Source: Chloropicon primus (Eukaryota; Chlorophyta; Chloropicophyceae; Chloropicales; Chloropicaceae). From it: DNA of 64,000 bases. The stretch lies in the NCBI GenBank assembly GCA_023205875.1, contig CP060767.1:124001-188000 (forward strand), in the 5' to 3' direction. The notes under the pieces are model-generated. The model saw only the letters and a program-made list of their open reading frames with translations, ran no database searches and was not told where the DNA came from. The translations under genes were made by a program, and so were the position numbers. Of the stretch, positions 1 to 64,000 are shown piece after piece. Every line of letters starts with the position of its first letter. Within the stretch, counting starts at the first letter, position 1.

Positions 1-639
1 GAACCCAAGCTGCGAATAGAAAACGATGAGAAGGAGGGTTGCGGGGTCCTTGCTCTGTCGGGTGAAGGCACAAGGGACGGGAAGCCGTGCTCCTACGGCC
101 TGTCACTGGAGCTGTTCGGGGAGCTGAATAAGGACGAGAGCAAAGTCAGTGTTGGGGATAGGAAGATCGTTCTCGTGCTGCTGAAAAGCAAGAGCGGGCC
201 GCACTGGCCCCGTCTGCTCAAGGCGAAAGGGAAGGCGCCGCAAAACATCAAGGTGGACTGGGACTTGTACATGGACTCCGACGAGGAGGAGGAGCAGGAG
301 AAGAAGTCGAATTTCGACATCGGAACCCTCGACGACTTTTCAGTAAGTGGTGGTCCGCTTTTATTGTCTTCCGCTCGTTTGCTTGGATTGGCGAAACTAA
401 CGGAGTCCCTCCCTCGGCTCGGCTTCACAACAAAACCGCAGAAATTCGATGACCCACTTGACAAGGACGTGCACACGGACAGCGAAGACAGCGACGATGA
501 AGGTAGGTAACCGCCATCGCGTCGTCGTGATCAAGGGCGTTCAAATGCCTTGTAACGCTTGCTCCAGGTGGTTCGATTCTCGCTGACTCGTCTCTCTTCG
601 TCTGATCGGATTGCAGACCTCCCAGACTTGGTGAATTGA
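1..639 (+). CDS. HSP90 co-chaperone p23/Sba1-like protein (5' end outside window)
   Basis: The window opens inside the reading frame. Three exons can be read: 1-342, 442-502 and 617-639, joined at TCA|gtaagt..cag|AAA and G|gtaggt..ttgcag|AC. The encoded piece holds the end of a CS/p23 beta-sandwich with the family's WPRLL and IKVDWD motifs. An acidic stretch (DSDEEEEQE) follows, and the protein ends DEDLPDLVN, the acidic tail pattern typical of p23. By family knowledge p23 binds the ATP-bound N-terminal dimer of HSP90 and stabilises client complexes in the cytosol and nucleus. The N-terminal part of the CS domain and the promoter lie to the left of the window. The gene converges on the carbonic anhydrase gene with about 100 bases between stop codons. 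Confidence 0.82.
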
Positions 640-742
640 GTGAGGAGAATATTGTGGCACAGAATGATCTATAGGTGAACATTTAATATACTACTGCAAG
701 CTTGCGGGCGTCCCATCGGCACGACGACGACTTGGGTGGCCA

Positions 743-1512
743 TCACGCGGTTTTAACGAGATTATTCATGTGCACCGAAGCGAGCTCCGCGTACTTCTTT
801 GCTGATACTGGAAGAAAATCCTTTTCCTTTTCCGTCAGGTCTCGCATGTATCGAGCTGGCCTTCCTCCCCAAATCTCCCCGCTCGGTATTGTCTTCCCAG
901 GTGTGAGCAGGGATCCCGCTGCAAGCATGCTCCCTCGGCTCATGACGCAGCCATCCATGACCACGGCACCCATTCCAACAAAGCTCAAGTCTTCCAACGT
1001 GCAACTGTGCTCGACGACGACGAAGACAGAGAACGAGAGGTCAGCTCTCAGGAATCTCAAACACTGCAAGCGCCAGGAGAGGGAAGAATGGGAGAGGGGG
1101 ATGGAGATGGCGCGGCAAAACTTACGCATGGAGCAAGGCCATGTGACCCACAGTGACCTGGTTGCCAATCACCGTTGGCAAGCTGGTTCCTTGAGCATTA
1201 TGTTTCGCGACGTGAATAACAGTGCCATCTTGTATGTTAGTCTCCTCCCCTATCCTGATCTCGTTCACGTCTCCTCGAAGGACCTGTCAGTGCATCAAAA
1301 CGGTGGCCAGGGTCAGTCAAGAGGACGACGGCAATCCAAAACGCAATTCTGTAAGGGCTTACGCAATTGTACCAAACGGAGCTTCCGTTCCCGATGGTCA
1401 CGTCTCCAACAACAGAAGCAGAAGGAGCTAGGAACACTTTCGAGGCGTCGAAGTTTGGCTTGCCGATCCCTTCGAGAGCCCAAGTGGAGAGCCTCCTCCT
1501 TGCGCAAAGCAT
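743..1512 (-). CDS. Gamma-class carbonic anhydrase-like protein (left-handed beta-helix)
   Basis: Three exons on the minus strand, 1512-1363, 1283-1126 and 1004-743, give 189 residues. Splices are TGC|gtaagc, TGC|gtaagt and cacag|TTG. Hexapeptide-repeat motifs run through the whole protein: APSASVVGDV, RGDVNEIRIG, TNIQDGTVIHVAKH, VTVGHMALLHA and GMGAVVMDG. The histidines in VIHVAKH and GHMALLH match the three zinc ligands of gamma-CAs. The C terminus (SGEIWGGRPARYMRDLT) is the usual end of mitochondrial gamma-CA/gamma-CAL proteins, which form a matrix domain on complex I in plants and algae. The short arginine-rich N terminus could be a mitochondrial presequence. The upstream promoter element at 1578-1640 supports this start. 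Whether it is an active CA or only a complex I subunit cannot be told here. Confidence 0.9.
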
Positions 1513-1577
1513 CGCGAAGACGGTGCCCCTCTCTGGTGTCTGAGCGAAGCAAAAAAACTAATCAATCAGTCGTCATT

Positions 1578-1640
1578 CCTCGCCAAGGGCACCAAATCCT
1601 TCGAGTTAGGGGTCAGCGGAAAGATCGAGAGACGAAGGTT
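1578..1640 (-). promoter_or_regulatory. Shared bipartite promoter element (carbonic anhydrase gene)
   Basis: Read on the minus strand it has CGTCTCTCGATCTTTC, then GACCCCTAACTCGAAGGATT and TGGTGCCC. It ends about 65 bases upstream of the start codon, in the sense orientation. Confidence 0.6.
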
Positions 1641-1870
1641 TCATCTGTATCCCCCTCCCTCGCCCCATCCATCCCAACCGCCCTCCCTTTCCTCCAAGGC
1701 ACGACAGTTACTCCACTCACCTCCCTCCTCTCGCTTTTCCCTGAGGTGCCTCCATCCCATAGACAATTCTTGAGAGGTCGAGCAGAGAGAGGTGAGTTTG
1801 GGTTTGATGGAGAGTTTGAGGGCAGAAGGACGGGAGAGAAGGATAAAGGTTTCGCATATAGGAATCGATA

Positions 1871-1921
1871 CATCTTACGATCTTTCTTTTAAGCCCTTTC
1901 TCGAACGATTTGGCGTCCTAT
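1871..1921 (+). promoter_or_regulatory. Shared bipartite promoter element (Costars gene)
   Basis: CATCTTACGATCTTTC, then AAGCCCTTTCTCGAACG and ATTTGGCGTCC. The core lies about 130 bases upstream of the Costars start, on the same strand. Confidence 0.6.
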
Positions 1922-2036
1922 GGAAGAATTGAGGCTGAAACAAAGTCTGTTCTCGTTTCTCGTTTGCGTTTGCTTGGTTGGTGTTTGATGGCAATAGCTA
2001 GTGTCGAGTTCTGAGGGGGAGAGAGAAGTTGAGGCA

Positions 2037-2315
2037 ATGGCGGACCACCAGGCTACAGTGGACAGGGAAGTTCTCGAGATCCAGAGAGACATCAAGCGCA
2101 TCGGCACTCAGAACGACGATGGAAACTTCACTGTGAAGTTCGGAGTTCTCTTCGAGGACGAGAAGGTGGAGCAGTACTACGAGGCCATCGTTGGAACGCT
2201 CAAGGCGGCGAAGAAGAGGGGCTTTATTGATTTCAAGGGACAGATGCTCTTGAAGGGGGCTCACGATGACGTGGACGTCATCTTGGTGAACGAGACGCTT
2301 CCCGAGAACGAGTGA
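2037..2315 (+). CDS. Costars-family protein (ABRACL-like)
   Basis: A single exon encodes 92 residues. The protein matches the Costars domain over nearly its full length: EIQRDIKRIG, then DGNFTVKFGVLFEDEKV, ALKAAKKRG-type helix (TLKAAKKRGFIDFKGQ) and a closing GAHDDVDVIL motif. In other eukaryotes this small winged-helix-like protein (ABRACL/HSPC280, and the C-terminal domain of STARS) is linked to actin and cell motility. The ATG at 2037 is the first one giving only the domain plus a short acidic helix. The gene carries the shared promoter element about 130 bases upstream. It converges on the first lipase gene. Confidence 0.88.
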   Translation: MADHQATVDREVLEIQRDIKRIGTQNDDGNFTVKFGVLFEDEKVEQYYEAIVGTLKAAKKRGFIDFKGQMLLKGAHDDVDVILVNETLPENE

Positions 2316-2506
2316 TTGGCCTCGGAGACACTTTCCTACTATTTCGTTCTCTTGTGTTATTCTTAATTCTTTCGTCTTCCTGGCCAAGCAGGCAAGAAGG
2401 CACGGGGATTATGGGTTATGGGTGTAAGTTATAGAGCTATAAGCGTTTGTCAAGCATTATGTGCGTTTCATGGATGAGGGCTGGAGCGGTTTCTCTCCTG
2501 GCCCTC

Positions 2507-3714
2507 TCACACGTTCACCCTCTCGAGGAACTTGATGGTCTTCTCGAGGGTCTTCTCATTGCCGGGCTCATGAATTAGCACGTGCCAGGATCCAGGGCAG
2601 TCCTCGTGGACCTTGATCTCGCTGGACGCCTCCGCCACCAGCCTGCGGGAGCCATCGGGATCCACCATCGTGTCCCCCTCGCTGTGGAAGGTCACGAACG
2701 GCAGCGTGATGCTCTTCAGGTTCTTCATGATGTGCTCAGTCACCCTGAGGTACTCTGCAGCGAGCCTCACTGGCGTGTTGCCGTGATAAGAAAAGAAATC
2801 CTTGTCAAACTCCTCCTGCAAGTTCGGGAATTTGCTTTTGTCCACCGCGGCGAGCCGCCACGTTGGCCCCACGCGGTTGAACAGATCGATCATTGGCTTG
2901 AGGTACGGGTTCAAGCCCTTCTTCGACACCCTCTCGAGCGACAGCATCGGGGCATAGAACAGGGCGGCCTTGAAGCGCTTCTCGTCCCGAAGAATCATCA
3001 TGGCCGCTCGCGCTCCGCCCATCGACACCGCGAAGGGGAAGACGGGCAGACCGGCCTCGAACCCCTTCCCGCCGAGGTCCGCCATCCTGTCCATGAAGGC
3101 AAGCTCGTCTGCAACGACGTTGTCGAAGCTCTCAAAGTAGCTCTGCAGTCCCTTGCACCCCTCCGACCTGCCCTTGCTCTGGACATCGATGCCGCAGCAG
3201 CTATACCCCCTGTTGTTGAGCTCCTCGATCCACGAGCCTCGATAGACTAGGGAGAGAAAGAGAGACGCGCCAAGAGAGTGTAAGCGAGGGTATTCTAAGC
3301 CTGACGGAGGGACCACGACTCACTTCTGTCGAATCCAGCACCCCGTGAGTTCTTTAAGAACTCGAAAGGAACGTTCGTGCCGTGACCGTGCAGCAGCAGG
3401 AGGATGCCCTTTGACTGCTTCGCCTTCGCGGGCCAAAAGTAGCTGAATATCTTGTACCCTTGGGCATTCTTCCACTGCTTGGTGAACCCGTGAGGCCCCT
3501 GAGGAAGAAACCGAAGAGACGACCAAAAGGCAACCCAATCGTCAGCTCATTCCCCTTGATTCCTCTGCCACCACTCTCCACTCACCAGTGTTTCCTCGTC
3601 CGGTTGCAGCTTCTCTTGCGGTGGCCACGGCGCTCCTTTGTTCCTGTGCGAAGACAGCGCGTAAGCGCCGAGGCCGACGAGCCCTGCCACGGCCACGCTC
3701 GCCCCCACTTGCAT
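2507..3714 (-). CDS. Monoacylglycerol-lipase-like alpha/beta hydrolase, copy 1 (membrane-anchored N terminus)
   Basis: Exons 3714-3586, 3498-3324 and 3246-2507 give 347 residues (splices CTG|gtgagt, cctcag|GGG, A|gtgagt and cctag|TC). The fold is serine hydrolase_4/lysophospholipase: LLLLHGHG oxyanion strand, nucleophile serine in AVSMGGA (the first Gly of GxSxG is Ala), Asp in EGDTMVDPDG and His in SWHVLIHEPG. The likely reaction is hydrolysis of monoacylglycerol or lysophospholipid esters. Exon 1 encodes a hydrophobic anchor (VGASVAVAGLVGLGAYAL) absent from copy 2, so this copy is probably membrane-bound. Exon 2 and exon 3 are close to copy 2 at the DNA level. The gene faces the Costars gene tail to tail. 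Confidence 0.85.
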
Positions 3715-3974
3715 CGTCGTCGTGTCGTGCTCTCTCTCTCTCTCTCTCTCTCCCTCTCCTGTAAGTAACGCTCGCTCGGGCGTTGGGGAGATGAGATGTT
3801 TTTTCGATCAAGCTTTCGGGGCAGAGGGAGAGGCCCCGAAGGAAGGAAGGGAAGGACATGTTCGGGCATTGGACCGTGGGCGTCGTTTGGTTGCTGGTCA
3901 TCCCTTGATCGTCCAGTGGGTGCCTTTTTACATTTTCTGTTTACATATGGAGTCTTTTCCTTGCCGAACGCTGC

Positions 3975-5061
3975 TCAAGCGTTCACCCTCTCGAGGAACT
4001 TGATGGTCTTCTCGAGGGTCTTCTCATTGCCGGGCTCGTTGATGAGGATGTGCCAGGATCCAGGGCAGTCCTCGTGGACCTTGATCTCGCTGGACGCCTC
4101 CGCCACCAGCCTGTGGGAGCCATCGGGATCCACCATCGTGTCCCCCTCGCTGTGGAAGGTCACGAACGGCAGCGTGATGCTCTTCAGGTTCTTCATGATG
4201 TGCTCAGTCACCCTGAGGTACTCTGCAGCGAGCCTCACTCTCGTTTTGCCTGCAACGGCGGGGGAAACCAGAAGAGGTGGGGGAGAGGGAATCAGTCAGA
4301 AGGGGGGCGTCCGCACGCGCACCACTCGCTCGTCGAAACTTACCCTGATCCGAGAAGAAGTCGTTGTCAAACTCCTCCTGCAAGTCTGGATACATGTGGT
4401 TCGAGTCCGCAGACGCGATTCGCCAGGTGGGCGTCGCAAAGTTGAACAGATCGATCATTGGCTTGAGGTACGGGTTCAAGCCCTTCTTCGACAACCTCTC
4501 GAGCGACAGCATCGGGGCATAGAACATGGCGGCCTTGAAGCGCTTCTCGTCCCGAAGAATCATCATGGCCGCTCGCGCTCCGCCCATCGACACCGCGAAG
4601 GGGAAGACGGGCAGACCGGCCTCGAACCCCTTCCCGCCGAGGTCCGCCATCCTGTCCATGAAGGCAAAGTCATCCGCAACGACGTTGTCGAAGCTCTCAA
4701 AGTAATTCTTGAGTCCCTTGCACCCCTCCGACCTGCCCTTGCTCTGGACATCGATGCCGCAGCAGCTATACCCCCTGTTGTTGAGCTCCTCGATCCACGA
4801 GTCCTTGTACACCCTCTCGATGCCAACTCCAGCTCCCTTTCTCGTCAGGAACTCAAAGGGAACGTTCACGCCGTGACCGTGCAGCAGCAGGAGGATGCCC
4901 TTTGACTGCTTCGCCTTCGCGGGCCAAAAGTAGCTGAATATCTTGTACCCTTGGGCGTTCTTCCACTGCTTGGTGAACCCGTGAGGCCCCTTTGCAGTCT
5001 CAGAAAGCTCGAGGCGATCTTGTGGAGGCCAAGGGTGCTGGTTGTTATCCAACTTTGGCAT
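3975..5061 (-). CDS. Monoacylglycerol-lipase-like alpha/beta hydrolase, copy 2 (soluble N terminus)
   Basis: Two exons, 5061-4344 and 4249-3975 (CAG G|gtaagt..ttgcag|GC), give 330 residues. The catalytic set is as in copy 1: HGHG, AVSMGGA, EGDTMVDPDG and SWHILINEPG. It lacks the N-terminal hydrophobic anchor and starts MPKLDNNQHPWPPQ, so it is probably soluble. Long stretches, such as the region around the nucleophile and the C-terminal 90 residues, are nearly identical to copy 1. The segment just before its single intron (SADSNHMYPDLQ) has diverged. This patchwork suggests tandem duplication with later gene conversion. It has one intron while copy 1 has two, and the positions differ. I find no shared promoter element near its start. 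Confidence 0.85.
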
Positions 5062-5788
5062 GCTGTCCTCTTTTCTGGTTGTGCAAAGTAATTCGTTTTT
5101 CTGTGTTTGCTGCTACTGCCAAACCCGAGTAGACCTGCTCCTCAACCTATGCTCCTCAATCACGAGGAAAGGAAAGAACGCAGAGAGTCAGGTCAGCTCA
5201 TCCTGCCTTGCCAACACAAACTCCTGGAACAATCTCTTCCAAGATTGTTCATCTTGGAACCCAAACGACTGGTTCCTTTCTCTCTCAAAGCAGGAAGAGA
5301 ATGCAGGAGGACGCATGGAGGGGAGCGTGAATGGCGGAGCTTACTTTCACGCTTCCCAGCCTTGCCCATACCAAGGGTGCCCCTAGCGTTCGAGAGACAC
5401 AGAGAGAGAGACACAGAGAGAGAGACCTTGTTGCTGTGACTCTGGTTTGTGTCTGAAAATCAGGATGACGAAGCAGGGGACAAATATCTCTCGAGGATGA
5501 TGGAAAACGACTGGCTTTGGAGTCTGTGTCTGAGGGAGGATCAGAGGGACGGGAGGGCAAGAAGGTGGATTGCTGCTCACCATCCTCACCGTGCCTTACT
5601 CCTCTCCTCCTCCTCTTTCGTTCAAACCCGTGCTCGAAAGTATTGGAGCAAGGCGAAAGGGGGAGGACTTGTGCTCGGAATGAATCTGCTCACCCATACT
5701 ATACTATGGATGACCTATTTATTCGTTTGGAAGTGGTTACTTTTTGTACGATTGCAGTGGCAGCCTATTCCCTGGCCCATCACACAAC
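5062..5788. other. Intergenic between lipase copy 2 and elongase A
   Basis: This stretch is upstream of the lipase and downstream of elongase A. It holds an AGAGAGACAC-type microsatellite near 5398-5426. No open frame with recognisable protein sequence and no shared promoter element were seen. Confidence 0.5.
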
Positions 5789-6895
5789 TTACTTGTTCTT
5801 TTGCTTCTTTCCACCTCCGCTGCTGAGGTACTTTTGGACGAAAAAGTTGCCGAAGAGGAAGAGGAGCGTGACCATGTACACGACGATGAGCTGGGACAGC
5901 CACTTTGGGTAGTCCGAGTAGAGCGTGCAGTAAACCCCCTGCGCCAGCATGGACAAGAATTGCGTCATCTGGAAGCTTGTCATGTAGCGACCCCACCACA
6001 AATACTTCCTCCTGAACCCTGGGCTATTCGAAGAGATGCTGGCCAGGTAGTAGTACGTATACATGGCGACGTGGACGAGCGAGTTCAGCGCCGCAGAGTA
6101 CCAAGCGTCACCACCTGGTGCGTAAAAAGCGATGGCCCACCAAATCAAGGAGATGGAGAGGTGGTGGTACACGTGCAGGAAGGACACCTGCTTCAAGTTC
6201 CCCTTCAAGAGCATGATGTACGTGTCAAAGTACTCGTACAGCTTGGAGATGTAGAAGATGTAGATACCCCTTGCCATGCCCACCTCCCTCACATCGTATG
6301 CTTGCCCCCAGAAGCTGTACTTGTTGACGTAGGCTTGATAGCAACTGTTCACGAACATGAACGAACTGAGAAGGATGAGGAAAACGTTGTGGAACTTCAC
6401 AAGCCTGTCGAGGTAGGCCGGCGTCTTCGTCTGCCCACCAGAGAGAGAGACAGAGAGACAGAGAAGAAGACAGAGATATCGTCAGTCAGAAGTTTGGACA
6501 CAACACGGCAGGGGGAAGGGAAGAAGCCCCTCCCAAACAACAACAGCAACAGCAACAGCAACCACCACCACCTGACAAAAAAACTTTTCTTCAAGAGAAG
6601 CCTGACCGCCTCTCCTCGTCGACTGAGACCCCCCGTCCGGGTCCTGACTCACCTTCTTGGTCTTGTCCACAGGAGTGATCGTGACCAGGCCAACTCCAAC
6701 AATGAAAAGGTACACGATGGCCCAAGTGACCAGTATCGTTGGCGTCCTGACAGCTGGCAAGTCCACCGTGTGCGGGCACGGCGTCTTCCTGATGTCCACA
6801 CCGAAGGCGGTCTGGATCACACCAAACACCGTGTCGGACACAGTGCCATCCCACTTGGCCCAATACACCTTGGCCAATTCCATGTACCCCTCCAT
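5789..6895 (-). CDS. ELO-family fatty acid elongase A (PUFA type)
   Basis: Exons 6895-6653 and 6430-5789 (AAG|gtgagt..gggcag|ACG) give 294 residues, the usual ELO length. This 3-ketoacyl-CoA synthase condenses malonyl-CoA with an acyl-CoA in the ER. It has the KFHNV-type box, SKLYEYFDT, the histidine box QVSFLHVYHH and the YMTSFQMTQF box. Glutamine at the -5 position of the histidine box is the pattern associated with polyunsaturated substrates. Multiple membrane segments are evident. The C terminus (KKQKNK) fits a KxKxx ER-retrieval signal. The ATG at 6895 aligns with the start of elongase B; ATG 6883 is an alternative. It is divergently paired with elongase B. Exact substrate (C18 delta-6, C20 delta-5 or C18 delta-9) cannot be told from sequence alone. 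Confidence 0.92.
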
Positions 6896-7909
6896 CCTTC
6901 TCGAACAATGCTGTCCAAGTACTCCTGGTTGCCAGCCAAATTCCTCCAACTCTGTCGGCCAATCCCCTTCACCTTTTTCGTCCAGACTCAATCCAAAGCT
7001 TCACTGAGGTCGCCTTTCGTCGATGGACTCGTCCTTGTGTTCCCAAAGATGCCACCTTTGCCGCTCCCTTGGCTCTCTCTCTCTCTCTCCCCCTCTGTCC
7101 TTGGCGGCTTGTGAGAGGGGAGCAAAGGACAGAGAGCAGAAGGAGAGCAGAGGGAGCAGAAGGAGAGCACAGAGATCAAGACGAATCGGAGGATAGATTA
7201 CAGGATAGAGGCTGTCGAGTTCAGTTCCTCCGAATCGAAAAGTGCTTTCGTTTTTTCTCGTGTTTTCTTTTCATCTGTCGCACGGGGAGAAAGGTTTCCT
7301 TCGCAGGCCCAAGGCCCTTTCCTTTAACCAAGACGAAGAGAGGAAGAAGCAAGAGAGCAAGAGAGGAGGAAGCACCAAGGCTCGGAGCACCAAGGAAACC
7401 TCTTCGTCCCTTTCCATCCATTCAAACCGTTCCAACCGTTCTTGTTCCTTCCTTGAAGAGTGGGACGAAAGGAAAGGAAAGGAAAGGAAAGGAAAGGAAA
7501 GGAACAAACAGAGGTGTCCGAGGAGTCAGGACGGTTGTCCTCAGGAGAGAGAAGGGGAAGGATTGGATCTCCTCCTCCTCGTCGTCCTCGTCGTCGTCGT
7601 CGTCGTCGTCCTTTAGGTTTGATTAACTTAACCCCCCTCGCCCTCGCCCTCTCGCCTCCTTTTTCCAAAATTCATTCAGCAGCAGTCAGCAGAGGAGGAC
7701 AGACCGAGCGCGCGCGCGGTCGAGGGCAAAAAAGCTCTGAAGCGGGCGGAACAAGAAGAGAGAGGGGCGGACGCTGGAATTGTTTTCTTGTCATCGATCG
7801 CGATCGAATCGATTGGGGTTTCAGGATATCTTCTTCTTCTTCTTCTTTTTGAAACACCAACAACTTTGCGACAAAGTTTCATCCCCGGGAGAGAAAACAA
7901 TAGAAGAGG
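6896..7909. other. Shared upstream region of the divergent elongases
   Basis: About 1 kb separates the two start codons. It is low in complexity: a (GGAAA)n run near 7466-7503, a (CGT)n run near 7585-7612, purine-rich AGCAGAAGGAG repeats at 7125-7170 and a GCGATCGCGATCGAAT-like patch near 7798. The shared bipartite promoter element is not evident. Both elongases probably start from within this block. Confidence 0.5.
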
Positions 7910-8945
7910 ATGCAGGAGGTTGTGCAAGTTGTGCAAGCCAAGTGGGCCGAGTGGGATGCAATCGTCGATCCCATCGTGTTCCAAGGGATCGAGAAGGTGA
8001 GTCAAGTCCCTCGCATCGTTTCCCTCCAAAGCCTCACCCACCAGCCGCCATCCTCCGTCCTCGTTTTTTTTTGTTTTTGTTTTGCTTTGCTCCATGGGAC
8101 TGACGGACGGACTTGCTCCTTGTCGTTGTTGTCGTGCTTGGCGTCCTCAGGTCTTTGGCGAGGACATTCGGAAGTACCCGTCCCTCGCGTTGCGCCAGCA
8201 GTCCAAGCTGATCCAATCGCCAACGCTCGTCGTGACGTCTTCCTTGTTCTATGTCTTGTTCGTGTCGGTGGCCAAGCTGGTGGTGAACCAGAAGCCCAAA
8301 GGAGCGAAGGATCCACAATGGTTGAAGAACTTGGTGTTCGTTCACAACGTTTTCCTGGTTGTTCTGAGCACCTACATGGCCGGAGGCATCGCTAACGAGG
8401 TGTACAAGAACGGCTACTCGCTCTGGGGATCTCCGTACAACGAGAAGGAGACGGAGCTCGCGAGGTTTTTTCTCATCTTCACGCTCTCCAAGCTGTACGA
8501 GTACTTGGACACGGTCATCATGGTCTTGAAGAGGAACATGTACCAGGTGACTTTCTTGCACTGCTACCACCACGTGTCGGTCTCCTTCTTCTGGTGGATG
8601 GCCTACTACATCATGCCTGGCGGAGAAGGTTGGCTCGGCGCCGCGCTCAACTCCTTCGTGCACGTGATCATGTATTCATACTACTTGCTCGCCACCCTGT
8701 CGAGCAACAACCCGAGCTTCAGGAAGAAGTATTTGTGGTGGGGAAGGTATCTCACAACGTTCCAGATGCTCCAGTTCGTCGAGAACGGCCTGCACTGCGT
8801 TTATATGCTGAGGAACAAGACGTACTCCGCGGTCATGGCAAAGTTCGGCGTCTACTACATGGTGACGCTCCTCTTCCTTTTCGGCAACTTTTTCGTCCGA
8901 AAGTACGTCTTGGGGGGCTCGAAGTCGAAAGCCAAGAGACAGTAA
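7910..8945 (+). CDS. ELO-family fatty acid elongase B (PUFA type)
   Basis: Exons 7910-7996 and 8151-8945 (AAG|gtgagt..cctcag|GTC) give 293 residues. ELO motifs in order are VFVHNVFL, SKLYEYLDTVIM, the histidine box QVTFLHCYHH, SFVHVIMYSYY and TTFQMLQF, with about seven hydrophobic segments. Glutamine in the histidine box again points to a polyunsaturated acyl-CoA substrate. The C terminus (KSKAKRQ) fits a KxKxx ER-retrieval signal. Elongases A and B share intron position and many blocks (both carry YMVTLLFLFGNFFV near the end), so they are paralogues from a duplication that ended up head to head. They have diverged enough to suppose different chain-length or unsaturation preference. Confidence 0.93.
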
Positions 8946-9175
8946 TGGCGAGGGGCACGAGGTCTTTAGGGTTCACTTCATATTGTTTTTTGGCAGTCCC
9001 TTGATTCTTGGTGTGCTCTCTTCGCCGTGCACCTCACGTAATATTATTGTTGAGAGAGAGTATACGGAGTACTCGGGGATAAGAGGGGGGGGATAACAAA
9101 CGAGTTCCAGACATGGATGAAATGCATCAGGCATTAATACATATTAATACATACTTTATACAAAAAGGCACCGTG

Positions 9176-10132
9176 TCACAGGTCTGCTCTCCTGAAGATG
9201 GATCGGTAGACTCTCTCCCCGTCCGAGCTCGCGTGGATCTCCCTCTCGGTGGGCACCCCCGTCGGGTTTTCCTTGATCCACCCGTCCTCATCCAAGACCT
9301 CGCCATCGCTGGAACCAAGGCAACCATTCGACAGGGCGAAGGCTGCGATCTCCTGCTCGGTGCCGACCCTGAACCTTGGGCTGCTCTCGAATCTGTTGTG
9401 CATGTCCACCAGGACCTCCAAGACGTCGCTCTGCAAGAAGACGTGGCCGGCCGGATCTAATACCCGTCCCACCTGGGCAATGAAATCGTCCTGCACGATT
9501 CTCCTCTTCTGGTGCCTTGTCTTGAAATGAGGGTCCGGGTACTGAACACTCACCAAGGTAACCTTGCCAGGATACTTTGACAAAGCGCTCTCGAACGACA
9601 CGGTGGCGTTTGTCGTGAAGTAGTGAACGTTGGAGTCCACCCCCAAGAGCTTGGCCCACTTGTTCGACCTCTCGATGAGCTTGCCCCTGATGTCCACTCC
9701 GAAGAAGTTCGACCTCCCTCCACTCCTCTTGGCCCTCGCCAACAAGAACCGTCCACTCCCGCAGCCCACATCAATCTCCAGCGGCAGACTGCAGTCCTCG
9801 TATATTTTGGTGAAGTCAACCGCTTCACTTGGTACCTGGAGCTCCTTCTTGAATGGATTGATGTGCTGCCTCACACGACCACCGCCTCCCACGCCTCCTG
9901 CCTTCTCGTAAAGGTCCTTGCTCGTCCCCCACAAGTCAGCTCCATCCATCTCCTGCACTGTGTGCTTATGATACGATGACGACGACGACGACGATGATGA
10001 TGATGATGATGAAGATGAGCTCGCCGGAGCAACGCAACGCGGTCGAGAACACGGCTGGCTAATGCTGTACCTCGTCCGTCCCCTTTGTCGGAGGATGCGG
10101 AGCACTCGCGCCGAGGACAACGTCACTGGCAT
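9176..10132 (-). CDS. trmB: tRNA (guanine46-N7)-methyltransferase, TrmB type
   Basis: A single exon gives 318 residues. The catalytic half is clear: SAM motif LEIDVGCGSGRFLLA, FFGVDIRGKLIERS, and the family signature YPDPHFKTRHQKRR that binds tRNA and the target guanine. It resembles bacterial or plastid TrmB rather than the eukaryotic Trm8/Trm82 pair. About 90 extra N-terminal residues, arginine/serine-rich with a 16-serine run coded by (TCA/TCG)n at 9970-10020, look like an organelle transit peptide. It would install m7G46 in plastid or mitochondrial tRNAs. The ATG at 10132 is the first true ATG upstream of the conserved part. The gene ends convergently with elongase B. Confidence 0.88.
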   Translation of the reverse strand: MPVTLSSARVLRILRQRGRTRYSISQPCSRPRCVAPASSSSSSSSSSSSSSSSYHKHTVQEMDGADLWGTSKDLYEKAGGVGGGGRVRQHINPFKKELQVPSEAVDFTKIYEDCSLPLEIDVGCGSGRFLLARAKRSGGRSNFFGVDIRGKLIERSNKWAKLLGVDSNVHYFTTNATVSFESALSKYPGKVTLVSVQYPDPHFKTRHQKRRIVQDDFIAQVGRVLDPAGHVFLQSDVLEVLVDMHNRFESSPRFRVGTEQEIAAFALSNGCLGSSDGEVLDEDGWIKENPTGVPTEREIHASSDGERVYRSIFRRADL

Positions 10133-10707
10133 GAGAGAAAAACCTATCTCCTCCTTGGAAAACCTCACGACGCAGCGCCACGCTCGTTGTGTACTGCGTC
10201 AAGTGAGACACCGTTGGAAAGTCCGCGAAAAGAACTTTCGATTCACGTTGCCCTCCTTCCCTCTTCCCCTCTTCCCCTCGTCCCCTTCATCCATCCAACT
10301 CCATCCTTGTCGCAGGACTCGCCTCCTCCATGAACTGGGCTCTGACAAAACCCTGAAGAAGATAAGGAGTTGAAAACGCGAGTGAGAATTAACGCCCGGG
10401 TTCGTCGCGCAACAAGGGAGAGGGAAGGTGTTGTTGTCGAGGACTTTGTGCACGGACGGGGACGGCGAAGGGGAGGAGGTGTGGAAAGAACGGAAGCGCG
10501 TCTCAAGGGCTTTCGATTGATACCGCGGCTGAAGGTTTTGGCGCACGGAGTGGTCCTCCGCTCGCTCGCTCTCTTTGCTACGACAGGCGTTACAGGAGGA
10601 GGTTGCCTCGAAGTTTGTTTCGTGAGTTGTTGGCTCGGTTGTGTGACGAGGAAGAGGAGGCAAGTCTTCGTCGAGCAGTGCAGTGTTGTGCGGTGCTTTG
10701 TTTCATC
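10133..10707. other. Divergent intergenic region, trmB / HARE-HTH gene
   Basis: It holds the shared promoter element for the plus-strand gene at 10498-10550. A weak minus-strand likeness (GGACTTTCCAACGGTG, then CACTTGACGC) lies near 10205-10235 for trmB. Nothing else was recognised. Confidence 0.45.
10498..10550 (+). promoter_or_regulatory. Shared bipartite promoter element (HARE-HTH gene)
   Basis: CGCGTCTCAAGGGCTTTC, then ATACCGCGGCTGAAGG and TTTTGGCGCAC. It lies about 160 bases before the ATG. The TTTTGGCGC tail looks like an E2F site. Confidence 0.55.
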
Positions 10708-12183
10708 ATGAGGCGTCCCACGAGACAGAGACGCTGGACACGCACCAGGTCGACGGCGGCGATGATCGCGGCGGCGAGGGCCGTCGCCGGTGGTGATGAC
10801 GACAAGGGAGGGTTGTCCCCAGGTGCCATGGACATGGACGTGGACGGAGAGTATTTGGCGAGCTTCGTGACGGGCTCTACGACGATCATCGAAGAGGAGA
10901 GTGACAGTGAGGAGGATAGTGGTGGTGCGGGTTCGTCCTTCCAACCTGAGCCAGCAGAGGTGACTATGATGGGAGGCAACGCACGTCCTATCAAGACTAG
11001 GAATGGAAAGAGAACGCTTGTGGCTGCCATCTACCTCGTTCTTCAAGATGCGGGAGAGAGCTTGCGTGTCAAAGAGATCCTTGGCCGGATCCGGGCCAAG
11101 AAGTTGTATGTGTACAGGCGTATGGATGGTTCTGTTCATACTGATCCGAAGAGAATGCGGAACCGTGTCAGCTCTGCTTGTACACAGAGCCCCTTCTTTG
11201 TTCGCACTGCACGTGGAACATATGCCATTGCCAAGAAATACTTGAATGGGTCCAATACTCAAGTTGGTGTCAGGCCCTCACCGCTTCGGGATGCCATCTA
11301 CCGCGTTCTTCAAGATGCGGGAGGGAGCTTGCACGTGAAGGAGATCTTTGGTCGGATCCGGGCCAAGAAGTTGTATGTGTTCAAGCGAAAAGATGGTTCT
11401 GTCTGTACTGATCCGAAGAGAATGCGGAAAACTGTCAGATCTGCTTGTGCACAGAGCCCCCGCTTTGTTCGCACTGAACGTGGAATATATGCCATTGCCA
11501 AGAAATACTTGAATGGGTCCAATACTCAAGGTGCTGTCAGCACCTCACCACTTCGGGATGCCATCTACCGCGTTCTTCAAGATGCGGGAGGGAGCTTGCA
11601 CGTGAAGGAGATCCTTGATCGGATCCGGGCCAAGAAGCTATATGTGTTCAGGCGTCGGGATCGTTCTGTCTGTACTGATCTGGAGAGAATGCGGGCCACT
11701 GTCAGCTCTGCTTGTTCAAAGAGCCCTCGCTTTGTTCGCACTGAACGTGGAACATATGCCATTGCCAAGGAATACTTGAATCGATCAACCGCCGACAACC
11801 TCAATGAGCAGAATTCCAACGCCACCAACAACAACAACAACATGAAGACGACGAGATCTCCTTCTCCTTCTCCCTATGCTTTGGATTTGAGAGAGGCTCT
11901 CGAGTCCGGCCTGATGACGGAGGAGGAGTACGCCAGCGCAGTGCAGGAGGCCCAGCGTTATGACAGCAAGTCGCCGGAGAAGAAGAGAGAGATCGCGGAC
12001 TACAACGAGGCGTTGAGGATCATCTTTGCGGACGCATCTCTTATGCTGAGCGACAAGGAACAATGTATTGTGAAGAGAGAGTACCTCGAAGAGGTCGGGC
12101 TCTGCAAAGTTCGTCCTCCGTCGTCGAAGAGAACACGAAGCAAGACGGCCCCTTCCATCGTCAAGGTCAAGCAGGAAGAGTGA
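10708..12183 (+). CDS. Nuclear protein with three tandem HARE-HTH domains
   Basis: A single exon gives 491 residues. Residues about 105-187, 192-275 and 282-361 are three copies of an 80-residue unit: AIYRVLQDAGGSLHVKEI, GRIRAKKLYVFKR, then FVRTERGIYAIAKKYL. This is the winged-helix HARE-HTH (HB1/ASXL) pattern, in which the domain end is F.RV..G.Y.L. Such domains occur in ASXL, RNA polymerase delta subunit and restriction or DNA-glycosylase fusions, and are thought to read DNA. The N terminus is basic then acidic (SDSEEDSGG). The C-terminal 110 residues hold a possible EF-hand-like or helical stretch (SGLMTEEEYASAVQEAQ) and a basic tail. The three units are very similar at DNA level, so the triplication is recent. 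The gene is convergent with the CobW GTPase (100 bases). Confidence 0.75.
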   Translation: MRRPTRQRRWTRTRSTAAMIAAARAVAGGDDDKGGLSPGAMDMDVDGEYLASFVTGSTTIIEEESDSEEDSGGAGSSFQPEPAEVTMMGGNARPIKTRNGKRTLVAAIYLVLQDAGESLRVKEILGRIRAKKLYVYRRMDGSVHTDPKRMRNRVSSACTQSPFFVRTARGTYAIAKKYLNGSNTQVGVRPSPLRDAIYRVLQDAGGSLHVKEIFGRIRAKKLYVFKRKDGSVCTDPKRMRKTVRSACAQSPRFVRTERGIYAIAKKYLNGSNTQGAVSTSPLRDAIYRVLQDAGGSLHVKEILDRIRAKKLYVFRRRDRSVCTDLERMRATVSSACSKSPRFVRTERGTYAIAKEYLNRSTADNLNEQNSNATNNNNNMKTTRSPSPSPYALDLREALESGLMTEEEYASAVQEAQRYDSKSPEKKREIADYNEALRIIFADASLMLSDKEQCIVKREYLEEVGLCKVRPPSSKRTRSKTAPSIVKVKQEE

Positions 12184-12282
12184 GGTGGGCATTGTAGCCA
12201 TCAGCCATCTAATCTGCGCAGAGAGCAAACCTACCATCATGTGAGACTGTGTAAAAAGATGTAGATTTTAAGTGAATTCAAA

Positions 12283-13878
12283 TTACGCCGTGGGCGAGGG
12301 TCCCTTGTGATACTTGATATACTCTGCATACTCCTCTGCTGTGAGGAGGGCCTCATCGAGCTTTTTTTCAACGTATTTTGCGTCAAGCAAAACGCCGATG
12401 AAGACAAGCTCAATCCTTCTGTCCCCTGTCTCGTCGTCAAACTCCTTCAATATGGCATCCCTTTGGTTTTCCTCCGTTGGCCACTCCTCCCTTGGTATTG
12501 CGTCCCACCACTCCCCCTCCGAGGTCAAATCAAAGCTGAAGTGCGCGTGAGACCAGTAAAAGATTTGACTTGGGGCGCTGGACAGCCAAACAAATCCCTT
12601 TGACCTGATTATATGGCTCTCCATGGCGTCCGTGGGAAGCGGCTCGTCCTTCGCAGGGGCCTTTGGAATGAGACTCTTGATTGCCGTGCTCAGCCTCTCC
12701 ACATGGAATGGTTTCCGCCTTTCATACACCCAAGTCAAAATTCCGAACCTCTTGTGGTCCTCCAGATGATGGTGGTGGTGGTCGTGCTCATGTCCGTGCT
12801 CATGTCCGTGCTCATGTCCGTGCTGATGTTCGTGCTCATGCCCGTGGTCGTGTCCGTGGTCGTGCTTGTGTTGTTTGGCACTGCTTCCCTTTGCCGCAGA
12901 AACAGCACCCCTGTGCTGCCCCTCCAAAGTGATCTGGGACATGAGAGAGAGAACGTTCTTGTCCTCTTTAAGCAGGTGGTCATCGAATGGAATATCACCC
13001 ATCGACGACACCAAGATTTTTGCAAGCGGGTTCAAGGTATGAACGACTTCTTGCAACCGCCCCATGCTCTTCAGCTCGCTGGTTTCTTTCTCCAGCAGAT
13101 CGCTCTTGTTCAAAATGATGAGGTCCGCGCACTCCACCTGCTCGATCAAGAGCTCCACTATAGGCAGGTTACTCCCTTGGCCAAGGTTCGGCCGGTCAAG
13201 CAACGTGTCCCTGGAATAATACTCCTCGAAGAATCGACAAGAGTCGACGACCGTGACCATTGTCTTGAGGTAGACTCGGTCGAGGAGGGGGTGCTTGAGT
13301 AAGCTGGCTTCATGGAACTGATCCCTGAGGTTGCTAGGCTCGGCAACGCCAGAATTCTCCACAATGATAACGTCGTACTTTGTCCTTTTCTTCTTCGACC
13401 TCACCAGAAGCTTCTTGAGGGACACGAAGAGCTCATCGCGAAGGGAGCAACACAGACACCTGTTGGTTGTATCGTGATCGTGTGTGTAGGCGTGAAACAT
13501 AACAGGACTTGTCAGCGCAACCGCAAACCGCAGCCGCAGGAGAGACAGAGATATGGAGAGAGAGCGCGTGCGTCGGCTCCAGGGGAGCTGAGAAGGATGC
13601 GAATTCTCTCGGACACTTCGATCCACTTACCCATTCTGCAACTCGATCGTATCGACGAGATCGGCCGTGCTCCGCTTGGACTGAACTTCCTTCCGGATGA
13701 GCTTGGAGTCTATGTTGATAGAGGCGACGTCGTTCACAATGCAGGCAACACGCTTCGAAGTCCTTTGCAGCAAGTTTCGAAGGAGCGTTGTCTTCCCGAC
13801 CCCAAGGAAACCAGACAGCAGGATCACAGGAACGCGCTTCCTCTCCCTCTCCCTCCCTCCTCCTTCCTCCATGTTCAT
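12283..13878 (-). CDS. COG0523/CobW-family metallochaperone GTPase (ZNG1-like)
   Basis: Exons 13878-13631 and 13459-12283 (GG|gtaagt..aacag|G) give 474 residues. Motifs in order are Walker A GFLGVGKTTLL, the metal-binding CLCC, switch region IIVENSGVAEP, and the guanine-specificity NKSD. The CobW C-terminal domain follows (FGILTWVYERRKPFHVERL..., GFVWLSS..., RIELVFIGVLLD). A histidine-rich linker at about residues 275-312, with HDHGHDHGHEH-like repeats, separates the two domains and is a classic zinc/cobalt-loading feature. By family knowledge such GTPases deliver zinc or cobalt to client enzymes. ATGs at 13878 and 13872 are equally possible starts. No plastid transit peptide is apparent. Confidence 0.9.
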
Positions 13879-14480
13879 TCCTTCACAAAACTAACCCCTC
13901 CTTCCACCGAAGAAGAATCCCGACACAGCGACAGACACCAGCGTAACCGACGCCGAGGGACGTTACCACGGCCACCGCTGACCCCTTGCTCCTCCCCGCG
14001 ATCGATCCCTTCGCCGCTTCGGCGAGCGAGTGGAGGATGAAGGTGACAAAGGGTGAAGGCGGTGAAGAAGAATGAAGAATGAAGAATGAAGAAGAAGAAG
14101 AAGAAGAAGAAGATGAAGAATGAATGAATGAAGAGGCCTTGCGCGATGGATCTAAGACGAACGTGAACGAGGTGTTCGACACCGGCACGATCGATCACTA
14201 AAGCCGCCGCTGACCCGACCCCTTCTCCTCCGTTCGTCGATGTCAACACCGATCGCTCAAGATCGATCCCCAAGATGTAGCAGAATCGATCGGATCGATC
14301 GGGAGGAGAGAGGGAGAGACCAGGGAGGAAGAGGGCAGCAGAGAGGAGGAGGAGGAGGATTAGGGCGGAGGGGGAAGGGCTAGTGCGATACTACGTCTTC
14401 CGATCTTTCGATCGATACGATTCTACCCTTGGTCGACGGATTTGTCCATCGAATGAGCAGCAAACGGCCAAGGACACACA

Positions 14481-14522
<42 letters not shown>

Positions 14523-14810
14523 CTCAAGTGTCTTCGAGGAGGAGTGAAGGACGGTAGAGAGGAGAAGGAGGTGCTGTATCTTTCGCGATCTTTCGATCGG
14601 TACGATTCTACCCTTGGTCGACGGATTTGTCCATCGGTTAGGGAGGAGCAGAAGCTCTTGGATGTTGTCGTCGTCGTGCCAGTGAGCTCGGTTCGGTTTG
14701 TCCATCGGTCGGTTGAAGGGGAAGGCAGAGAGGGCGTTCGGCAGGCAGCCTCACGGCGCGTTTGACTCGTCGCCACACGAAGTTTCGATCGGTAGCAGCT
14801 CGCGAGGACG
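13879..14810. other. Intergenic between CobW GTPase and REV7 genes
   Basis: Contains (GAA)n near 14087-14113, a (CA)n(GA)n tract at 14476-14521 and a tandem pair of promoter units described separately. A GGACGTTACC-like patch near 13955 lies before the GTPase start. No gene was recognised. Confidence 0.5.
14390..14640 (+). repeat. Tandem promoter units of 185 bp upstream of REV7
   Basis: Two copies of GATCTTTCGATCG, then TACGATTCTACCCTTGGTCG and ACGGATTTGTCCATCG start at about 14402 and 14587, 185 bases apart. A third partial copy (GTTTGTCCATCGGT) is at 14697. They are sense-oriented to the REV7 gene, whose ATG is 200 bases after the second copy. Confidence 0.65.
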
Positions 14811-15360
14811 ATGCGAGAAGGGGGGGGCACCGGGAAGGCGGGTGGTGGCGAAGCGAGTACGAGCGATATCGTCTGCGAGTTCCTCGAGGCGGCCGTGCAC
14901 ACCGCACTCAGGGTCAAAGGGGTAAGAGAACCGCTATCGCTCAGACGGAAGAAAATAGTATAGAAACGCGAGGGAGATCGTGTCGCCGCCGCTCGCCCGG
15001 CTTTTGCTCGGTCGTGGGTTCGGAACGGAACGGACTGACTGACTGACCTTGTGTGCTCTCACCGACGCAGGTTTACCCGGCGGAGGTATTCGAAAGGCGC
15101 CGGCTTTACAACGTGGCCGTTTCCAGATCGCGGCACCCGGGTCTCAACACCTACATCAAGGAAACCGTGTTCTCGCTCAAGCCGTGGATCGTCCAAAAGA
15201 AGTTGGAAAAGCTGACTTTGGTCTTCTACGAGGCCGGGAGCGACAAGGTCATCGAGAGGCTCGTCTTCTCGGTGAAAATCCTCCGGGAGATTGAAGGTAG
15301 GGAGTCCGAAGACATGGTTGTTTGGTGCGCGGCCGCCTCCGTGGCGTTGGGAGTGCCTGA

Positions 15361-15396
<36 letters not shown>

Positions 15397-15785
15397 GCCC
15401 GTGTGTGTTTCCGGATTGCAGCAGGGAGTCTTGAGACCTTCGAGGACTTGGAGCACATGCTTCGCGCATTCATTCTGAAGATCCAAGTGACAGACCCCCT
15501 CAAGGAGGGTTCGAGGTGAGTTCTCACGCCATCGCAGGTTGCGGACGCGAATGTTATTCCCCCCCGTCTCACGCTCCTTTGCTACTCGTGCTCAAACGCT
15601 TGGCCAGGTTTGAGCTACTGGCGTACTCTAGGTCGAGGCAGGATGACAACACTGTTTGGGTCATGGAGGATGCCAGCAGCGGGAGGGTCGGCGCGGGCGA
15701 ACCGAAGATTGTCCCCATCAAATCTCTCTCGAGCGACTTTCTCAGGATCCAGCTCTACTCGGAGATCCCACCCGAAACGACGTAA
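14811..15785 (+). CDS. REV7: REV7 (MAD2B/MAD2L2), HORMA-domain protein
   Basis: Four exons, 14811-14921, 15071-15296, 15422-15515 and 15608-15785, give 202 residues (GGG|gtaaga, G|gtaggg, AG|gtgagt; acceptors gacgcag, attgcag, ggccag). The protein matches REV7 along its length: IVCEFLEAAVHTAL, VYPAEVFERRRLYNVAV, SRHPGLNTYI, LVFYEAGSDKVIERLVFSV, then MLRAFILKI, and a closing KIVPIKSLSSDFLRIQLY. The HORMA seat-belt fold of REV7 bridges REV3 and REV1 in DNA polymerase zeta and is also a shieldin and anaphase-promoting-complex partner in animals. Length (human 211) agrees. Intron 2 carries a long (TC)n tract just before its acceptor. Two promoter units lie upstream. Confidence 0.92.
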
Positions 15786-15949
15786 TCCTGTGTAATCTGT
15801 AATCTAACCAGCAGGTCACGTCGTGATGCGAAATCGACGCCTTGCATTGGGTTGGGGGACCCGGCCGACCGAGAGTGAGTTGTTGGTGCTTCAAGGCAAA
15901 GGTGCCACCCACCCGCCCTTTCGAAGCCAAGAGACGCACACGCCACACA

Positions 15950-15997
<48 letters not shown>

Positions 15998-16809
15998 AAG
16001 AAAGAGAGGAAGGCCTGCATGTGGAGGAGGCCCATCCATCCTATGCATCCTATGCTTATGGATTGACTTCTCTTCCCTGCTCCTTAACTTCATGAACAGA
16101 ATTTTGGAAGTAGTTGACCACCCGCCAAGAAAAAGAAGAGAGCGAGAAAGAGACAGTGAACAAAGTATTTAGCACTGACCTGGCCAGGCCTCCCTTCTTT
16201 GGTTTCTTCTTCTTCCCCCTCCCTCCAGGCTCTCTCTCTCTGTGTCTGTCCTCGGAACTGGACAGCTTCCTCGTTTCCAGTTAATGAAAACTCGAGGAAA
16301 GGGGGGCCATTGGAAATGTTCCTCTCGGCGTGGGGGGTTAACAAGGAGAATCTATTGCGGAAATGTTGAGGGGGTACGGATCCCACGGACAACGCGGAGG
16401 TCTGGGTTGACAAAGCCCATTTGGCCTAGGAGACCAAGACGAGGTGAGTTTGGCACAATTGGGGTCGAACCTCTTGACCAAGACGGCAATAGGAGCATAA
16501 CAGTGCGGGAGTTCGCCTCGTTCTCTTTCGTTTGACTCCTTTCTCGCCAAAAACGGTCCACTGAAGCCTCCATTGTTTTCGCTTCCATTTGGGTCAGCAC
16601 AGGTGCACAGTGCCAAGGGAAAGACCTTGAAGACCTACCAGAAGGTGGAAGAGAGCGGAGGAAGGTTGACTGTGGGATCGTCTCGAGTCAATTGTGGCTT
16701 CCCTGGAACTTGAGCAAACCTTTCTTCTGTTGCGAGGACTTCCAGCACTTGGTCCAGATACGATTCCATTCCCTTTTGGTTTGTGATTGATTTTGACTTG
16801 GTCTGCACG
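15786..16809. other. Intergenic between REV7 and SHIPPO genes
   Basis: About 1 kb. It holds a (CA)n(GA)n tract at 15944-15995. A possible 5'-UTR intron of the downstream gene runs from GACGAG|gtgagt near 16444 to gcacag near 16600. No coding frame with recognisable sequence and no good copy of the shared promoter element were seen. Confidence 0.45.
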
Positions 16810-17748
16810 ATGACGGAGAGTTTGACGCCAGAAGCCACGATGGGTGGCACGATGGGAGGAGACAAGTCTCCCGAATGCAAGTCGATGCTGGGTCCCCAGT
16901 ACCTCTCGACGAAGCCGACTCAACCGTCTTTCGGTTTCGGAACGTCGACGAGGGAAAGCATGAGCAAGGTGTTTCTTTCTCGAAAGGCAAAGTCGGACCA
17001 CATCGGCAAAGCTTCTCCTGGACCTGTGTACAACCTCAAGTCCTCCGTAGGCAAGCAGATCCAATCACACTGCGAGACTGCGCCTGCTTCTACCTTCGGC
17101 AAGAGGCACGGGAAGAGCGGCGACGAGACGCACAAGGCGCCGGGACCGGGACGGTACGAGATGCCAAGCTCGATAGGCAAGCAGGCCATGTCATCAAAAT
17201 CAAACGCGGAGAAGTGGCGGTTTCCAACGGCGAACAGGTGGAGCAACACGAAGAAGGACTTCAGCGATCACTTTGGTACACCGGCGGCGAGGGACTACAA
17301 GCCAGCGAACGGCTGGCTGGGCGACTCGGCCAAGTTCTCCTTCTCTGGCAAAGCAAAGCGCTACGACGTGGGCAAGGGCTCCCCTGGCGTGGAGCCATCG
17401 TTCTTGAAGGACCCTGGTCCAGGTACCTACGAATCTAAGTCGAGTCTTGGCGTCCAGCCGGAGACCAAGAAGAAGACTTCTCAGCAAGTGAAGTTCGGAA
17501 CGAGCGTTAGGGGTTCCAACAAGGTGTACGTGAGCAGGCAACACGAGAGAGAAGTCCTGGGGCACCAGTCGCCTGGTCCTAACATGTACATCCTGCCAAA
17601 CAGCGTGGGCCCACAAATCTCCTCGAAAAACAAGTCTGCGCCCTCCACGAGGTTTGGCAGCTCTGATCGTTTCTCGGACCTCAAGACCAAGAAGAAGAAG
17701 AACGACATCCCACTAGTCAACCCAGGGCCGGGCAGTTACGCGATCTAA
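16810..17748 (+). CDS. SHIPPO/STPGR-repeat protein (ODF3/CIMAP-like, flagellar)
   Basis: A single exon gives 312 residues. At least five SHIPPO-type motifs occur: SPGPVYNLKSSVG, APGPGRYEMPSSIG, DPGPGTYESKSSLG, SPGPNMYILPNSVG and a final NPGPGSYAI, each followed by phrases like TFGKRH or KFGTSVRG. In other species such proteins (ODF3, CIMAPs) are microtubule inner or outer-dense-fibre proteins of flagella. The ATG at 16810 was chosen over an earlier in-frame one because the preceding residues are not conserved-looking. Its presence, with NDK7 and WDR54-like genes in the same window, argues that this organism builds or recently built a flagellum. Confidence 0.85.
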   Translation: MTESLTPEATMGGTMGGDKSPECKSMLGPQYLSTKPTQPSFGFGTSTRESMSKVFLSRKAKSDHIGKASPGPVYNLKSSVGKQIQSHCETAPASTFGKRHGKSGDETHKAPGPGRYEMPSSIGKQAMSSKSNAEKWRFPTANRWSNTKKDFSDHFGTPAARDYKPANGWLGDSAKFSFSGKAKRYDVGKGSPGVEPSFLKDPGPGTYESKSSLGVQPETKKKTSQQVKFGTSVRGSNKVYVSRQHEREVLGHQSPGPNMYILPNSVGPQISSKNKSAPSTRFGSSDRFSDLKTKKKKNDIPLVNPGPGSYAI

Positions 17749-18554
17749 CGGAGAACAGGGACAGGGCAGGAGGAGGGGAGTCTTTAGGTTTTGGTTGGAC
17801 TCGAAACTCTCTCAATTATCTCTGACTTGCGTTTTAATCGAGATTATACCATAGTTCTATAACTCTTGGACTGCAGAAACCTCCCTTCATCACCTTTTTC
17901 CTCCACTCCTCCATCCAATGAAAAGGTCTTCCGAGGAGAAAAAGGAGAAGAGGAAGGGATAGAACACGAGTGAAGAGGAGATGATACTGAATCCCCTCTC
18001 CTCCCCTTCCTTCCCTTCCTCATCATCCCCATCACCCCTCATCACCATCCATCCCCTCCCCTTCATCACCTTTTCCCTTCAATCCAAAGGAAAAGGTCTG
18101 CAGAGAGGAGAGGCGATTGGGGAGGCGATCGAAGGGCGCCGCTTCGCGAGGATTTGGGCGTCGAGGAGGGGCAATAGGAACGGAAGTGGAGATCGTAGAA
18201 CGACAGTGCGTCTCGTGAGCTTTCTGGCGATACCTTGGTTGACTCTTTTGGCGCAGGGAAAGCCTCGAACGGACCCGGGGGAGGCGATCAAGGGCAGAGG
18301 AGAAGTGAGGAGAAGAGGACGAGGGGAGGGAAGGGCGAGGACGAGGGATCCAGGGGCCTTAGGCGCGAGGAGGAAGCGTTTTGGATCGACAGGACAGGAC
18401 TTGTCCCGAGCTTTCTGGAGATACCAATATCGGTTGTTTTGGTTCGGTCACGACAGATTGAATTGAATTCAATTGAACTGAACTGAACTGAATTGGATCG
18501 AGTTGAGGAGGAGACTGTGTCTGCGCTGGTATACGCAGAGTAGTCCGTGGCGCG
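17749..18554. other. Intergenic between SHIPPO and DPH6 genes
   Basis: Contains two copies, 176 bases apart, of a block starting CTTCATCACCTTTT (17885 and 18061). The second forms an inverted repeat ACCTTTTCC/GGAAAAGGT. The promoter elements of DPH6 follow at 18207 and 18400. A GAATTGAATTCAATTGAACT-like run precedes the start codon. No gene seen. Confidence 0.5.
18207..18447 (+). promoter_or_regulatory. Two shared promoter elements, 191 bp apart (DPH6 gene)
   Basis: First copy 18207-18257: GCGTCTCGTGAGCTTTC, then GATACCTTGGTTGACTC and TTTTGGCGCAG. Second, weaker copy 18400-18447: GTCCCGAGCTTTC, then GATACCAATATCGGTTG. Both are in sense orientation, 110-300 bases before the ATG. Confidence 0.55.
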
Positions 18555-20432
18555 ATGAAGGTCGTCGCGCTTGTGAGCGGCGGGAAGGACTCGTGCTACA
18601 ACATGATGCTCTGCGAGCGTTACGGCCACGAGGTCGTCGCCCTCGCCAACCTGTTCCCCGCGGACGACACCAAGCAGGAGCTGGACAGTTACATGTACCA
18701 GACGGTGGGCCATAACCTCATCGAGGGGTATGCCGAGTGCATGGGGCTTCCCTTGTTCAGGAAAAAGCTCGCGGGGACGTCGAAGAACATCGAGATGACG
18801 TACGAGGAGACTGAGGGGGACGAGGTGGAAGACTTGAGGTGCTTGCTCGCTCGCGTGAAGGAGACCATGCCACAAGTCCAAGCCGTGTCCTGTGGAGCGA
18901 TACGGTCTGACTACCAGAGAGTTCGAGTGGAAGGAGTGTGCGATTCGTTGGGGTTGATCTCCTTGTCCTACATGTGGCGTCGGGACCAGTCGGAGCTCCT
19001 GGCGGAGATGGTGGACAACGGCCTGCAGTCCATTCTGATCAAGGTGGCCTGTCTCGGTCTCGTCCCTCACAAGCACCTCGGGAAAACGATTGGACAAATG
19101 CAGCCAAAGCTCGAGGAGCTGTCGGGCCAGTTCGGCGTCCACGTCTGTGGCGAGGGGGGGGAGTACGAGACCCTCACCCTGGACTGCCCGCTCTTCAAGT
19201 ACGGGAGAATTGTGGTAGACAAGTCACGTTGCGTGTTGGACGACAGCGGCGAGGCTGGAAACTTTGTCGTGGAGGAGTATCACGTGGAGGGGAAAGGGGG
19301 AGGAGAGGCGGGGAAGGGGCTGGGGAGAGTCATCCAAGTGGAATCCGACCTGGGAGGAGGGCGGGGGGTCGCGGGGGAGATGATGTCTTCCCTGGCGGTG
19401 AAGGAGGAAGGGGAGGGCACGGCCACCTCTCACGTCTCCTTGGAGCACCGCGGGAGCTACAAGCTCCTCGTAGGAAGCTTGGTGGCCCGAACGAGTGCGG
19501 CAGAGATGTCGACCGAGGACCTCGTCCTCTCCTTCCGAGGCCTGTTGCAGCGGATGCAGGCCAAGGTCCACGAGCAAGGCAGGAGGTTGCAGAAGTCTGT
19601 GATCGTTTACTTCTCCATCAAGGACATGGGGAACTTTGCCGCTCTGAACGCGGTCTACAAGTCTTTCTTCGGCACGACGAATCCCCCCCCTCGATGCTGC
19701 ATCGAGATGGCCCTCGAGGAGACGGAGTTGCTTCGCATCGAGGTTCTGTTGCCCGGGAAGGAGGACCTTGATTCGAGGAGGAGGATCATGCACGTCCAGA
19801 GCATCTCTCAGTGGGCGCCGTGTTGCATCGGCCCGTACAGCCAAGCGGCCCAGTTTTCGGACCTGCTCTACGTGTCGGGCCAGATTGGTCTGGACCCTCC
19901 CCGCATGGCCTTCACCGAGGGCGAGCCCATAGAGGACGAGATGGCCAAGGCCCTCCTTCACTGCGAGAGCGTCTGCGAGGCCATGGGAGCCAGCTTCAGG
20001 GAGGGCACTCTGAAGCTCGTTATTTATCTTGCCAAAGGCAGCGGGGCTGACGGCAGTCGATTGGGTAGGATGGTGGACGACGCCCTCGCCGAGGGCGTGC
20101 AAAAGGTGTACGTCGAGGTGCCGAGACTCCCGAAGGACGCGAGGCTGGAGCTCCACCCGGTCTTGAGACCGGGCGCGGGCCTGGGAGACCCCTGCTGCCG
20201 CACCTTTGCCTTTGAGCTTGCGGACGGCAAGGATTGGGGCGAGGAGCTCGAGCGTCTCGACTTGGCCAAGGAGGACGTGGTGATGGTGCACTGCTACGCG
20301 GCGGAGGCGGGCGGCAAGCTGGACACCCTGCGGGGGCTCCCGGTCCAGTCCTTCCCCGTCACGCGGTGTGGACTCGACCAGAACATGACGGCGCGCGGTG
20401 TGTGCGAAGTCATCGCTCACCGGTGCCTCTAA
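18555..20432 (+). CDS. DPH6: Diphthine-ammonia ligase with C-terminal RidA-like domains
   Basis: A single exon gives 625 residues. It catalyses the last step of diphthamide synthesis on elongation factor 2, amidating diphthine with ATP and ammonia. The N-terminal ATP-PPase domain (about 1-230) starts with the PP-loop SGGKDSCYNM and includes GEGGEYETLTLDCPLF, a signature of this family. Two YjgF/RidA-like domains follow. One, from about residue 300, is divergent. The other, from about residue 420, is clear (CIGPYSQAAQFSDLLYVSGQ). This is the layout of yeast and plant Dph6, while animal proteins lack the tail. The poly-glycine loop GEGGEYE is coded through a run of G's. Translation factor context: the window also has ABCF, TrmB and uS17. 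Confidence 0.93.
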   Translation: MKVVALVSGGKDSCYNMMLCERYGHEVVALANLFPADDTKQELDSYMYQTVGHNLIEGYAECMGLPLFRKKLAGTSKNIEMTYEETEGDEVEDLRCLLARVKETMPQVQAVSCGAIRSDYQRVRVEGVCDSLGLISLSYMWRRDQSELLAEMVDNGLQSILIKVACLGLVPHKHLGKTIGQMQPKLEELSGQFGVHVCGEGGEYETLTLDCPLFKYGRIVVDKSRCVLDDSGEAGNFVVEEYHVEGKGGGEAGKGLGRVIQVESDLGGGRGVAGEMMSSLAVKEEGEGTATSHVSLEHRGSYKLLVGSLVARTSAAEMSTEDLVLSFRGLLQRMQAKVHEQGRRLQKSVIVYFSIKDMGNFAALNAVYKSFFGTTNPPPRCCIEMALEETELLRIEVLLPGKEDLDSRRRIMHVQSISQWAPCCIGPYSQAAQFSDLLYVSGQIGLDPPRMAFTEGEPIEDEMAKALLHCESVCEAMGASFREGTLKLVIYLAKGSGADGSRLGRMVDDALAEGVQKVYVEVPRLPKDARLELHPVLRPGAGLGDPCCRTFAFELADGKDWGEELERLDLAKEDVVMVHCYAAEAGGKLDTLRGLPVQSFPVTRCGLDQNMTARGVCEVIAHRCL

Positions 20433-21468
20433 ACGATCGCTTTTTATCCATTGATGAAGAAATAAAACATCCCCGAGATGTGCTTCTGTGTTCGTTTCGG
20501 TGCCATCCGTTATCATCCAGCATCAGCACCAGCAAATCATGCATGCTTGGTTCACTTTCATCACATTGCATGTGATGATGTTTGCGATTGCGGTTCCGGA
20601 TCGTTTGCTCAAACTTGTTTTCATGATTATCATGAGGAATGATGCTGATCCTTTCCCCCTTCTCACATTGCCATAATCATCCTATCTGAGACCTCGAAAG
20701 GCCCAAACCAGGGAAGCTGAGCACTCAGTCTTTGAGCACCACTGTTAACCAGCACATGAACTCCCGATGACGGATGTTATTCCACTGATGTCATACTATC
20801 TTTCACGGACGGATGTTAAGTCCCTCACATCCTGATGATCCTCCCTCCTCTCCCTCCTCTCCTCTCCCCTCCTCCCTTTCCTTTCCTCCCGTCCCCGTCT
20901 GCATCATCGATGGTCCAGCGAATGCCAGCTCCTCTCCGTCTCGTGCGTCGCGCTCCGTTCGAAAAAGAGCATCGAAACACGTAATTCCTACAAGAAGGTC
21001 GTCTGGATTTTGGCTCGATTTTGGCTCGATGGTCCCATGTGGAATCACTACTCTGTGGGACCACCATCCAGGAATCGAAGGGCGAAGGGCGGCTTTACGT
21101 TCTTAGCGTTCTTTACGAGACGTTCCTTTCCGCCGCACGAAGACGTACGAAATCGAGACGGCTTCGTGTAGTAATTACGTCTTTCGATGTTTCTTCTTGG
21201 ACGACCACAGCAGACTACAGCAATAACGTGTCTCGTAGAATATTGAAGAACGAGGAGATCTTTGGCCGATCGGCGGAGGAAGACGCGTCTCGTGAAAGCC
21301 TCCGCTTCGACGGAGAGAGACAGACACACACACACACACGCACACAGAGGCTCAAGAGGCACACAGGAGCGTTCGAGGGTGAAGGGTTTCGGTTTCGTTT
21401 CATCAAGCGAAACAGCAGCAGCAACAACAAAGACATCCACAGAGCCACCTTCTTCTCGTTCCTTCAAG
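20433..21468. other. Intergenic between DPH6 and methyltransferase genes
   Basis: About 1 kb. It holds an AATAAA-like site at 20461 after DPH6, (TCCTCCC)n runs near 20838-20890 and a (CA)n tract near 21326. Two weak promoter-like units (ACGAGACGTTCCTTTCCG at 21116 and GACGCGTCTCGTGAAAGCC at 21284) are about 170 bases apart. No gene recognised. Confidence 0.45.
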
Positions 21469-22688
21469 ATGTTGTTCAACAGTAAGAGGAACTTCAAGGA
21501 CCACATGATGCATGCTTTGGTGGGATTTTTCGTCGGAGCTGCAGTCATGTCCCTCCTGTCTTCCAAGTCTGCCGAGGTACGACACGTGCATGCAAGCATG
21601 CGATGACGTCGCAAACTTCAGGGTTTCTTGCCGGAGCTTGCTCTTTCGCAAAAAGATGCTAACTTTTTTTCCTCTCTCTCTCTGTCTCTCTTCGCTGTTC
21701 GCAGCACAAGGCCGTGCAGGGCACCATCATGCAGTCCCCCATGTTCAACACCAACGATGAGTTGTTCTTGGGATCCCAGACGGGAGACCTTCCCCCTGCC
21801 AGGCGTGGAGAGTAAGTGCATGCAGGACTCGTCGAGCTTGTGGCTCCAAGTCCTCTGTCTCTTGTTCTTGTGGCTGACTCTCTCTCTCTCTCTCTCGTGC
21901 TCCTCCTCCTCCTCAGTTACATTTACAAGACCAACACTTACCAAGCCCTGTACGATCAGACCTGGACCAAGGGAGGATACCCAGCCCAGAGTTGCTGGGG
22001 CTGCAGGTTTGCTACCGATATCGTGAACAAGGTGCCTTTCAACAACATGTTGGACGCCGGTACCGGTAACGGTGCGCTTGTTCGCATGATGCGCTCCCAC
22101 GGCAAGAGCGCCTGGGGGATCGAGCTGAGCAAGGCTGTCTTGGAGCAGGAGTGCCCTGACATGCTCAAGGCCGGATTCGTGGAGCCTGGTGTCCTGACCA
22201 ACTTGCCGTACGCCGACAACAGTTTCGACTTGGTGTGGAGTTCCGACGTCCTGGAGCACATTCACCCCGAGGAGGCCGAGAAGGTCGTCAGTGAGCTCGT
22301 TCGCGTTTCCAGGAGGTTCTTGGTCCTCACCATCTCCCTCAAGGGTCACACCAAGGCAACCGCCGCCAACAACAACGAGGCCGGAAGGCACACCATGCTC
22401 AGACCAAGAAAGTGGTGGGAGGACACCTTCAGAAAGTACGGAGCCGTCGTCAACAGAGAGCTCTTCTGGGCCATGCAGGAGTTTGACAAGAGGTACACCG
22501 GCAGCGACCTCCACGCGTGCCAGATGGAGGGAGACGCCAACGACGGAGGATTGTACGAGGTCTGCAAGATCGACAACCCATGGTTGGTCGGTAAGCGCGA
22601 GCAGGAGAACTTGAGGAAGGACAGAATGATCACCACTGAGAACATGGAGCTCGAGCCGTGGTTCTTCACTTTCAGAAAGCTTCGCTAA
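21469..22688 (+). CDS. Membrane-anchored class I SAM-dependent methyltransferase
   Basis: Exons 21469-21576, 21705-21811 and 21917-22688 give 328 residues (GAG|gtacga, GA|gtaagt; acceptors ttcgcag, cctcag). Residues about 14-32 form a single hydrophobic anchor after a basic N terminus, so it looks like a type II Golgi or ER membrane protein. The catalytic part has motif I MLDAGTGNGALVRMM, an acidic residue at IELSK, and the post-II block NSFDLVWSSDVLEHIHP typical of Methyltransf_11/25. Substrate is unknown to me. The closing segment (MELEPWFFTFRKL) is reminiscent of lumenal methyltransferases acting on glycans, but that is inference. The gene converges on the RING gene with 62 bases between stops. 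Confidence 0.8.
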
Positions 22689-22750
22689 TCATAGAGGATA
22701 ACAACTTTACACAATTACAATAAAATACTTGAACTTTTGAGCCCCCTGCT

Positions 22751-24061
22751 TCACCAAGTTCCGGAGATCGGGTCGAAGCGGCAGAGAGGGCAGCGCACGT
22801 CGCCTGTTCTGAACCACTCCACGATGCAGGCTTGGTGAAACGTGTGCTTGCATCCGGTGCCGAAGCAGGCCAGAACATGGCCGTACTTGAAGACCTCCAG
22901 GCAGATGCTGCACTCCTCCTTCGATTGCGTTTTCTCCTTGTACCTCGACCGGTGAAGTCTGCACAACGCTCGATTGGCCAAGGTCTTGTCGTTCTGGTAC
23001 TCCCTCGCTTGGAGGGAGAATTCCGTGCCACCGGCATTCTCGTGCCTCTCTGAGCGCCCCCTCGGCCGCCCTTCCGGCTCATCGTACGAAGCCGATGAGT
23101 TGTTGAAGAATCGTCTCCTTTCTCTGTGAGCGGACTCGTCCCTCGTCCTCAGGATGTCCCCAAGCGAACCGCCAAAGTCGCCTTGCGTCGTCGCCCTCCT
23201 GCCCAAGTGAAAGAACCGTTACGTTAGTCCTCAGCGCCGGATGGTGCACTTGGCCATCATGGCTGCAGGCAACAATGCTTACCGTTCTTGCCGATCTTCC
23301 TGGCTCTCTGTTAGAGGTCGCACGCCAAGCCGCTCTTGTGCCAGCCTAATCTTTTCTCTCAAGTCGGGCCTCCTGCTCGTCGAGAGGACCTCGCCCAGAG
23401 AAGGCACGTCCTCCGATTCAGCCTCCCTTCGACTCCGCCTCGAATCCTCTGCACTCGGGCTCCCTTCCTGCCTGTCCTCAAAGCGATGCCTCGTCCGCGT
23501 CGTCGCCGTCGAGAGAACATCCCCGAGGGACAAGTTCTGGAAGGACGAAAAGTGCTCCGAGTATCGACCGCCACTCCCTTGACTCGCACTCGGGGAAGAG
23601 TCATGCGAGCGATCTCTGCTCGCACTGGAACCACCGCTTGCGCTCGTGCTCGCTCCACCCCTCCCAGGGGTGTGGAAGTCGCTCTCCGCCTCGTCCTGGA
23701 GGTAGTCCTTGGCAATCTCCATCATCACTTGGGCCTTGGGTCGTCCTTCGTCCAGAAAACCAACTCCACGCCTCCCGTGGTGGTCAACGATCTCAGCATT
23801 GGCACCGCCATCACCCGGTGTCACCAAGACGGGTGCCTCGCTCAGCACTCGCTGCAAGTTGCCAAACTCTTCGAGCTCGTCCAGTTGCACATCTTTGGAA
23901 GCAGCATACTGTCGAAGGGAAACGATTCGACTTCTCACCGCATCTATCCTCCTCTGGAGCTGCTCTTGCTCACTTTGCAAGTCTGGGGGGCTCGAGGACG
24001 AGGCGTGGTGGACGCTAGCCATGGCCTCCTGAGAGAACGAAGCGAGGCGACTAGCGTCCAT
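22751..24061 (-). CDS. RING-H2 finger protein, probable E3 ubiquitin ligase
   Basis: Exons 24061-23283 and 23198-22751 (CG|gtaagc..gggcag|G) give 408 residues. The C-terminal end holds a complete C3H2C3 RING: CSICLEVF, CFGTGCKHTFHQACIVEWF and CPLC. The rest is largely disordered, rich in serine and arginine, with a short coiled-coil-like start (SEQEQLQRRIDAVRSRIVSL). Three related short linear motifs, LSLGDVLST, SLGEVLST and SLGDILRT, recur and may be docking sites. No transmembrane segment is seen, so it is likely cytosolic or nuclear. The ATG at 24061 is the first true ATG, and the promoter element lies 60-125 bases upstream of it. Confidence 0.82.
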
Positions 24062-24120
24062 GATATACCCCTCTTCACTGCAGCAACGAGAGGGAGGCAA
24101 AAGAATCTTGTTTCAGTTTC

Positions 24121-24185
24121 ACAAATCCTTCACCAGGGCGTCAAACCCTTGGACCGAGGGCTCCTTCGAAAGAGAATAGGACAAA
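24121..24185 (-). promoter_or_regulatory. Shared bipartite promoter element (RING gene)
   Basis: On the minus strand: TCTCTTTCGAAGGAG, then CCCTCGGTCCAAGGGTTT and GACGCCCTGGTGAAGG. It lies 60-125 bases upstream of the ATG. This 330-base gap between genes holds nothing else. Confidence 0.6.
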
Positions 24186-24394
24186 GGTTCCATCTTTGTC
24201 CCTCCCTTTCGTGCTCCTCGTCTTCCACCTCGTCCACGGCTCACCTTCTCCCTCTCTCTCTCTCTGTGTTGGGTGATTGGTAATGGCGAAGACAAAAGAA
24301 AAAAGGGTTTCATCTGTCTGGTCTGTCTGTTACAGAAGATTGTCCTCCTCCGATGAATGGAGGGGAGTTTTGATACATTGCAGGGAGCTTGAGC

Positions 24395-27300
24395 TCAAGT
24401 TTCCTTGTCCTTGTTAGGGTCTTTCCGTTTGGTTTTGCTCTTCAGCTTCTGGAGCTTATTCTTGGGAGCGCCTTGGCTCTTGCTCTTGGCGGCAAAAACG
24501 TCCTTGCCTTCCAACACGTCGCTCAACTGATTCGACGGGGGAGCTGACGCTGGCGGTGGTCTTGGCGGTGGAGGAGGTCGGGTCTGAGGGGAGAGTGGGG
24601 GCGTAATGCCTGATCCGGGCGGCGCCCTTGGAGGCAGAACCGAATTCCTCTCAGAACCCAGAGGATCCAAACGCTTCGGCATGTTTTGGCCAACTTCTAT
24701 CTCCGCATCGATCGCCCCGATCCCTCCGTCCTCTGCGATCTTTGCCAAGAACTGACTCTCGATCTTCGAGGGAGAGGTCGCACCGAAGACCCTGCCACTC
24801 GTTGAGCTCTCCTTCTTCCCGAGCCTGGGATCCTGAGACCCTCCTCTCTTGTGCGGGGTCAAGTCGTAGCCCACGGGCGAGTCGATCGGGGGCTTCGGGT
24901 AATTTGTTTCCGGCGGGAGAATCCCCGCCGGTGCTCTTGGGACCATGAGCCCGTTCTTGCTCTTCTTGGCAGGCTTACCGTTTGCGGTATACTTGTTCTT
25001 CGTCTCCAAGGCCTTGGCATTCAACGCAGCGAGAGGCAAGCCCTCGAGGGTCTTCTTGTCCTCCTCCAACTCTTCGTACTTCACCGAGAGCTTCTGCAGC
25101 GCAGCCAGCTTCTCTTGCTTGCTGTTCTCCTGGATATTGGAATGAGCGTCGCCCTGAGCCATCCACCTCTGGTACTCGCTGGCGAGCTCGCCAAAGTCCT
25201 CAAAGATGTCCGAATCCTTGTTCCTTGCCATCACGTCGTCCCAGCCCTCCGCGTTTTTGCCGCCGTTTGACTTGTCTCCCCCCGCCTCGAGGTCGAGCGC
25301 TTTCTTTGCGGTGCCCCCCTTGGGCATCACCGCCTGCTTCCTCTTCCGCCGATGTAGGAACTTGGTCGAGGCCGTCAGGAGGAGAACGAAGCCGACGGAG
25401 GAGCCAACGATGATGAAGATCATGTCCAGATCGACGGAGACCTGTTTCTTCGATTCCACTTGCAGGACCGGAGCCGGCGGTATTTCTTCCGGCATCTCGA
25501 TGATCTCCGCTCTGATCTTCACGGCATAGGACTTGCTCGAAGTCTCAGTCGTGATCAGACCCAGCGCTAGCTCGGTATCGCTGCCAAGAGAATTGAACAT
25601 CAAAGAGCAGGTGTGCGGTCCCTGTGAAAACGCACGTCTCTCTACGCAGTTACCCGTCCACTGCTTGTTCCCTTCGGTCGGGAAACGATGAATTGACGCA
25701 ACCGAAGCAAACAACTGGATCGGGGTGTCTTGGCTCTCGACCATGAGCTTGAACTCTTGCCTCGGTCCCATCGCATAAAGCATCGTGCCAAAATACCCGT
25801 ACTGAAGGGGGACGATCAGCGAGGTCACCTCCGCCTGCGTAACGACCGTTACTGTCGTCGTGGCATTCCTTGTGGTCGTCGTGTTCTTCTCCGGCAGTAT
25901 CAGATCGATGCTCTCCCGAGCCGGCAAGGTCTCGAGGGCCGATGCATACGATTTCTCCACGGGTGAGCTCGGGTAAACCTCCAGGAGCTCGTTTGGAACG
26001 ATCTGCAGAGATCCGTTCTCGGTGGACAGGGTTGCGGTGAATCTGTACGATGTCTCGTACTTGGCCGCATAGCTCGAGAGGGCACCGGTGTACACGCCTC
26101 TCACGGGGACGACATTGGCCCGAAACTTTCCCTCCACGTCCGTCTTCCCACTAGCCACGGTCGTCCACACCTTCTCTCTGACGTCAAACACATCCATGAC
26201 CACGTCGAGATCCGGAAACGCGGACACCGAGTCCTCCCTCAGGCAGGTCACGGTGACGAGCTCTTCCTGCAGGTAGACCAGCTGCGCCGTTTTCGTCTCC
26301 TGCGGAACGATCGTGAGCTTTTCTGTGGCCATCAAGGTGCCGTTCTGGAAGGCGAGCACGATAATGTCCGTCCCCGAGGGGATGTCCAGCTGCGCCGGAA
26401 GGGGCGAGGCGGATTTCCAGCTACCGATCTCCACTTCGCCTGACATCACGAGGATCTCTTCGACTCCCTTGGCACCAATCTCCGCTGGCAAGCTCAGAGT
26501 CCCTTGATCGTAGAGCTGCCCCCTCATGTGCAAAGCCCAGTACGCGTCGCCGGAGGTGGCCCCGTCTTGGTATCCACCCGCAGTGATCAGAATCCCGTCT
26601 CCTATGAAGGCCCCACTCGCCCCCTGCCTCGGCGTGGGCTTCAGGCCCTGGAGCACGTCGTAGGTCACGAAGTCCTGGGGAGTCACTGAGCTGTCGTCGA
26701 ACACGTGGATGTCCACGCCTCGAACGACGTCCACCTCGTCGCTTGGAACGTCCCCTACAGTCACGGTGTTCGGCTTGTCGTGCCCAAACCCAAACGCGAT
26801 CACCATGTAGCCGGTGCCTTGGCTAAATGCCGAAGAAGGAGAGTACAGGTGCATCGTGTGAAAGGCACGGAAAGGCGAGTACTGAAGCTCCCACTTTCTC
26901 CACGTCTTTGTCGTGATGTCCCATTCCAGCACGTCGTTCGTCACGTGCACGTCTCCCGTCGCCTCGTCCCTCTGGAACCCCCCGTGAAACAGAATCCTGT
27001 TCTTGCTCTGGTACTGATGCAAGATGGCAGCGTGGCCGTACCTCTTCCTGATCTGAAAGGTAATCGTGGACGCTAGAACCTGACCGCTCTTCAGCATCTC
27101 CCCCTGGGGCTCCAGCCTCGACCACCTGTTCTGATCCCATCTGTACTCCCACACGACCCTCTCGTCCTGACTCGCGTCCGATGCCCAGGTGCTCCCGGTG
27201 TGACCGCCGTACACGTACAGGGAGTTGGATTGGGAAATCGCACCGTGAGCCGTGCGTGGCGGGGGCGATGTCGCCCCCTTGTACCCCTCCGCGTACAGAC

Positions 27301-27874
27301 GCTTCCACTTATTGTTCAACATGTCCAACTCCCACAGAGTGTCTTCACAGGGCTCCACTTTCGTGGCCCTCGACTCCAAGATGTGTTCGAGCTCGTGGGA
27401 CGCCCCTGAACTCAGGTCGCACGAGCCACCAAAGAGCAAAGCCCTCGTGCCCATCGAGTGGAGGCTCGAGTACGCCCTCGGGCAGGGAACCCCGCTCGTG
27501 CAGTTCTTTCCGCAGCAGCTGTTTGAACCTGACTTGAGCTGGACCCACTGCTTCTGGTCCGCAAAATACTGGTAGGTATCTCCAAGGATAACACCGGCCT
27601 CGTCCACACCTCCGAAGAGAATGAGGCCCTTCGGCGAGGAGATGGAAAGAGTTGCTGCCCCATAACGCCTCCCTGGGCTGACTGACGCGTGCTGCAGCTG
27701 TTCCCAGCTCGTGTCTCGAAACAGGTCACTGCTTTGCTGCTGGTTGTTGTTTTGCGCAAAACAGAGCTGGCCTTGGGACAAAACCAAGACGAAGACCACA
27801 CCGACGAACGAGACAAGGTTCAAGTTCCTTCCAACGTGCTGGCCACCCCTTCGACTCCATTGCGTGCCCGTCAT
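24395..27874 (-). CDS. Kelch-repeat type I membrane protein (receptor-like)
   Basis: A single exon gives 1159 residues, intronless despite its size. A signal peptide (NLVSFVGVVFVLVLSQGQLCFA) leads into a kelch propeller at about 40-450 with repeats such as GRRYGAATLSI..LILFGG, PRAYSSLHSMGTRALLFGG, PPRTAHGAISQSNSLYVYGG, KRYGHAAILHQ and PRQGASGAFIGDGILITAGG. A beta-rich region (about 450-820) of unclear family follows, perhaps Ig-like. One transmembrane helix (FIIVGSSVGFVLLL) leads to a basic stop (HRRKRKQ). The cytosolic tail of about 270 residues is proline-rich, including PPPPPRPPP. Overall it resembles attractin-type receptors without their EGF/CUB parts. Ligand unknown. Its 5' region is the 254-bp repeat shared with the gene at 47.5 kb. 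Confidence 0.8.
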   Translation of the reverse strand: MTGTQWSRRGGQHVGRNLNLVSFVGVVFVLVLSQGQLCFAQNNNQQQSSDLFRDTSWEQLQHASVSPGRRYGAATLSISSPKGLILFGGVDEAGVILGDTYQYFADQKQWVQLKSGSNSCCGKNCTSGVPCPRAYSSLHSMGTRALLFGGSCDLSSGASHELEHILESRATKVEPCEDTLWELDMLNNKWKRLYAEGYKGATSPPPRTAHGAISQSNSLYVYGGHTGSTWASDASQDERVVWEYRWDQNRWSRLEPQGEMLKSGQVLASTITFQIRKRYGHAAILHQYQSKNRILFHGGFQRDEATGDVHVTNDVLEWDITTKTWRKWELQYSPFRAFHTMHLYSPSSAFSQGTGYMVIAFGFGHDKPNTVTVGDVPSDEVDVVRGVDIHVFDDSSVTPQDFVTYDVLQGLKPTPRQGASGAFIGDGILITAGGYQDGATSGDAYWALHMRGQLYDQGTLSLPAEIGAKGVEEILVMSGEVEIGSWKSASPLPAQLDIPSGTDIIVLAFQNGTLMATEKLTIVPQETKTAQLVYLQEELVTVTCLREDSVSAFPDLDVVMDVFDVREKVWTTVASGKTDVEGKFRANVVPVRGVYTGALSSYAAKYETSYRFTATLSTENGSLQIVPNELLEVYPSSPVEKSYASALETLPARESIDLILPEKNTTTTRNATTTVTVVTQAEVTSLIVPLQYGYFGTMLYAMGPRQEFKLMVESQDTPIQLFASVASIHRFPTEGNKQWTGNCVERRAFSQGPHTCSLMFNSLGSDTELALGLITTETSSKSYAVKIRAEIIEMPEEIPPAPVLQVESKKQVSVDLDMIFIIVGSSVGFVLLLTASTKFLHRRKRKQAVMPKGGTAKKALDLEAGGDKSNGGKNAEGWDDVMARNKDSDIFEDFGELASEYQRWMAQGDAHSNIQENSKQEKLAALQKLSVKYEELEEDKKTLEGLPLAALNAKALETKNKYTANGKPAKKSKNGLMVPRAPAGILPPETNYPKPPIDSPVGYDLTPHKRGGSQDPRLGKKESSTSGRVFGATSPSKIESQFLAKIAEDGGIGAIDAEIEVGQNMPKRLDPLGSERNSVLPPRAPPGSGITPPLSPQTRPPPPPRPPPASAPPSNQLSDVLEGKDVFAAKSKSQGAPKNKLQKLKSKTKRKDPNKDKET

Positions 27875-27958
27875 TGCCTCTGGCCCAAGCCTCGCCAGCA
27901 GCAACGCCTGCTCCAAGAACAACAACAAAACAGAACAAAACTTTTACTCTTAGAGACA

Positions 27959-28212
27959 CAAAACTCCTCACCAGGACGCCAAAATCGTTCGAGGGAGAGC
28001 TCTGTGGAAAGAGAAGGAGACCACAGAGACTAATCTTCCGCGAAGTCCCCCCCACTCGGCACGAAACCCTCCCCTCTGCCGCCAAAGAGTGAGACAAGTT
28101 CTTACCTCTTGGTCTCTCCTCCTGGGTGTCAAAGTTTTCAAGGTCTAGGAAGGCTCCCAACCTCACCAGGACGCCAAATCGTTCGAGGGAGAGCTCTTTG
28201 GAAAGATAACGA
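27959..28212 (-). repeat. 254-bp promoter/leader repeat, copy 1 (kelch gene)
   Basis: Nearly identical to the plus-strand stretch 46971-47223. It holds two promoter elements 194 bases apart (cores at about 28205 and 28011): CTTTCCAAAGAGCTCTCCC, then TCGAACGATTTGGCGTCC and TGGTGAGG. Between them is AGAGGTAAGAACTTG, a donor-like site. It is sense-oriented to the kelch gene. Confidence 0.8.
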
Positions 28213-28470
28213 GACCACGGAGACTAATCTTCCGCCAATCACTCATCTTTTCCACTCACTCCATCGTCTTGGCCCCTTCCAAGGACTCGCCTGCTTCAGT
28301 CTGTCACACAGCGTTTGAAACCGATCGATTTTTGTGGAAAAATTGTCCATGGGATGAGACGCGTCCTGGGGGCTTCGCTCCTCGAAGGAATCGGAAGAGG
28401 TACGCGACTTGAGAGCCAAAGCAAGGACGAGGAGGGAGTCGGAGGGGAAGGGGGCGCGGATGGATGGAAC

Positions 28471-28540
28471 CGCCGTCTCACGATCTTTCCAACGACCATT
28501 CGTGCGAAAGGAATGACAAAGTTTTGAGGATGATGAGAGA
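28471..28540 (+). promoter_or_regulatory. Shared bipartite promoter element (thioredoxin-like gene)
   Basis: CCGTCTCACGATCTTTCC, then GACCATTCGTGCGAAAGG, AATGAC and a GAGGATGATGAG end. It lies about 40-105 bases before the first ATG (28578). Between the kelch leader (28212) and here I see nothing else. Confidence 0.6.
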
Positions 28541-28577
28541 CTAAACGTTCTGTTTTCTTGCTTGGTTTGATCTCTTG

Positions 28578-29085
28578 ATGATGATTGCAGGAGGAGTGGT
28601 GGTTATGGTGGCGCTTCGGCAATTAGGAGCGGCGAAGCTTGGGATCCTGGTCCTTCTGATTCTAGTCGCACTCGCTGGCCGGCCGTCTTCGTGCTTCGTG
28701 ACTTTCAAGCGGTTCAAGCGGACGACGAACACGTGGGCCTTCAGGACCCTGGAGAAGAGGAGGGAACACACACTCACTCTGTTTGCTACCAAATGGGATG
28801 GATACGCAGACAGGATGGCCAAGGGGGTCGAGGATGCGATCAATGGATTGGTGAGGTCGATGAAGGAGGGGCAGGGATACCCCCATCTGGCGAACTTGAC
28901 CCTCCTTCGCTTGGACACGACGTTCGAGGACCTGCCAAAGCTTCGACAAAAGTATGGCTTGCAGATGGAGCTTCCCGCTTTCTTTTACTTCAGGTGAGGA
29001 GGCACGACGACAGCTCGGGCGATTGCGGGAGCCCTCGTCGCGAAACTGAAGACTGACTTGGCCCTGGACTCTCGTGCCTGGTTTG

Positions 29086-29116
<31 letters not shown>

Positions 29117-31004
29117 GAACGGTGCGGCGCATACTTTCAGTCACCGGGACACCGTGGAGGCTTACAAGACAACCTTGGTGAAGATCGGGCGGATGGGCGA
29201 CGTGGACGTCCCTCTGGAACATCTCCGGTCGAGGCAAGAGCTCGAGGACACGGTGGCGGGGAATGAGATCACTTTCGTTTTCGTGGACTCACCTCTCGGC
29301 GTCGGCGAGGGGGCCAAGGGGGGAGAGGAGGAGGACGCCGGGGAATGCGATGCCGGCAAGGACGCCAAAGCGAGGCTTAGACAAGCCTTGGCAGAAAACC
29401 CGGACGCCGAAGGAATGCGGGAATACCTTGAAGAGTTCCTGGAAACGGCTGACTTCGAAGCGGAGGGATTGGAGGAGGAGCTGGCCAATTTGCAAACTTT
29501 TTTGAGGGGATCAAAGCATTCGAAAGACGCGGCCAAAGACGCTTCTTGGGATGAGATCGAGAAGACGTTTTTGGATGTGGCAAAGCAGAACCTGCTGAGT
29601 CAAATCGTTCGATTCTGCTACGCGAACAGCACGGAAGTCCTCCCAGCGGACATCGTGACGCAGGCTCTTCTGACTTCGAAGGGCGGGGATGGTAGCTCGA
29701 GCGATGGTGACGAACCCTTTTCGGGCGGCTTTTCAATATTCGCATTCCGGGGGAGGGACGTTATCGACGTCTTCACCCCCTCTTGTAGCTGCGACTTGCT
29801 TTCCTGGCTGAGGAGCTTCCTGACCAGCCACGGGAGTGTCGTGAGCACCCTTACGGACATGCAGTTCTGGACGCACCTCAGCGAGCAAGTGGAGGCGCAG
29901 ACGACTTGGGCCCTGGCTCAAGAGAGGCGCATGAAGCTCAAGAATCGCGAGATCATCACCAAGAAGCAGCGGAAAGATCCTGAGGAGGCGATGGACGAGG
30001 AAGAATTATTGGGAAATGATTACGAGGTCCTCGTGCTCTTGTTGCAGTCCGACCAAGTTTCGGAGCGCCAGTCGAAAGAGGGTCGGGACTACAGATCATT
30101 TGTGGAGGCCGCTGGGGAAGTTTTGGGCTTGGCGCCGAGGGAGGCGTTACGGGTGTGCGCACGGGGTGCGGGGCCCCACGAGTGCGAAGCTCTTGATGAT
30201 TCAGGTGCTGCCGCCCTGTCCAGCGCGGCAGACGAGGACAGGGGCAACGTCACCGAAGAGCTTGAGGCGGAGGCCATCGAAGCAGCGGAGTCGACGGAGG
30301 GCGAAGAGTTGGAGCTGGAAGAGGAGGAGGAAGAGGGGACGAGGGTTTACAAATTCATCCACGTTCCTTACACGCAGGAAATTTGGAGAGGGTCTCTGCC
30401 TGCGATGCTTGAACTCGCCGACTTCCCTCGAGTGATGCTCTTTGATACGAGGAACAAGTTGTACTATGATTTGCAGCGCAAGGGGGGTCGACGGCATGCG
30501 CAAGGGTTCACGGCAGAGGAGATCGTAGATTTTGTCTCCGACCACAAGAATAACGCGCTAAAGCCTTTTCTGAGGTCGGAGGTGATCGTGGAGGACCAGT
30601 CCACGGTGGAAAGGATGGAGAGGACGTCGAGGCCCATCAACGTGGACAGCTTCGGGGAGCTAAACTTTCCGAGGAGTTGCACGGCGGGCGAAGTCGTGTC
30701 GGTCGTCCTCTTCCACACCGCCTGGTGCAGCTTCTGCAAGAGGGCCATGGGGATTTTCAAAGAACTCGCGGAGGAGGCTGGTAAAGAGGACTACGCGGGC
30801 CTCAACCACATCAAGTTCTACACCCTGGACTGCGATCGAAACGATTGCTATCCTTCGGTGCTCGGCCTTGGAAAAGCGGGGGAGCACCTCGACAAGCTCC
30901 CGCAATTCCTCGTCTTTCCTTGCGGGAGACCGCCCGTGCAGTACAATGGGTACAGGAGCGTGGACATCCTTTTGACCCGGCTCGTGGAGCTCAATCAATC
31001 CTAA
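28578..31004 (+). CDS. Secretory-pathway thioredoxin-like protein (TXNDC11/PDI-like)
   Basis: Exons 28578-28993 and 29117-31004 (AG|gtgagg..tctcag|G) give 767 residues; ATG 28605 is an alternative start. A hydrophobic N terminus (KLGILVLLILVALAG) is a likely signal sequence. The C-terminal thioredoxin domain has VVLFHTAWCSFCKRAMGIF with a CxxC active site (CSFC) near residue 673, a cis-proline context (KLPQFLVFPCG) and GYRSVDILL. Earlier regions (about 40-260 and 560-620) look like thioredoxin-fold repeats without CxxC. A 25-residue acidic run (EELELEEEEEEG) separates them. This arrangement recalls TXNDC11/EFP1 and other ER oxidoreductases. The single intron ends in a (TC)n tract. Intron removal restores a continuous domain (FFYFR|NGAAH). 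Confidence 0.75.
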
Positions 31005-31025
31005 TAAGCCTAACGAATATCGTAA

Positions 31026-31420
31026 TGCAGCGGAACACGATCCACCATCATCATCTTGCACATCCTGTCGTCCTCCTCGACATCGACGGAATCCGCGGGG
31101 ACATGGTCGTCGTCAGGACCGCCAAGGCGTACGCCGCGTTCGACGGCAGGACGGAGGTCACGGACGAGGACGTGGGCAGGGTCGTCGGCATGTGCCTCGG
31201 GCACCGGACGAGGAAGGACCCCCTCGACCCCCTTGGGGGCGTGCAGAAGGTCAACGCAGTCTTCAAGCGCATCTTCGCCGACGGCCTGACGTACGAGGAC
31301 GTGAGGAAGATGCAGGAAAAGAGCGCCCCCAAGTCCAACAAGGAAGCGGAAGAAGAAGACCAAGGCGACGAGAAGAAGGGAAGGGGCGGCCTCAAACCAG
31401 GCCAGTGGAAGGGCCTATAG
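31026..31420 (+). pseudogene. Orphan C-terminal fragment of Mg-chelatase subunit ChlI
   Basis: From about residue 19 the frame reads LDIDGIRGDMVVVRTAKAYA, then AFDGRTEVTDEDVGRVVGMC and RTRKDPLDPLGG..VNAVFKRIF. This is the sensor-2/C-terminal helical part of ChlI. The AAA+ ATPase core with Walker motifs is absent here and not found elsewhere in the window. The 18 residues before it (with HHHH) do not resemble ChlI. The tail ends in a novel charged stretch (EEEDQGDEKKGRGG). It starts only 20 bases after the thioredoxin-like stop, in another frame, and TGCAG at 31025-31029 could be a splice acceptor. It is either a truncated duplicate or the last exon of something whose 5' part I cannot place. 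The reading frame is intact. Confidence 0.6.
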
Positions 31421-31493
31421 AAGGAGTCATCATAAAATAATACCCCGACCTCTCGTCGTTCGTGTTGTAGTCGATCAATCAATTCATCCCCTA

Positions 31494-31967
31494 GCGGATC
31501 ATCCGTTGTGGCGGGACGCGAACTTTTGTCCTCGAGAGGTGTACCAGGAGCTCATCGTTCCACTGCGGAAGCAGAGCGGAGGGGCCAAGGCGGAGCAGGG
31601 AGGAGCGAAGAAGAAGGCAACGGGGCCGGTGGTGAAGCCGGTGGCGGAGGTTTCGAGCGCGGAGAAGGCGCAGGCTGCGCAGAAGAAGAAGGAGGCGGTG
31701 GTGGCACCGCCCCCGGAGGCGGTGTTCTTCGGGCAATGGACTGAAGAGGAGGATGAGCTGGTGCTCTTCCAGCAGTCTGACCAAGGCCGCGCGCTTAGCA
31801 TCTCGTACGAGGACGCTGCGGCTTGCCTCGGTCGCACTTCAAACGCCGTGAAGTGCAGGTGGCACTCTCAGGTGAAAGGGAAGGTCGAGACGATGTCGAG
31901 CGAGGAGTATACGCTTCGACTGGAGCGAGGTGCGAGGAGGTGGTTTCAGTTCCGGAAGCAAGGCTGA
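31494..31967 (+). CDS. SANT/Myb-like domain protein (5' exon not identified)
   Basis: The frame is open from a CTAG acceptor-like site at 31490-31493 to the stop at 31965-31967, about 157 residues, with no ATG at its start. The C-terminal half holds a Myb/SANT-like helix set: WTEEEDELVLFQQSDQG, then YEDAAACLGRTSNAVKCRWH. The first part is basic and alanine-rich. Either a short upstream exon supplies the start, or it is a decayed gene. Such trihelix/SANT ORFs occur in plant-type transcription factors and also next to DNA transposases, so origin is open. It lies between the ChlI fragment and the nuclease-like ORF, both unusual. Confidence 0.45.
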   Translation, partial: ADHPLWRDANFCPREVYQELIVPLRKQSGGAKAEQGGAKKKATGPVVKPVAEVSSAEKAQAAQKKKEAVVAPPPEAVFFGQWTEEEDELVLFQQSDQGRALSISYEDAAACLGRTSNAVKCRWHSQVKGKVETMSSEEYTLRLERGARRWFQFRKQG

Positions 31968-32340
31968 GGCTGAGGGCGGGTGTATCATTTAGGGAAACCT
32001 TACATATGTGTATCGAAGCGAGCCTTGGCCCCTGGGCGGCGTCACCCAGTTCACTAGGGGCTCCATCGGCGAGCCGTGGACCATGGCGATGGCGTGCAGC
32101 ACGAGCCACCTCTCCGCGCCGTGGAGGGAGGGGAAGCAAAGGTGGACTCTCCCGAGCCTGAGAAAATAAGAGCGGCAACAAAAGGGGAGTTTATAAATAC
32201 TACAAAAGCTGTGTTTTTTCCAAAAGTGATCCCATGGCTTTTGGCGGGAATTTTGAAAAATCGTGGGAGGAGAAGCGAACCGAAAAACTAAAAGTAACGG
32301 ACGGGCGTCGAGGCCGAGGGACAGAAGACGGAGCGCGACC
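31968..32340. other. Gap between SANT-like and nuclease-like ORFs
   Basis: No promoter element copy of the shared type, only a TTTTGGCGGGAATTTTG patch at 32238. Nothing recognised. Confidence 0.4.
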
Positions 32341-33486
32341 ATGCCCAAGGGGGTGTTCATTGACAAGCGCCGCAAGAAGAAGCCGTACGGAGTGCGTATC
32401 GGTCGCCCCAAGGAATACTTCGCCACCGTGGCGGAGGCCGTCGCCGCCCTCGAGGCGTACCGCGCGGGCAAACTCAAGAAGAGGGAGACCGACCGAGCCG
32501 CGCTCGCGGTGAAGCGCGCCCGCAACCTGGCGATCTACGGCCGGAACTCCGCCACGGAGCGCGAAGTGGCGCTCGCCCTCGTCGCCAGATGGGAGGCGAC
32601 CATCCCCGGGAGAACGGCGCTCGTGCTAAACGACGGCACGAAAGCCGACGTGCTCCTCCGCCTGAGCGAGGAGGACGCGTGGCTGCCGGTGCAGCTCAAG
32701 ACGACGGGGGGCGCCAAGAAGGGTGAACCGAATACGTGGTACTTCCACAACGTCACCGGCTACTCGGGGATGTGTGTGGTGTGCTGGCGGTGCGACGTCG
32801 GCGATGCGTGGGTGTACAACGGCAACGCGCTGAACGAGCGCGGCAAGCTGGACCTGAGCGTCACCCCCCTCCGCAAGAACTGTGAGCTCGCGCTCGCGCG
32901 TGGCCTCAACCTCGCCGCGCTCGTGCAATGGCTGAGCGAGCAGGCCCAGGCCCAGGCCCAGGCCCATCTGTGTCGGTGGACGACCGTCACCGAGCACGCC
33001 GCGCGGCACGACTTCGCGTCCGCGGCCCAAGCGCTCGAGATGCGCGGCATCGACGCGTTCAAGGCGAGCTTCCCAAAGCACCGCTACGCCTTCCCCGAGG
33101 GACAGAACACCCAAGTCGACCTGCTGAAGGATGCGACGACGCGCCAGCAGTTCAAGACGGCGCGCGCGGCGTCTAACGGCGTCGCCGGGTTTATGTGCAA
33201 CCTGTACACCTACGCCGGGCGTGACGAGGCGGGCAAGGAGCTGAAAGATCCTTACCCGGCAGGGGCGTTCGACGAGCTAGTGGCGGTGGCGTGGGTGGAA
33301 GGCAAAGCATACTTTTGGATCATCCCCGCGGCAAAGCTGGAGGCGAATGGGTACCTGCGATCGGAGTCGCAGCCTGGGAAGACGAGCCTGCACCTGCACG
33401 CGTCGCAGATTGGCGTGCAGCCGAACCCGCACGCGCGTAAGGAGGTAGACCCGTGGACCCGCATGTACTTCCATTCCGCAGCTTAG
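32341..33486 (+). CDS. AP2-like plus PD-(D/E)XK nuclease-like protein, possible selfish or giant-virus-type gene
   Basis: A single exon gives 381 residues and looks whole. Residues 1-46 (KGVFIDKRRKKKPYGVRIG, then EYFATVAEAVAALEAYRAG) resemble AP2/HNH-associated DNA-binding modules. Residues about 75-170 carry a PD-(D/E)XK pattern: E at REVALALVARWE, D in KADVLLR, and QLK in LPVQLKTTGG. This is typical of the group-I-intron endonuclease-like family common in large algal viruses and mobile introns. The remaining part has no match that I recognise. A QAQAQAQA run is coded by GCCCAG repeats. Codons are strongly G/C-ending and the gene is visibly G+C-richer than its neighbours. No terminal repeats or capsid-type genes are seen nearby, so it is a lone ORF rather than an element. 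Confidence 0.55.
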   Translation: MPKGVFIDKRRKKKPYGVRIGRPKEYFATVAEAVAALEAYRAGKLKKRETDRAALAVKRARNLAIYGRNSATEREVALALVARWEATIPGRTALVLNDGTKADVLLRLSEEDAWLPVQLKTTGGAKKGEPNTWYFHNVTGYSGMCVVCWRCDVGDAWVYNGNALNERGKLDLSVTPLRKNCELALARGLNLAALVQWLSEQAQAQAQAHLCRWTTVTEHAARHDFASAAQALEMRGIDAFKASFPKHRYAFPEGQNTQVDLLKDATTRQQFKTARAASNGVAGFMCNLYTYAGRDEAGKELKDPYPAGAFDELVAVAWVEGKAYFWIIPAAKLEANGYLRSESQPGKTSLHLHASQIGVQPNPHARKEVDPWTRMYFHSAA

Positions 33487-33807
33487 CTTTCATCATGCTT
33501 TTTTTTTCTCGTCTTCTTCATCTTCTCCTCGAGCAACAAGACAACCTCCTGGTTTTGTTCTCTTGTCCACCTGATCCTGCCTCCTTGCATGAAGAGCGGA
33601 AACAACACGTTCCATAAGCCGGTAAAAAGAAGAAGAAGTGGATAGGTAGGTAGGTAGGCATAAACCACCACACATTACCACTCCTCTCCCCAACCATCAT
33701 GCCCCCTCCCTCCTCATCCATCATGCCTCCTCCTCATCCATCATGATTGAGCGCCAGGTGGATTCCGATTTTCACTTTTTGGATAGAGTCGCTCTCGCCT
33801 CTCCGCG
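33487..33807. other. Intergenic before Z-ISO
   Basis: Contains a TAGGTAGGTAGGTAGG run at 33643 and CATCATGCC(T/C)CCTCCTCATC repeats near 33697-33745. No shared promoter element. Nothing else recognised. Confidence 0.4.
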
Positions 33808-35080
33808 ATGAGGGTTAGCAGGACAACCTTGAGGCCTCGAGGGGTGAAGCAGAGCGCGCGAGCGAGCGCATCCTCCTCCTCCTCCTCCTCCTCCTCCTCC
33901 CCCTCGGCTCCTCCTCCCCTCCACCGCGTCGAGCGGAGGAAAGGCTTGCGACTGCAAGCGACGGAAAGAGCTGGTGATGGCGTTGTTGATGCTGATGGCA
34001 CCAGGACGAGGAGGGGTACCTCGCTCGAGGTGAGCGGGGGGGAAGAATCGGCGATGTTCGAATGGAGTGAGGAGAGTCCGCGGAGCTGGTTCGCGTTCTT
34101 CTCGCTCCTCGCGGTGGTCTTCGCCGGCCTCTACGTGGCTTGGATAGATCCGGACTCTGGTATGGGGACGCCTTTCGTGGATGCAGTGGAGAGCATCTCA
34201 AGCAATCACGAGGTGAGTCGTCTCGGGTTCTCGGTATTGTTCGACATGGGACTGACGATGCTTTACTTGGCTCCTCTCATGTCCTCCCAGCTTGTGATGA
34301 TGATCTTGCTCGTGATCTTTGGAGTGGCACACAGCGGCCTCGCTGCGCTGAGGCCTGCGGGAGAGAAGCTGGTTGGGGAGCGGGCCTACAGGGTGGGGTT
34401 TGCCCTCGTCAGTCTACCTCTGGCCTTGACGACGGTGATGTACTTCATAAATCATCGGTACTCCGGGATTCCGTTGTACGACCTGAGGGACGTTCCTGGC
34501 GTCCACGAGACGGTCTGGTTGCTTTCGTTCGCCTCCTTCTTCTTCCTTTATCCATCCACCTTTAACATTCTTGAAGTGGCCGCGGTGGACGTGCCCAAGG
34601 TTCACTTGTGGGAGACCGGCGTCATTCGAATCACGAGGCACCCTCAGGTAGGATGATCCCGCATTGCGCGAGGACTCTTCGTCCGCGCCGCTTTCGCTCC
34701 AGGCACTGATGAACGTTTTTTTGCTCCTCTCTAACGTTTCGCAGATGGTGGGGCAGGTTTTATGGTCTCTGGCGCATTGCCTCTGGATGGGGAACTCGTT
34801 TGCGTGGGTCACCTCGTTTGGACTGTGCGCCTACCACCTGTTTGGCTGCTGGCACGGAGACCGGAGACTCCAAAGCAAGTTCGGGGAGGACTTTGAAGAA
34901 TTGGAGAAGAGGACAAGCGTTTGGCCATTCGTTGCGATTCTGCAGGGGAGGCAGAAGCTCCCCCCGGACTACTGGAGGGAGTGGATGAGAGTCCCTTACG
35001 CTGCCGTTACGATCTTCACCCTCGGGGCCTACGTGTGCCACCCTTTGATGCAAAGATTCTCGTACTGGCTGGATTGGTGA
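33808..35080 (+). CDS. Z-ISO: 15-cis-zeta-carotene isomerase (NnrU family), plastid
   Basis: Z-ISO converts 9,15,9'-tri-cis- to 9,9'-di-cis-zeta-carotene in carotenoid synthesis, using haem b in plastid membranes. Motifs match plant Z-ISO: IFGVAHSGLAALRP, GERAYRVGFALVSLPLA, FINHRYSG, STFNILEVAAVDVPK, LWETGVIRITRHPQ, MVGQVLWSLAHCLW and HLFGCWHGDRRL. Exons are 33808-34212, 34291-34647 and 34745-35080, giving 365 residues. The first intron (34213-34290, gag|gtgagt..cccag) is 78 bases, a multiple of three without stops, so it hides as coding. Plant proteins show that its 26 codons are absent between SNHE and LVMM. The serine-run N terminus (TCC)n is transit-peptide-like. It converges on KIN17 with 51 bases between. 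Confidence 0.93.
34213..34290 (+). other. Stop-free 78-nt intron in Z-ISO
   Basis: GTGAGT donor and CCTCCCAG acceptor. The length is 3n and the frame stays open, so simple ORF calling reads through it. Removing it restores the HE-(V/L)VM junction of plant Z-ISO. Confidence 0.8.
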
Positions 35081-35131
35081 AAGGGAAAGGAAGCGTTGTA
35101 AAGTATCAATAATGTACAACAAAAATGACGA

Positions 35132-36043
35132 TCACTTGGAGACTTTGGACACGTCATCGTACTCGACCCAGAGCCTCCGCCGCCCCGCGGCCTCGATCTC
35201 GATCTCAGCCTGGAACTTCTTGGTGTTCACTCCAAGAAGCTTGGCCTTGGCGCCCTTGTGCTCTCCGCTCAGGACGAGCACCCGCCCGCCCTCCTTCGGG
35301 ATGACCGTCTCCAGCTGCTCCTGATCCACCTGGATCAAAGCACCGGTCTTGAGGTGTTCCACCTCACCGATGTGCCTGCCGCCCTGCTCCAGAACTTTCT
35401 TCACCGAGGCCTTCTCCTTGTAAAAGCCGGAGCTCTTCAGTTCCTTGGACATGATTTTGACCACAATCCCCTTGGCCAGCCAGCACCGCTTGGAGAGACA
35501 GTGAGAAGCAGAGCTCGAAGCCTGTCCCAGACCCTTCTTCTTTTTCGAGGCCTCTTGCTCCGCCATGATCTCGTCCAGGGCAGTCTTCTTCCTCCCCTGC
35601 TGGTGGCTTCCCATTCCCTGCGGGGACTCCTCGTCCTCCTCTGCGAGCAAGTTCTTGGCGCGCTGAGCTTGGGCGAGAGACGAGCCAGCAGGTTGACCCC
35701 CGGGCGCTGCGGCTTTCAAGTCGAATCCCAGAGGAGCATCCATTTCCCCCCTATTGAGTTCCGTGACTTGCTGGTCGTCCTCCGGTGATTGCGCTAACTT
35801 TTGTGCCCGGGCCACCTGAGCCTTGAGCGCCTTGGCGTGCCGAATCTCATCCGCCTCCTCGGCTCTCTTCCTCTTTTCCTTCAGCGCTCCCTGGAGTTTT
35901 TCTTGGTCACCCTTCTCCAGCAGAGTCAAGAAGAAGCCCTTATCCGTTTCTTCCACCTTGCACTTGCCCGTCTTGCCCAAGTACATCACAAAAGCTGTGA
36001 GCGACACCCACTGGAGAACGGCGAGCAACAACAAGGAAGAAAG

Positions 36044-36074
<31 letters not shown>

Positions 36075-36560
36075 GTGGCTTTGCTCGGATTCGACTCACC
36101 TTGGTCGAGTTCATGTGAACGTGGTGCCTGTCCGCGATGAACTCATTGTATAGCATGCTGGCTTGCATCCTTGTGTGCCTGTGTGCAGTTCTGAAGTGTT
36201 GCAGGAACGTCGTTTCGAACTGGCGTGAGTACTCGCCGATAATTTTCTCGGAGTTCTGTCCGAAGAGTGCCATCTGCCTCATGTGAGAGTCGCTCTTCAG
36301 GTGACACTGGAAGCCATTCTCATCCCTGCACTGCTTGTTGCACTGCACACACGCACACACACACACACACACACACAAGCGCAGAGAGAACGAACGAAGT
36401 GAAGTGAAGGTTGGTGTCAGTCGGTCGTTGAAAAGCAGAGCATCGAATGCCATCTCATCCCACTCACCATCTGGCAATACCATCGAAGTTTCTGAAGCCC
36501 TTTCGCCTTTATCTTGTTCGCTATCGCCTTGGGCGTCATGAAACCTGCTTTGGGCGACAT
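35132..36560 (-). CDS. KIN17: KIN17-like DNA/RNA-binding protein
   Basis: Exons 36560-36468, 36342-36100 and 36010-35132 (ATG|gtgagt, AAG|gtgagt; acceptors tgtgcag and ctccag) give 404 residues, human KIN17 being 393. Order: conserved start KAGFMTPKAIANKIKAKGLQ, a C2H2 zinc finger (YCQMCNKQC..CHLKSDSH) interrupted by intron 1, then the winged-helix Kin17_mid domain (YNEFIADRHHVHMNSTKW). A charged coiled-coil and disordered region follows, and tandem KOW/SH3-like domains (IVVKIMSKEL..., ETVIPKEGGRVLVLSGEHKG). KIN17 acts in replication, UV response and pre-mRNA binding. The 5' intron has a (CA)n tract. The shared promoter element is 50 bases upstream of the ATG. It is divergent with the EEP gene. 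Confidence 0.93.
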
Positions 36561-36608
36561 GATGAGAACCAACTACAAGTGACTCGTAATTCGTCTCCCT
36601 CGGGCCAC

Positions 36609-36668
36609 GAACCGCGTCAAAACCTTCGACCGAGGGCTCTTTCGAAAGAGAAAGACACGAAGATTCCG
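36609..36668 (-). promoter_or_regulatory. Shared bipartite promoter element (KIN17)
   Basis: Minus strand: GTGTCTTTCTCTTTCGAAAG, then AGCCCTCGGTCGAAGG and TTTTGACGCGG. It lies 50-108 bases upstream of the ATG. Confidence 0.62.
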
Positions 36669-37075
36669 ATTGTGTTCCTACCCCCTGTTATGCGTCCCTC
36701 TACCGCCTCCCCTTGCGCTCGTTCTCCCCCTCCCTCCCCCCTCCCTCTGTCGATCCCCAAACCTCTTCCGTGTCCTCAAATCCTCACCACTGGGTCAAAT
36801 CTTTCCAACAAGGTACCGAACGAAAGATCTCGAGACGTAGCTTCCCGTCGTAACGCTTTCCGTCCCTCCCGGAGCCGTTACGTTGCCTTAATCCTTCGCC
36901 GAACCTCCTGAACCGCCTCCCTCTCCCGCAGGAGCCTCTCCAGTGTTCTGTTCTGGAGAGAAGGGAGGAGTGATCCAGTTCCGAGGGATCCAGTGGAAGC
37001 GAGCGGCGGTTTTCGTACGGAAGAGATCGCGAGGGAGAAGACAGGAAGAGGTCGGAGGGAGGAGATCACGTTAGA

Positions 37076-37130
37076 GTATCTCACGATCTTTCGTTTGAGC
37101 CCTCGGTTGCCATTTTTGGCGCGTCACAAG
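37076..37130 (+). promoter_or_regulatory. Shared bipartite promoter element (EEP gene)
   Basis: GTATCTCACGATCTTTCG, then GAGCCCTCGGTTGCC and ATTTTTGGCGCG. It lies 60-115 bases upstream of the ATG. Confidence 0.62.
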
Positions 37131-37190
37131 GCTCGAAGCTTTGGGACGAAGGTGTGGAGCGAGAGTGTTTCGAGGTTGGAGAGGAGGAGC

Positions 37191-38225
37191 ATGTTGGGAA
37201 GGCTGAGCCCCTTGGGAAGCGGGAGCGGAGGGGAGAAGGTGCACGTGGTGTCGTACAACGTTCTCTCGTCATCGCTTAGCTCCCCATCTCACTTCCGGGC
37301 GTGCGAACCGAAGCACTTGAGTCAGGAGCAGAGGTATGCCAAGCTGACAGCCAAGCTGGAGCAGCAAGTGAAGAGGAAGGCGGTGATCTGTCTGCAGGAA
37401 GTGAGCACGGCATGGGCCGGGCAGTTGCACAGTTTTTTTCAGAACGAGGACTACTACCTGATATCGAGTCATTACACCAAGGGGTGGCAGGGGTACATGG
37501 GCAGCGCTATCGCGTTCCCGACCAAGGCGTACGCGGCCGAGGAGGTGGAGATAGTGAGGGTTGCGGACACCAAGGCCTGGCCGAGACGTGCCAAGCCCAC
37601 GTTGTTTGACAAGGTGTCGACCACAGTGCAGTCCCTTCTGTTCGGGCCGAAGAAGGAGCAGGATCACTTCGAGTTGGCCAGGAACCGCATGAACACGATG
37701 GTCCTGGTGAAGCTGAGGAGCAGAGGCGGGGGGAACTCGTTTTGCGTGGGAACGTACCACATGCCTTGCATGTTCTGGGCACCAAAGGTGATGGTCATTC
37801 ACTCCGCGCTGGCGTGCCAGAAGGTCCAAGACTTCGCCAAGGACGACCACTGCATCCTTTTGGGCGACTTTAACTTCAAGCCCACGGACAGCTGTTACGA
37901 GTTGTGCACCAAGGGGAGCTTGAGCGAGGACGACGAGTTTTATCCGGAGGCCACGCACCCGGAGGAGTCCTGGAAGCCGGAGATGGAGTACGGGTTCGAG
38001 AGCGCTTATTTCAGGCACAACGGCGAGGAGCCCAACTTCACGAACTACGCCAAGATAAGGGACGATCCCGTCTTCATCGATACCTTGGATTACGTCTTTT
38101 ACAGTCCAAGCTTGAAGGTGGTGGACGTGCTCGATCTCCCCCACAGGGACGACGTCAAGGGCCCCCTCCCGAACGCGGAGGAACCCAGCGACCACATCAT
38201 GATTGGGGCGACCTTTGAATTATAA
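37191..38225 (+). CDS. Endonuclease/exonuclease/phosphatase (EEP)-family protein, CCR4/nocturnin-like
   Basis: A single exon gives 344 residues. EEP catalytic motifs in order are SYNVLSSS, ICLQEVS (metal-binding Glu), NRMNTMVLVK, GTYHMPC, LLGDFNFKPTDS (Asp/Asn pair), TLDYVFYS and a final EPSDHIM. This is the DNase I-like fold with Mg2+-dependent phosphodiester hydrolysis. The family includes deadenylases (CCR4, nocturnin, angel) and sphingomyelinases. The LQEV and LDYVFYS motifs favour the CCR4-like branch, but no leucine-rich repeats precede them. The N terminus lacks a clear targeting signal. The ATG at 37191 follows the promoter element by 60 bases. An upstream in-frame ATG at 36993 would run through the element and is therefore unlikely. 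Confidence 0.85.
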   Translation: MLGRLSPLGSGSGGEKVHVVSYNVLSSSLSSPSHFRACEPKHLSQEQRYAKLTAKLEQQVKRKAVICLQEVSTAWAGQLHSFFQNEDYYLISSHYTKGWQGYMGSAIAFPTKAYAAEEVEIVRVADTKAWPRRAKPTLFDKVSTTVQSLLFGPKKEQDHFELARNRMNTMVLVKLRSRGGGNSFCVGTYHMPCMFWAPKVMVIHSALACQKVQDFAKDDHCILLGDFNFKPTDSCYELCTKGSLSEDDEFYPEATHPEESWKPEMEYGFESAYFRHNGEEPNFTNYAKIRDDPVFIDTLDYVFYSPSLKVVDVLDLPHRDDVKGPLPNAEEPSDHIMIGATFEL

Positions 38226-38671
38226 TCCACCTCTCCTCCTGTTCGTACAACAACACTTCAACACACGTCGAAAGCCTGCTAGGGCTATCCTCAACCCCTT
38301 CCCTGTCCTTGTCCCCAGCAAGGGAGGGCTCATCGGAAAGGGGAAGAGGCGGAGGAAGACGAGGCAGCAGTTCCACCTGCAAGTGCTGGCACCCTCCTCC
38401 TCCTCCTCCTCCTCCTCCTCATCATCATCATCATCATCATCATCACTCCCCTCCTCGATCCAACCCCTCTGCTGCTCAATCGAAAAGAGGAAAGAGGCGG
38501 AAGACAAGGCAAGGAGGCAGTGGTTCTTGTTGGGAGGCAGAGACAAGAGAGGGGCGGAGCTCGTGAAGGGGGACCACCGCATCGATCGAAAGATCTTTTC
38601 AAGACCTTTCCATCGACACCCTTCATCACCTGTTTGGTTTGGTTGTCCTTGAAGGCATTGAACCAAAAAGG
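38226..38671. other. Intergenic before the molybdoenzyme gene
   Basis: Holds (TCC)n(TCA)n at 38395-38446, and a weak promoter-like patch GATCGAAAGATCTTTTC followed by GACCTTTCCATCGACACC at 38583-38620. No gene. Confidence 0.45.
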
Positions 38672-41600
38672 ATGAGGAGGTCGTTCCTCGGTACCTTGTG
38701 TTGCTGCGGTGTTGCTCAGGTGGAGAAGGATGACGGGCCGTCGGTTACTCCGCCGTCGTCGTCCAACATCCCAAAGGTGGCTCTGGGCTTTCCCGAAGGA
38801 AGGGACGTCCCAGTTCTGCAGTTAAACGTAAATGGCGAGACCTACCTCGTCGAGGATCCTGACCCAGAGATGCTGCTGGTGGATTGGTTGAGGGGCATGG
38901 GATTGACGGGGACCAAGAAGAGTTGCGGAGAGGGAGGATGCGGAGCTTGCACCGTGATGCTGCAAAGGTCGTTGGACGGGGAGTGGACGAAGGGCAAGCC
39001 GATTAACTCGTGTTTGTGTCCATTGGTGTCCCTCGACGGGGCGAGGGTAACGACGATAGAGGGCGTTGGAAGCAAAGAGAAGGGGTTTCACCCGATACAG
39101 AAGAAGCTCGCGGAGTGCAATGGATCCCAGTGTGGATTCTGCTCTCCAGGATTTGTGATGAACATGTACTCGTTGCTCCAGGAGAACTCTGCGCCGACGC
39201 CGGAAGACATTGAGAATAGGTTCGAAGGAAATATTTGCAGGTGCACGGGGTACAGGCCGATCTTGGACGCCTTCCACTCGATTGGTGGTGACATCGAGGA
39301 CATTGCCAACGGATCCTGCAAGGCCAACTGCGGCTGCTCTACCGATTGCAGAGCGTGCGAGAAACAGAAACCAGCCAAGGCGGCGGCAGCGAGAACGGAG
39401 AAGGAGAAGAAGGGATTGACGTTTTACAGAAACTCCGATGGGACGAAGTGGACGCAGCCGACCTCCCTCAGCCAGCTTTGCGATCTGATGACCTCCTCCC
39501 CGGATTTCGTGCTCGTGGCCTCTAACACGGGCCTCAAGGGCGTGGAAAAGTACTATTCTGGCGCGGCATGGGGAAAGCCGACAGAAAAGCCGTCGCTTCT
39601 GATAAACATCTCCAAAGTGCAAGAGCTCAGCTTCGTGCAGGAGAACTCCAATGGCGTGGAGCTCGGCGCTTTGACGACCTTGAGCGAAGCGATAGAGTCC
39701 CTCCAGGAGATGGGTGGCAAGGGGGCGACTCTGAGCGATCACATCAAGAAAGTTGCGTCGCACCAGGTGAGGTCGGTCGCCACGGTCGGTGGTAACCTTA
39801 GCCTGCATTGGAAGCACAACGCTTTCCCATCCGATTTGGTCCTCATTCTCGCGGGTGCCGGTGCGTCAGTGAGTCTGGTGGACCCGAAGACAAACAAAGT
39901 GTCGTGGGTCGCCATCGAGCGGGTGGAATCGATCAACGGGCTCGTCCTAAGGTCAGTCTTGATTCCATCTGACGATCCCGGTGACACTGTCTCCTTTAAG
40001 ACCTTCAGGATCAGCAAACGCCACCAGAACGCCCACGCGATCGTGAACGCCGCCTTCCAGCTCAAGATGGATGACTCCAAGACCATCAAAGACGCCAGGA
40101 TTTTTTACGGAGGTGTAGGGAAGGAGGGGCTGCATTCGGCGCCTCAGACTGAGACCCTGCTCACGCTTAAGAGGCTGAATGACAACGGCCTTCTCCAGCA
40201 AGCGCTTCAGAGTTTGAAGTCTGAAGTTGTGCCGAATGCCAGTGACAGGCAAAAGAAGTACAAGGAGAATTTGGTTTTATCGTTCTTCTACAAGTTCTTC
40301 TTGGGGGTCAAGGACTTCCAGAGGCCGGTCTCTCAGGGAACTGCAGACTTCGAGGGAGCAGAGAACAAGGATGAATTCCCGATCTCCTCCCCGATCCCAA
40401 AGCGCGCCGCGCTAACCAATACTTCTGGGGAGACGTTGTACGTAGACGATCTTCCCTCGTTCGAGTCGGCCCTGCACTGCTCCTTTGTTTTGTCCCAAGT
40501 CGGCTGCTGCGAGTCGTTCGAAATGGACTACTCCCAAGCCGTGACAATGCCCGGTGTCTCAAAGATCATCGACGCTTCGCTCCTTTCGGCAGTGCAGAAT
40601 TCTGTCAGCCCGAGCGGCGAGCCGCTTTTTGCTTTGCCCAAAGCTGGCATCGCTTACGCGGGCCAGAGATTGGCCTTGGTTGTGGCTGACTCTGAACTTC
40701 ACGCTGAGTCCGCGGCCAACGCAATCAAAGTGACCTATAACAGTCCCTCAAACCCGATTCTGACCATAGAGGATGCAATTCAGAAGAAGTCCTTCTATAA
40801 CTCAAAACCGGAGACCTTTGGCAAGGGAGATGCGTCCGCGGCAATGAAAGCCTCTGACGTCAAGCTGAGTGGAACAGCTTCGTGCGGGCACCAGCACCAT
40901 TTTTACATGGAGGTGCAGACCGCGGCGGCCACGGTGTCATCGGATGGCGTAAAAGTCTGTGTCTCAACGCAAGGCCCAGGATTGATCAGCGACGCGGTCT
41001 CCTCTGCTCTTGGTTTAGCGAAAAGTCAGGTCGAGGTGGTCCAGGGATATGCGGGAGGCGCATACGGCGGCAAGAGCTCCAAATCGATTCCCTGCGCCCT
41101 CGCCGCAAGTCTTGCCTCTCACTTCACTATGAAACCATGCAAAATCAGGTTGGAGCTGAACAAAAACCTGCTCTCGCTGGGGTCCAGGAGGCCTCATCGG
41201 TTTGATTACGAGGTTGGCTGCACAAAGGACGGCAAGATCAATGCCATATCCGGCACGGTCTACTACCAGCAAGGCGCATATCTTGATTTTGGAGATCTCG
41301 GTGGCCTCGACGTGCTGCAGATGAGCATTGATGGGGCGTATAATATTGAGAATTGGAGTTTGTGTGGGTACGAGTGCAAAACGAATACGCCGGGAAACAC
41401 GTTCTGCAGAGGGCCTGTGTTTTTACCTGGCACGTTCCTCATTGAGAGCGTTCTGGACCACGTGGCCTTCACCGTGGGCGCCGATGCGGAGACTGTCAAG
41501 GCCTTGAACTTGTACAACCAAGGCGACGTGTCCTTGGCAGGCCAGAAGCTCGTGGATTGCCACGTCAGGGACACGTTTGATCTGTGCCTCTCGAAAAGCG

Positions 41601-42601
41601 ATTTCGGGTCCAGGGCGAAAGCCGTGGAGGACTTCAATGCAAACAATGCGCTCATGAAGAAGGGCCTGGCCGTCTGTCCTTCTAAATATATGATGAATCC
41701 CTGCACCGGTTTCCCCGCCCTCGTTTCGATTTACGAGGACGCCTCGGTCTTGATTCAGCACAGCGGGTGCGAAATCGGCCAGGGGCTGAACATCAAAGCG
41801 ATTCAAACGGCGGCTTACGAGCTCGGGGTGGATTGCGGCCTGGTATCTTGCAGTGCCACTTCATCTTGGATCGCCGGGTCTCACAATGTCACGGGAGGGT
41901 CCACGACGAGCGAGGCGATTTGTGCGTCCACCCTCTTGGCTTGCCAAGAGCTCAAGGAGAGGATCAGACCGGTGAAGGAGAAGAACCCCTCCCTCGATTG
42001 GCCCCAGCTCATTGCCAAGTGCTACCAGCAGGGTGTTGACATGGCCGCGAGATCGGTGTACACGGGCCAGAAGGAGCCTGGGGTCCTGCCTGATGGCCAG
42101 GACAACGGGCCGTCGCCCTACGTGAGCTACGGCTGCGCTGCGGTCGAGGTGTTGGTCGACGTGCTGACGGGAGAAGTCCAGATCTTGAGGGTCGACGTGA
42201 TCCAGGACAACGGTATAAGCCTGAACACGGCCGTGGACGTCGGGCAGATTCAGGGATCCTTCGTGATGGGCTTGGGATACATGCTCACGGAAGAATTCGT
42301 TTGGGATGAGGACGGAGCGAATGTCGCCAACGGCACGTGGGAATACAAACCTTTCTCCTCCTTGGACATCCCGATCGAGTTTAACGCCACACTGTTGCCA
42401 AACTCCCCCAACTCTCACGGGGTCCTTGGCAGCAAGAGCGTCGGGGAGCCGCCTCTGATCCTCTCCGCCGCGGCGGTCTCGGCAGTCCGCAAGGCGATCC
42501 AGTCCCTGAAGCAGAACTCCGACGACTTCTGCTTCCTCAGCGCCCCGGCCACGGTGGAGAAGATCCAACTCGCTTGCAACAACAACCTCCTCGCTCCTTG
42601 A
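38672..42601 (+). CDS. Xanthine dehydrogenase / aldehyde oxidase family molybdoenzyme
   Basis: A single exon gives 1309 residues, the normal family length. N-terminal plant-type [2Fe-2S] domain (LTGTKKSCGEGGCGACTV, CLCPL) is followed by the second [2Fe-2S] domain (SQCGFCSPGFVMNMYS, GNICRCTGYRPILDAF). An FAD domain follows (VATVGGNLSLHW..PSDLVLIL), then the molybdopterin domains with GYAGGAYGGKSS, GCEIGQGLNIKAIQTAAYEL and the catalytic glutamate in KSVGEPPLIL. XDH oxidises hypoxanthine and xanthine; aldehyde oxidases share the fold. The segment that in XDH reads RGFGGPQ is RGPVFLPG here, closer to the variable AO-type loop, so substrate is unsure. Lack of introns over 3.9 kb is notable. The next 830 bases hold the minisatellite. 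Confidence 0.88.
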   Translation: MRRSFLGTLCCCGVAQVEKDDGPSVTPPSSSNIPKVALGFPEGRDVPVLQLNVNGETYLVEDPDPEMLLVDWLRGMGLTGTKKSCGEGGCGACTVMLQRSLDGEWTKGKPINSCLCPLVSLDGARVTTIEGVGSKEKGFHPIQKKLAECNGSQCGFCSPGFVMNMYSLLQENSAPTPEDIENRFEGNICRCTGYRPILDAFHSIGGDIEDIANGSCKANCGCSTDCRACEKQKPAKAAAARTEKEKKGLTFYRNSDGTKWTQPTSLSQLCDLMTSSPDFVLVASNTGLKGVEKYYSGAAWGKPTEKPSLLINISKVQELSFVQENSNGVELGALTTLSEAIESLQEMGGKGATLSDHIKKVASHQVRSVATVGGNLSLHWKHNAFPSDLVLILAGAGASVSLVDPKTNKVSWVAIERVESINGLVLRSVLIPSDDPGDTVSFKTFRISKRHQNAHAIVNAAFQLKMDDSKTIKDARIFYGGVGKEGLHSAPQTETLLTLKRLNDNGLLQQALQSLKSEVVPNASDRQKKYKENLVLSFFYKFFLGVKDFQRPVSQGTADFEGAENKDEFPISSPIPKRAALTNTSGETLYVDDLPSFESALHCSFVLSQVGCCESFEMDYSQAVTMPGVSKIIDASLLSAVQNSVSPSGEPLFALPKAGIAYAGQRLALVVADSELHAESAANAIKVTYNSPSNPILTIEDAIQKKSFYNSKPETFGKGDASAAMKASDVKLSGTASCGHQHHFYMEVQTAAATVSSDGVKVCVSTQGPGLISDAVSSALGLAKSQVEVVQGYAGGAYGGKSSKSIPCALAASLASHFTMKPCKIRLELNKNLLSLGSRRPHRFDYEVGCTKDGKINAISGTVYYQQGAYLDFGDLGGLDVLQMSIDGAYNIENWSLCGYECKTNTPGNTFCRGPVFLPGTFLIESVLDHVAFTVGADAETVKALNLYNQGDVSLAGQKLVDCHVRDTFDLCLSKSDFGSRAKAVEDFNANNALMKKGLAVCPSKYMMNPCTGFPALVSIYEDASVLIQHSGCEIGQGLNIKAIQTAAYELGVDCGLVSCSATSSWIAGSHNVTGGSTTSEAICASTLLACQELKERIRPVKEKNPSLDWPQLIAKCYQQGVDMAARSVYTGQKEPGVLPDGQDNGPSPYVSYGCAAVEVLVDVLTGEVQILRVDVIQDNGISLNTAVDVGQIQGSFVMGLGYMLTEEFVWDEDGANVANGTWEYKPFSSLDIPIEFNATLLPNSPNSHGVLGSKSVGEPPLILSAAAVSAVRKAIQSLKQNSDDFCFLSAPATVEKIQLACNNNLLAP

Positions 42602-42748
42602 TGTTCTGCATCATCATGATAAGAGAGAAGGGGGGCTGAGTTGTCGTCGTGTAGAATTATTGTCGTCGTTATTGAAACCCACATACATTATCTATAATCT
42701 ATAAATATAAATATAATCGTTGTCAATCGACCCGACAATATGATCATT

Positions 42749-43128
42749 AGGATGGCGGACGAGAGCATCCATCAGCCTCCACCCCTCCACTGTGAGGATG
42801 ATTGAGGATGGCGGACGAGAGCATCCATCAGCCTCCACCCCTCCACTGTGAGGATGATTGAGGATGGCGGACGAGAGCATCCATCAGCCTCCACCCCTCC
42901 ACTGTGAGGATGATTGAGGATGGCGGACGAGAGCATCCATCAGCCTCCACCCCTCCACTGTGAGGATGATTGAGGATGGCGGACGAGAGCATCCATCAGC
43001 CTCCACCCCTCCACTGTGAGGATGATTGAGGATGGCGGACGAGAGCATCCATCAGCCTCCACCCCTCCACTGTGAGGATGATTGAGGATGGCGGACGAGA
43101 GCATCCATCAGCCTCCACCCCTCCACTG
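42749..43128. repeat. 56-bp minisatellite, 6.8 copies
   Basis: Unit starts AGGATGGCGGACGAGAGCAT, continues CCATCAGCCTCCACCCCTCC and ends ACTGTGAGGATGATTG. Copies start at 42749, 42805, 42861, 42917, 42973, 43029 and 43085, exactly 56 bases apart, with no differences that I can see. The last is cut after CCACTG. Near-perfect identity means recent expansion or homogenisation. An internal GAGGATGATTGAGGATGG gives a short sub-repeat. Confidence 0.95.
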
Positions 43129-43289
43129 GCATTCATTGCAGACTTTTACTTCATTCTCCGATCGATCGATCAGTTTGGGTGGCTAGGAGCGCGCCGTCAC
43201 CAGGAACAGAAGGAGGTAAGTTTCACGAGGAGGGCGAGAACGAGAACGCGACGCGAGGGGAGGACGAGAACAAGTTATCGATGAAACCG

Positions 43290-43346
43290 TTGTGTCGTGA
43301 GGTTTCCGTCGACCCCTCACTCGAAAGAAATGACGTCATGAGGAAG
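43290..43346 (+). promoter_or_regulatory. Shared bipartite promoter element (ABCF gene)
   Basis: TGTCGTGAGGTTTCCG, then TCGACCCCTCACTCGAAAG and AAATGACGTCATGAGG. The last part contains a perfect CRE/bZIP-type TGACGTCA. It lies 90-145 bases upstream of the ATG. Confidence 0.58.
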
Positions 43347-43433
43347 CTGAAAAGTGTTTTTGATGTTTTTTTTGTTTTTTTTTATCGGGATCATGGGTAT
43401 AGAGTGTGGAGGCGAGCGTCGTCACGTCACGGG

Positions 43434-45275
43434 ATGCCTTCGGACAGGAAGAAGAAGAAGGCCAAGGCCAAGGCGGCGAAGAAGGACGCGAAGCTCGGAT
43501 TGGAGAGCAAAGCGAGCGCTGAGGATGGGGAGAAGAAGGATGCGTCGAAGCCGGACAACGGGAGGCCAACGAGCGAGGACCTCGGGTTTCATATTCGCAC
43601 GGGACCCGACTGCGCCCTCCGCCAGTCGCTTGACATGAACATCAAGGTGGAGAACTTCGGTCTGGCGGCGGGGAGTCGCGAGCTGATCGGCTCGGGGACC
43701 TTGGCCTTGACGTACGGAGTGAAGTACGGCCTGGTGGGAAGGAATGGGGTAGGCAAGTCGACCCTGCTTCGCGCGATTGCCAAGAAGCAGATCAAGCTGC
43801 CGGAGTTCCTCCACATTATTCACGTGGAGCAGGAGTGCGTTGGCGACGGGAGGACCGCGCTGCAGACGGTGATGGACGCTGACAAGGAGAGGGACTGGCT
43901 TTTGAAGACGGAGAAAGACCTCGTGGACAACGAGAAGGACGAGGACGAGTGGGGGATCAACTTGAATGAGATCTACGAGAGGCTGGACGAGCTTGACGCG
44001 GATGGGGCGGAGTCCAGGGCTGCTACGATTTTGAGCGGTCTCGGGTTCGACACTGACATGCAGGGCAAGGCCACGAGGGAGTACAGTGGTGGCTGGAGGA
44101 TGAGAATAGCCCTGGCGGAGGCCCTCTTCGTGCAGCCGGATCTCCTTCTACTTGACGAGCCCACGAACCACTTGGACGTCAACGCCCTGACGTGGCTCGA
44201 AGCTTTCTTGCAGCAATGGGACAAGACCGTCGTGATCGTCTCCCACGACAGAGGTTTCTTGAACAAGTGCTCTACGGCGACGATATTCTTGCACAGGAAG
44301 AGGCTTTGGTACTATGGCGGAAGCTACGACACGTTTTTGAAGGTGAGAGCCGAGCACAGGTCGAACCAGGAGTCCATGAAGAAGGTTCAGGACAGGAGGA
44401 CGGCCCATCTCAAGCAATTCATCGCGAGGTTCGGCCAGGGGCACAAGAAGATGGCGAGGCAAGCGCAGTCGAGGATGAAGATGCTCAAGAAGCTCCAGGA
44501 CGAGGCCGTCGACGTCGATTACGACGACCCTTATCTCAAGCTCGAGTTCCCTTGCGCCCAGCCCCTTCCGCCTCCGTGCATCTCGGTCATCAACGTCGAG
44601 TTTGGATACGAGCTGGACAAGCCGCCTCTGTACAGGGACTTGAACTTCGGTTTGGATATGGACTCGAGGGTCGCGGTGGTCGGGCCCAACGGTGCGGGTA
44701 AGTCCACGTTCTTGAAGCTCCTGGACGGCGAGATCGTGCCTACGGAGGGGAGCGTCAACAGGCACTGCAAGCTCAGGCTTGCCAAGTTCTCGCAGCATCA
44801 CTTGGACATGCTTGACGTGAAGAGCAATTCGGTGACCCACATGAGGAGGCTGGACGAGGATGTATCGGTGGAGGAGGCCAGGAAGTACCTCGGCAGGTTT
44901 GGACTTTCGGGAGACTTGGCGCTGCAGACGATAGAGTCGCTCAGTGGTGGACAAAAATCGAGGCTGGCCTTTGCCGAGTTGGCGTGGAGAAAGCCCCACA
45001 TCCTGCTTCTCGATGAGCCCACAAACCATTTGGATTTGGAGACCATCGAGGCCATGGCCATGGCCCTGAACAAGTTTGACGGCGGGGTTGTTCTGGTGTC
45101 CCACGACGAGAGGCTCATCGATTTGGTTGCAGACGAGCTCTGGGTGGTAGAGAAGGGTGTGAAAGGAAAGCCAGGGAAGGTGGTTGTGTTTGACGGAAGT
45201 TTCTCAGAGTATAGGTCAAAACTTGAGAGAGAATTCGAGCAGAAGAATCTGATTCAAGGAAAGGACGAGTACTAG
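43434..45275 (+). CDS. ABC-F family ATPase (GCN20/ABCF-type translation factor)
   Basis: A single exon gives 613 residues without membrane segments. The N terminus is lysine-rich. Two ABC cassettes follow: Walker A GRNGVGKSTLL and GPNGAGKSTFL; signatures YSGGWRMR and LSGGQKSR; Walker B LLLLDEPTNHLD and ILLLDEPTNHLD. A charged linker (EHRSNQESMKKVQDRRTAHL) separates the cassettes, the P-site tRNA interaction motif of ABC-F proteins. Best fit is the ABCF2/3 group: ABCF2 acts in ribosome biogenesis and ABCF3/GCN20 in eIF2-alpha kinase signalling. It lacks the long N-terminal GCN1-binding domain of yeast GCN20, so ABCF2-like is a fair alternative. It ends 68 bases from the convergent DUF482 gene. 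Confidence 0.93.
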   Translation: MPSDRKKKKAKAKAAKKDAKLGLESKASAEDGEKKDASKPDNGRPTSEDLGFHIRTGPDCALRQSLDMNIKVENFGLAAGSRELIGSGTLALTYGVKYGLVGRNGVGKSTLLRAIAKKQIKLPEFLHIIHVEQECVGDGRTALQTVMDADKERDWLLKTEKDLVDNEKDEDEWGINLNEIYERLDELDADGAESRAATILSGLGFDTDMQGKATREYSGGWRMRIALAEALFVQPDLLLLDEPTNHLDVNALTWLEAFLQQWDKTVVIVSHDRGFLNKCSTATIFLHRKRLWYYGGSYDTFLKVRAEHRSNQESMKKVQDRRTAHLKQFIARFGQGHKKMARQAQSRMKMLKKLQDEAVDVDYDDPYLKLEFPCAQPLPPPCISVINVEFGYELDKPPLYRDLNFGLDMDSRVAVVGPNGAGKSTFLKLLDGEIVPTEGSVNRHCKLRLAKFSQHHLDMLDVKSNSVTHMRRLDEDVSVEEARKYLGRFGLSGDLALQTIESLSGGQKSRLAFAELAWRKPHILLLDEPTNHLDLETIEAMAMALNKFDGGVVLVSHDERLIDLVADELWVVEKGVKGKPGKVVVFDGSFSEYRSKLEREFEQKNLIQGKDEY

Positions 45276-45343
45276 TGGAAGACTCACACAAGTTACGCTG
45301 AGGAGACCAACGAAAAACAAATGTGTTATACAAAACTGCTAAT

Positions 45344-46821
45344 TTACGCCGCCGCTTTATACGGTGAGAGCTCCTGACGCAGAACATCAAGGGTGTAGTC
45401 GATCTGATGCTTTTCCTCCTTCAAAAAGTTTTCGACCACCATGCGAAACCTTGGGTCTTTGATGTAATGGGTGCTGTAAGTCAAGGTCGGAAGGTAGCCT
45501 CTCTGAATCTTGTGCTCCCCCTGCGCCCCGGCCTCGACCCTTGAGAGCTTCATCTCGATCGCAGCTTCAACGGCTTGGTAGTAGCAAGTCTCAAAGTGCA
45601 AGTTCTTGACGTGAAACCCCCTTTTGCAGCCCCAGTTCCTGCCGAAGAGCGTGTCCGAGCCCACCAGGTTCAAGGCGCCCGCCACCTTCTCCCCAAAGGC
45701 ATCCTCGACGAAAACGACCATCACTTTGTCTCCTAACGTCTCTCCTATCCGGTGGAAGAACTCGCGATTCAAGTAGGCCTCTCCCCACTTCGCGTCGCAC
45801 GTGTTGAGGTAGAACCCGTAAAACTCGTCCCAATCCTTTGCCTTTATCTCGGATCCAAAAGCACGGGAGATGGTCAAGTCATTCTTCGCCGCGCACTTTC
45901 TCTCCTGCCTAATCGTTTTCCTCTTGGACTGCCTCAGCGTCATGAGAAAGTCATCAAAGGTCTCGTAGCCGTTGTTCTCCCAGTGGTACTGAATCCCACA
46001 GCGCGGGAGGTAGCCCTGGTCCTTGGACAGGTGACTGAGCTCCTCGCGCGTATTGAAAGTGATGTGGAGGCCGCTCACGCCCTCCATCTCATCTGCTATC
46101 GTGACTAAACTGGTTGACAGCATTCCAAGGACCTCCTCTCTCCCTTCCCCTGCCTTGGCGAGCAGCCGGGTTCCCGTCACGGGCGAGAACGGCACACAGC
46201 TCTGCAGCTTTGGATAGTACCGCTTTCCCGTAAGCCTCCCGTAAGCATTGGCCCACGAGTGATCAAACACGTACTCGCCGTAGCTGTGCCCCTTCAAATA
46301 CAGAGGACACACTCCGAGAACCTCTCCACCGCTCCCTTCCCTCGAGAGCACGGCGTGGGATGGCAGCCACCCTGTTTCCCGAGAAGCGCTGCCGGACTCC
46401 TCGAGAGCACTGAGGAACTCGTGGGACAAGAAAGGATTGGTTTGCCCGCTCCCCTCTGCGCAGCGGTTCCACTCCTCGCTGTCCACCTCTGCTATTGAGC
46501 TCACCGTCCTCAGCTCGAGCCTCGACCCTCGTGAAGCCTCCCTTCGATGCCTCTCGGCCTCCATCTTCCTCCCAGCTCCCCCCCTCCTCGACGCCGTACT
46601 GAACGAGCAAGAGAACCCATCAGCATCACCATCACCATCACCAACACCCCCATCAATCAATCAGAAGCGAAAGCAGAGACAAGTCGACGACGAAGACGAT
46701 AAGAAGAGGACGAGGAGACGAAGACAATGATGATGATGATGTGGAGGAGGAGGATCCCTTACCTTCGCATCGTCGCGCTCCTCGCCGTCATGGAGTCCGC
46801 CATCGCCATCGCCATCGCCAT
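45344..46821 (-). CDS. DUF482 / FemAB-like GNAT-fold protein, organelle-targeted
   Basis: Exons 46821-46763 and 46598-45344 (CGAAG|gtaagg..gttcag|TACG) give 437 residues. The core matches the DUF482 family shared by proteobacteria and plants: NPFLSHEFLSALEESGS, GVCPLYLKGHSYGEYVFD, WANAYGRLTGKRYYPKLQ, GIQYHWENNGYETFDDFL, RQSKRKTIRQERK, RNWGCKRGFHVKNLHFETCYY and RVEAGAQGEHKIQRGY. The fold is a double acyltransferase (FemAB/peptidoglycan-recognition type), but the reaction is unknown. The recovered first exon (MAMAMAMADSMTARS, then RSTASRRGG) is Ala/Ser/Arg-rich, a likely plastid or mitochondrial presequence. Without exon 1 the frame would start inside a (GAT)n run. It looks like a bacterial gene acquired by the endosymbiont route. 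Confidence 0.82.
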
Positions 46822-47483
46822 CAATGCTCCATCATCGCCACGTGCGTGATTTATGGACATTTGATGATCAAGGGAGGCCAAGGTGAACGAAGAGGTAAGA
46901 CTTGTCTCACTCTTTGACGGCAGAGGCGAGAGTTTCATGACAGGTGAGAGAATTTAGCGGAATAATTGTTTCGTTATCTTTCCAAAGAGCTCTCCCTCGA
47001 ACGATTTGGCGTCCTGGTGAGGTTGGGAGCCTTCCTAGACCTTGAAAACTTTGACACCCAGGAGGAGAGACCAAGAGGTAAGAACTTGTCTCACTCTTTG
47101 GCGGCAGAGGGGAGGGTTTCGTGCCGAGTGGGGGGGACTTCGCGGAAGATCAGTCTCTGTTGTCTCCTTCTCTTTCCACAGAGCTCTCCCTCGAACGATT
47201 GGGTGTCCTGGTGAGGAGTTTTGAGTCCCAAAAGTTTGGTTCTGACTCTCCCCTCCAAGCTTTGGCAGAACTCTGCACGACGAGGGAGCTGGGCGCGTAC
47301 TGGCAGGACGGAGGCAAGAGCGCGAAGAGAGGGATGGCTAAGGCTGGTCGGCGGACGCGATTATGACTGCGGAGGGGTACTTTGAGTGAAAGGCCAAGGC
47401 GGTAGACTCGGTTTCGTTAGGCTGGTGTTGGAAGACCAGAGAACCAAAGGCTGCTGCTGGGGGGACAAGGTGGCAGAGCCACC
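46822..47483. other. Divergent region DUF482 / RWP-RK-like gene
   Basis: Dominated by the tandem promoter/leader units (from about 46885 to 47223). Start of a third, more degenerate unit (GAGGTAAGACTTGTCTCACT) is at 46889. No gene. Confidence 0.55.
46971..47223 (+). repeat. 254-bp promoter/leader repeat, copy 2 (RWP-RK-like gene)
   Basis: Nearly identical to 27959-28212 on the minus strand. Promoter cores at 46978 and 47172 (194 apart). Donor-like AGAG|GTAAGAACTTG at about 47076 and acceptor-like CTTTCCACAG ending at 47180. Sense to the downstream gene. Confidence 0.8.
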
Positions 47484-49193
47484 ATGGGGGCAGAGAGCGC
47501 CAAGGGGAATGAGAAGGGCAGCTCCATGCCTATCGACGTCCTTCGAGACATCTTTCGGTTCACCCCAGATAAGGCCGCTCTAAAGCTCGGGATAAGCAAG
47601 CGGACCCTTGAAGAGCGGTGCGTCGAGCTCGGTGTGAAGCACTGGCCGGGCGACGAGAGTGAGAGCGACTCTGAAACGAGTGGCAGCAGTTCGTCGGAGG
47701 AATGTACCGATGCCGAGGACAAGCCCAGCAACAAACGAAAGGGTGTTGGGACGGACATAACTGGTCACGGGGATGGTCCGGAACCAGAGTCACAACGCCC
47801 CCGCGTCCCGAGCAAGGAGGACTTGCTTGATGACAAGGAGAAGGAGGCCAAGATGCATGCCCACGTCAAGAACCTTTTGCCCTTGCTGTTGGGGTTTGAG
47901 ATAGACTTGAAGGAGGAGAGGGCCAGGAGGTTCTCGGAAAGAAAGGGCATCAAAAAGGCGATGGCGGACATCTGCAAGAAGACGTCGGACAAGCGGTTAC
48001 TGGAGGAATTCCAGAACTTCAAGAAGTGCATCTATGCCACGGTGGACATCGCCGACCGCATGCTGGAAGACAAGGACATGGACGAGATACTTCCGGTTCT
48101 GAGTGAGCTTGAAGCGAGGGCGCTCAAGAACGTCGGCGTGAATGAGCCGGCACCGCCCTCGGCGGGAGATCCAAAATACGAGAAGCATGTTGCAGTCCTT
48201 TGCCGGTACATCGATCACAAGATGGCGAAAGAGTTGATCCGGTCGCACAAGACCCTTTCCCAGAATGTGTACAACAACTCGGTCATGATGAGTTACTGGC
48301 TGGCAGGCCTGGGGTACGAAAGGTTGGACCTCTCCAACGGTTTCAAGCAAGGGGTGAAGAAGCTGCAAGGGGAAATCGAGCGCAAGGAGTTGCATGCCAT
48401 GGCTGCGTTTGGCCGCTTGCTGAAGATGCACGGCCTGGAGGCGCCGCCCCACCACTTCAAAAGAGCTGTGTACAATATGGAGGACGACACCGAAGAGGTA
48501 AAGTTCAAAGCTCTCGTGAAATCCTTGTACAATCCTCCCGAGATCGACGAGGGGCGGCCAAGGCACCAGGCCCTGGAGACCAAGGCCGCGCAAAAGCTTG
48601 CGGAGCACGTGAGGAGCATGAGAGACCGGCACGGGACCGATCAAGTGATCGAGTCGGCGAAGAAATACCAGAAGATGGAGACCTCCGACCTCTTTGAGAT
48701 CTTCAAGGAGACGTTTGCGAAATTCAAGAAGGATGGAAGGATGGTGCTGTCCAACCTGCCGACTGTGGAATTGCGGAGCATTGTCAAGCTGGTCGAAGAA
48801 GTGAAAATGAGAATTATGCACCTCGGAGGCCACTTCAAGGGGGAAGGCATGTTTTTCGCAGGCTCGGAACTTCTTGAGCACTACATTCCTGTGCTCACAA
48901 TGAAGCTCGGCCCCAAGGCAGCTCAATTGCTTTTGCGTTTTCACATGATGGATCAGTTCAGCCTCTACGCGCACGCCTCGTCCATGGCAACGTGGCTCGT
49001 GGGCTTGGGCTACAGCAGGGACCACTGGACAAGCTTGTCCGTGGCCATCAAGGAGTTGATGCCGGAGATTGAGAACGGGGTGTTCGATCCGATGCCAACG
49101 TTTGCCCACCTCTTGGAAGTCCATGACCTTCCGTGGCCTCCTCACCACTTCAAGAAGTGCATGTACAGATACAAGTGCGAGGGCTCGGAGTAA
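47484..49193 (+). CDS. RWP-RK-like N terminus with a duplicated helical module, function unknown
   Basis: A single exon gives 569 residues. Residues about 15-52 (VLRDIFRFTPDKAALKLGIS, then TLEERCVELGVKHWP) follow the helix pattern of the RWP-RK DNA-binding domain, where the family has ..AA..LGV..T.LKK.CR..GI.RWP. Here RWP-RK is changed to HWPGDE, so DNA contact is doubtful. An acidic/serine linker (SESDSETSGSSSSEE) follows. A helical module of about 110 residues occurs twice: about 240-330 (MMSYWLAGLGYERLDLSNG, APPHHFKRAVY) and 470-565 (MATWLVGLGYSRDHWTSL, WPPHHFKKCMY). I do not recognise that module. The 5' region is the 254-bp leader repeat. Confidence 0.6.
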   Translation: MGAESAKGNEKGSSMPIDVLRDIFRFTPDKAALKLGISKRTLEERCVELGVKHWPGDESESDSETSGSSSSEECTDAEDKPSNKRKGVGTDITGHGDGPEPESQRPRVPSKEDLLDDKEKEAKMHAHVKNLLPLLLGFEIDLKEERARRFSERKGIKKAMADICKKTSDKRLLEEFQNFKKCIYATVDIADRMLEDKDMDEILPVLSELEARALKNVGVNEPAPPSAGDPKYEKHVAVLCRYIDHKMAKELIRSHKTLSQNVYNNSVMMSYWLAGLGYERLDLSNGFKQGVKKLQGEIERKELHAMAAFGRLLKMHGLEAPPHHFKRAVYNMEDDTEEVKFKALVKSLYNPPEIDEGRPRHQALETKAAQKLAEHVRSMRDRHGTDQVIESAKKYQKMETSDLFEIFKETFAKFKKDGRMVLSNLPTVELRSIVKLVEEVKMRIMHLGGHFKGEGMFFAGSELLEHYIPVLTMKLGPKAAQLLLRFHMMDQFSLYAHASSMATWLVGLGYSRDHWTSLSVAIKELMPEIENGVFDPMPTFAHLLEVHDLPWPPHHFKKCMYRYKCEGSE

Positions 49194-49266
49194 ACTTAAA
49201 GTCACCAGGGAATGGTGGCTTGGCTTTGCCCAACGTCAGAAAAGAGAATGAAGGTGTACATGAAAA

Positions 49267-51380
49267 CTAATCACACTTAATGTTCCTATAAATTGTCCTC
49301 ACAAACATTCCCGAGCTCAGGTATCCCACCGCTCCGCACATCAGCGAAAGCGCAAAGCAGAAAATCAGGGTGTAGCCGTAGTAAAAGGAGGCCTGATAAA
49401 GCCCCGTCATCTTTGTCTTGAACACATAGAAATGAATCGAGTAGAGGAACACGTAAATGCCCGTCGACGCACTTGACAGGAAGGACGTCCAGTGCCAGTG
49501 GTAGTTCTCCGCATTCAAGAGGAAGTAGGTGGCCACCACCGAAACGCAGGCCGTGACTATCAACATGATAAGGAACACCAGAAGCATGAACCCGTACACA
49601 TAGTACACCTTGTAGTTCCACATGCTCGTGAATAAAAAGTACATCTCAATGAAGATTGAGCCGAATGGCAGCAGTCCGCCAAGCAAGCTGATCGCAGTCG
49701 GAGTCAGGTACCAGGTCTTGTAAGGCACCGGGCTTGGTATTCTCTTGATTCTGCAGGGGTAATTTGGCACACCGTTCCAGTTCCTGCCTACAATAGTACC
49801 AGCAAGCGACAGGGGGGAGGTCACAAAGAAGAACAGGACCACCAGCATCACAATGTAAAGGAAAGGAATCGCGACCATGCTGTTGTGCGCCCACGCGATG
49901 GTATTCAGGATAAACATAATGGTGAACGCAAAACCAGGAAACAGGGCTGTCGAGAAGATCATTGTCTTGATCCAGTTCTTTCCATCGTTCTGCGAGTAGA
50001 AACTGCCCGAAAAGTACCCACCGACAAAGCTGATCAAGGCCCCCGAAATGATGACCGTGTTCAGGACAGCCCCCTGTTCCATGAACAAAGACCCGCAGAT
50101 GACGGTGACGACAACCACAACCGCCTGCACGCAGAACTGAATTCCTACGCCGTAAACTGCCGAAAGCCACATCAGGTGCCGTGGAGGTCTGAAGACATCC
50201 CCGTGCACCAGCTTCCACCCGTACTCATCATTCACGTCCCTCTCGAGAGAGTCCAGCTCGTCTTCCTTTGCGTACCTCGCGTAGTCCTTCTTCAGCGTCC
50301 TTATGAGGATCATGCTGACAAGGCCGACGAGGAAGATGACCATCATGAACGAGTTGAAGATGGAGAACCAGTGGATCTTGTGCTGGAAGAAGTTGAAGTC
50401 CAAGTACTGCTCAAACCTCCTGTGGAAGCTCTTTGTTGAGCTCTCGTACAACACCTCGTACGTGAAGGTCATCTTCTCATCCTCGCCGGACACCTTCAGA
50501 GGCGTCGGCTCCATCATCGTCAAGTGAACGTGAACGAGCCTGTCGCCATTGTGGCCGATAACAAACTTTTGATGGGTGAAGATGTATGCCTGTCCCTTCT
50601 CCCCTACCTTCCCAACAAAGCCCCAGATCGGTAAGTCGTCGACGAAGAACTCGAACCAATAGTTCTGCTGGATGGCGTCTTCCATCTTTTCCACGTCTCT
50701 CTGGTTCAAGGCTTGCTCACAGTACGTTGTCTTCGGCATGTCCTCCAGAAACTTAAAGTGGTGCAAGTTGCTCTTCACGAGCTCGTTACCCATCAGCACG
50801 TTCCCCAGTGACCCAAACCTACGTTGGAGCTGCTCTCGTCCCTAGTTGACCCAACCAAAGCACACACAGTCAGTCAAGAGAGTCCGTCAGAGTCAGAGCC
50901 CAAGGGCAAGAGCAAGGAACGGGTCAGCATGAAACACTTCGACGCGAGGAGCCAGGCAATCCGGTGACGAGCATTGTGCGAGTCTGCTCTCCTTTGCTCT
51001 GACTCTGATCCGATCCTCAAATGGAAGAGACCAAGCTTCTTGTGAATGGAGACAAACACAAAGCTTCACGTGGCTTTGTGGCATTCATTGGAGAGAGAAA
51101 GAGACAGTGTGCGTGCGTGCGTGTGACTTACCGCTTTGCAGAAGGGCAACGTGAAGTAGTTGAAGGTCTCTTGAGGGTTGTTGTAGGGTCCAACCTTGTT
51201 GGTCCACAACACGACTTCCTCACCGGCGACGTATTTGTGTGTCTGCTCGTCACCAAACGCCGCTTGTGGCGAAAGAGCAAGCAAGGACGAAAAGAGCAAA
51301 GCAAGGACGAGGGAGACGCCATGCTTCCGTCCCCCTCGCACCATGCGTCGCCGCTGTACCCCTCCACGGAACACCTCCAT
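49267..51380 (-). CDS. Transmembrane 9 superfamily member (nonaspanin)
   Basis: Exons 51380-51132 and 50841-49267 (GCG|gtaagt..aactag|GGA) give 607 residues. ATG 51344 would give 595 and begins directly with the signal peptide ([17 protein letters not shown]), so it may be the true start. The lumenal N domain ([25 protein letters not shown]) leads to nine transmembrane helices, with the family motifs [29 protein letters not shown] and [13 protein letters not shown]. The C terminus ends IKCD. TM9SF proteins sit in Golgi and endosomes and help sort glycine-rich transmembrane domains. Best likeness is TM9SF3/TMN8-12 type. The gene faces the RWP-RK-like gene tail to tail with 73 bases between. 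Confidence 0.93.
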
Positions 51381-51872
51381 CCTCCCCTTGACCTAAGACC
51401 TCCCTGTCTGATCACGGATCTCCCTCGCTCTCTCCTCGATCGATCATGACATGATGATCATGCCAGGAACTGGAGGTTCAAAAAACCAGGAGGGAGGAGG
51501 GGAGGAGCACTTTGGGGTGGTGATCAAAGCGGATCAATGGCGGGGAGAGATCAGGGGGGAACAATGTCGGGTGTATCGTCTCACGATCTTTCGAACGCGG
51601 TCTCGCTTCAAGGAATTGGTGCCATGGAAGGTTCACAACGATCGCGATGGAGCTGATGGATGGAGGAGCTCGAGCTCGGGGGAGGAGGGCTTTGGGGTGG
51701 TGATCAAGGCGGATCAATGGCGGGGAGAGATCAGGGGGGAACAATGTCGGGTGCGTCGTCTCGCGATCTTTCGAACGCGGTCTCGCTCGGCCCCTTGATG
51801 TGTGAAAGAGCTAATGGTACATGACTGTTTACGGTTTTTTTAAAGCGTGACTCGACAAGGATTCTTCTTCAT
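51381..51872. other. Region upstream of TM9SF, downstream of NDK7
   Basis: Holds the orphan tandem promoter pair described separately. No plus-strand gene follows it directly and no other gene is seen. Confidence 0.5.
51503..51788 (+). repeat. Orphan tandem promoter units (180 bp) antisense to NDK7
   Basis: Two copies of a block of about 105 bases: GGGGTGGTGATCAAAGCGGA, then AGATCAGGGGGGAACAATGT, CGTCTCACGATCTTTCGAAC and GCGGTCTCGCT. Core positions are 51588 and 51768. The orientation is plus, but the genes on both sides are on the minus strand. Confidence 0.75.
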
Positions 51873-52997
51873 CTAGGAAATAAGAATGTTGAAGAAGTAG
51901 TTGCTTTCCAGCTCCCCGTCCTCAGGGAGGTCGGTGCAATGGATCGCGTTCTGGACTTTGTTCACTCCGAACTGAGCCCTCAGGGACCTGGGCCTCAAGA
52001 CTCTAGCGATCTCCGGGTCAGCGGGGCCGCAGAACTCTCTGAAAGCTTCGACGGGGTTGCCGCCATTTTCGCTGATCTCAATCGCGATGAAGTCCCCGCT
52101 GATGAGCTCGTCCACCATCGAGTTGAACTCCGGCACGACGCCCTTGTAAACCTCGAAGAACTCTCCTGCGTTGGCGCGGTCTAACCTGAAGAGCTCCATG
52201 GCGGTCACGTTGAACTGCTGGAGGATTTGGTCGATGGCGAGCCCCTGGTAGCCAGCGATGAGGGCGCTAGGCTTGATGATGCACAAACAGCAGTTGCTCA
52301 AGTTCGCGCACTGGCCCACCCTGTTGTTGCCGAAGAAGAAGTCGAGCTCCGCCTCGGCGGTCTCGTCCGAGTCGCTTCCGTGGGCGGCGTTCATCGTGTT
52401 GTCCGTTCCAAACTTTGCCCTGATGCTCTCGGGCTTCTCCATCCTCGCAGTCTCGCTGTTGGTGGGGCCGAGGAGGGACCTCCACTTGGCTATGGCGTCC
52501 TCGCCCACGATCTCTATCGCGAGTATTGGCCCGCTCGTCATGAAGTCCACGAGCTTGGAGTAGAATGGTCTCTCCGAGTGGACGGCGTAAAAGTGCGCCG
52601 CCTCCTGCTGGGTGAGCTTGCACATCCTGAGCTGGTTGATCCTCAAGTTGCTCCTCACGATCGCGTTCACGATCTTCCCCGCGTTCAAGAAGGCGTCCGG
52701 CTTGACCATAGCGCACGTCCTCTCCGTCTTCTTCTGCAGCCTGTTCCTCGTGTACGCGTCCGCAAAGTCCACGATAGTCAGCTGCCTCGAGTACACCACA
52801 ATCTTCGCACCGATGTAGAGCATGTCACGCTGAATCCCGTCGTACGGGCAACGCTTCAGGAACGTCCTCTTGTTCTTGATGTCATACATCTCGATCTCCT
52901 TGGTGTCCAGGTAGTAAAAGAACTGGTAGCGCCAGTTCATCGAAGAGTGGTGGTCAAAGTTCTCCACGATGAAAGCATATCTCTCCGCTTGAGCCAT
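51873..52997 (-). CDS. NDK7: Nucleoside diphosphate kinase 7 (DM10 + two NDK domains), ciliary
   Basis: A single exon gives 374 residues (human NME7 376). DM10 domain at about 1-90 (FIVENFDHHSSMNWRYQFFY, YYLDTKEIEMYD). NDK domain A (about 90-225) has CAMVKPDAF and the histidine context NAAHGSDS. Domain B (about 240-374) has CIIKPSALIAG and NAIHCTD. NME7 is a gamma-tubulin-ring-complex and microtubule inner protein of cilia. Both active-site histidines appear present, while the second site has C in place of G after it. Together with the SHIPPO and WDR54-like genes this supports a flagellum. The upstream minus-strand side lacks a convincing shared promoter element. Confidence 0.93.
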   Translation of the reverse strand: MAQAERYAFIVENFDHHSSMNWRYQFFYYLDTKEIEMYDIKNKRTFLKRCPYDGIQRDMLYIGAKIVVYSRQLTIVDFADAYTRNRLQKKTERTCAMVKPDAFLNAGKIVNAIVRSNLRINQLRMCKLTQQEAAHFYAVHSERPFYSKLVDFMTSGPILAIEIVGEDAIAKWRSLLGPTNSETARMEKPESIRAKFGTDNTMNAAHGSDSDETAEAELDFFFGNNRVGQCANLSNCCLCIIKPSALIAGYQGLAIDQILQQFNVTAMELFRLDRANAGEFFEVYKGVVPEFNSMVDELISGDFIAIEISENGGNPVEAFREFCGPADPEIARVLRPRSLRAQFGVNKVQNAIHCTDLPEDGELESNYFFNILIS

Positions 52998-54170
52998 GAT
53001 TTCTGATTTCTCTCCGATTCTTTCCCTTGCTCTTGCGAAACTTGACAAAGCTTGTTCTTCTTCTTGTTGTTTTTGATCCGAGTCAAAGGATGACTTTGAA
53101 ACTTTGAGGACAGAGGCAAACAAGTTGGTTCACCTTTACTTGGTTGACCGAAGCAATCAAACAAACAAACAAACAAACAAACAATCAATCAACGCAATGT
53201 CTTCTCCCCTTCCTGGTGAAAGCAATGAATGCAAGAGTGGACTCGGGCTCTCTCGTGACGGAACCGCCAAAAGGTTCTTGCACAAATACTCGTGTCAACG
53301 ACGTTTTGTTGTCCTCAAGGCAAAGGCACGAAAGGGAAAAAAGGCTCGGGGCTCGTTTGAGAACCAAAACTTGAGTGAGGCTGCCAATAGTGATGTTTGG
53401 AGCAATGTGTGATGCCAAAGATGCTCCCTCCTCGGGGGCGGTGGTCTTGTCCTCGTCCTCTCTCGTCCTGGCGCACTCGGCTGTTTGATGCGTCTTGCCC
53501 TCCGCAGTCGTTGGTCAATTCCTTGTCAAACGTTCAGTCGTTCAAAGTATTCCACGAAAGACGTACCCTTTCGAGCGGAACAGACTCGCTTCGAATTAAG
53601 ACAATACGATGAACAGGGTAACGTCGTGGAGTGTGAAATGAGAGACCTGCCCTCAAGACGCGTTTAGAGAAGAAAAACAAAAGTTTTTGTTTTCAGAAAA
53701 CGAAAGGACTCGTTTTCAGAGTGTAATCCAAAATCATCCAAAAGCTAAAATCCTTCCCCCAAAGGTTTGGTTTGGGTTTCTGTCCGGTCGAGTGGGCGGC
53801 TTTGAGGACCGATTGGTGGGAGGGGGCGCCTTTGGAAGGTTTAGGAGCAACCAGGATCGAAAGTACGTCTCTCGGGCTTTCCATTGACCCCACGGATGCC
53901 CCAGACTTCGTCGCGAAACATCAGGGTATACGGTTTTCCAGCAGCAGAACTTGGGTGGGCTGGCTTTTGTGGGTTAGCTTGCCGAAGCAAAGGGCAAGGG
54001 GGCGAGAGGAAGGCGGCAGGAGGTGAAGGCGGTCACGGGCCGCGATAGGAAACTGCGCCGATTGGTCCAAGGTTCCATCTTTGAGCCCGTTTCGGCCAAA
54101 CCAAGCCAGGAGGTAGAGAGAATATACTTTGGGGACACAGAGGGAGCTTTCGAGAGATAGGCGAGGGAGT
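52998..54170. other. Intergenic between NDK7 and WDR54-like genes
   Basis: 1.17 kb. Holds an (AAAC)n run at 53156-53182 and two promoter units before the WDR54-like gene. Nothing with recognisable coding content was seen. Confidence 0.45.
53863..54100 (+). promoter_or_regulatory. Two shared promoter elements about 200 bp apart (WDR54-like gene)
   Basis: First at 53863-53910: ACGTCTCTCGGGCTTTCC, then ATTGACCCCACGG and ACTTCGTCGCG. Second, weaker at 54056-54100: GGTTCCATCTTTGAGCCCGT and TTCGGCC. Both are in sense orientation; the second is about 75 bases before the ATG. Confidence 0.5.
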
Positions 54171-55802
54171 ATGGGAGACGAGGGAGTGAAGTACTACAAG
54201 ATTCCGTTGGACGGGACGCCCTCCCTCCTGAATGATAACCTGAGCTCCGCGATCTGCAAGTGCGAGGAGTCTTCTGCCGAGGGGCCGCGGTGTCTCCTGC
54301 TGTACTCGTCGGGGCTGGACTACTACTGGCTGCACACCAAGGCGAGCACGCTGAGGAGCGAGCTCGGTGAGAGCAAGAAGGAGAACCGGTACGATGGCGA
54401 CAACCCCGGAGCCGGGGACGATGGGGCACTGGCCGAGGGTCAGGTCGTCAAGGAGTTCGTCCTGGAGGAGTACGTGGACAACTCTTGGACGAAGAGGAGG
54501 GGCTGCAACTCGGAAGACGAGTCCAAGTCACAACAACTCACGAGCACGAGCTCCCTGCAGAGGCAAAACTCCGCTGGAATTTCCTCGGCGACCCAGTCGG
54601 GGATCATGAGGGTGAGGCAGGCGCGGTTCCACCGAATCACGAGCAGGCACACCGCAGTCGTGGCGTGTGTGTCCAACATGGACGTGTTCGAAGTCGAGTT
54701 CTACTCCCTGTTGCAGACCTCGAGCTGCTCGGACTGGAAGTGCATCCTGCAGACCACCTTCACCCCGGGCTCGCACGATCCAACGGAGGAGTGGAGGACT
54801 TGGAACGCCGGGAAGAAGGGCTTGAGAAGGCCTTGCTACACCCAGGGCTCGTGCGTCGTGTACCAGTTGGAGGAGGGGAGCCTGGAACACGCGGAAGGGG
54901 CCAGCGTCACCACGGCTAATGATGGGAACCTTTCCTTTCTGGACTTGGTGGAGAAGCAAGTGTGCGTTGGATGCTCCAGCGGCGACACCTTTGTGTTCCA
55001 AGTGGTTCGAGAGGGGGACGACGACGTGGAGATCCCGCACCTCGCCACTCTGTCCTCGACAAAGGACTTGAGATCGGGCCCGGCGGTCGGAGCAAAGGTT
55101 AGCCTCACTTCCACGTCCCCCGTGGCCTGCCTTTGCTCTCTTGAGGAGGCTCACCTTGTGCAGTACGCCGCGGGCAAGGCCGGGAGGTTGTCCGATTGCG
55201 TCTGGGCGAACTTGCTCTTCGTCGGGCATGAGGACGGCACAATCGTTCTGTGGATGCTCGAGGAGTCCAAGGCGAGCGTGGTCTGGCGGACGAACGTTTC
55301 GAGCTACCTGGACAGCTTCACGAAGGTGGACGACGCCCTCGTGTCCATGAAGCTGCTGGCGACCACGAACCAGCTGGTCGTCTGCACCTTGAGCGGCCAC
55401 ATGGTCCTCGTGAACTTCGACAGGCTCACAGCGGAGACCAGGGCCACGGTGGCCGAGGATTCCAGGCACCTGCTCAAGCTGCGGGCTTGCCAGGTCTGCG
55501 TCTCGAGCGTCGAGGTGTCGCGAATTCACGCCGGTTGGATCACCGGCGTGGCGATGTCGGTCGTTCCCGGAAGCGGCAAGAATCTCGTGGCCACTTGCGC
55601 CCAAGATGGCACGCTTCACCTCTTCCAAATCCTCCGAGAGGCCGAAGAGGGCGCCACCCACGCCAAGTGCCTCTTCTCGCACTCGATGCAGTTCTACCAG
55701 TTCACGGGCATCTCGTTCCTCCGGTGCGACGACGGGGGCGTGAAGCTCGCCGCTTCGTCGTACGAGGACGGGGACATGACGGTCTTCCACGTGGACCTGT
55801 GA
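54171..55802 (+). CDS. WD40-like beta-propeller protein, WDR54-like
   Basis: A single exon gives 543 residues. Start IPLDGTPSLLNDNLS matches the WDR54 opening (NLS near residue 20). Later blades include NLSFLDLVEKQVCVGCSSGD, LLFVGHEDGTIVLWML, VVCTLSGHMVLVNFD, HAGWITGVAMS, LVATCAQDGTLHLFQIL and a closing GISFLRCDDGGVKLAASS. Compared with human WDR54 (334 residues) it has inserted low-complexity loops (about 60-150 and 200-260). WDR54 is reported in cilia-bearing lineages and in EGF receptor regulation; the call rests on a few blades and the ends, so a generic propeller is the alternative. Confidence 0.6.
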   Translation: MGDEGVKYYKIPLDGTPSLLNDNLSSAICKCEESSAEGPRCLLLYSSGLDYYWLHTKASTLRSELGESKKENRYDGDNPGAGDDGALAEGQVVKEFVLEEYVDNSWTKRRGCNSEDESKSQQLTSTSSLQRQNSAGISSATQSGIMRVRQARFHRITSRHTAVVACVSNMDVFEVEFYSLLQTSSCSDWKCILQTTFTPGSHDPTEEWRTWNAGKKGLRRPCYTQGSCVVYQLEEGSLEHAEGASVTTANDGNLSFLDLVEKQVCVGCSSGDTFVFQVVREGDDDVEIPHLATLSSTKDLRSGPAVGAKVSLTSTSPVACLCSLEEAHLVQYAAGKAGRLSDCVWANLLFVGHEDGTIVLWMLEESKASVVWRTNVSSYLDSFTKVDDALVSMKLLATTNQLVVCTLSGHMVLVNFDRLTAETRATVAEDSRHLLKLRACQVCVSSVEVSRIHAGWITGVAMSVVPGSGKNLVATCAQDGTLHLFQILREAEEGATHAKCLFSHSMQFYQFTGISFLRCDDGGVKLAASSYEDGDMTVFHVDL

Positions 55803-55980
55803 GCGGAGCAGCGAGCGAGCGAGGAAGCTCAAAAGGGACCGCGTAAGAAAGCAAGCAAGAAAGAGAAAACCCACTAACTACCTCGTCATCATCATATTAC
55901 ATTCCCCAAAGCCCATGTCACAGCCCCTTACCCCAAAAGCAAAAGCTTTGCGCGCACGGAGCTAGCCGACATCCTTCGAA

Positions 55981-56393
55981 TCACTTGGACACCGCTGGCT
56001 CCACGATCTCCTTCAAGGTCCACCTCTTGGTCTTGCTCGAGGGCCTGGCCGCCTCCACGATAACGACGTCCCCCTCGTTGCAGGCGTTGTCCTCGTCGTG
56101 CGCGTAAAACTTCTTCGTCTTCTTCATCCTCTTCCCGTACTTTGGGTGAGCCACGGTGCGGGTCACGCGAACCACTGCCGTCTTGTCCATCTTCGTGCTC
56201 ACGACAGTTCCCTTGAGTTTCTTGATGATCTTGTCCTCGTCCGATGCCGTGGCGGACATGGCGGAAACTTGTCGCCTCCCCAACCGACCAAACGAACAAG
56301 GCACCACGGACGCCTGCGTCCTCGCGCCACCGACCACCGCGACATGGCTCCCGGGCCTCGCAACCGAGACGCCTCCGCACAACCCAGCCCTGT

Positions 56394-56397
<4 letters not shown>
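55981..56397 (-). CDS. Organellar ribosomal protein uS17 (bacterial type), nuclear-encoded
   Basis: A single exon gives 138 residues. The last 90 match bacterial uS17: [40 protein letters not shown] and [20 protein letters not shown]. The first 45 residues ([16 protein letters not shown], then [13 protein letters not shown]) are a transit-peptide-like extension. It is either plastid or mitochondrial; the sequence is closer in feel to the cyanobacterial/plastid form (KTKRW). In red-type plastids rps17 stays in the plastid genome, so a plastid target would favour a green lineage. Upstream in-frame codons are just a translated (GA)n run, so the start is set at 56397. Confidence 0.87.
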
Positions 56398-56440
<43 letters not shown>

Positions 56441-57256
56441 GCCATTCCATCATCACAACATCATCCATCCCAGGAAGGAGAAGAAAAAAAAAACACTTTG
56501 GTCAGCCTCTCCAATCCTCACCCTTGGGTCGTTTCTCTCGAGGGAGGGGTCAAACGAAAGCTCGCGACACGAATCTTCGACTGATTGTGCCGCAACACGC
56601 ACTGCCCTCGTCCCTCTCCTCTTGCAGACGCCTGAAAGACTCACCCCTCTTCGCCTCCCTTCGCCGCCGCAGAGCTTTTCTCAAGTTTTGGATAAAATGA
56701 AAAATTTTCCGCCACAAAAAAGTTGAGAGTTGTATTCGATGTAAAGACTATTATTGAGTGTATGAAACATGCCAAGCAAGCCAAGTTCTGCAATTGCAAG
56801 GAGACGTGGTCGATGTGTGTCGCGCCTTGCCTCCCCTCCTCCATGCACGCACGCACGCACGCACATGCGCACACTCTCCCCCTCTCTCTTTCCTCACCCT
56901 CTCCCTTTCCTCCAAACTTGGAAGGAGGAGTTTCTCCCTTCGGACTCTCCCTTCGGACTCTCTCCTTGGAAGAGTTCAGGAGGAGTTCAGGATGGAAACC
57001 AAAGCAAAGCAAAGCAAAGCAAAGCAAAATGTCCATCATCGTGCGCACACGGACGATACCTCACTTCACTTCACTGGGGTGTTCCCCTGAGCAAGGCAAG
57101 GACCTTGATCGTCGTCTTGCAGGAGGGCCTTCCTCTCTTGGGTGTAAGGAGGTCTACTCTTGGGTGTCCTCTGCTACTAGAGACGAGTCACTTTACAACA
57201 AGTTACAACAGCAGGCAGCAACGCAGCAAGGTCTTGACCTTTGTCGCTCTTGTGAG
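56398..57256. other. Divergent region uS17 / PH-like gene
   Basis: Begins with (TC)n at 56398-56436, then the uS17 promoter element. A (GCAC)n run lies at 56843-56862, an imperfect repeat of TCTCCCTTCGGACTC at 56934-56962 and (AAAGC)n at 57000-57027. No gene recognised. Confidence 0.45.
56512..56584 (-). promoter_or_regulatory. Shared bipartite promoter element (uS17)
   Basis: Minus strand: GTGTCGCGAGCTTTCG, then TTTGACCCCTCCCTCGAGAG, AAACGACCC and AGGGTGAGG. It lies 115-185 bases upstream of the ATG. Confidence 0.6.
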
Positions 57257-57526
57257 ATGACTACGCTTTACGAGGACAAGTTCGTGTGCATCACGGAAGA
57301 TGGCGTGGAGATCAAGTGGTACTACTTTCCTTGCGGGACATCCAAGTTCATCGCCTTTGAGGACATCAAGTGCTTCAGGCTCGAGCCCATAAGCCTTTTG
57401 AAGAGCAAGGGCTGGGGCATGGGCCTGAGCAACGTGTGGTATGCTTGCGACCTCCTGAGGCAGATGAGCAACGAGCAGAGGAGGTGAGTGCGTCATTGCA
57501 TGCATCCCATCCATCGACAGAGACGA

Positions 57527-57557
<31 letters not shown>

Positions 57558-57931
57558 CTCGTACACTGCACTTTTCTCTTTCCTCTTGCCAGAGAGGAAG
57601 AGGAGGGAAGGAATACCCCTGACACTTTCCAACTTCAACTCCTTCCAAACGGTGCAGGTTCGTGTCCCTGACGGTGTCCAACGAAGCCTCCAAGTGTTCC
57701 TGCTGCGTGAAACGGTAAGTGAAAGCCAAGAGGAGGAGAGGAGGCCAGTTTTAGTGGACTCCACCACCACCGGTGTGACTAACAGGCTCTGTGTCGGTCT
57801 CTCTCTCTTTCGTTCCGTTCTCCAGCGCGTGCTGCGGTTGGCTGAACCCGAGAAAGGGTTTCTCCGTCGAGAACTTGAAGAAGGTCCAAGACATCATGAG
57901 GGACAAGGCAGGTCAAGACCTCCTTTCCTGA
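57257..57931 (+). CDS. Small PH-like protein with a cysteine cluster
   Basis: Exons 57257-57483, 57658-57714 and 57826-57931 (AG|gtgagt, CG|gtaagt; acceptors ggtgcag and tctccag) give 129 residues; the middle exon is only 57 bases. The protein begins MTTLYEDKFVCITEDGVEIK, then WYYFPCGTSKFIAFEDIKCF, resembling bacterial/algal PH-like domains whose second strand reads Y.FP.G..K.I....I. After the splice comes a cysteine-rich centre (KCSCCVKRACCGW) and a helix (GFSVENLKKVQDIM). No signal peptide. Function unknown; the cysteines could bind metal or be lipidated to fix the protein on a membrane. All three exons join in frame, which supports it as a real gene. Confidence 0.65.
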
Positions 57932-58654
57932 GTGACAGACAAGACATGACAGGACACACACACACACACACACACAGAGCCTGTTCTGGTCTGGCCTGGG
58001 AAAGACAACGGCGGTCGTTTGTAGTTCAATCAAGCAATACAATCATTCACTTTCTTGGACAAGAACAATCCATCCCATGCCACCGAGTGAGGGACGCACA
58101 CGACAGTGACACCCCTGCGTGGAGACTTGTGGAGAAATGAGGTCGCGTGCTGCCTATTTTTCAGGCATCTTTTGCCCGTCCACTGCAAGCGGGGCTGTCG
58201 TGTCCCCTCTCAACCAATCCCACCCTCACCCTCCTCGCCGCTCGGAGAAAAGAGAGAGAGAGAGAGAGACAGAGAGAGAGGGCAATGTGGTAGATGGATG
58301 GACCCGGTGCAGTGCCCCGCCCTCTCCCTCTCTCCCTCCCCCCCTCCCTCCCTCTCTCTCTCTCCACAACCTCCGTCCTCTCGTCCGTCGCATGACACGT
58401 CAGCTCGACAGGATCCCAGGATCGCATCAACATGGGACCACGTCGCCGCCTCACTCACTCCAGACCGTGGCAAAGGACGGCAACGGAGCCGGCGGTCAAG
58501 AAGATCGAACACGCGAAGGTGCTCCTGCTCCCCGTGATCCTCCCCCCTCCGCCTCTCTCGCTCTTCGTTCGTCGTCGTAACGCTTTTCCTTCTGCTGCTC
58601 TGCGTGCGTGCCCGTGCGTTACGACGCTTGTGCGTGCGTGCGTTACGGTTCTAG
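57932..58654. other. Intergenic between PH-like and ShKT genes
   Basis: Holds (CA)n at 57955-57976, an (AG)n run at 58250-58280 and a CGTCGTAACGC/GCGTTACGACG inverted pair (58574 and 58614). No gene or shared promoter element recognised. Confidence 0.45.
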
Positions 58655-59602
58655 ATGAAGATGGTGGTGATGAGGCGGTCGGCGTGTCGCTCCCGTGCCG
58701 CCGCCGCGTTTGTGGTCCTCGCCGCCCTCCTCCTCCTTTCCCCCTGGTGCGAGGGAAGGTCGTCGTCGAGGAGAAAGAGAAGCAGCAACAGCAGCAGCGG
58801 CGTTGCGGTGAAGGATCTCTTCGAGGTTTGTGACGACAGGGAGCCCAGGGGCGGCCACTCGTGTGGCAAGCAGGCGTCTTGGGGCAAGTGCACGGAGCAG
58901 TGGTTCATCGACGGGAGGTACTGCAGGAAGACATGCGGCCTGTGCAAAGAATTCGACCCCAGGAGGACGGAGCTGGAGCTCAGAGGGTCGATGAACCGGT
59001 GCGGCGTCAAGGACAAGCAGAGGGCGAGCGCCTGCCTGGACGCGGTGCAGGGCAAGAGCATGTCCGAGCTCACGGTGCGGTCCAAGGGGCTCAAGGGAGG
59101 GCCTGGGGCTGGCAAGCTGAGCATCGAGGAGCTGGTGGTGTCGGGCGCCTTGGGGAACCTCGTTGAGGACTGCAACGTCGCGTGCATCGTGAAGCACTCC
59201 TCGGATCTCTTGGTCCACGCGGTGATCGGTAACTTCCTGTCGGAGCACGAGGCAAAGAGCGCAAAGCTCGAGGACGTGCTCACCGTCGACGTGGTTTCCC
59301 GAGTCTTTCTGGACTTCTTCAAGCACGTGGGCTGCTCGACGGAGCAGTTCGTCGCGATCGTGCCCAAGCTGTACAAAATTCTGCTGGAGCACGTCCCGGT
59401 GAACGACCGAGACTTGCTGGGGAAGATCTACCAGATCCAAGGCTATGACGAGGCCTCCAACACGACCATCAGCTACACGTCCACTTTCGGGAGCTTCCCA
59501 TCCGCCTCGACGTGCCTGGCCAAGTCCCTGAAGATGTTCTTGAGCGTGAGAAAGTGCGACGGCGGCGGAGGCGGCTACCACTGTTACAGGGGAGGGCGCT
59601 AG
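58655..59602 (+). CDS. Secreted protein with ShKT/SXC domain
   Basis: A single exon gives 315 residues. A signal peptide (AAAAFVVLAALLLLSPWCEG) is followed by a short serine/arginine linker and one ShKT-type six-cysteine domain at about 58-98: CDDREPRGGHSCGKQASWGK, then CTEQWFIDGRYCRKTCGLC. In other algae and animals this small fold is often attached to secreted enzymes (prolyl hydroxylases, peroxidases, metalloproteases). The remaining 215 residues hold more cysteines (CGVKDKQRASACLD, DCNVACIVK, GCSTEQF, TCLAKSL, RKCDGGGG) and are mostly helical by appearance, with no family I recognise. It is probably extracellular or vacuolar. It converges on PP4R3. Confidence 0.7.
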   Translation: MKMVVMRRSACRSRAAAAFVVLAALLLLSPWCEGRSSSRRKRSSNSSSGVAVKDLFEVCDDREPRGGHSCGKQASWGKCTEQWFIDGRYCRKTCGLCKEFDPRRTELELRGSMNRCGVKDKQRASACLDAVQGKSMSELTVRSKGLKGGPGAGKLSIEELVVSGALGNLVEDCNVACIVKHSSDLLVHAVIGNFLSEHEAKSAKLEDVLTVDVVSRVFLDFFKHVGCSTEQFVAIVPKLYKILLEHVPVNDRDLLGKIYQIQGYDEASNTTISYTSTFGSFPSASTCLAKSLKMFLSVRKCDGGGGGYHCYRGGR

Positions 59603-59767
59603 CGAGTCGAAAGAGCCCTCTCGTGGATGTACGCACAGAAAGAAAGAAAGAAAGAAGCAACTTGTAGACAAAATCGGAAATGTAAAACATTACTTGTCAC
59701 TTCTACTGTTACAACGCGTGCCATCGCTGCTTGGGCTTGATTCAGAGATGACAAAAGAGTCCCTTTG

Positions 59768-62140
59768 TCACGACTCCTTGGGCTTGTCCTCCCCATTCAC
59801 GGGCGGTGGTGCGTTCGCCTTAGTGTACAATGTGCTTTGGCCCGGCGGGGAGTTGCCCGTGTCGTCAAGATCGTAATCTACCAGCGGGTTCATGGCGAGG
59901 GGAGACGAGGAGTTGGGAAGGACGGCCGTTCCGGCGTGACTGGGCGAGGCCGAAACCGGAACTCCCTCCCCTTCTCCCACGTCCATCTCCATGCTCGCGC
60001 TGACATCCATTTGGGTGTTGCTCGCGGGATCCGGGGCCGAGGGGCCGGGGTCCTCCCCCTCGTCACTCTCAAAGTAGTCCTCCTCTTCCTTTTCCATCGA
60101 ACCGTCCCTTCTCTTCCTCATCCTGCTCAGCCTCATCTCTGCCAGCACGGTCTTCTCGTCCCCCTCCATCCTCATGGTCTCGTTGTTCAGATTTTGCTCG
60201 TGCTTCAGCTTGAGCTGGCGAAAGCTTTGAACGTACTCCACCCCCGAGAGCTTGTCCCAGAACTTCTCGATGCTGTACTTGATAAGCATCCTCAGGTTCT
60301 CCTTCTTCATGTACTCGAAGAGCTCGAGAACGGCCGAGTTGAGCATGTTGTACTTCTCCCCATTCGCCAGGAAGGCCTGCACGACGGGGGCGAAGGCGTC
60401 GCTCCCTGTGATCTGTGTGTAGTAAAACTCGTCCTTGATGCCGACGCAGGCTCTAAGCAGCCGAAGCGCCGCCAGAACCACGACCTTCTCCCTCCTGTGC
60501 ATGAGCTGAGAGACCTTGTGAACGATTTTGTTTCTCAGGAAGAAGTACTTTATCCACATGGAGTGAGCGTGGACGCAGAAGCAGAGCAAGTCCAGCACGA
60601 GCACTAGGGTGATCGGATTGGAGTCAGGGGTCAGCACCCCGACGACCTTGCCAAAGTAATTCTCGTAAAAGACGTCCCAGAACTCGTTTTTGTTCTCCTT
60701 CATGACCGGCTGGATGGACTCTGGATCCAGCAGCATCCTTATCACATCGCTGATCTGCTCCTGGAGGCCCCTTTGACTTTCCAGCAGCAGGGTGTCCATC
60801 ATGGTCACCATCAGAGAGTTTTCCCCGCTCGCGTCCTGCATCAGGTACCCCCTCAGCAGCGTCGGGTCGTGGTGAAGGGTCGACATCATCACGTCCATTC
60901 CCTTCAACCGCAAGGAGTCGTCGCTGTCCCTCAAAATAGAGCTCGTGATGTCAAACAACCCCAGCCTAATGAAGTGCAAGAAGAGCTGGTGCCTTTGGTG
61001 CACCTGCAGGTGCTTTGCGTGATCACACAGCTCCTGAACGAAGTCCACGAGGCTGACCCACTCCACAGTCTTCTTCTCCGTGTTCTTCATCTTGTCGAAG
61101 AGGTTGCTAAAAAAGTCCGGGTCCGAGGCCAAGGCCTGGAGGATCTCTATGTTATTGTACATGATGATGGAGCTGAGGGTACCAAAAGTCGCGTCGTCCA
61201 ACACTATCGGGAGGATCGTGTCCTTGATGTACGATATCTTAAACGTCTGGTGTATCTTGGACAGAACATCCCCCCTCTGGATCGGAACGACCTCCTTGAA
61301 CTTGATCTCGCTCTTCAGCGTCTCCCTGTGGTTCTGCTTCTCTGGGAAACTTGAGTCGTATTCCAACATCCCGATGGTGTCCAGGATGGCACCGTCGCTG
61401 AAGACGATCTCCAAAATCCCTGGGTCATTCAGCATCACAAGACCTTTCATGATGGAGTTCACGTGCTGAAGGCTCTCCTCGTCCTCCACGTCCTCCAGAA
61501 TATGAAAGATCTCCGACAGCTTCGTCAAAAAGTCGGACTCCCTGATTTGCACGGCGAACCCCTCCCGGTGGCAAGGGTGGAGGTCCACGAACACTTTGGC
61601 GATGGCTTGAAGGTTCCCCACCTCGAGCTCGGGCATCTCGATCCTCTGAAAGTTTTCCGCCTGGCCCAGCTGGCCCACCTGACCGAGCCGGACCCCCTGC
61701 TTGTCCACCCCGCTCCTCTCCATGGCAACTTCATCGATCATCCCGGTCAGACTCTGCTGCTGCTGCTGCACCGCCGCGCCGCTCTGTTCCCCCCCCAGCC
61801 GGCTCGACTGGAACCCCAGCATCTGAGCCTTGTACGACTGAAGCTCCTTCCAGATGTACTCGCACCCCTCCTCGTGCTGAAAGCTTATCGCGACGTCGTT
61901 GCTCACCTCCGGGTCCGTCCATGTGATGATGGTCCCGTCGCCCTGCCTCTGGTACGCGTTCGTGGGCAGGATCCGCGACAGCATCAGAGGCGGCCCCGGA
62001 TCCGTCTCGCTCACAACAATGATGCTCCTCGACCTGTCCGACAAGTTCTCCTGCAGGACGACGTGACCCACCCCGTTGTCTTCCCACGTCCCGTCCTCCG
62101 CGAGGCTGTAAACCTTCACTCGGCGCTGCGGTTGCTCCAT
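59768..62140 (-). CDS. PP4R3: Protein phosphatase 4 regulatory subunit 3 (SMEK/PSY2)
   Basis: A single exon gives 790 residues. N-terminal EVH1/Ran-binding-like domain (RRVKVYSLAEDGTWEDNGVG, AISFQHEEGCEYIWKEL) is followed by the SMK-1/DUF625 armadillo region, including VPIQRGDVLSKIHQTFKISY, DFVQELCDHAKHLQVHQRHQ and the PP4R3 hallmark HAHSMWIKYFFLRNKIVHKV, then GCLE-type helices. The tail (650-790) is acidic and disordered with KRRRDGSMEKEEEDYFE-like charge runs. PP4R3 targets PP4 catalytic subunit to substrates such as gamma-H2AX in DNA-damage recovery. No introns over 2.4 kb. A promoter element lies 355 bases upstream. Confidence 0.94.
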   Translation of the reverse strand: MEQPQRRVKVYSLAEDGTWEDNGVGHVVLQENLSDRSRSIIVVSETDPGPPLMLSRILPTNAYQRQGDGTIITWTDPEVSNDVAISFQHEEGCEYIWKELQSYKAQMLGFQSSRLGGEQSGAAVQQQQQSLTGMIDEVAMERSGVDKQGVRLGQVGQLGQAENFQRIEMPELEVGNLQAIAKVFVDLHPCHREGFAVQIRESDFLTKLSEIFHILEDVEDEESLQHVNSIMKGLVMLNDPGILEIVFSDGAILDTIGMLEYDSSFPEKQNHRETLKSEIKFKEVVPIQRGDVLSKIHQTFKISYIKDTILPIVLDDATFGTLSSIIMYNNIEILQALASDPDFFSNLFDKMKNTEKKTVEWVSLVDFVQELCDHAKHLQVHQRHQLFLHFIRLGLFDITSSILRDSDDSLRLKGMDVMMSTLHHDPTLLRGYLMQDASGENSLMVTMMDTLLLESQRGLQEQISDVIRMLLDPESIQPVMKENKNEFWDVFYENYFGKVVGVLTPDSNPITLVLVLDLLCFCVHAHSMWIKYFFLRNKIVHKVSQLMHRREKVVVLAALRLLRACVGIKDEFYYTQITGSDAFAPVVQAFLANGEKYNMLNSAVLELFEYMKKENLRMLIKYSIEKFWDKLSGVEYVQSFRQLKLKHEQNLNNETMRMEGDEKTVLAEMRLSRMRKRRDGSMEKEEEDYFESDEGEDPGPSAPDPASNTQMDVSASMEMDVGEGEGVPVSASPSHAGTAVLPNSSSPLAMNPLVDYDLDDTGNSPPGQSTLYTKANAPPPVNGEDKPKES

Positions 62141-62494
62141 CTCTCCAACTCTCTCTCTCTCTCTCTCTCTGCGCGCGTGCTCGAGACGGAGGACTTTCGG
62201 GCACACCGCTTCGCCTCGTGCCTTTTGCGTTGGTTTTCAAATCAACCCACGCCAGCAGTTCCCTGTGGTGATGATGGGATGAATTAACTCGTGCGGGTTC
62301 CTTCCATTCTTCTTCGCTCTTCTCGTAAAGGTACGACGCGAGGAGGTGAAAACGAAGGAGGAGACCTTTCCGAGGCCCTCTCCATGCTTCAGCTCATATC
62401 TTCCCTCGTCGTCATCCGAAAAAGAAAACCTTTCATGCCCATCCAAAAAAAAGAAAAAGAAAAAAAAAACAGAGCAACGTTTCAGGTCGTCATG

Positions 62495-62556
62495 TCCTCA
62501 AAACTGCGTCGTTTTTTTCGACCGAAGAGTCTTTGGAAAGATTAGAACGTAACGCT
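62495..62556 (-). promoter_or_regulatory. Shared bipartite promoter element (PP4R3)
   Basis: Minus strand: GCGTTACGTTCTAATCTTTC, then CAAAGACTCTTCGGTCG and AACGACGCAGTTTTGAGG. It is about 355 bases upstream of the ATG, the longest gap seen, so a 5'-UTR intron is likely. Confidence 0.55.
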
Positions 62557-62805
62557 CTGATTGATCCTCTCCAACAAACGCGCCGACCTCTCGTTCGTCG
62601 TCCATTCCACTCGGCGTACTCACCTCTCCCTCCTCGTCCACCCCGAAGTCACGAGGTTGTGGTTTTAGGTGTACGAGATCTGAGGCTCTCAGCTCTTCAG
62701 CGAGCGGGCGGCGGGTGACGTCGATTACGGAGACGTGAAACAAAGGTGAGTGGAGGACGAGGAAGGTAGGGAGGAAGAAAGAGGGTGGGACTGACGGAAG
62801 AGTCG

Positions 62806-63230
62806 TGTCGTGATCTTTCCAAAGACCCCTCGTTGGAAGATTTTGACGCCGTAATGAAGTTTTTAGAGACTGAATGGTGGATGCCGTTTCGTTTTTTTAT
62901 TAGCTGGCCTTGGACGGAGGGAGAGACAGGTGAGTGGAGGAGGAGGACGGGGAGGGGGGCGAACGAGGGGGAGGGGACCGGAACCTTCGTCTGTTACTCT
63001 TTCTTTCGACCCCTCGGTCGAGGATTTCGACGCCTTGGGTGAGGGTTTTGAGGGAGATCTGTCCGTCCTGAAAGAGGGAGAGAAGAGGGGGAAGAGGGAG
63101 GGCGACAGAAGGCGGGGGAGAGGGCGACGGGGACGGTCGGGGTGCTGGACCGGGACGAAGCCTTCGGAATCATCGTCTTCTCCTCTTTCTTTCGACCTCT
63201 AGGTCGAGGATTTCGACGCCGTGGTGAGGA
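62806..63230 (+). repeat. Three tandem promoter units (187 and 186 bp apart), desaturase gene
   Basis: Cores at 62816, 63003 and 63189: CTTTCCAAAGACCCCTCG, CTTTCGACCCCTCGGTCG and CTTTCGACCTCTAGGTCG, each followed by AAGATTTTGACGCC or AGGATTTCGACGCC. Donor-like CAAAG|GTGAGTGGAGG and GACAG|GTGAGTGGAGG occur at 62749 and 62929. The third core is about 120 bases before the ATG. Confidence 0.7.
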
Positions 63231-63311
63231 TGGGAGACTGAGACTGACAGGGTTTTTTTCTTGTCTTTTGGCAAAACGCGCGGAGCAGAAGCCTTGTTGA
63301 GGCCAACACCC

Positions 63312-64000
63312 ATGAAGGTGCAAGCAATGAGAAGTTTGAGCGGGAAGCCGGCGTGCACCTCTTCGAGGAGGTTTTCCTCGGTGAGCTGCAGGGCCACGGG
63401 GTCTGGCTCGGAGGGGGCGTCCTCGTACAGCAGCAGGAGGGAGAGCATGAAGGCGTCGATCAACCCGAGCGGGGCGAGGAGCCGCTTGGTGGCGCCGAAC
63501 GCGATCGAGGCGAGGCCGGACGTGGAAGCCCTGGAGAAGCTCGTGAGGAGCGAGGCGGCCCCCGACGCTTCCCCCGTTCTCATTTGCGGTCAAGTGTCTC
63601 ACTCGTTGACCAAGGAGAGGGAGGAGATCATACATAGCATGGAGGACTTCATGGAGGAGAAAGTGTACAAGTACCTGAAACCCGTGGAAAAGTGCTGGCA
63701 GGCGCAGGACTTCTTGCCGGACCCAGCGAGCGAGGACTTCATCCCGGAAATCCAAGCTTTGAGGGAGAGGACCCTCGCTCTGCCTGACGATTACTTGGTG
63801 GTGTTGGTGGGCGACATGGTGACCGAGGAGGCCCTGCCCACCTACATGAGCATGCTGAACACGATTGACGGGACTCGAGACGAGACCGGAAGCGACGACA
63901 CGGTCTGGGGGAAGTGGACGCGCGAGTGGACCGCGGAGGAGAACAGGCACGGAGACCTGCTGAACAAGTACCTTTACCTCAGCGGGAGGGTCGACATGAG
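63312..64000 (+). CDS. Plastid acyl-[acyl-carrier-protein] desaturase (3' end outside window)
   Basis: The frame is open from ATG 63312 to the window edge, 229 codons. Residues 1-50 ([20 protein letters not shown] and a serine-rich stretch) look like a chloroplast transit peptide. The mature part matches stearoyl-ACP delta-9 desaturase: [69 protein letters not shown] and [20 protein letters not shown]. The glutamate in VTEEALPTY and the EENRHG motif are ligands of the di-iron centre. It introduces the first double bond into stearoyl-ACP in the stroma, feeding oleate to the ER elongases encoded elsewhere in this window. The second half (second EExxH) lies outside. Confidence 0.93.

What the first reader, a model, noticed from the sequence alone, without database searches (positions are those of the whole stretch)
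1578..63230. A bipartite, orientation-locked promoter element shared by about 16 genes
Copies of a bipartite signal occur at about 20 places. In sense orientation it reads CGTCTC(A/G)CGATCTTTC, 4-10 variable bases, CCCTCGGTCGAAGGATTT, then TTGGCGCC or TGACGCC and often TGGTGAGG. All but the 51.5-kb pair face a start codon on their own strand, usually 70-200 bases away: carbonic anhydrase, Costars, HARE-HTH, REV7, DPH6, RING, kelch, thioredoxin-like, KIN17, EEP, ABCF, RWP-RK-like, WDR54-like, uS17, PP4R3 and desaturase. The genes are functionally unrelated, so this looks like a general core-promoter architecture rather than a regulon. I do not know a described core-promoter element of this form.
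Basis: partly seen in the sequence, partly recalled or inferred. Interest (0 to 1): 0.85.

Follow-up and report, generated by a model that had tools for sequence, protein, structure and literature searches.

The report
Repeated promoter module in green alga
A tiny marine green alga carries, in front of many unrelated genes, a rigid 70-base DNA signal that often repeats every 180 or so bases and is missing from large parts of its chromosomes, which points to an undescribed kind of gene switch used only in certain chromosome regions.

Summary
The motif is real. The window lies in contig 14 of Chloropicon primus RCC138 (assembly size and longest chromosome equal the published table). A profile finds 28 copies in 64 kb. 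It is one nearly ungapped element of about 70 bp, not two loose halves: GGAAGCGTCTC..TCTTTC-N4-GA(G/C)CC(C/G)TCG(C/G)TCGAARGAWWYGRCGC..TGGTGAGGATTTGAGG. Genome-wide the core occurs 746 times at up to 3 mismatches, against 1 for the reversed pattern. Most tested copies lie upstream of an ORF start on the same strand, behind a purine-rich tract. Same-strand pairs are about 180 bp apart: 94 at 159-189 bp, 9 at 128-158, 11 at 190-220. Divergent copies lie about 260 bp apart.

It is not a general core promoter: a gene-rich 200 kb of contig 1 has none, 0.5-1 Mb domains lack the core, and pair density falls with chromosome length. RNA structure and a coding peptide are not supported. Best reading: a DNA-level promoter module of a gene subset, reiterated at nucleosome-like spacing. 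Start sites, nucleosomes and activity are untested.

The parts
   Evidence: E 2e-16; divergent core distance 259
   Evidence: E 1.7e-11
5604..5667 (+). weaker copy; does not face a start codon of a long ORF (exception)
   Evidence: E 3.3e-8; nearest long ORF 5789-6358 is on the other strand
10197..10253 (-). partial copy, faces the methyltransferase-like ORF 9176-10132
   Evidence: E 3.9e-7; Pfam Methyltransf_4; not found by the second model
10484..10548 (+). element copy, faces HARE-HTH ORF
   Evidence: E 6.6e-11
14373..14457 (+). element copy with 9-base insert, first of a tandem pair
   Evidence: E 5.3e-12
14562..14642 (+). second copy of the pair, 189 bp on
   Evidence: E 9.1e-9; direct repeat 14401-14451 / 14586-14636; not found by the second model
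16493..16563 (+). element copy, faces ORF 16810-17748
   Evidence: E 3.9e-9
18188..18258 (+). element copy, faces DPH6 ORF
   Evidence: E 7.7e-11
24128..24204 (-). element copy, faces ORF 23279-24061
   Evidence: E 2.2e-17
27965..28052 (-). proximal copy of a tandem pair, faces kelch gene
   Evidence: E 4.5e-13
28160..28240 (-). distal copy of the pair, 194 bp upstream
   Evidence: E 8.9e-16
28456..28531 (+). element copy, divergent partner (280 bp core to core)
   Evidence: E 4.2e-14
36613..36678 (-). proximal copy, faces KIN17
   Evidence: E 7.1e-16
36781..36852 (-). distal copy, 178 bp upstream
   Evidence: E 9.6e-16
37073..37122 (+). divergent copy (262 bp), faces EEP-family ORF
   Evidence: E 5.1e-9
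38579..38620 (+). weak partial copy before the xanthine-dehydrogenase-like ORF
   Evidence: E 5.4e-5; not found by the second model
43276..43346 (+). element copy, faces ABCF ORF
   Evidence: E 3.2e-14
46948..47023 (+). distal copy, faces RWP-RK-like ORF
   Evidence: E 5.5e-17
47131..47217 (+). proximal copy, 194 bp on; 46968-47244 is a 94% inverted duplicate of 27931-28215
   Evidence: E 2.7e-13
51556..51626 (+). first copy of the pair that faces no start codon of a long ORF
   Evidence: E 1e-13
51736..51789 (+). second copy, 180 bp on
   Evidence: E 2.3e-9
53845..53891 (+). partial copy, faces ORF 54171-55802
   Evidence: E 4.1e-7
56514..56585 (-). element copy, faces S17 ORF
   Evidence: E 1.7e-15
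62495..62572 (-). element copy, faces PP4R3
   Evidence: E 1e-11
62783..62860 (+). first of three tandem copies; divergent from 62572 (275 bp)
   Evidence: E 1.3e-17
62967..63038 (+). second tandem copy (184 bp on)
   Evidence: E 1.5e-13
63157..63230 (+). third tandem copy (186 bp on)
   Evidence: E 1.7e-14

Best explanation
The element is a double-stranded-DNA promoter module used by a subset of genes in Chloropicon primus. A module runs from about -131 to +52 around the first C of CTTTC: a roughly 100-bp stretch that is purine-rich on the sense strand, then the rigid 70-bp element. The element lies at or just upstream of the transcription start, and a multi-subunit factor, most simply a TFIID-like complex or a lineage-specific protein, reads the fixed spacing of TCTTTC, GANCCNTCG, TCGAA and GRCGC. 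Extra modules stacked upstream keep a spacing close to one nucleosome, so each probably occupies one nucleosome repeat. Genes in other chromosome domains do not use it. Shown: sequence, rigidity, strand and position bias, purine tract, spacing, domain restriction. Inferred: module limits, protein binding, overlap with the start site, nucleosome phasing, promoter activity.
For: 746 core copies at <=3 mismatches, reversed control 1; 397 exact 18-place cores, controls 2. The right-hand piece GTGGTGAGGATTTGAGG, 49 places with control 0, starts exactly 36 bp after the core in 12 of the 17 places that have a listed core within 300 bp. Sense-strand ORF starts downstream: 15 of 25 window copies against 4 of 25 opposite and 0.14 random; C6 3 of 4 against 1 of 4; 13 of 17 fetched 1-kb loci against 0.30 in random pieces of C1. 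Core-to-ATG distance 60-200 nt in 29 of 41 proximal copies, smallest 60, 65 and 71 apart from one outlier at -21, so in those three genes the start site should lie within the element, before it, or in the few bases after it. Purine fraction 0.69-0.76 from -100 to -20, turning to 0.37 at -200, background 0.50 (59 copies). Pair spacing peaks at 175-185 bp; of 114 pairs found in the searched range 128-220 none is below 140 or above 204. Divergent 244-280 bp in 6 of 7, no convergent pair. TATAWA within 100 bp of the core in 0 of 59 copies.
Against: No start-site, nucleosome or expression data. ATG is not depleted downstream of the core (6.5-9.6 per kb in the three bins from 0 to +150, against 2.0-9.8 in the six bins upstream), so the start site could not be placed. 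That call takes the longest ORF in range, which is not always the true start (for KIN17 it picks another frame). A stricter ORF test in the window was weak. The 51.6-kb pair and the 5.6-kb copy face no long ORF. A 10-bp periodicity of conserved positions was not significant (p 0.18). Many tandem arrays are recent duplications, so their spacings are not independent. Two of the seven divergent pairs and one tandem pair rest on weak copies (E 0.002-0.005).
Confidence: 0.6

Rival explanations
1. General core promoter of the whole genome.
For: Exact or near-exact cores are listed on each of the 20 contigs, pairs on 18 of 20, before genes of unrelated families.
Against: 0 copies at E 0.01 in C1:300001-500000 with 93 ORFs; short core words there near the reversed control. 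The five longest core gaps on C1-C8 sum to 3.5 Mb, reached in 0 of 5000 random placements; 1 of 35 independent right-half sites lies in them, p 0.004.
Confidence: 0.05
2. A dispersed repeat (MITE-like or gene-conversion-driven) of about 180 bp that spread into promoters, its strand lock and position fixed by insertion preference or selection, with no necessary promoter role.
For: A 285-bp segment is duplicated, inverted, 94% identical, before two unrelated genes; pairs with the same first 80 letters recur at C8:491501 and C8:539189, and many tandem arrays are listed; enrichment on small chromosomes.
Against: No terminal repeats or target duplications were noticed in the self-comparison, though I did not search for them directly; diverged copies keep the same internal spacing and position to genes; 27 of 59 copies have no listed neighbour in the sequence held.
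Confidence: 0.2
3. A nucleosome-positioning, insulator or recombination element located at gene starts, not a transcription initiation signal.
For: Spacing near a nucleosome repeat, narrow divergent distance, rise of density on small chromosomes, the last as meiotic recombination often shows (recalled).
Against: Orientation towards the gene and short distance to ATG are unusual for insulators or hotspots (general knowledge).
Confidence: 0.1
4. A transcribed 5'-leader signal: a conserved short peptide (reads LSKEPSLERND-like in one frame), or a 5'-UTR intron starting at GTGAGG.
For: One sense frame has fewer stops (17 of 1419 codons against 47 of 1419 and 38 of 1358; but an antisense frame has only 9 of 1359); some copies begin ATGGAACC or ATGAAACC.
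Against: 16 of 62 copies carry an in-frame stop; no conserved start codon; only 34% of tandem spacings are multiples of 3; in L031 and L035 ATG follows GTGAGG within about 25-40 nt, too close for an intron; no consensus RNA fold.
Confidence: 0.05

Closest known systems
TATA-less metazoan core promoters with initiator plus MTE/DPE (TFIID docking)
   Same: Rigidly spaced, orientation-dependent, TATA-less, of similar overall size; if the C of CTTTC is +1, TCGAA...GRCGC falls at about +20 to +36, near MTE (+18 to +29) and DPE (+28 to +33) (positions from passages of PMC8461331). CTTTC resembles the TCT initiator (consensus recalled, not from a call).
   Different: No start site mapped; much longer and stricter consensus; reiterated every 180 bp; used in chromosome domains only.
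INR+FPR core element of oomycetes (Phytophthora)
   Same: Lineage-specific TATA-less composite promoter block, well conserved in about 13% of genes (abstract of PMC3599244).
   Different: 16-19 nt and tied to mapped start sites; no shared sequence was tested.
Pr77-hallmark of trypanosomatid retrotransposons
   Same: A 77-nt dispersed sequence with a downstream core promoter element (title and abstract start in the listing, PMC4748587).
   Different: Belongs to retroelements at strand-switch regions; here no retroelement was looked for or noticed beside the copies read.
Linker-phased marks of prasinophytes (5mC/6mA between nucleosomes)
   Same: Nucleosome-period signals after start sites in Micromonas and Ostreococcus (passages of PMC12695648).
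   Different: Those are base modifications downstream of start sites; here the period is written in the sequence, upstream of the gene.

Membership tests
Inr + MTE/DPE core promoter | Transcription starts at the initiator | not testable with these tools
   no 5'-end data; uATG proxy inconclusive
Inr + MTE/DPE core promoter | Strict spacing between initiator and downstream parts | tested here: met
   ungapped alignment of 25 chosen copies (18 of the 28 window copies, those with inserts and some partial ones left out, plus 7 from other contigs); right-hand piece at exactly +36 in 12 of 17. Spacing to a start site not tested
Inr + MTE/DPE core promoter | TATA-less | tested here: met
   0 of 59 copies with TATAWA within 100 bp; but element-free C1 promoters also mostly lack it, 2 of 86
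General core promoter of the genome | Present at promoters genome-wide | tested here: not met
   0 in 200 kb of C1, element-poor domains
DNA transposon / MITE | Terminal inverted repeats and target-site duplications | not tested
   self-comparison shows duplicated promoter segments; no directed search for such ends was made
Conserved-peptide uORF | Open frame with start codon kept across copies | tested here: not met
   in-frame stop in 16 of 62; start codon not conserved
Structured RNA element | Consensus fold with covariation | tested here: not met
   0 predicted pairs on 25 copies

The most novel reading that the evidence does not exclude
The Chloropicon genome is divided into two promoter compartments: chromosome domains, above all the small chromosomes, whose genes start from a 180-bp module laid down once per nucleosome, and megabase domains whose genes use another initiation mode, possibly with different general factors.
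Probability: 0.25. Interest if true: 0.9.

Novelty: new variant of a known kind. Interest (0 to 1): 0.72.

Why it matters
To my knowledge core promoters of deep-branching green algae are hardly known. A 70-bp sequence rule that can be read straight from the genome, repeats at nucleosome-like spacing and respects chromosome domains would give a direct handle on how start sites, nucleosomes and chromosome regions are tied together in a very compact genome. It could also supply ready promoters for work on this group.

Tried and rejected
RNA structure: RNAalifold on 25 copies predicts no pair. Coding peptide or uORF: looked attractive by eye (LSKEPSLERND), rejected on in-frame stops, lack of a conserved start and spacings not in multiples of 3. 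5'-UTR intron at GTGAGG: rejected as the general reason for its conservation because ATG follows too closely in L031 and L035. uATG depletion as a start-site proxy: inconclusive. Helical 10-bp periodicity of conserved positions: p 0.18, dropped. Another motif in the element-free C1 promoters: 7-mer and 8-mer enrichment on 80 upstream regions showed no comparable word, mostly GA-rich and low-complexity ones; that crude test did not find the element in the window either, so it is weak. Viral use of the element: 0 exact matches in viral contigs. GC3, CpG and strand runs do not separate C1 from the element-rich stretches; C1 ORFs are longer (mean 485 aa against 347 and 343), which was not followed. 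The pattern CTCGAAGGANNYGRCG was too rare to help (22 places, reversed control 2). One pattern, with two free bases before CC, was mistyped and returned nothing anywhere; it is not used.

Literature: the two Chloropicon genome papers were searched for words only: 'promoter' 0 times in both, 'motif' 0 and 1 (that one about RWP-RK proteins). Among the rows shown I saw no title on such an element; most of those listings are a part of the papers found, and subscription papers are not held. C. roscoffensis, the decisive relative, was not searched: the collections offered are described as prokaryote, phage, plasmid, viral or E. coli.

Full report
Source. The genome that holds the window has 17,584,162 bases in 20 contigs, the longest 1,855,637. 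These equal the figures given for Chloropicon primus RCC138 in Table 1 of PMC12301720 (passages), also 20 chromosomes. The window is C14:124001-188000. Genome compactness and about half an intron per gene come from passages of PMC6731263 on the sister strain CCMP1205.

Is the motif there? Yes. The first half gives 19, 1.84 expected. Seeding an alignment with 15 copies and iterating a nucleotide profile gives 28 copies with E below 1e-4; three weaker hits were dropped. The same model finds nothing at E 0.01 in three Markov-shuffled versions or in the reversed sequence of a 200-kb stretch of C1, nor in that stretch itself (best hit E 0.022). In 40 kb of C6 it finds 4 at E 0.001 or better and a fifth at 0.011.

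Anatomy. Twenty-five chosen copies align without gaps over 70 columns; these are 18 of the 28 window copies (copies with inserts and some partial ones were left out) and 7 from other contigs. Counting from the first C of CTTTC as 0, information runs from about -18 to +47 (62 copies; these were found with a model trained on those 25, so the profile is partly self-fulfilling). Invariant is TTTC; nearly invariant are the C before it, GA after the N4, C and T of CCCTCG, GA of TCGAA, the first G of GRCGC and two T of GTCTC. The right-hand piece GTGGTGAGGATTTGAGG, searched separately, occurs 49 times at up to 1 mismatch with none for the reversed pattern; of the 17 places with a listed core within 300 bp, 12 lie exactly 36 bp after it. 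Upstream of the element the sense strand is purine-rich: 0.69-0.76 between -100 and -20, 0.53 at -140 and 0.37 at -200, against 0.50 +/- 0.10 for random 100-mers (59 copies). The turn is seen even for the 27 copies with no listed neighbour.

Genome-wide numbers. The 27-place core at up to 3 mismatches occurs 746 times, control 1. In the window the same pattern finds 12 where the profiles find 25-28, so the family probably counts well over a thousand members (inference). Exact CTTTCNNNNGANCCNTCG: 109 + 266 + 22 = 397, controls 1 + 0 + 1.

Position and strand. In the window 15 of 25 copies have an ORF start of at least 150 aa within 30-450 nt downstream on their strand; 4 of 25 do in the opposite direction; random positions 0.14, p 2e-7. 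With 100 aa it is 16, 8 and 0.28, p 2e-4. In C6 it is 3 of 4 against 1 of 4 (150 aa). For 17 copies taken from 17 contigs (17 of the 55 exact places, chosen for contig and not for flanks), 13 have a sense ORF of at least 100 aa, against 0.30 of random C1 pieces of the same geometry. A harder test with non-overlapping ORFs of at least 120 aa gave 11 of 25 against 8.0 +/- 2.3 for random intergenic places, 4 of 25 with strands flipped; introns and short first exons weaken any ORF-based test here. Copies avoid ORFs: 5 of 25 against 16.8 expected. Core to ATG is 60-200 nt in 29 of 41 proximal copies with an ORF of at least 60 aa (the longest ORF in range was taken, which is not always the true start).

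Reiteration. Neighbouring same-strand copies in the sequence I hold are 163-194 bp apart, 15 of 15 within 1 kb; divergent neighbours are 244-280 bp apart in 6 of 7 (one 400); there is no convergent pair (one tandem and two divergent pairs include a weak copy, E 0.002-0.005). In the listed genome sites (284, from partly capped lists) all 23 same-strand neighbours within 1.5 kb are 154-193 bp apart, one divergent pair is 284 bp apart and none is convergent. A direct search for pairs of CTTTCNNNNGANCC finds 94 at 159-189 bp (reversed control 3), 11 at 190-220 (control 1) and 9 at 128-158 (control 0); the 114 spacings have mean 176.6, sd 11.3, mode 175-185, none below 140 or above 204, and 34% are multiples of 3. 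A module running from -131 to +52 accounts for both distances in the sequence I hold: abutting head to tail gives 183 bp, back to back 262 bp. That its length is close to a nucleosome repeat is an inference; I found no repeat length for this species.

Not everywhere. C1:300001-500000, chosen before any map existed, has 93 non-overlapping ORFs of at least 150 aa and no copy at E 0.01; short core words there are near the reversed control. On C1 to C8, for which the exact-core lists are complete, the longest gaps are 977, 881, 592, 539, 509 and 426 kb. In the first simulation, with 126 clusters, the largest single gap of 2000 random sets exceeded 977 kb at least once (maximum 1,033 kb). With the fuller union of lists, 140 clusters, the gaps are unchanged and none of the six ranks is reached in 5000 random placements; the top five sum to 3.50 Mb against 1.52 +/- 0.17 Mb. 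Five of those gaps cover 19.9% of the genome. Of 35 right-half sites not belonging to a listed core, 1 lies in them, p 0.004. Of 94 pair clusters, none does, but this is partly circular because the gaps were defined by a stricter version of the same core. Pair-cluster density falls with chromosome length, Spearman -0.82; 11 of 94 clusters lie on C1-C6, half of the genome. A crude word count showed no comparable motif in C1 promoters.

Copying. The segment 27931-28215, holding two copies before the kelch gene, recurs inverted at 46968-47244 before the RWP-RK-like gene, 285 bp at 94%. Pairs with the same first 80 letters recur at C8:491501 and C8:539189, and C13:443014-443564 has four copies at 177-178 bp. 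So promoter segments are duplicated and moved, and small tandem arrays grow; yet diverged pairs keep the same spacing, which favours a constraint over mere descent (inference).

What it is not. No RNA fold; no conserved reading frame; no TATA box nearby (0 of 59); no exact match in viral contigs.

How it most likely works. I read it as a promoter module of a gene subset, bound as DNA. Because ATG follows the core by as little as 60-71 nt in three genes (L039, L031, L036), and the element reaches to about +47, the start site in those genes should be in or before the element, or in the few bases after it. The geometry recalls initiator plus MTE/DPE promoters, whose downstream parts sit at +18 to +33 with strict spacing (passages of PMC8461331): here TCGAA...GRCGC would fall at about +20 to +36. 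That is a likeness, not membership; the start site is unmapped. Tandem copies near 180 bp suggest one module per nucleosome; Micromonas and Ostreococcus show base marks phased between nucleosomes after start sites (passages of PMC12695648). The domain restriction is the least explained part.

Noticed in passing
window 42742-43128: Tandem repeat of about 56 bp, copies 96-99% identical, between the xanthine-dehydrogenase-like and ABCF genes.
   Followed up: no
window 2507-3500 and 3974-4991: Two neighbouring serine-hydrolase (Hydrolase_4) genes, 91-97% identical in three pieces, a recent duplication.
   Followed up: no
window 11015-11781: Roughly 267-bp direct repeats at 86-89% identity inside the HARE-HTH ORF.
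   Followed up: no
window 45344-46564: Uninterrupted 406-aa ORF matching FemAB_like (PF04339, E 6e-142), a family that Pfam describes for peptidoglycan biosynthesis; perhaps of bacterial origin.
   Followed up: no
L021 3225-5360 and 6163-8310 (C1:450001-460000): Inverted repeat of about 2.1 kb, 95% identical, with a further 81% pair outside it.
   Followed up: no
G000:C7:500099: Telomere-like repeats (GGATTA units) right after a core copy, inside the chromosome.
   Followed up: no
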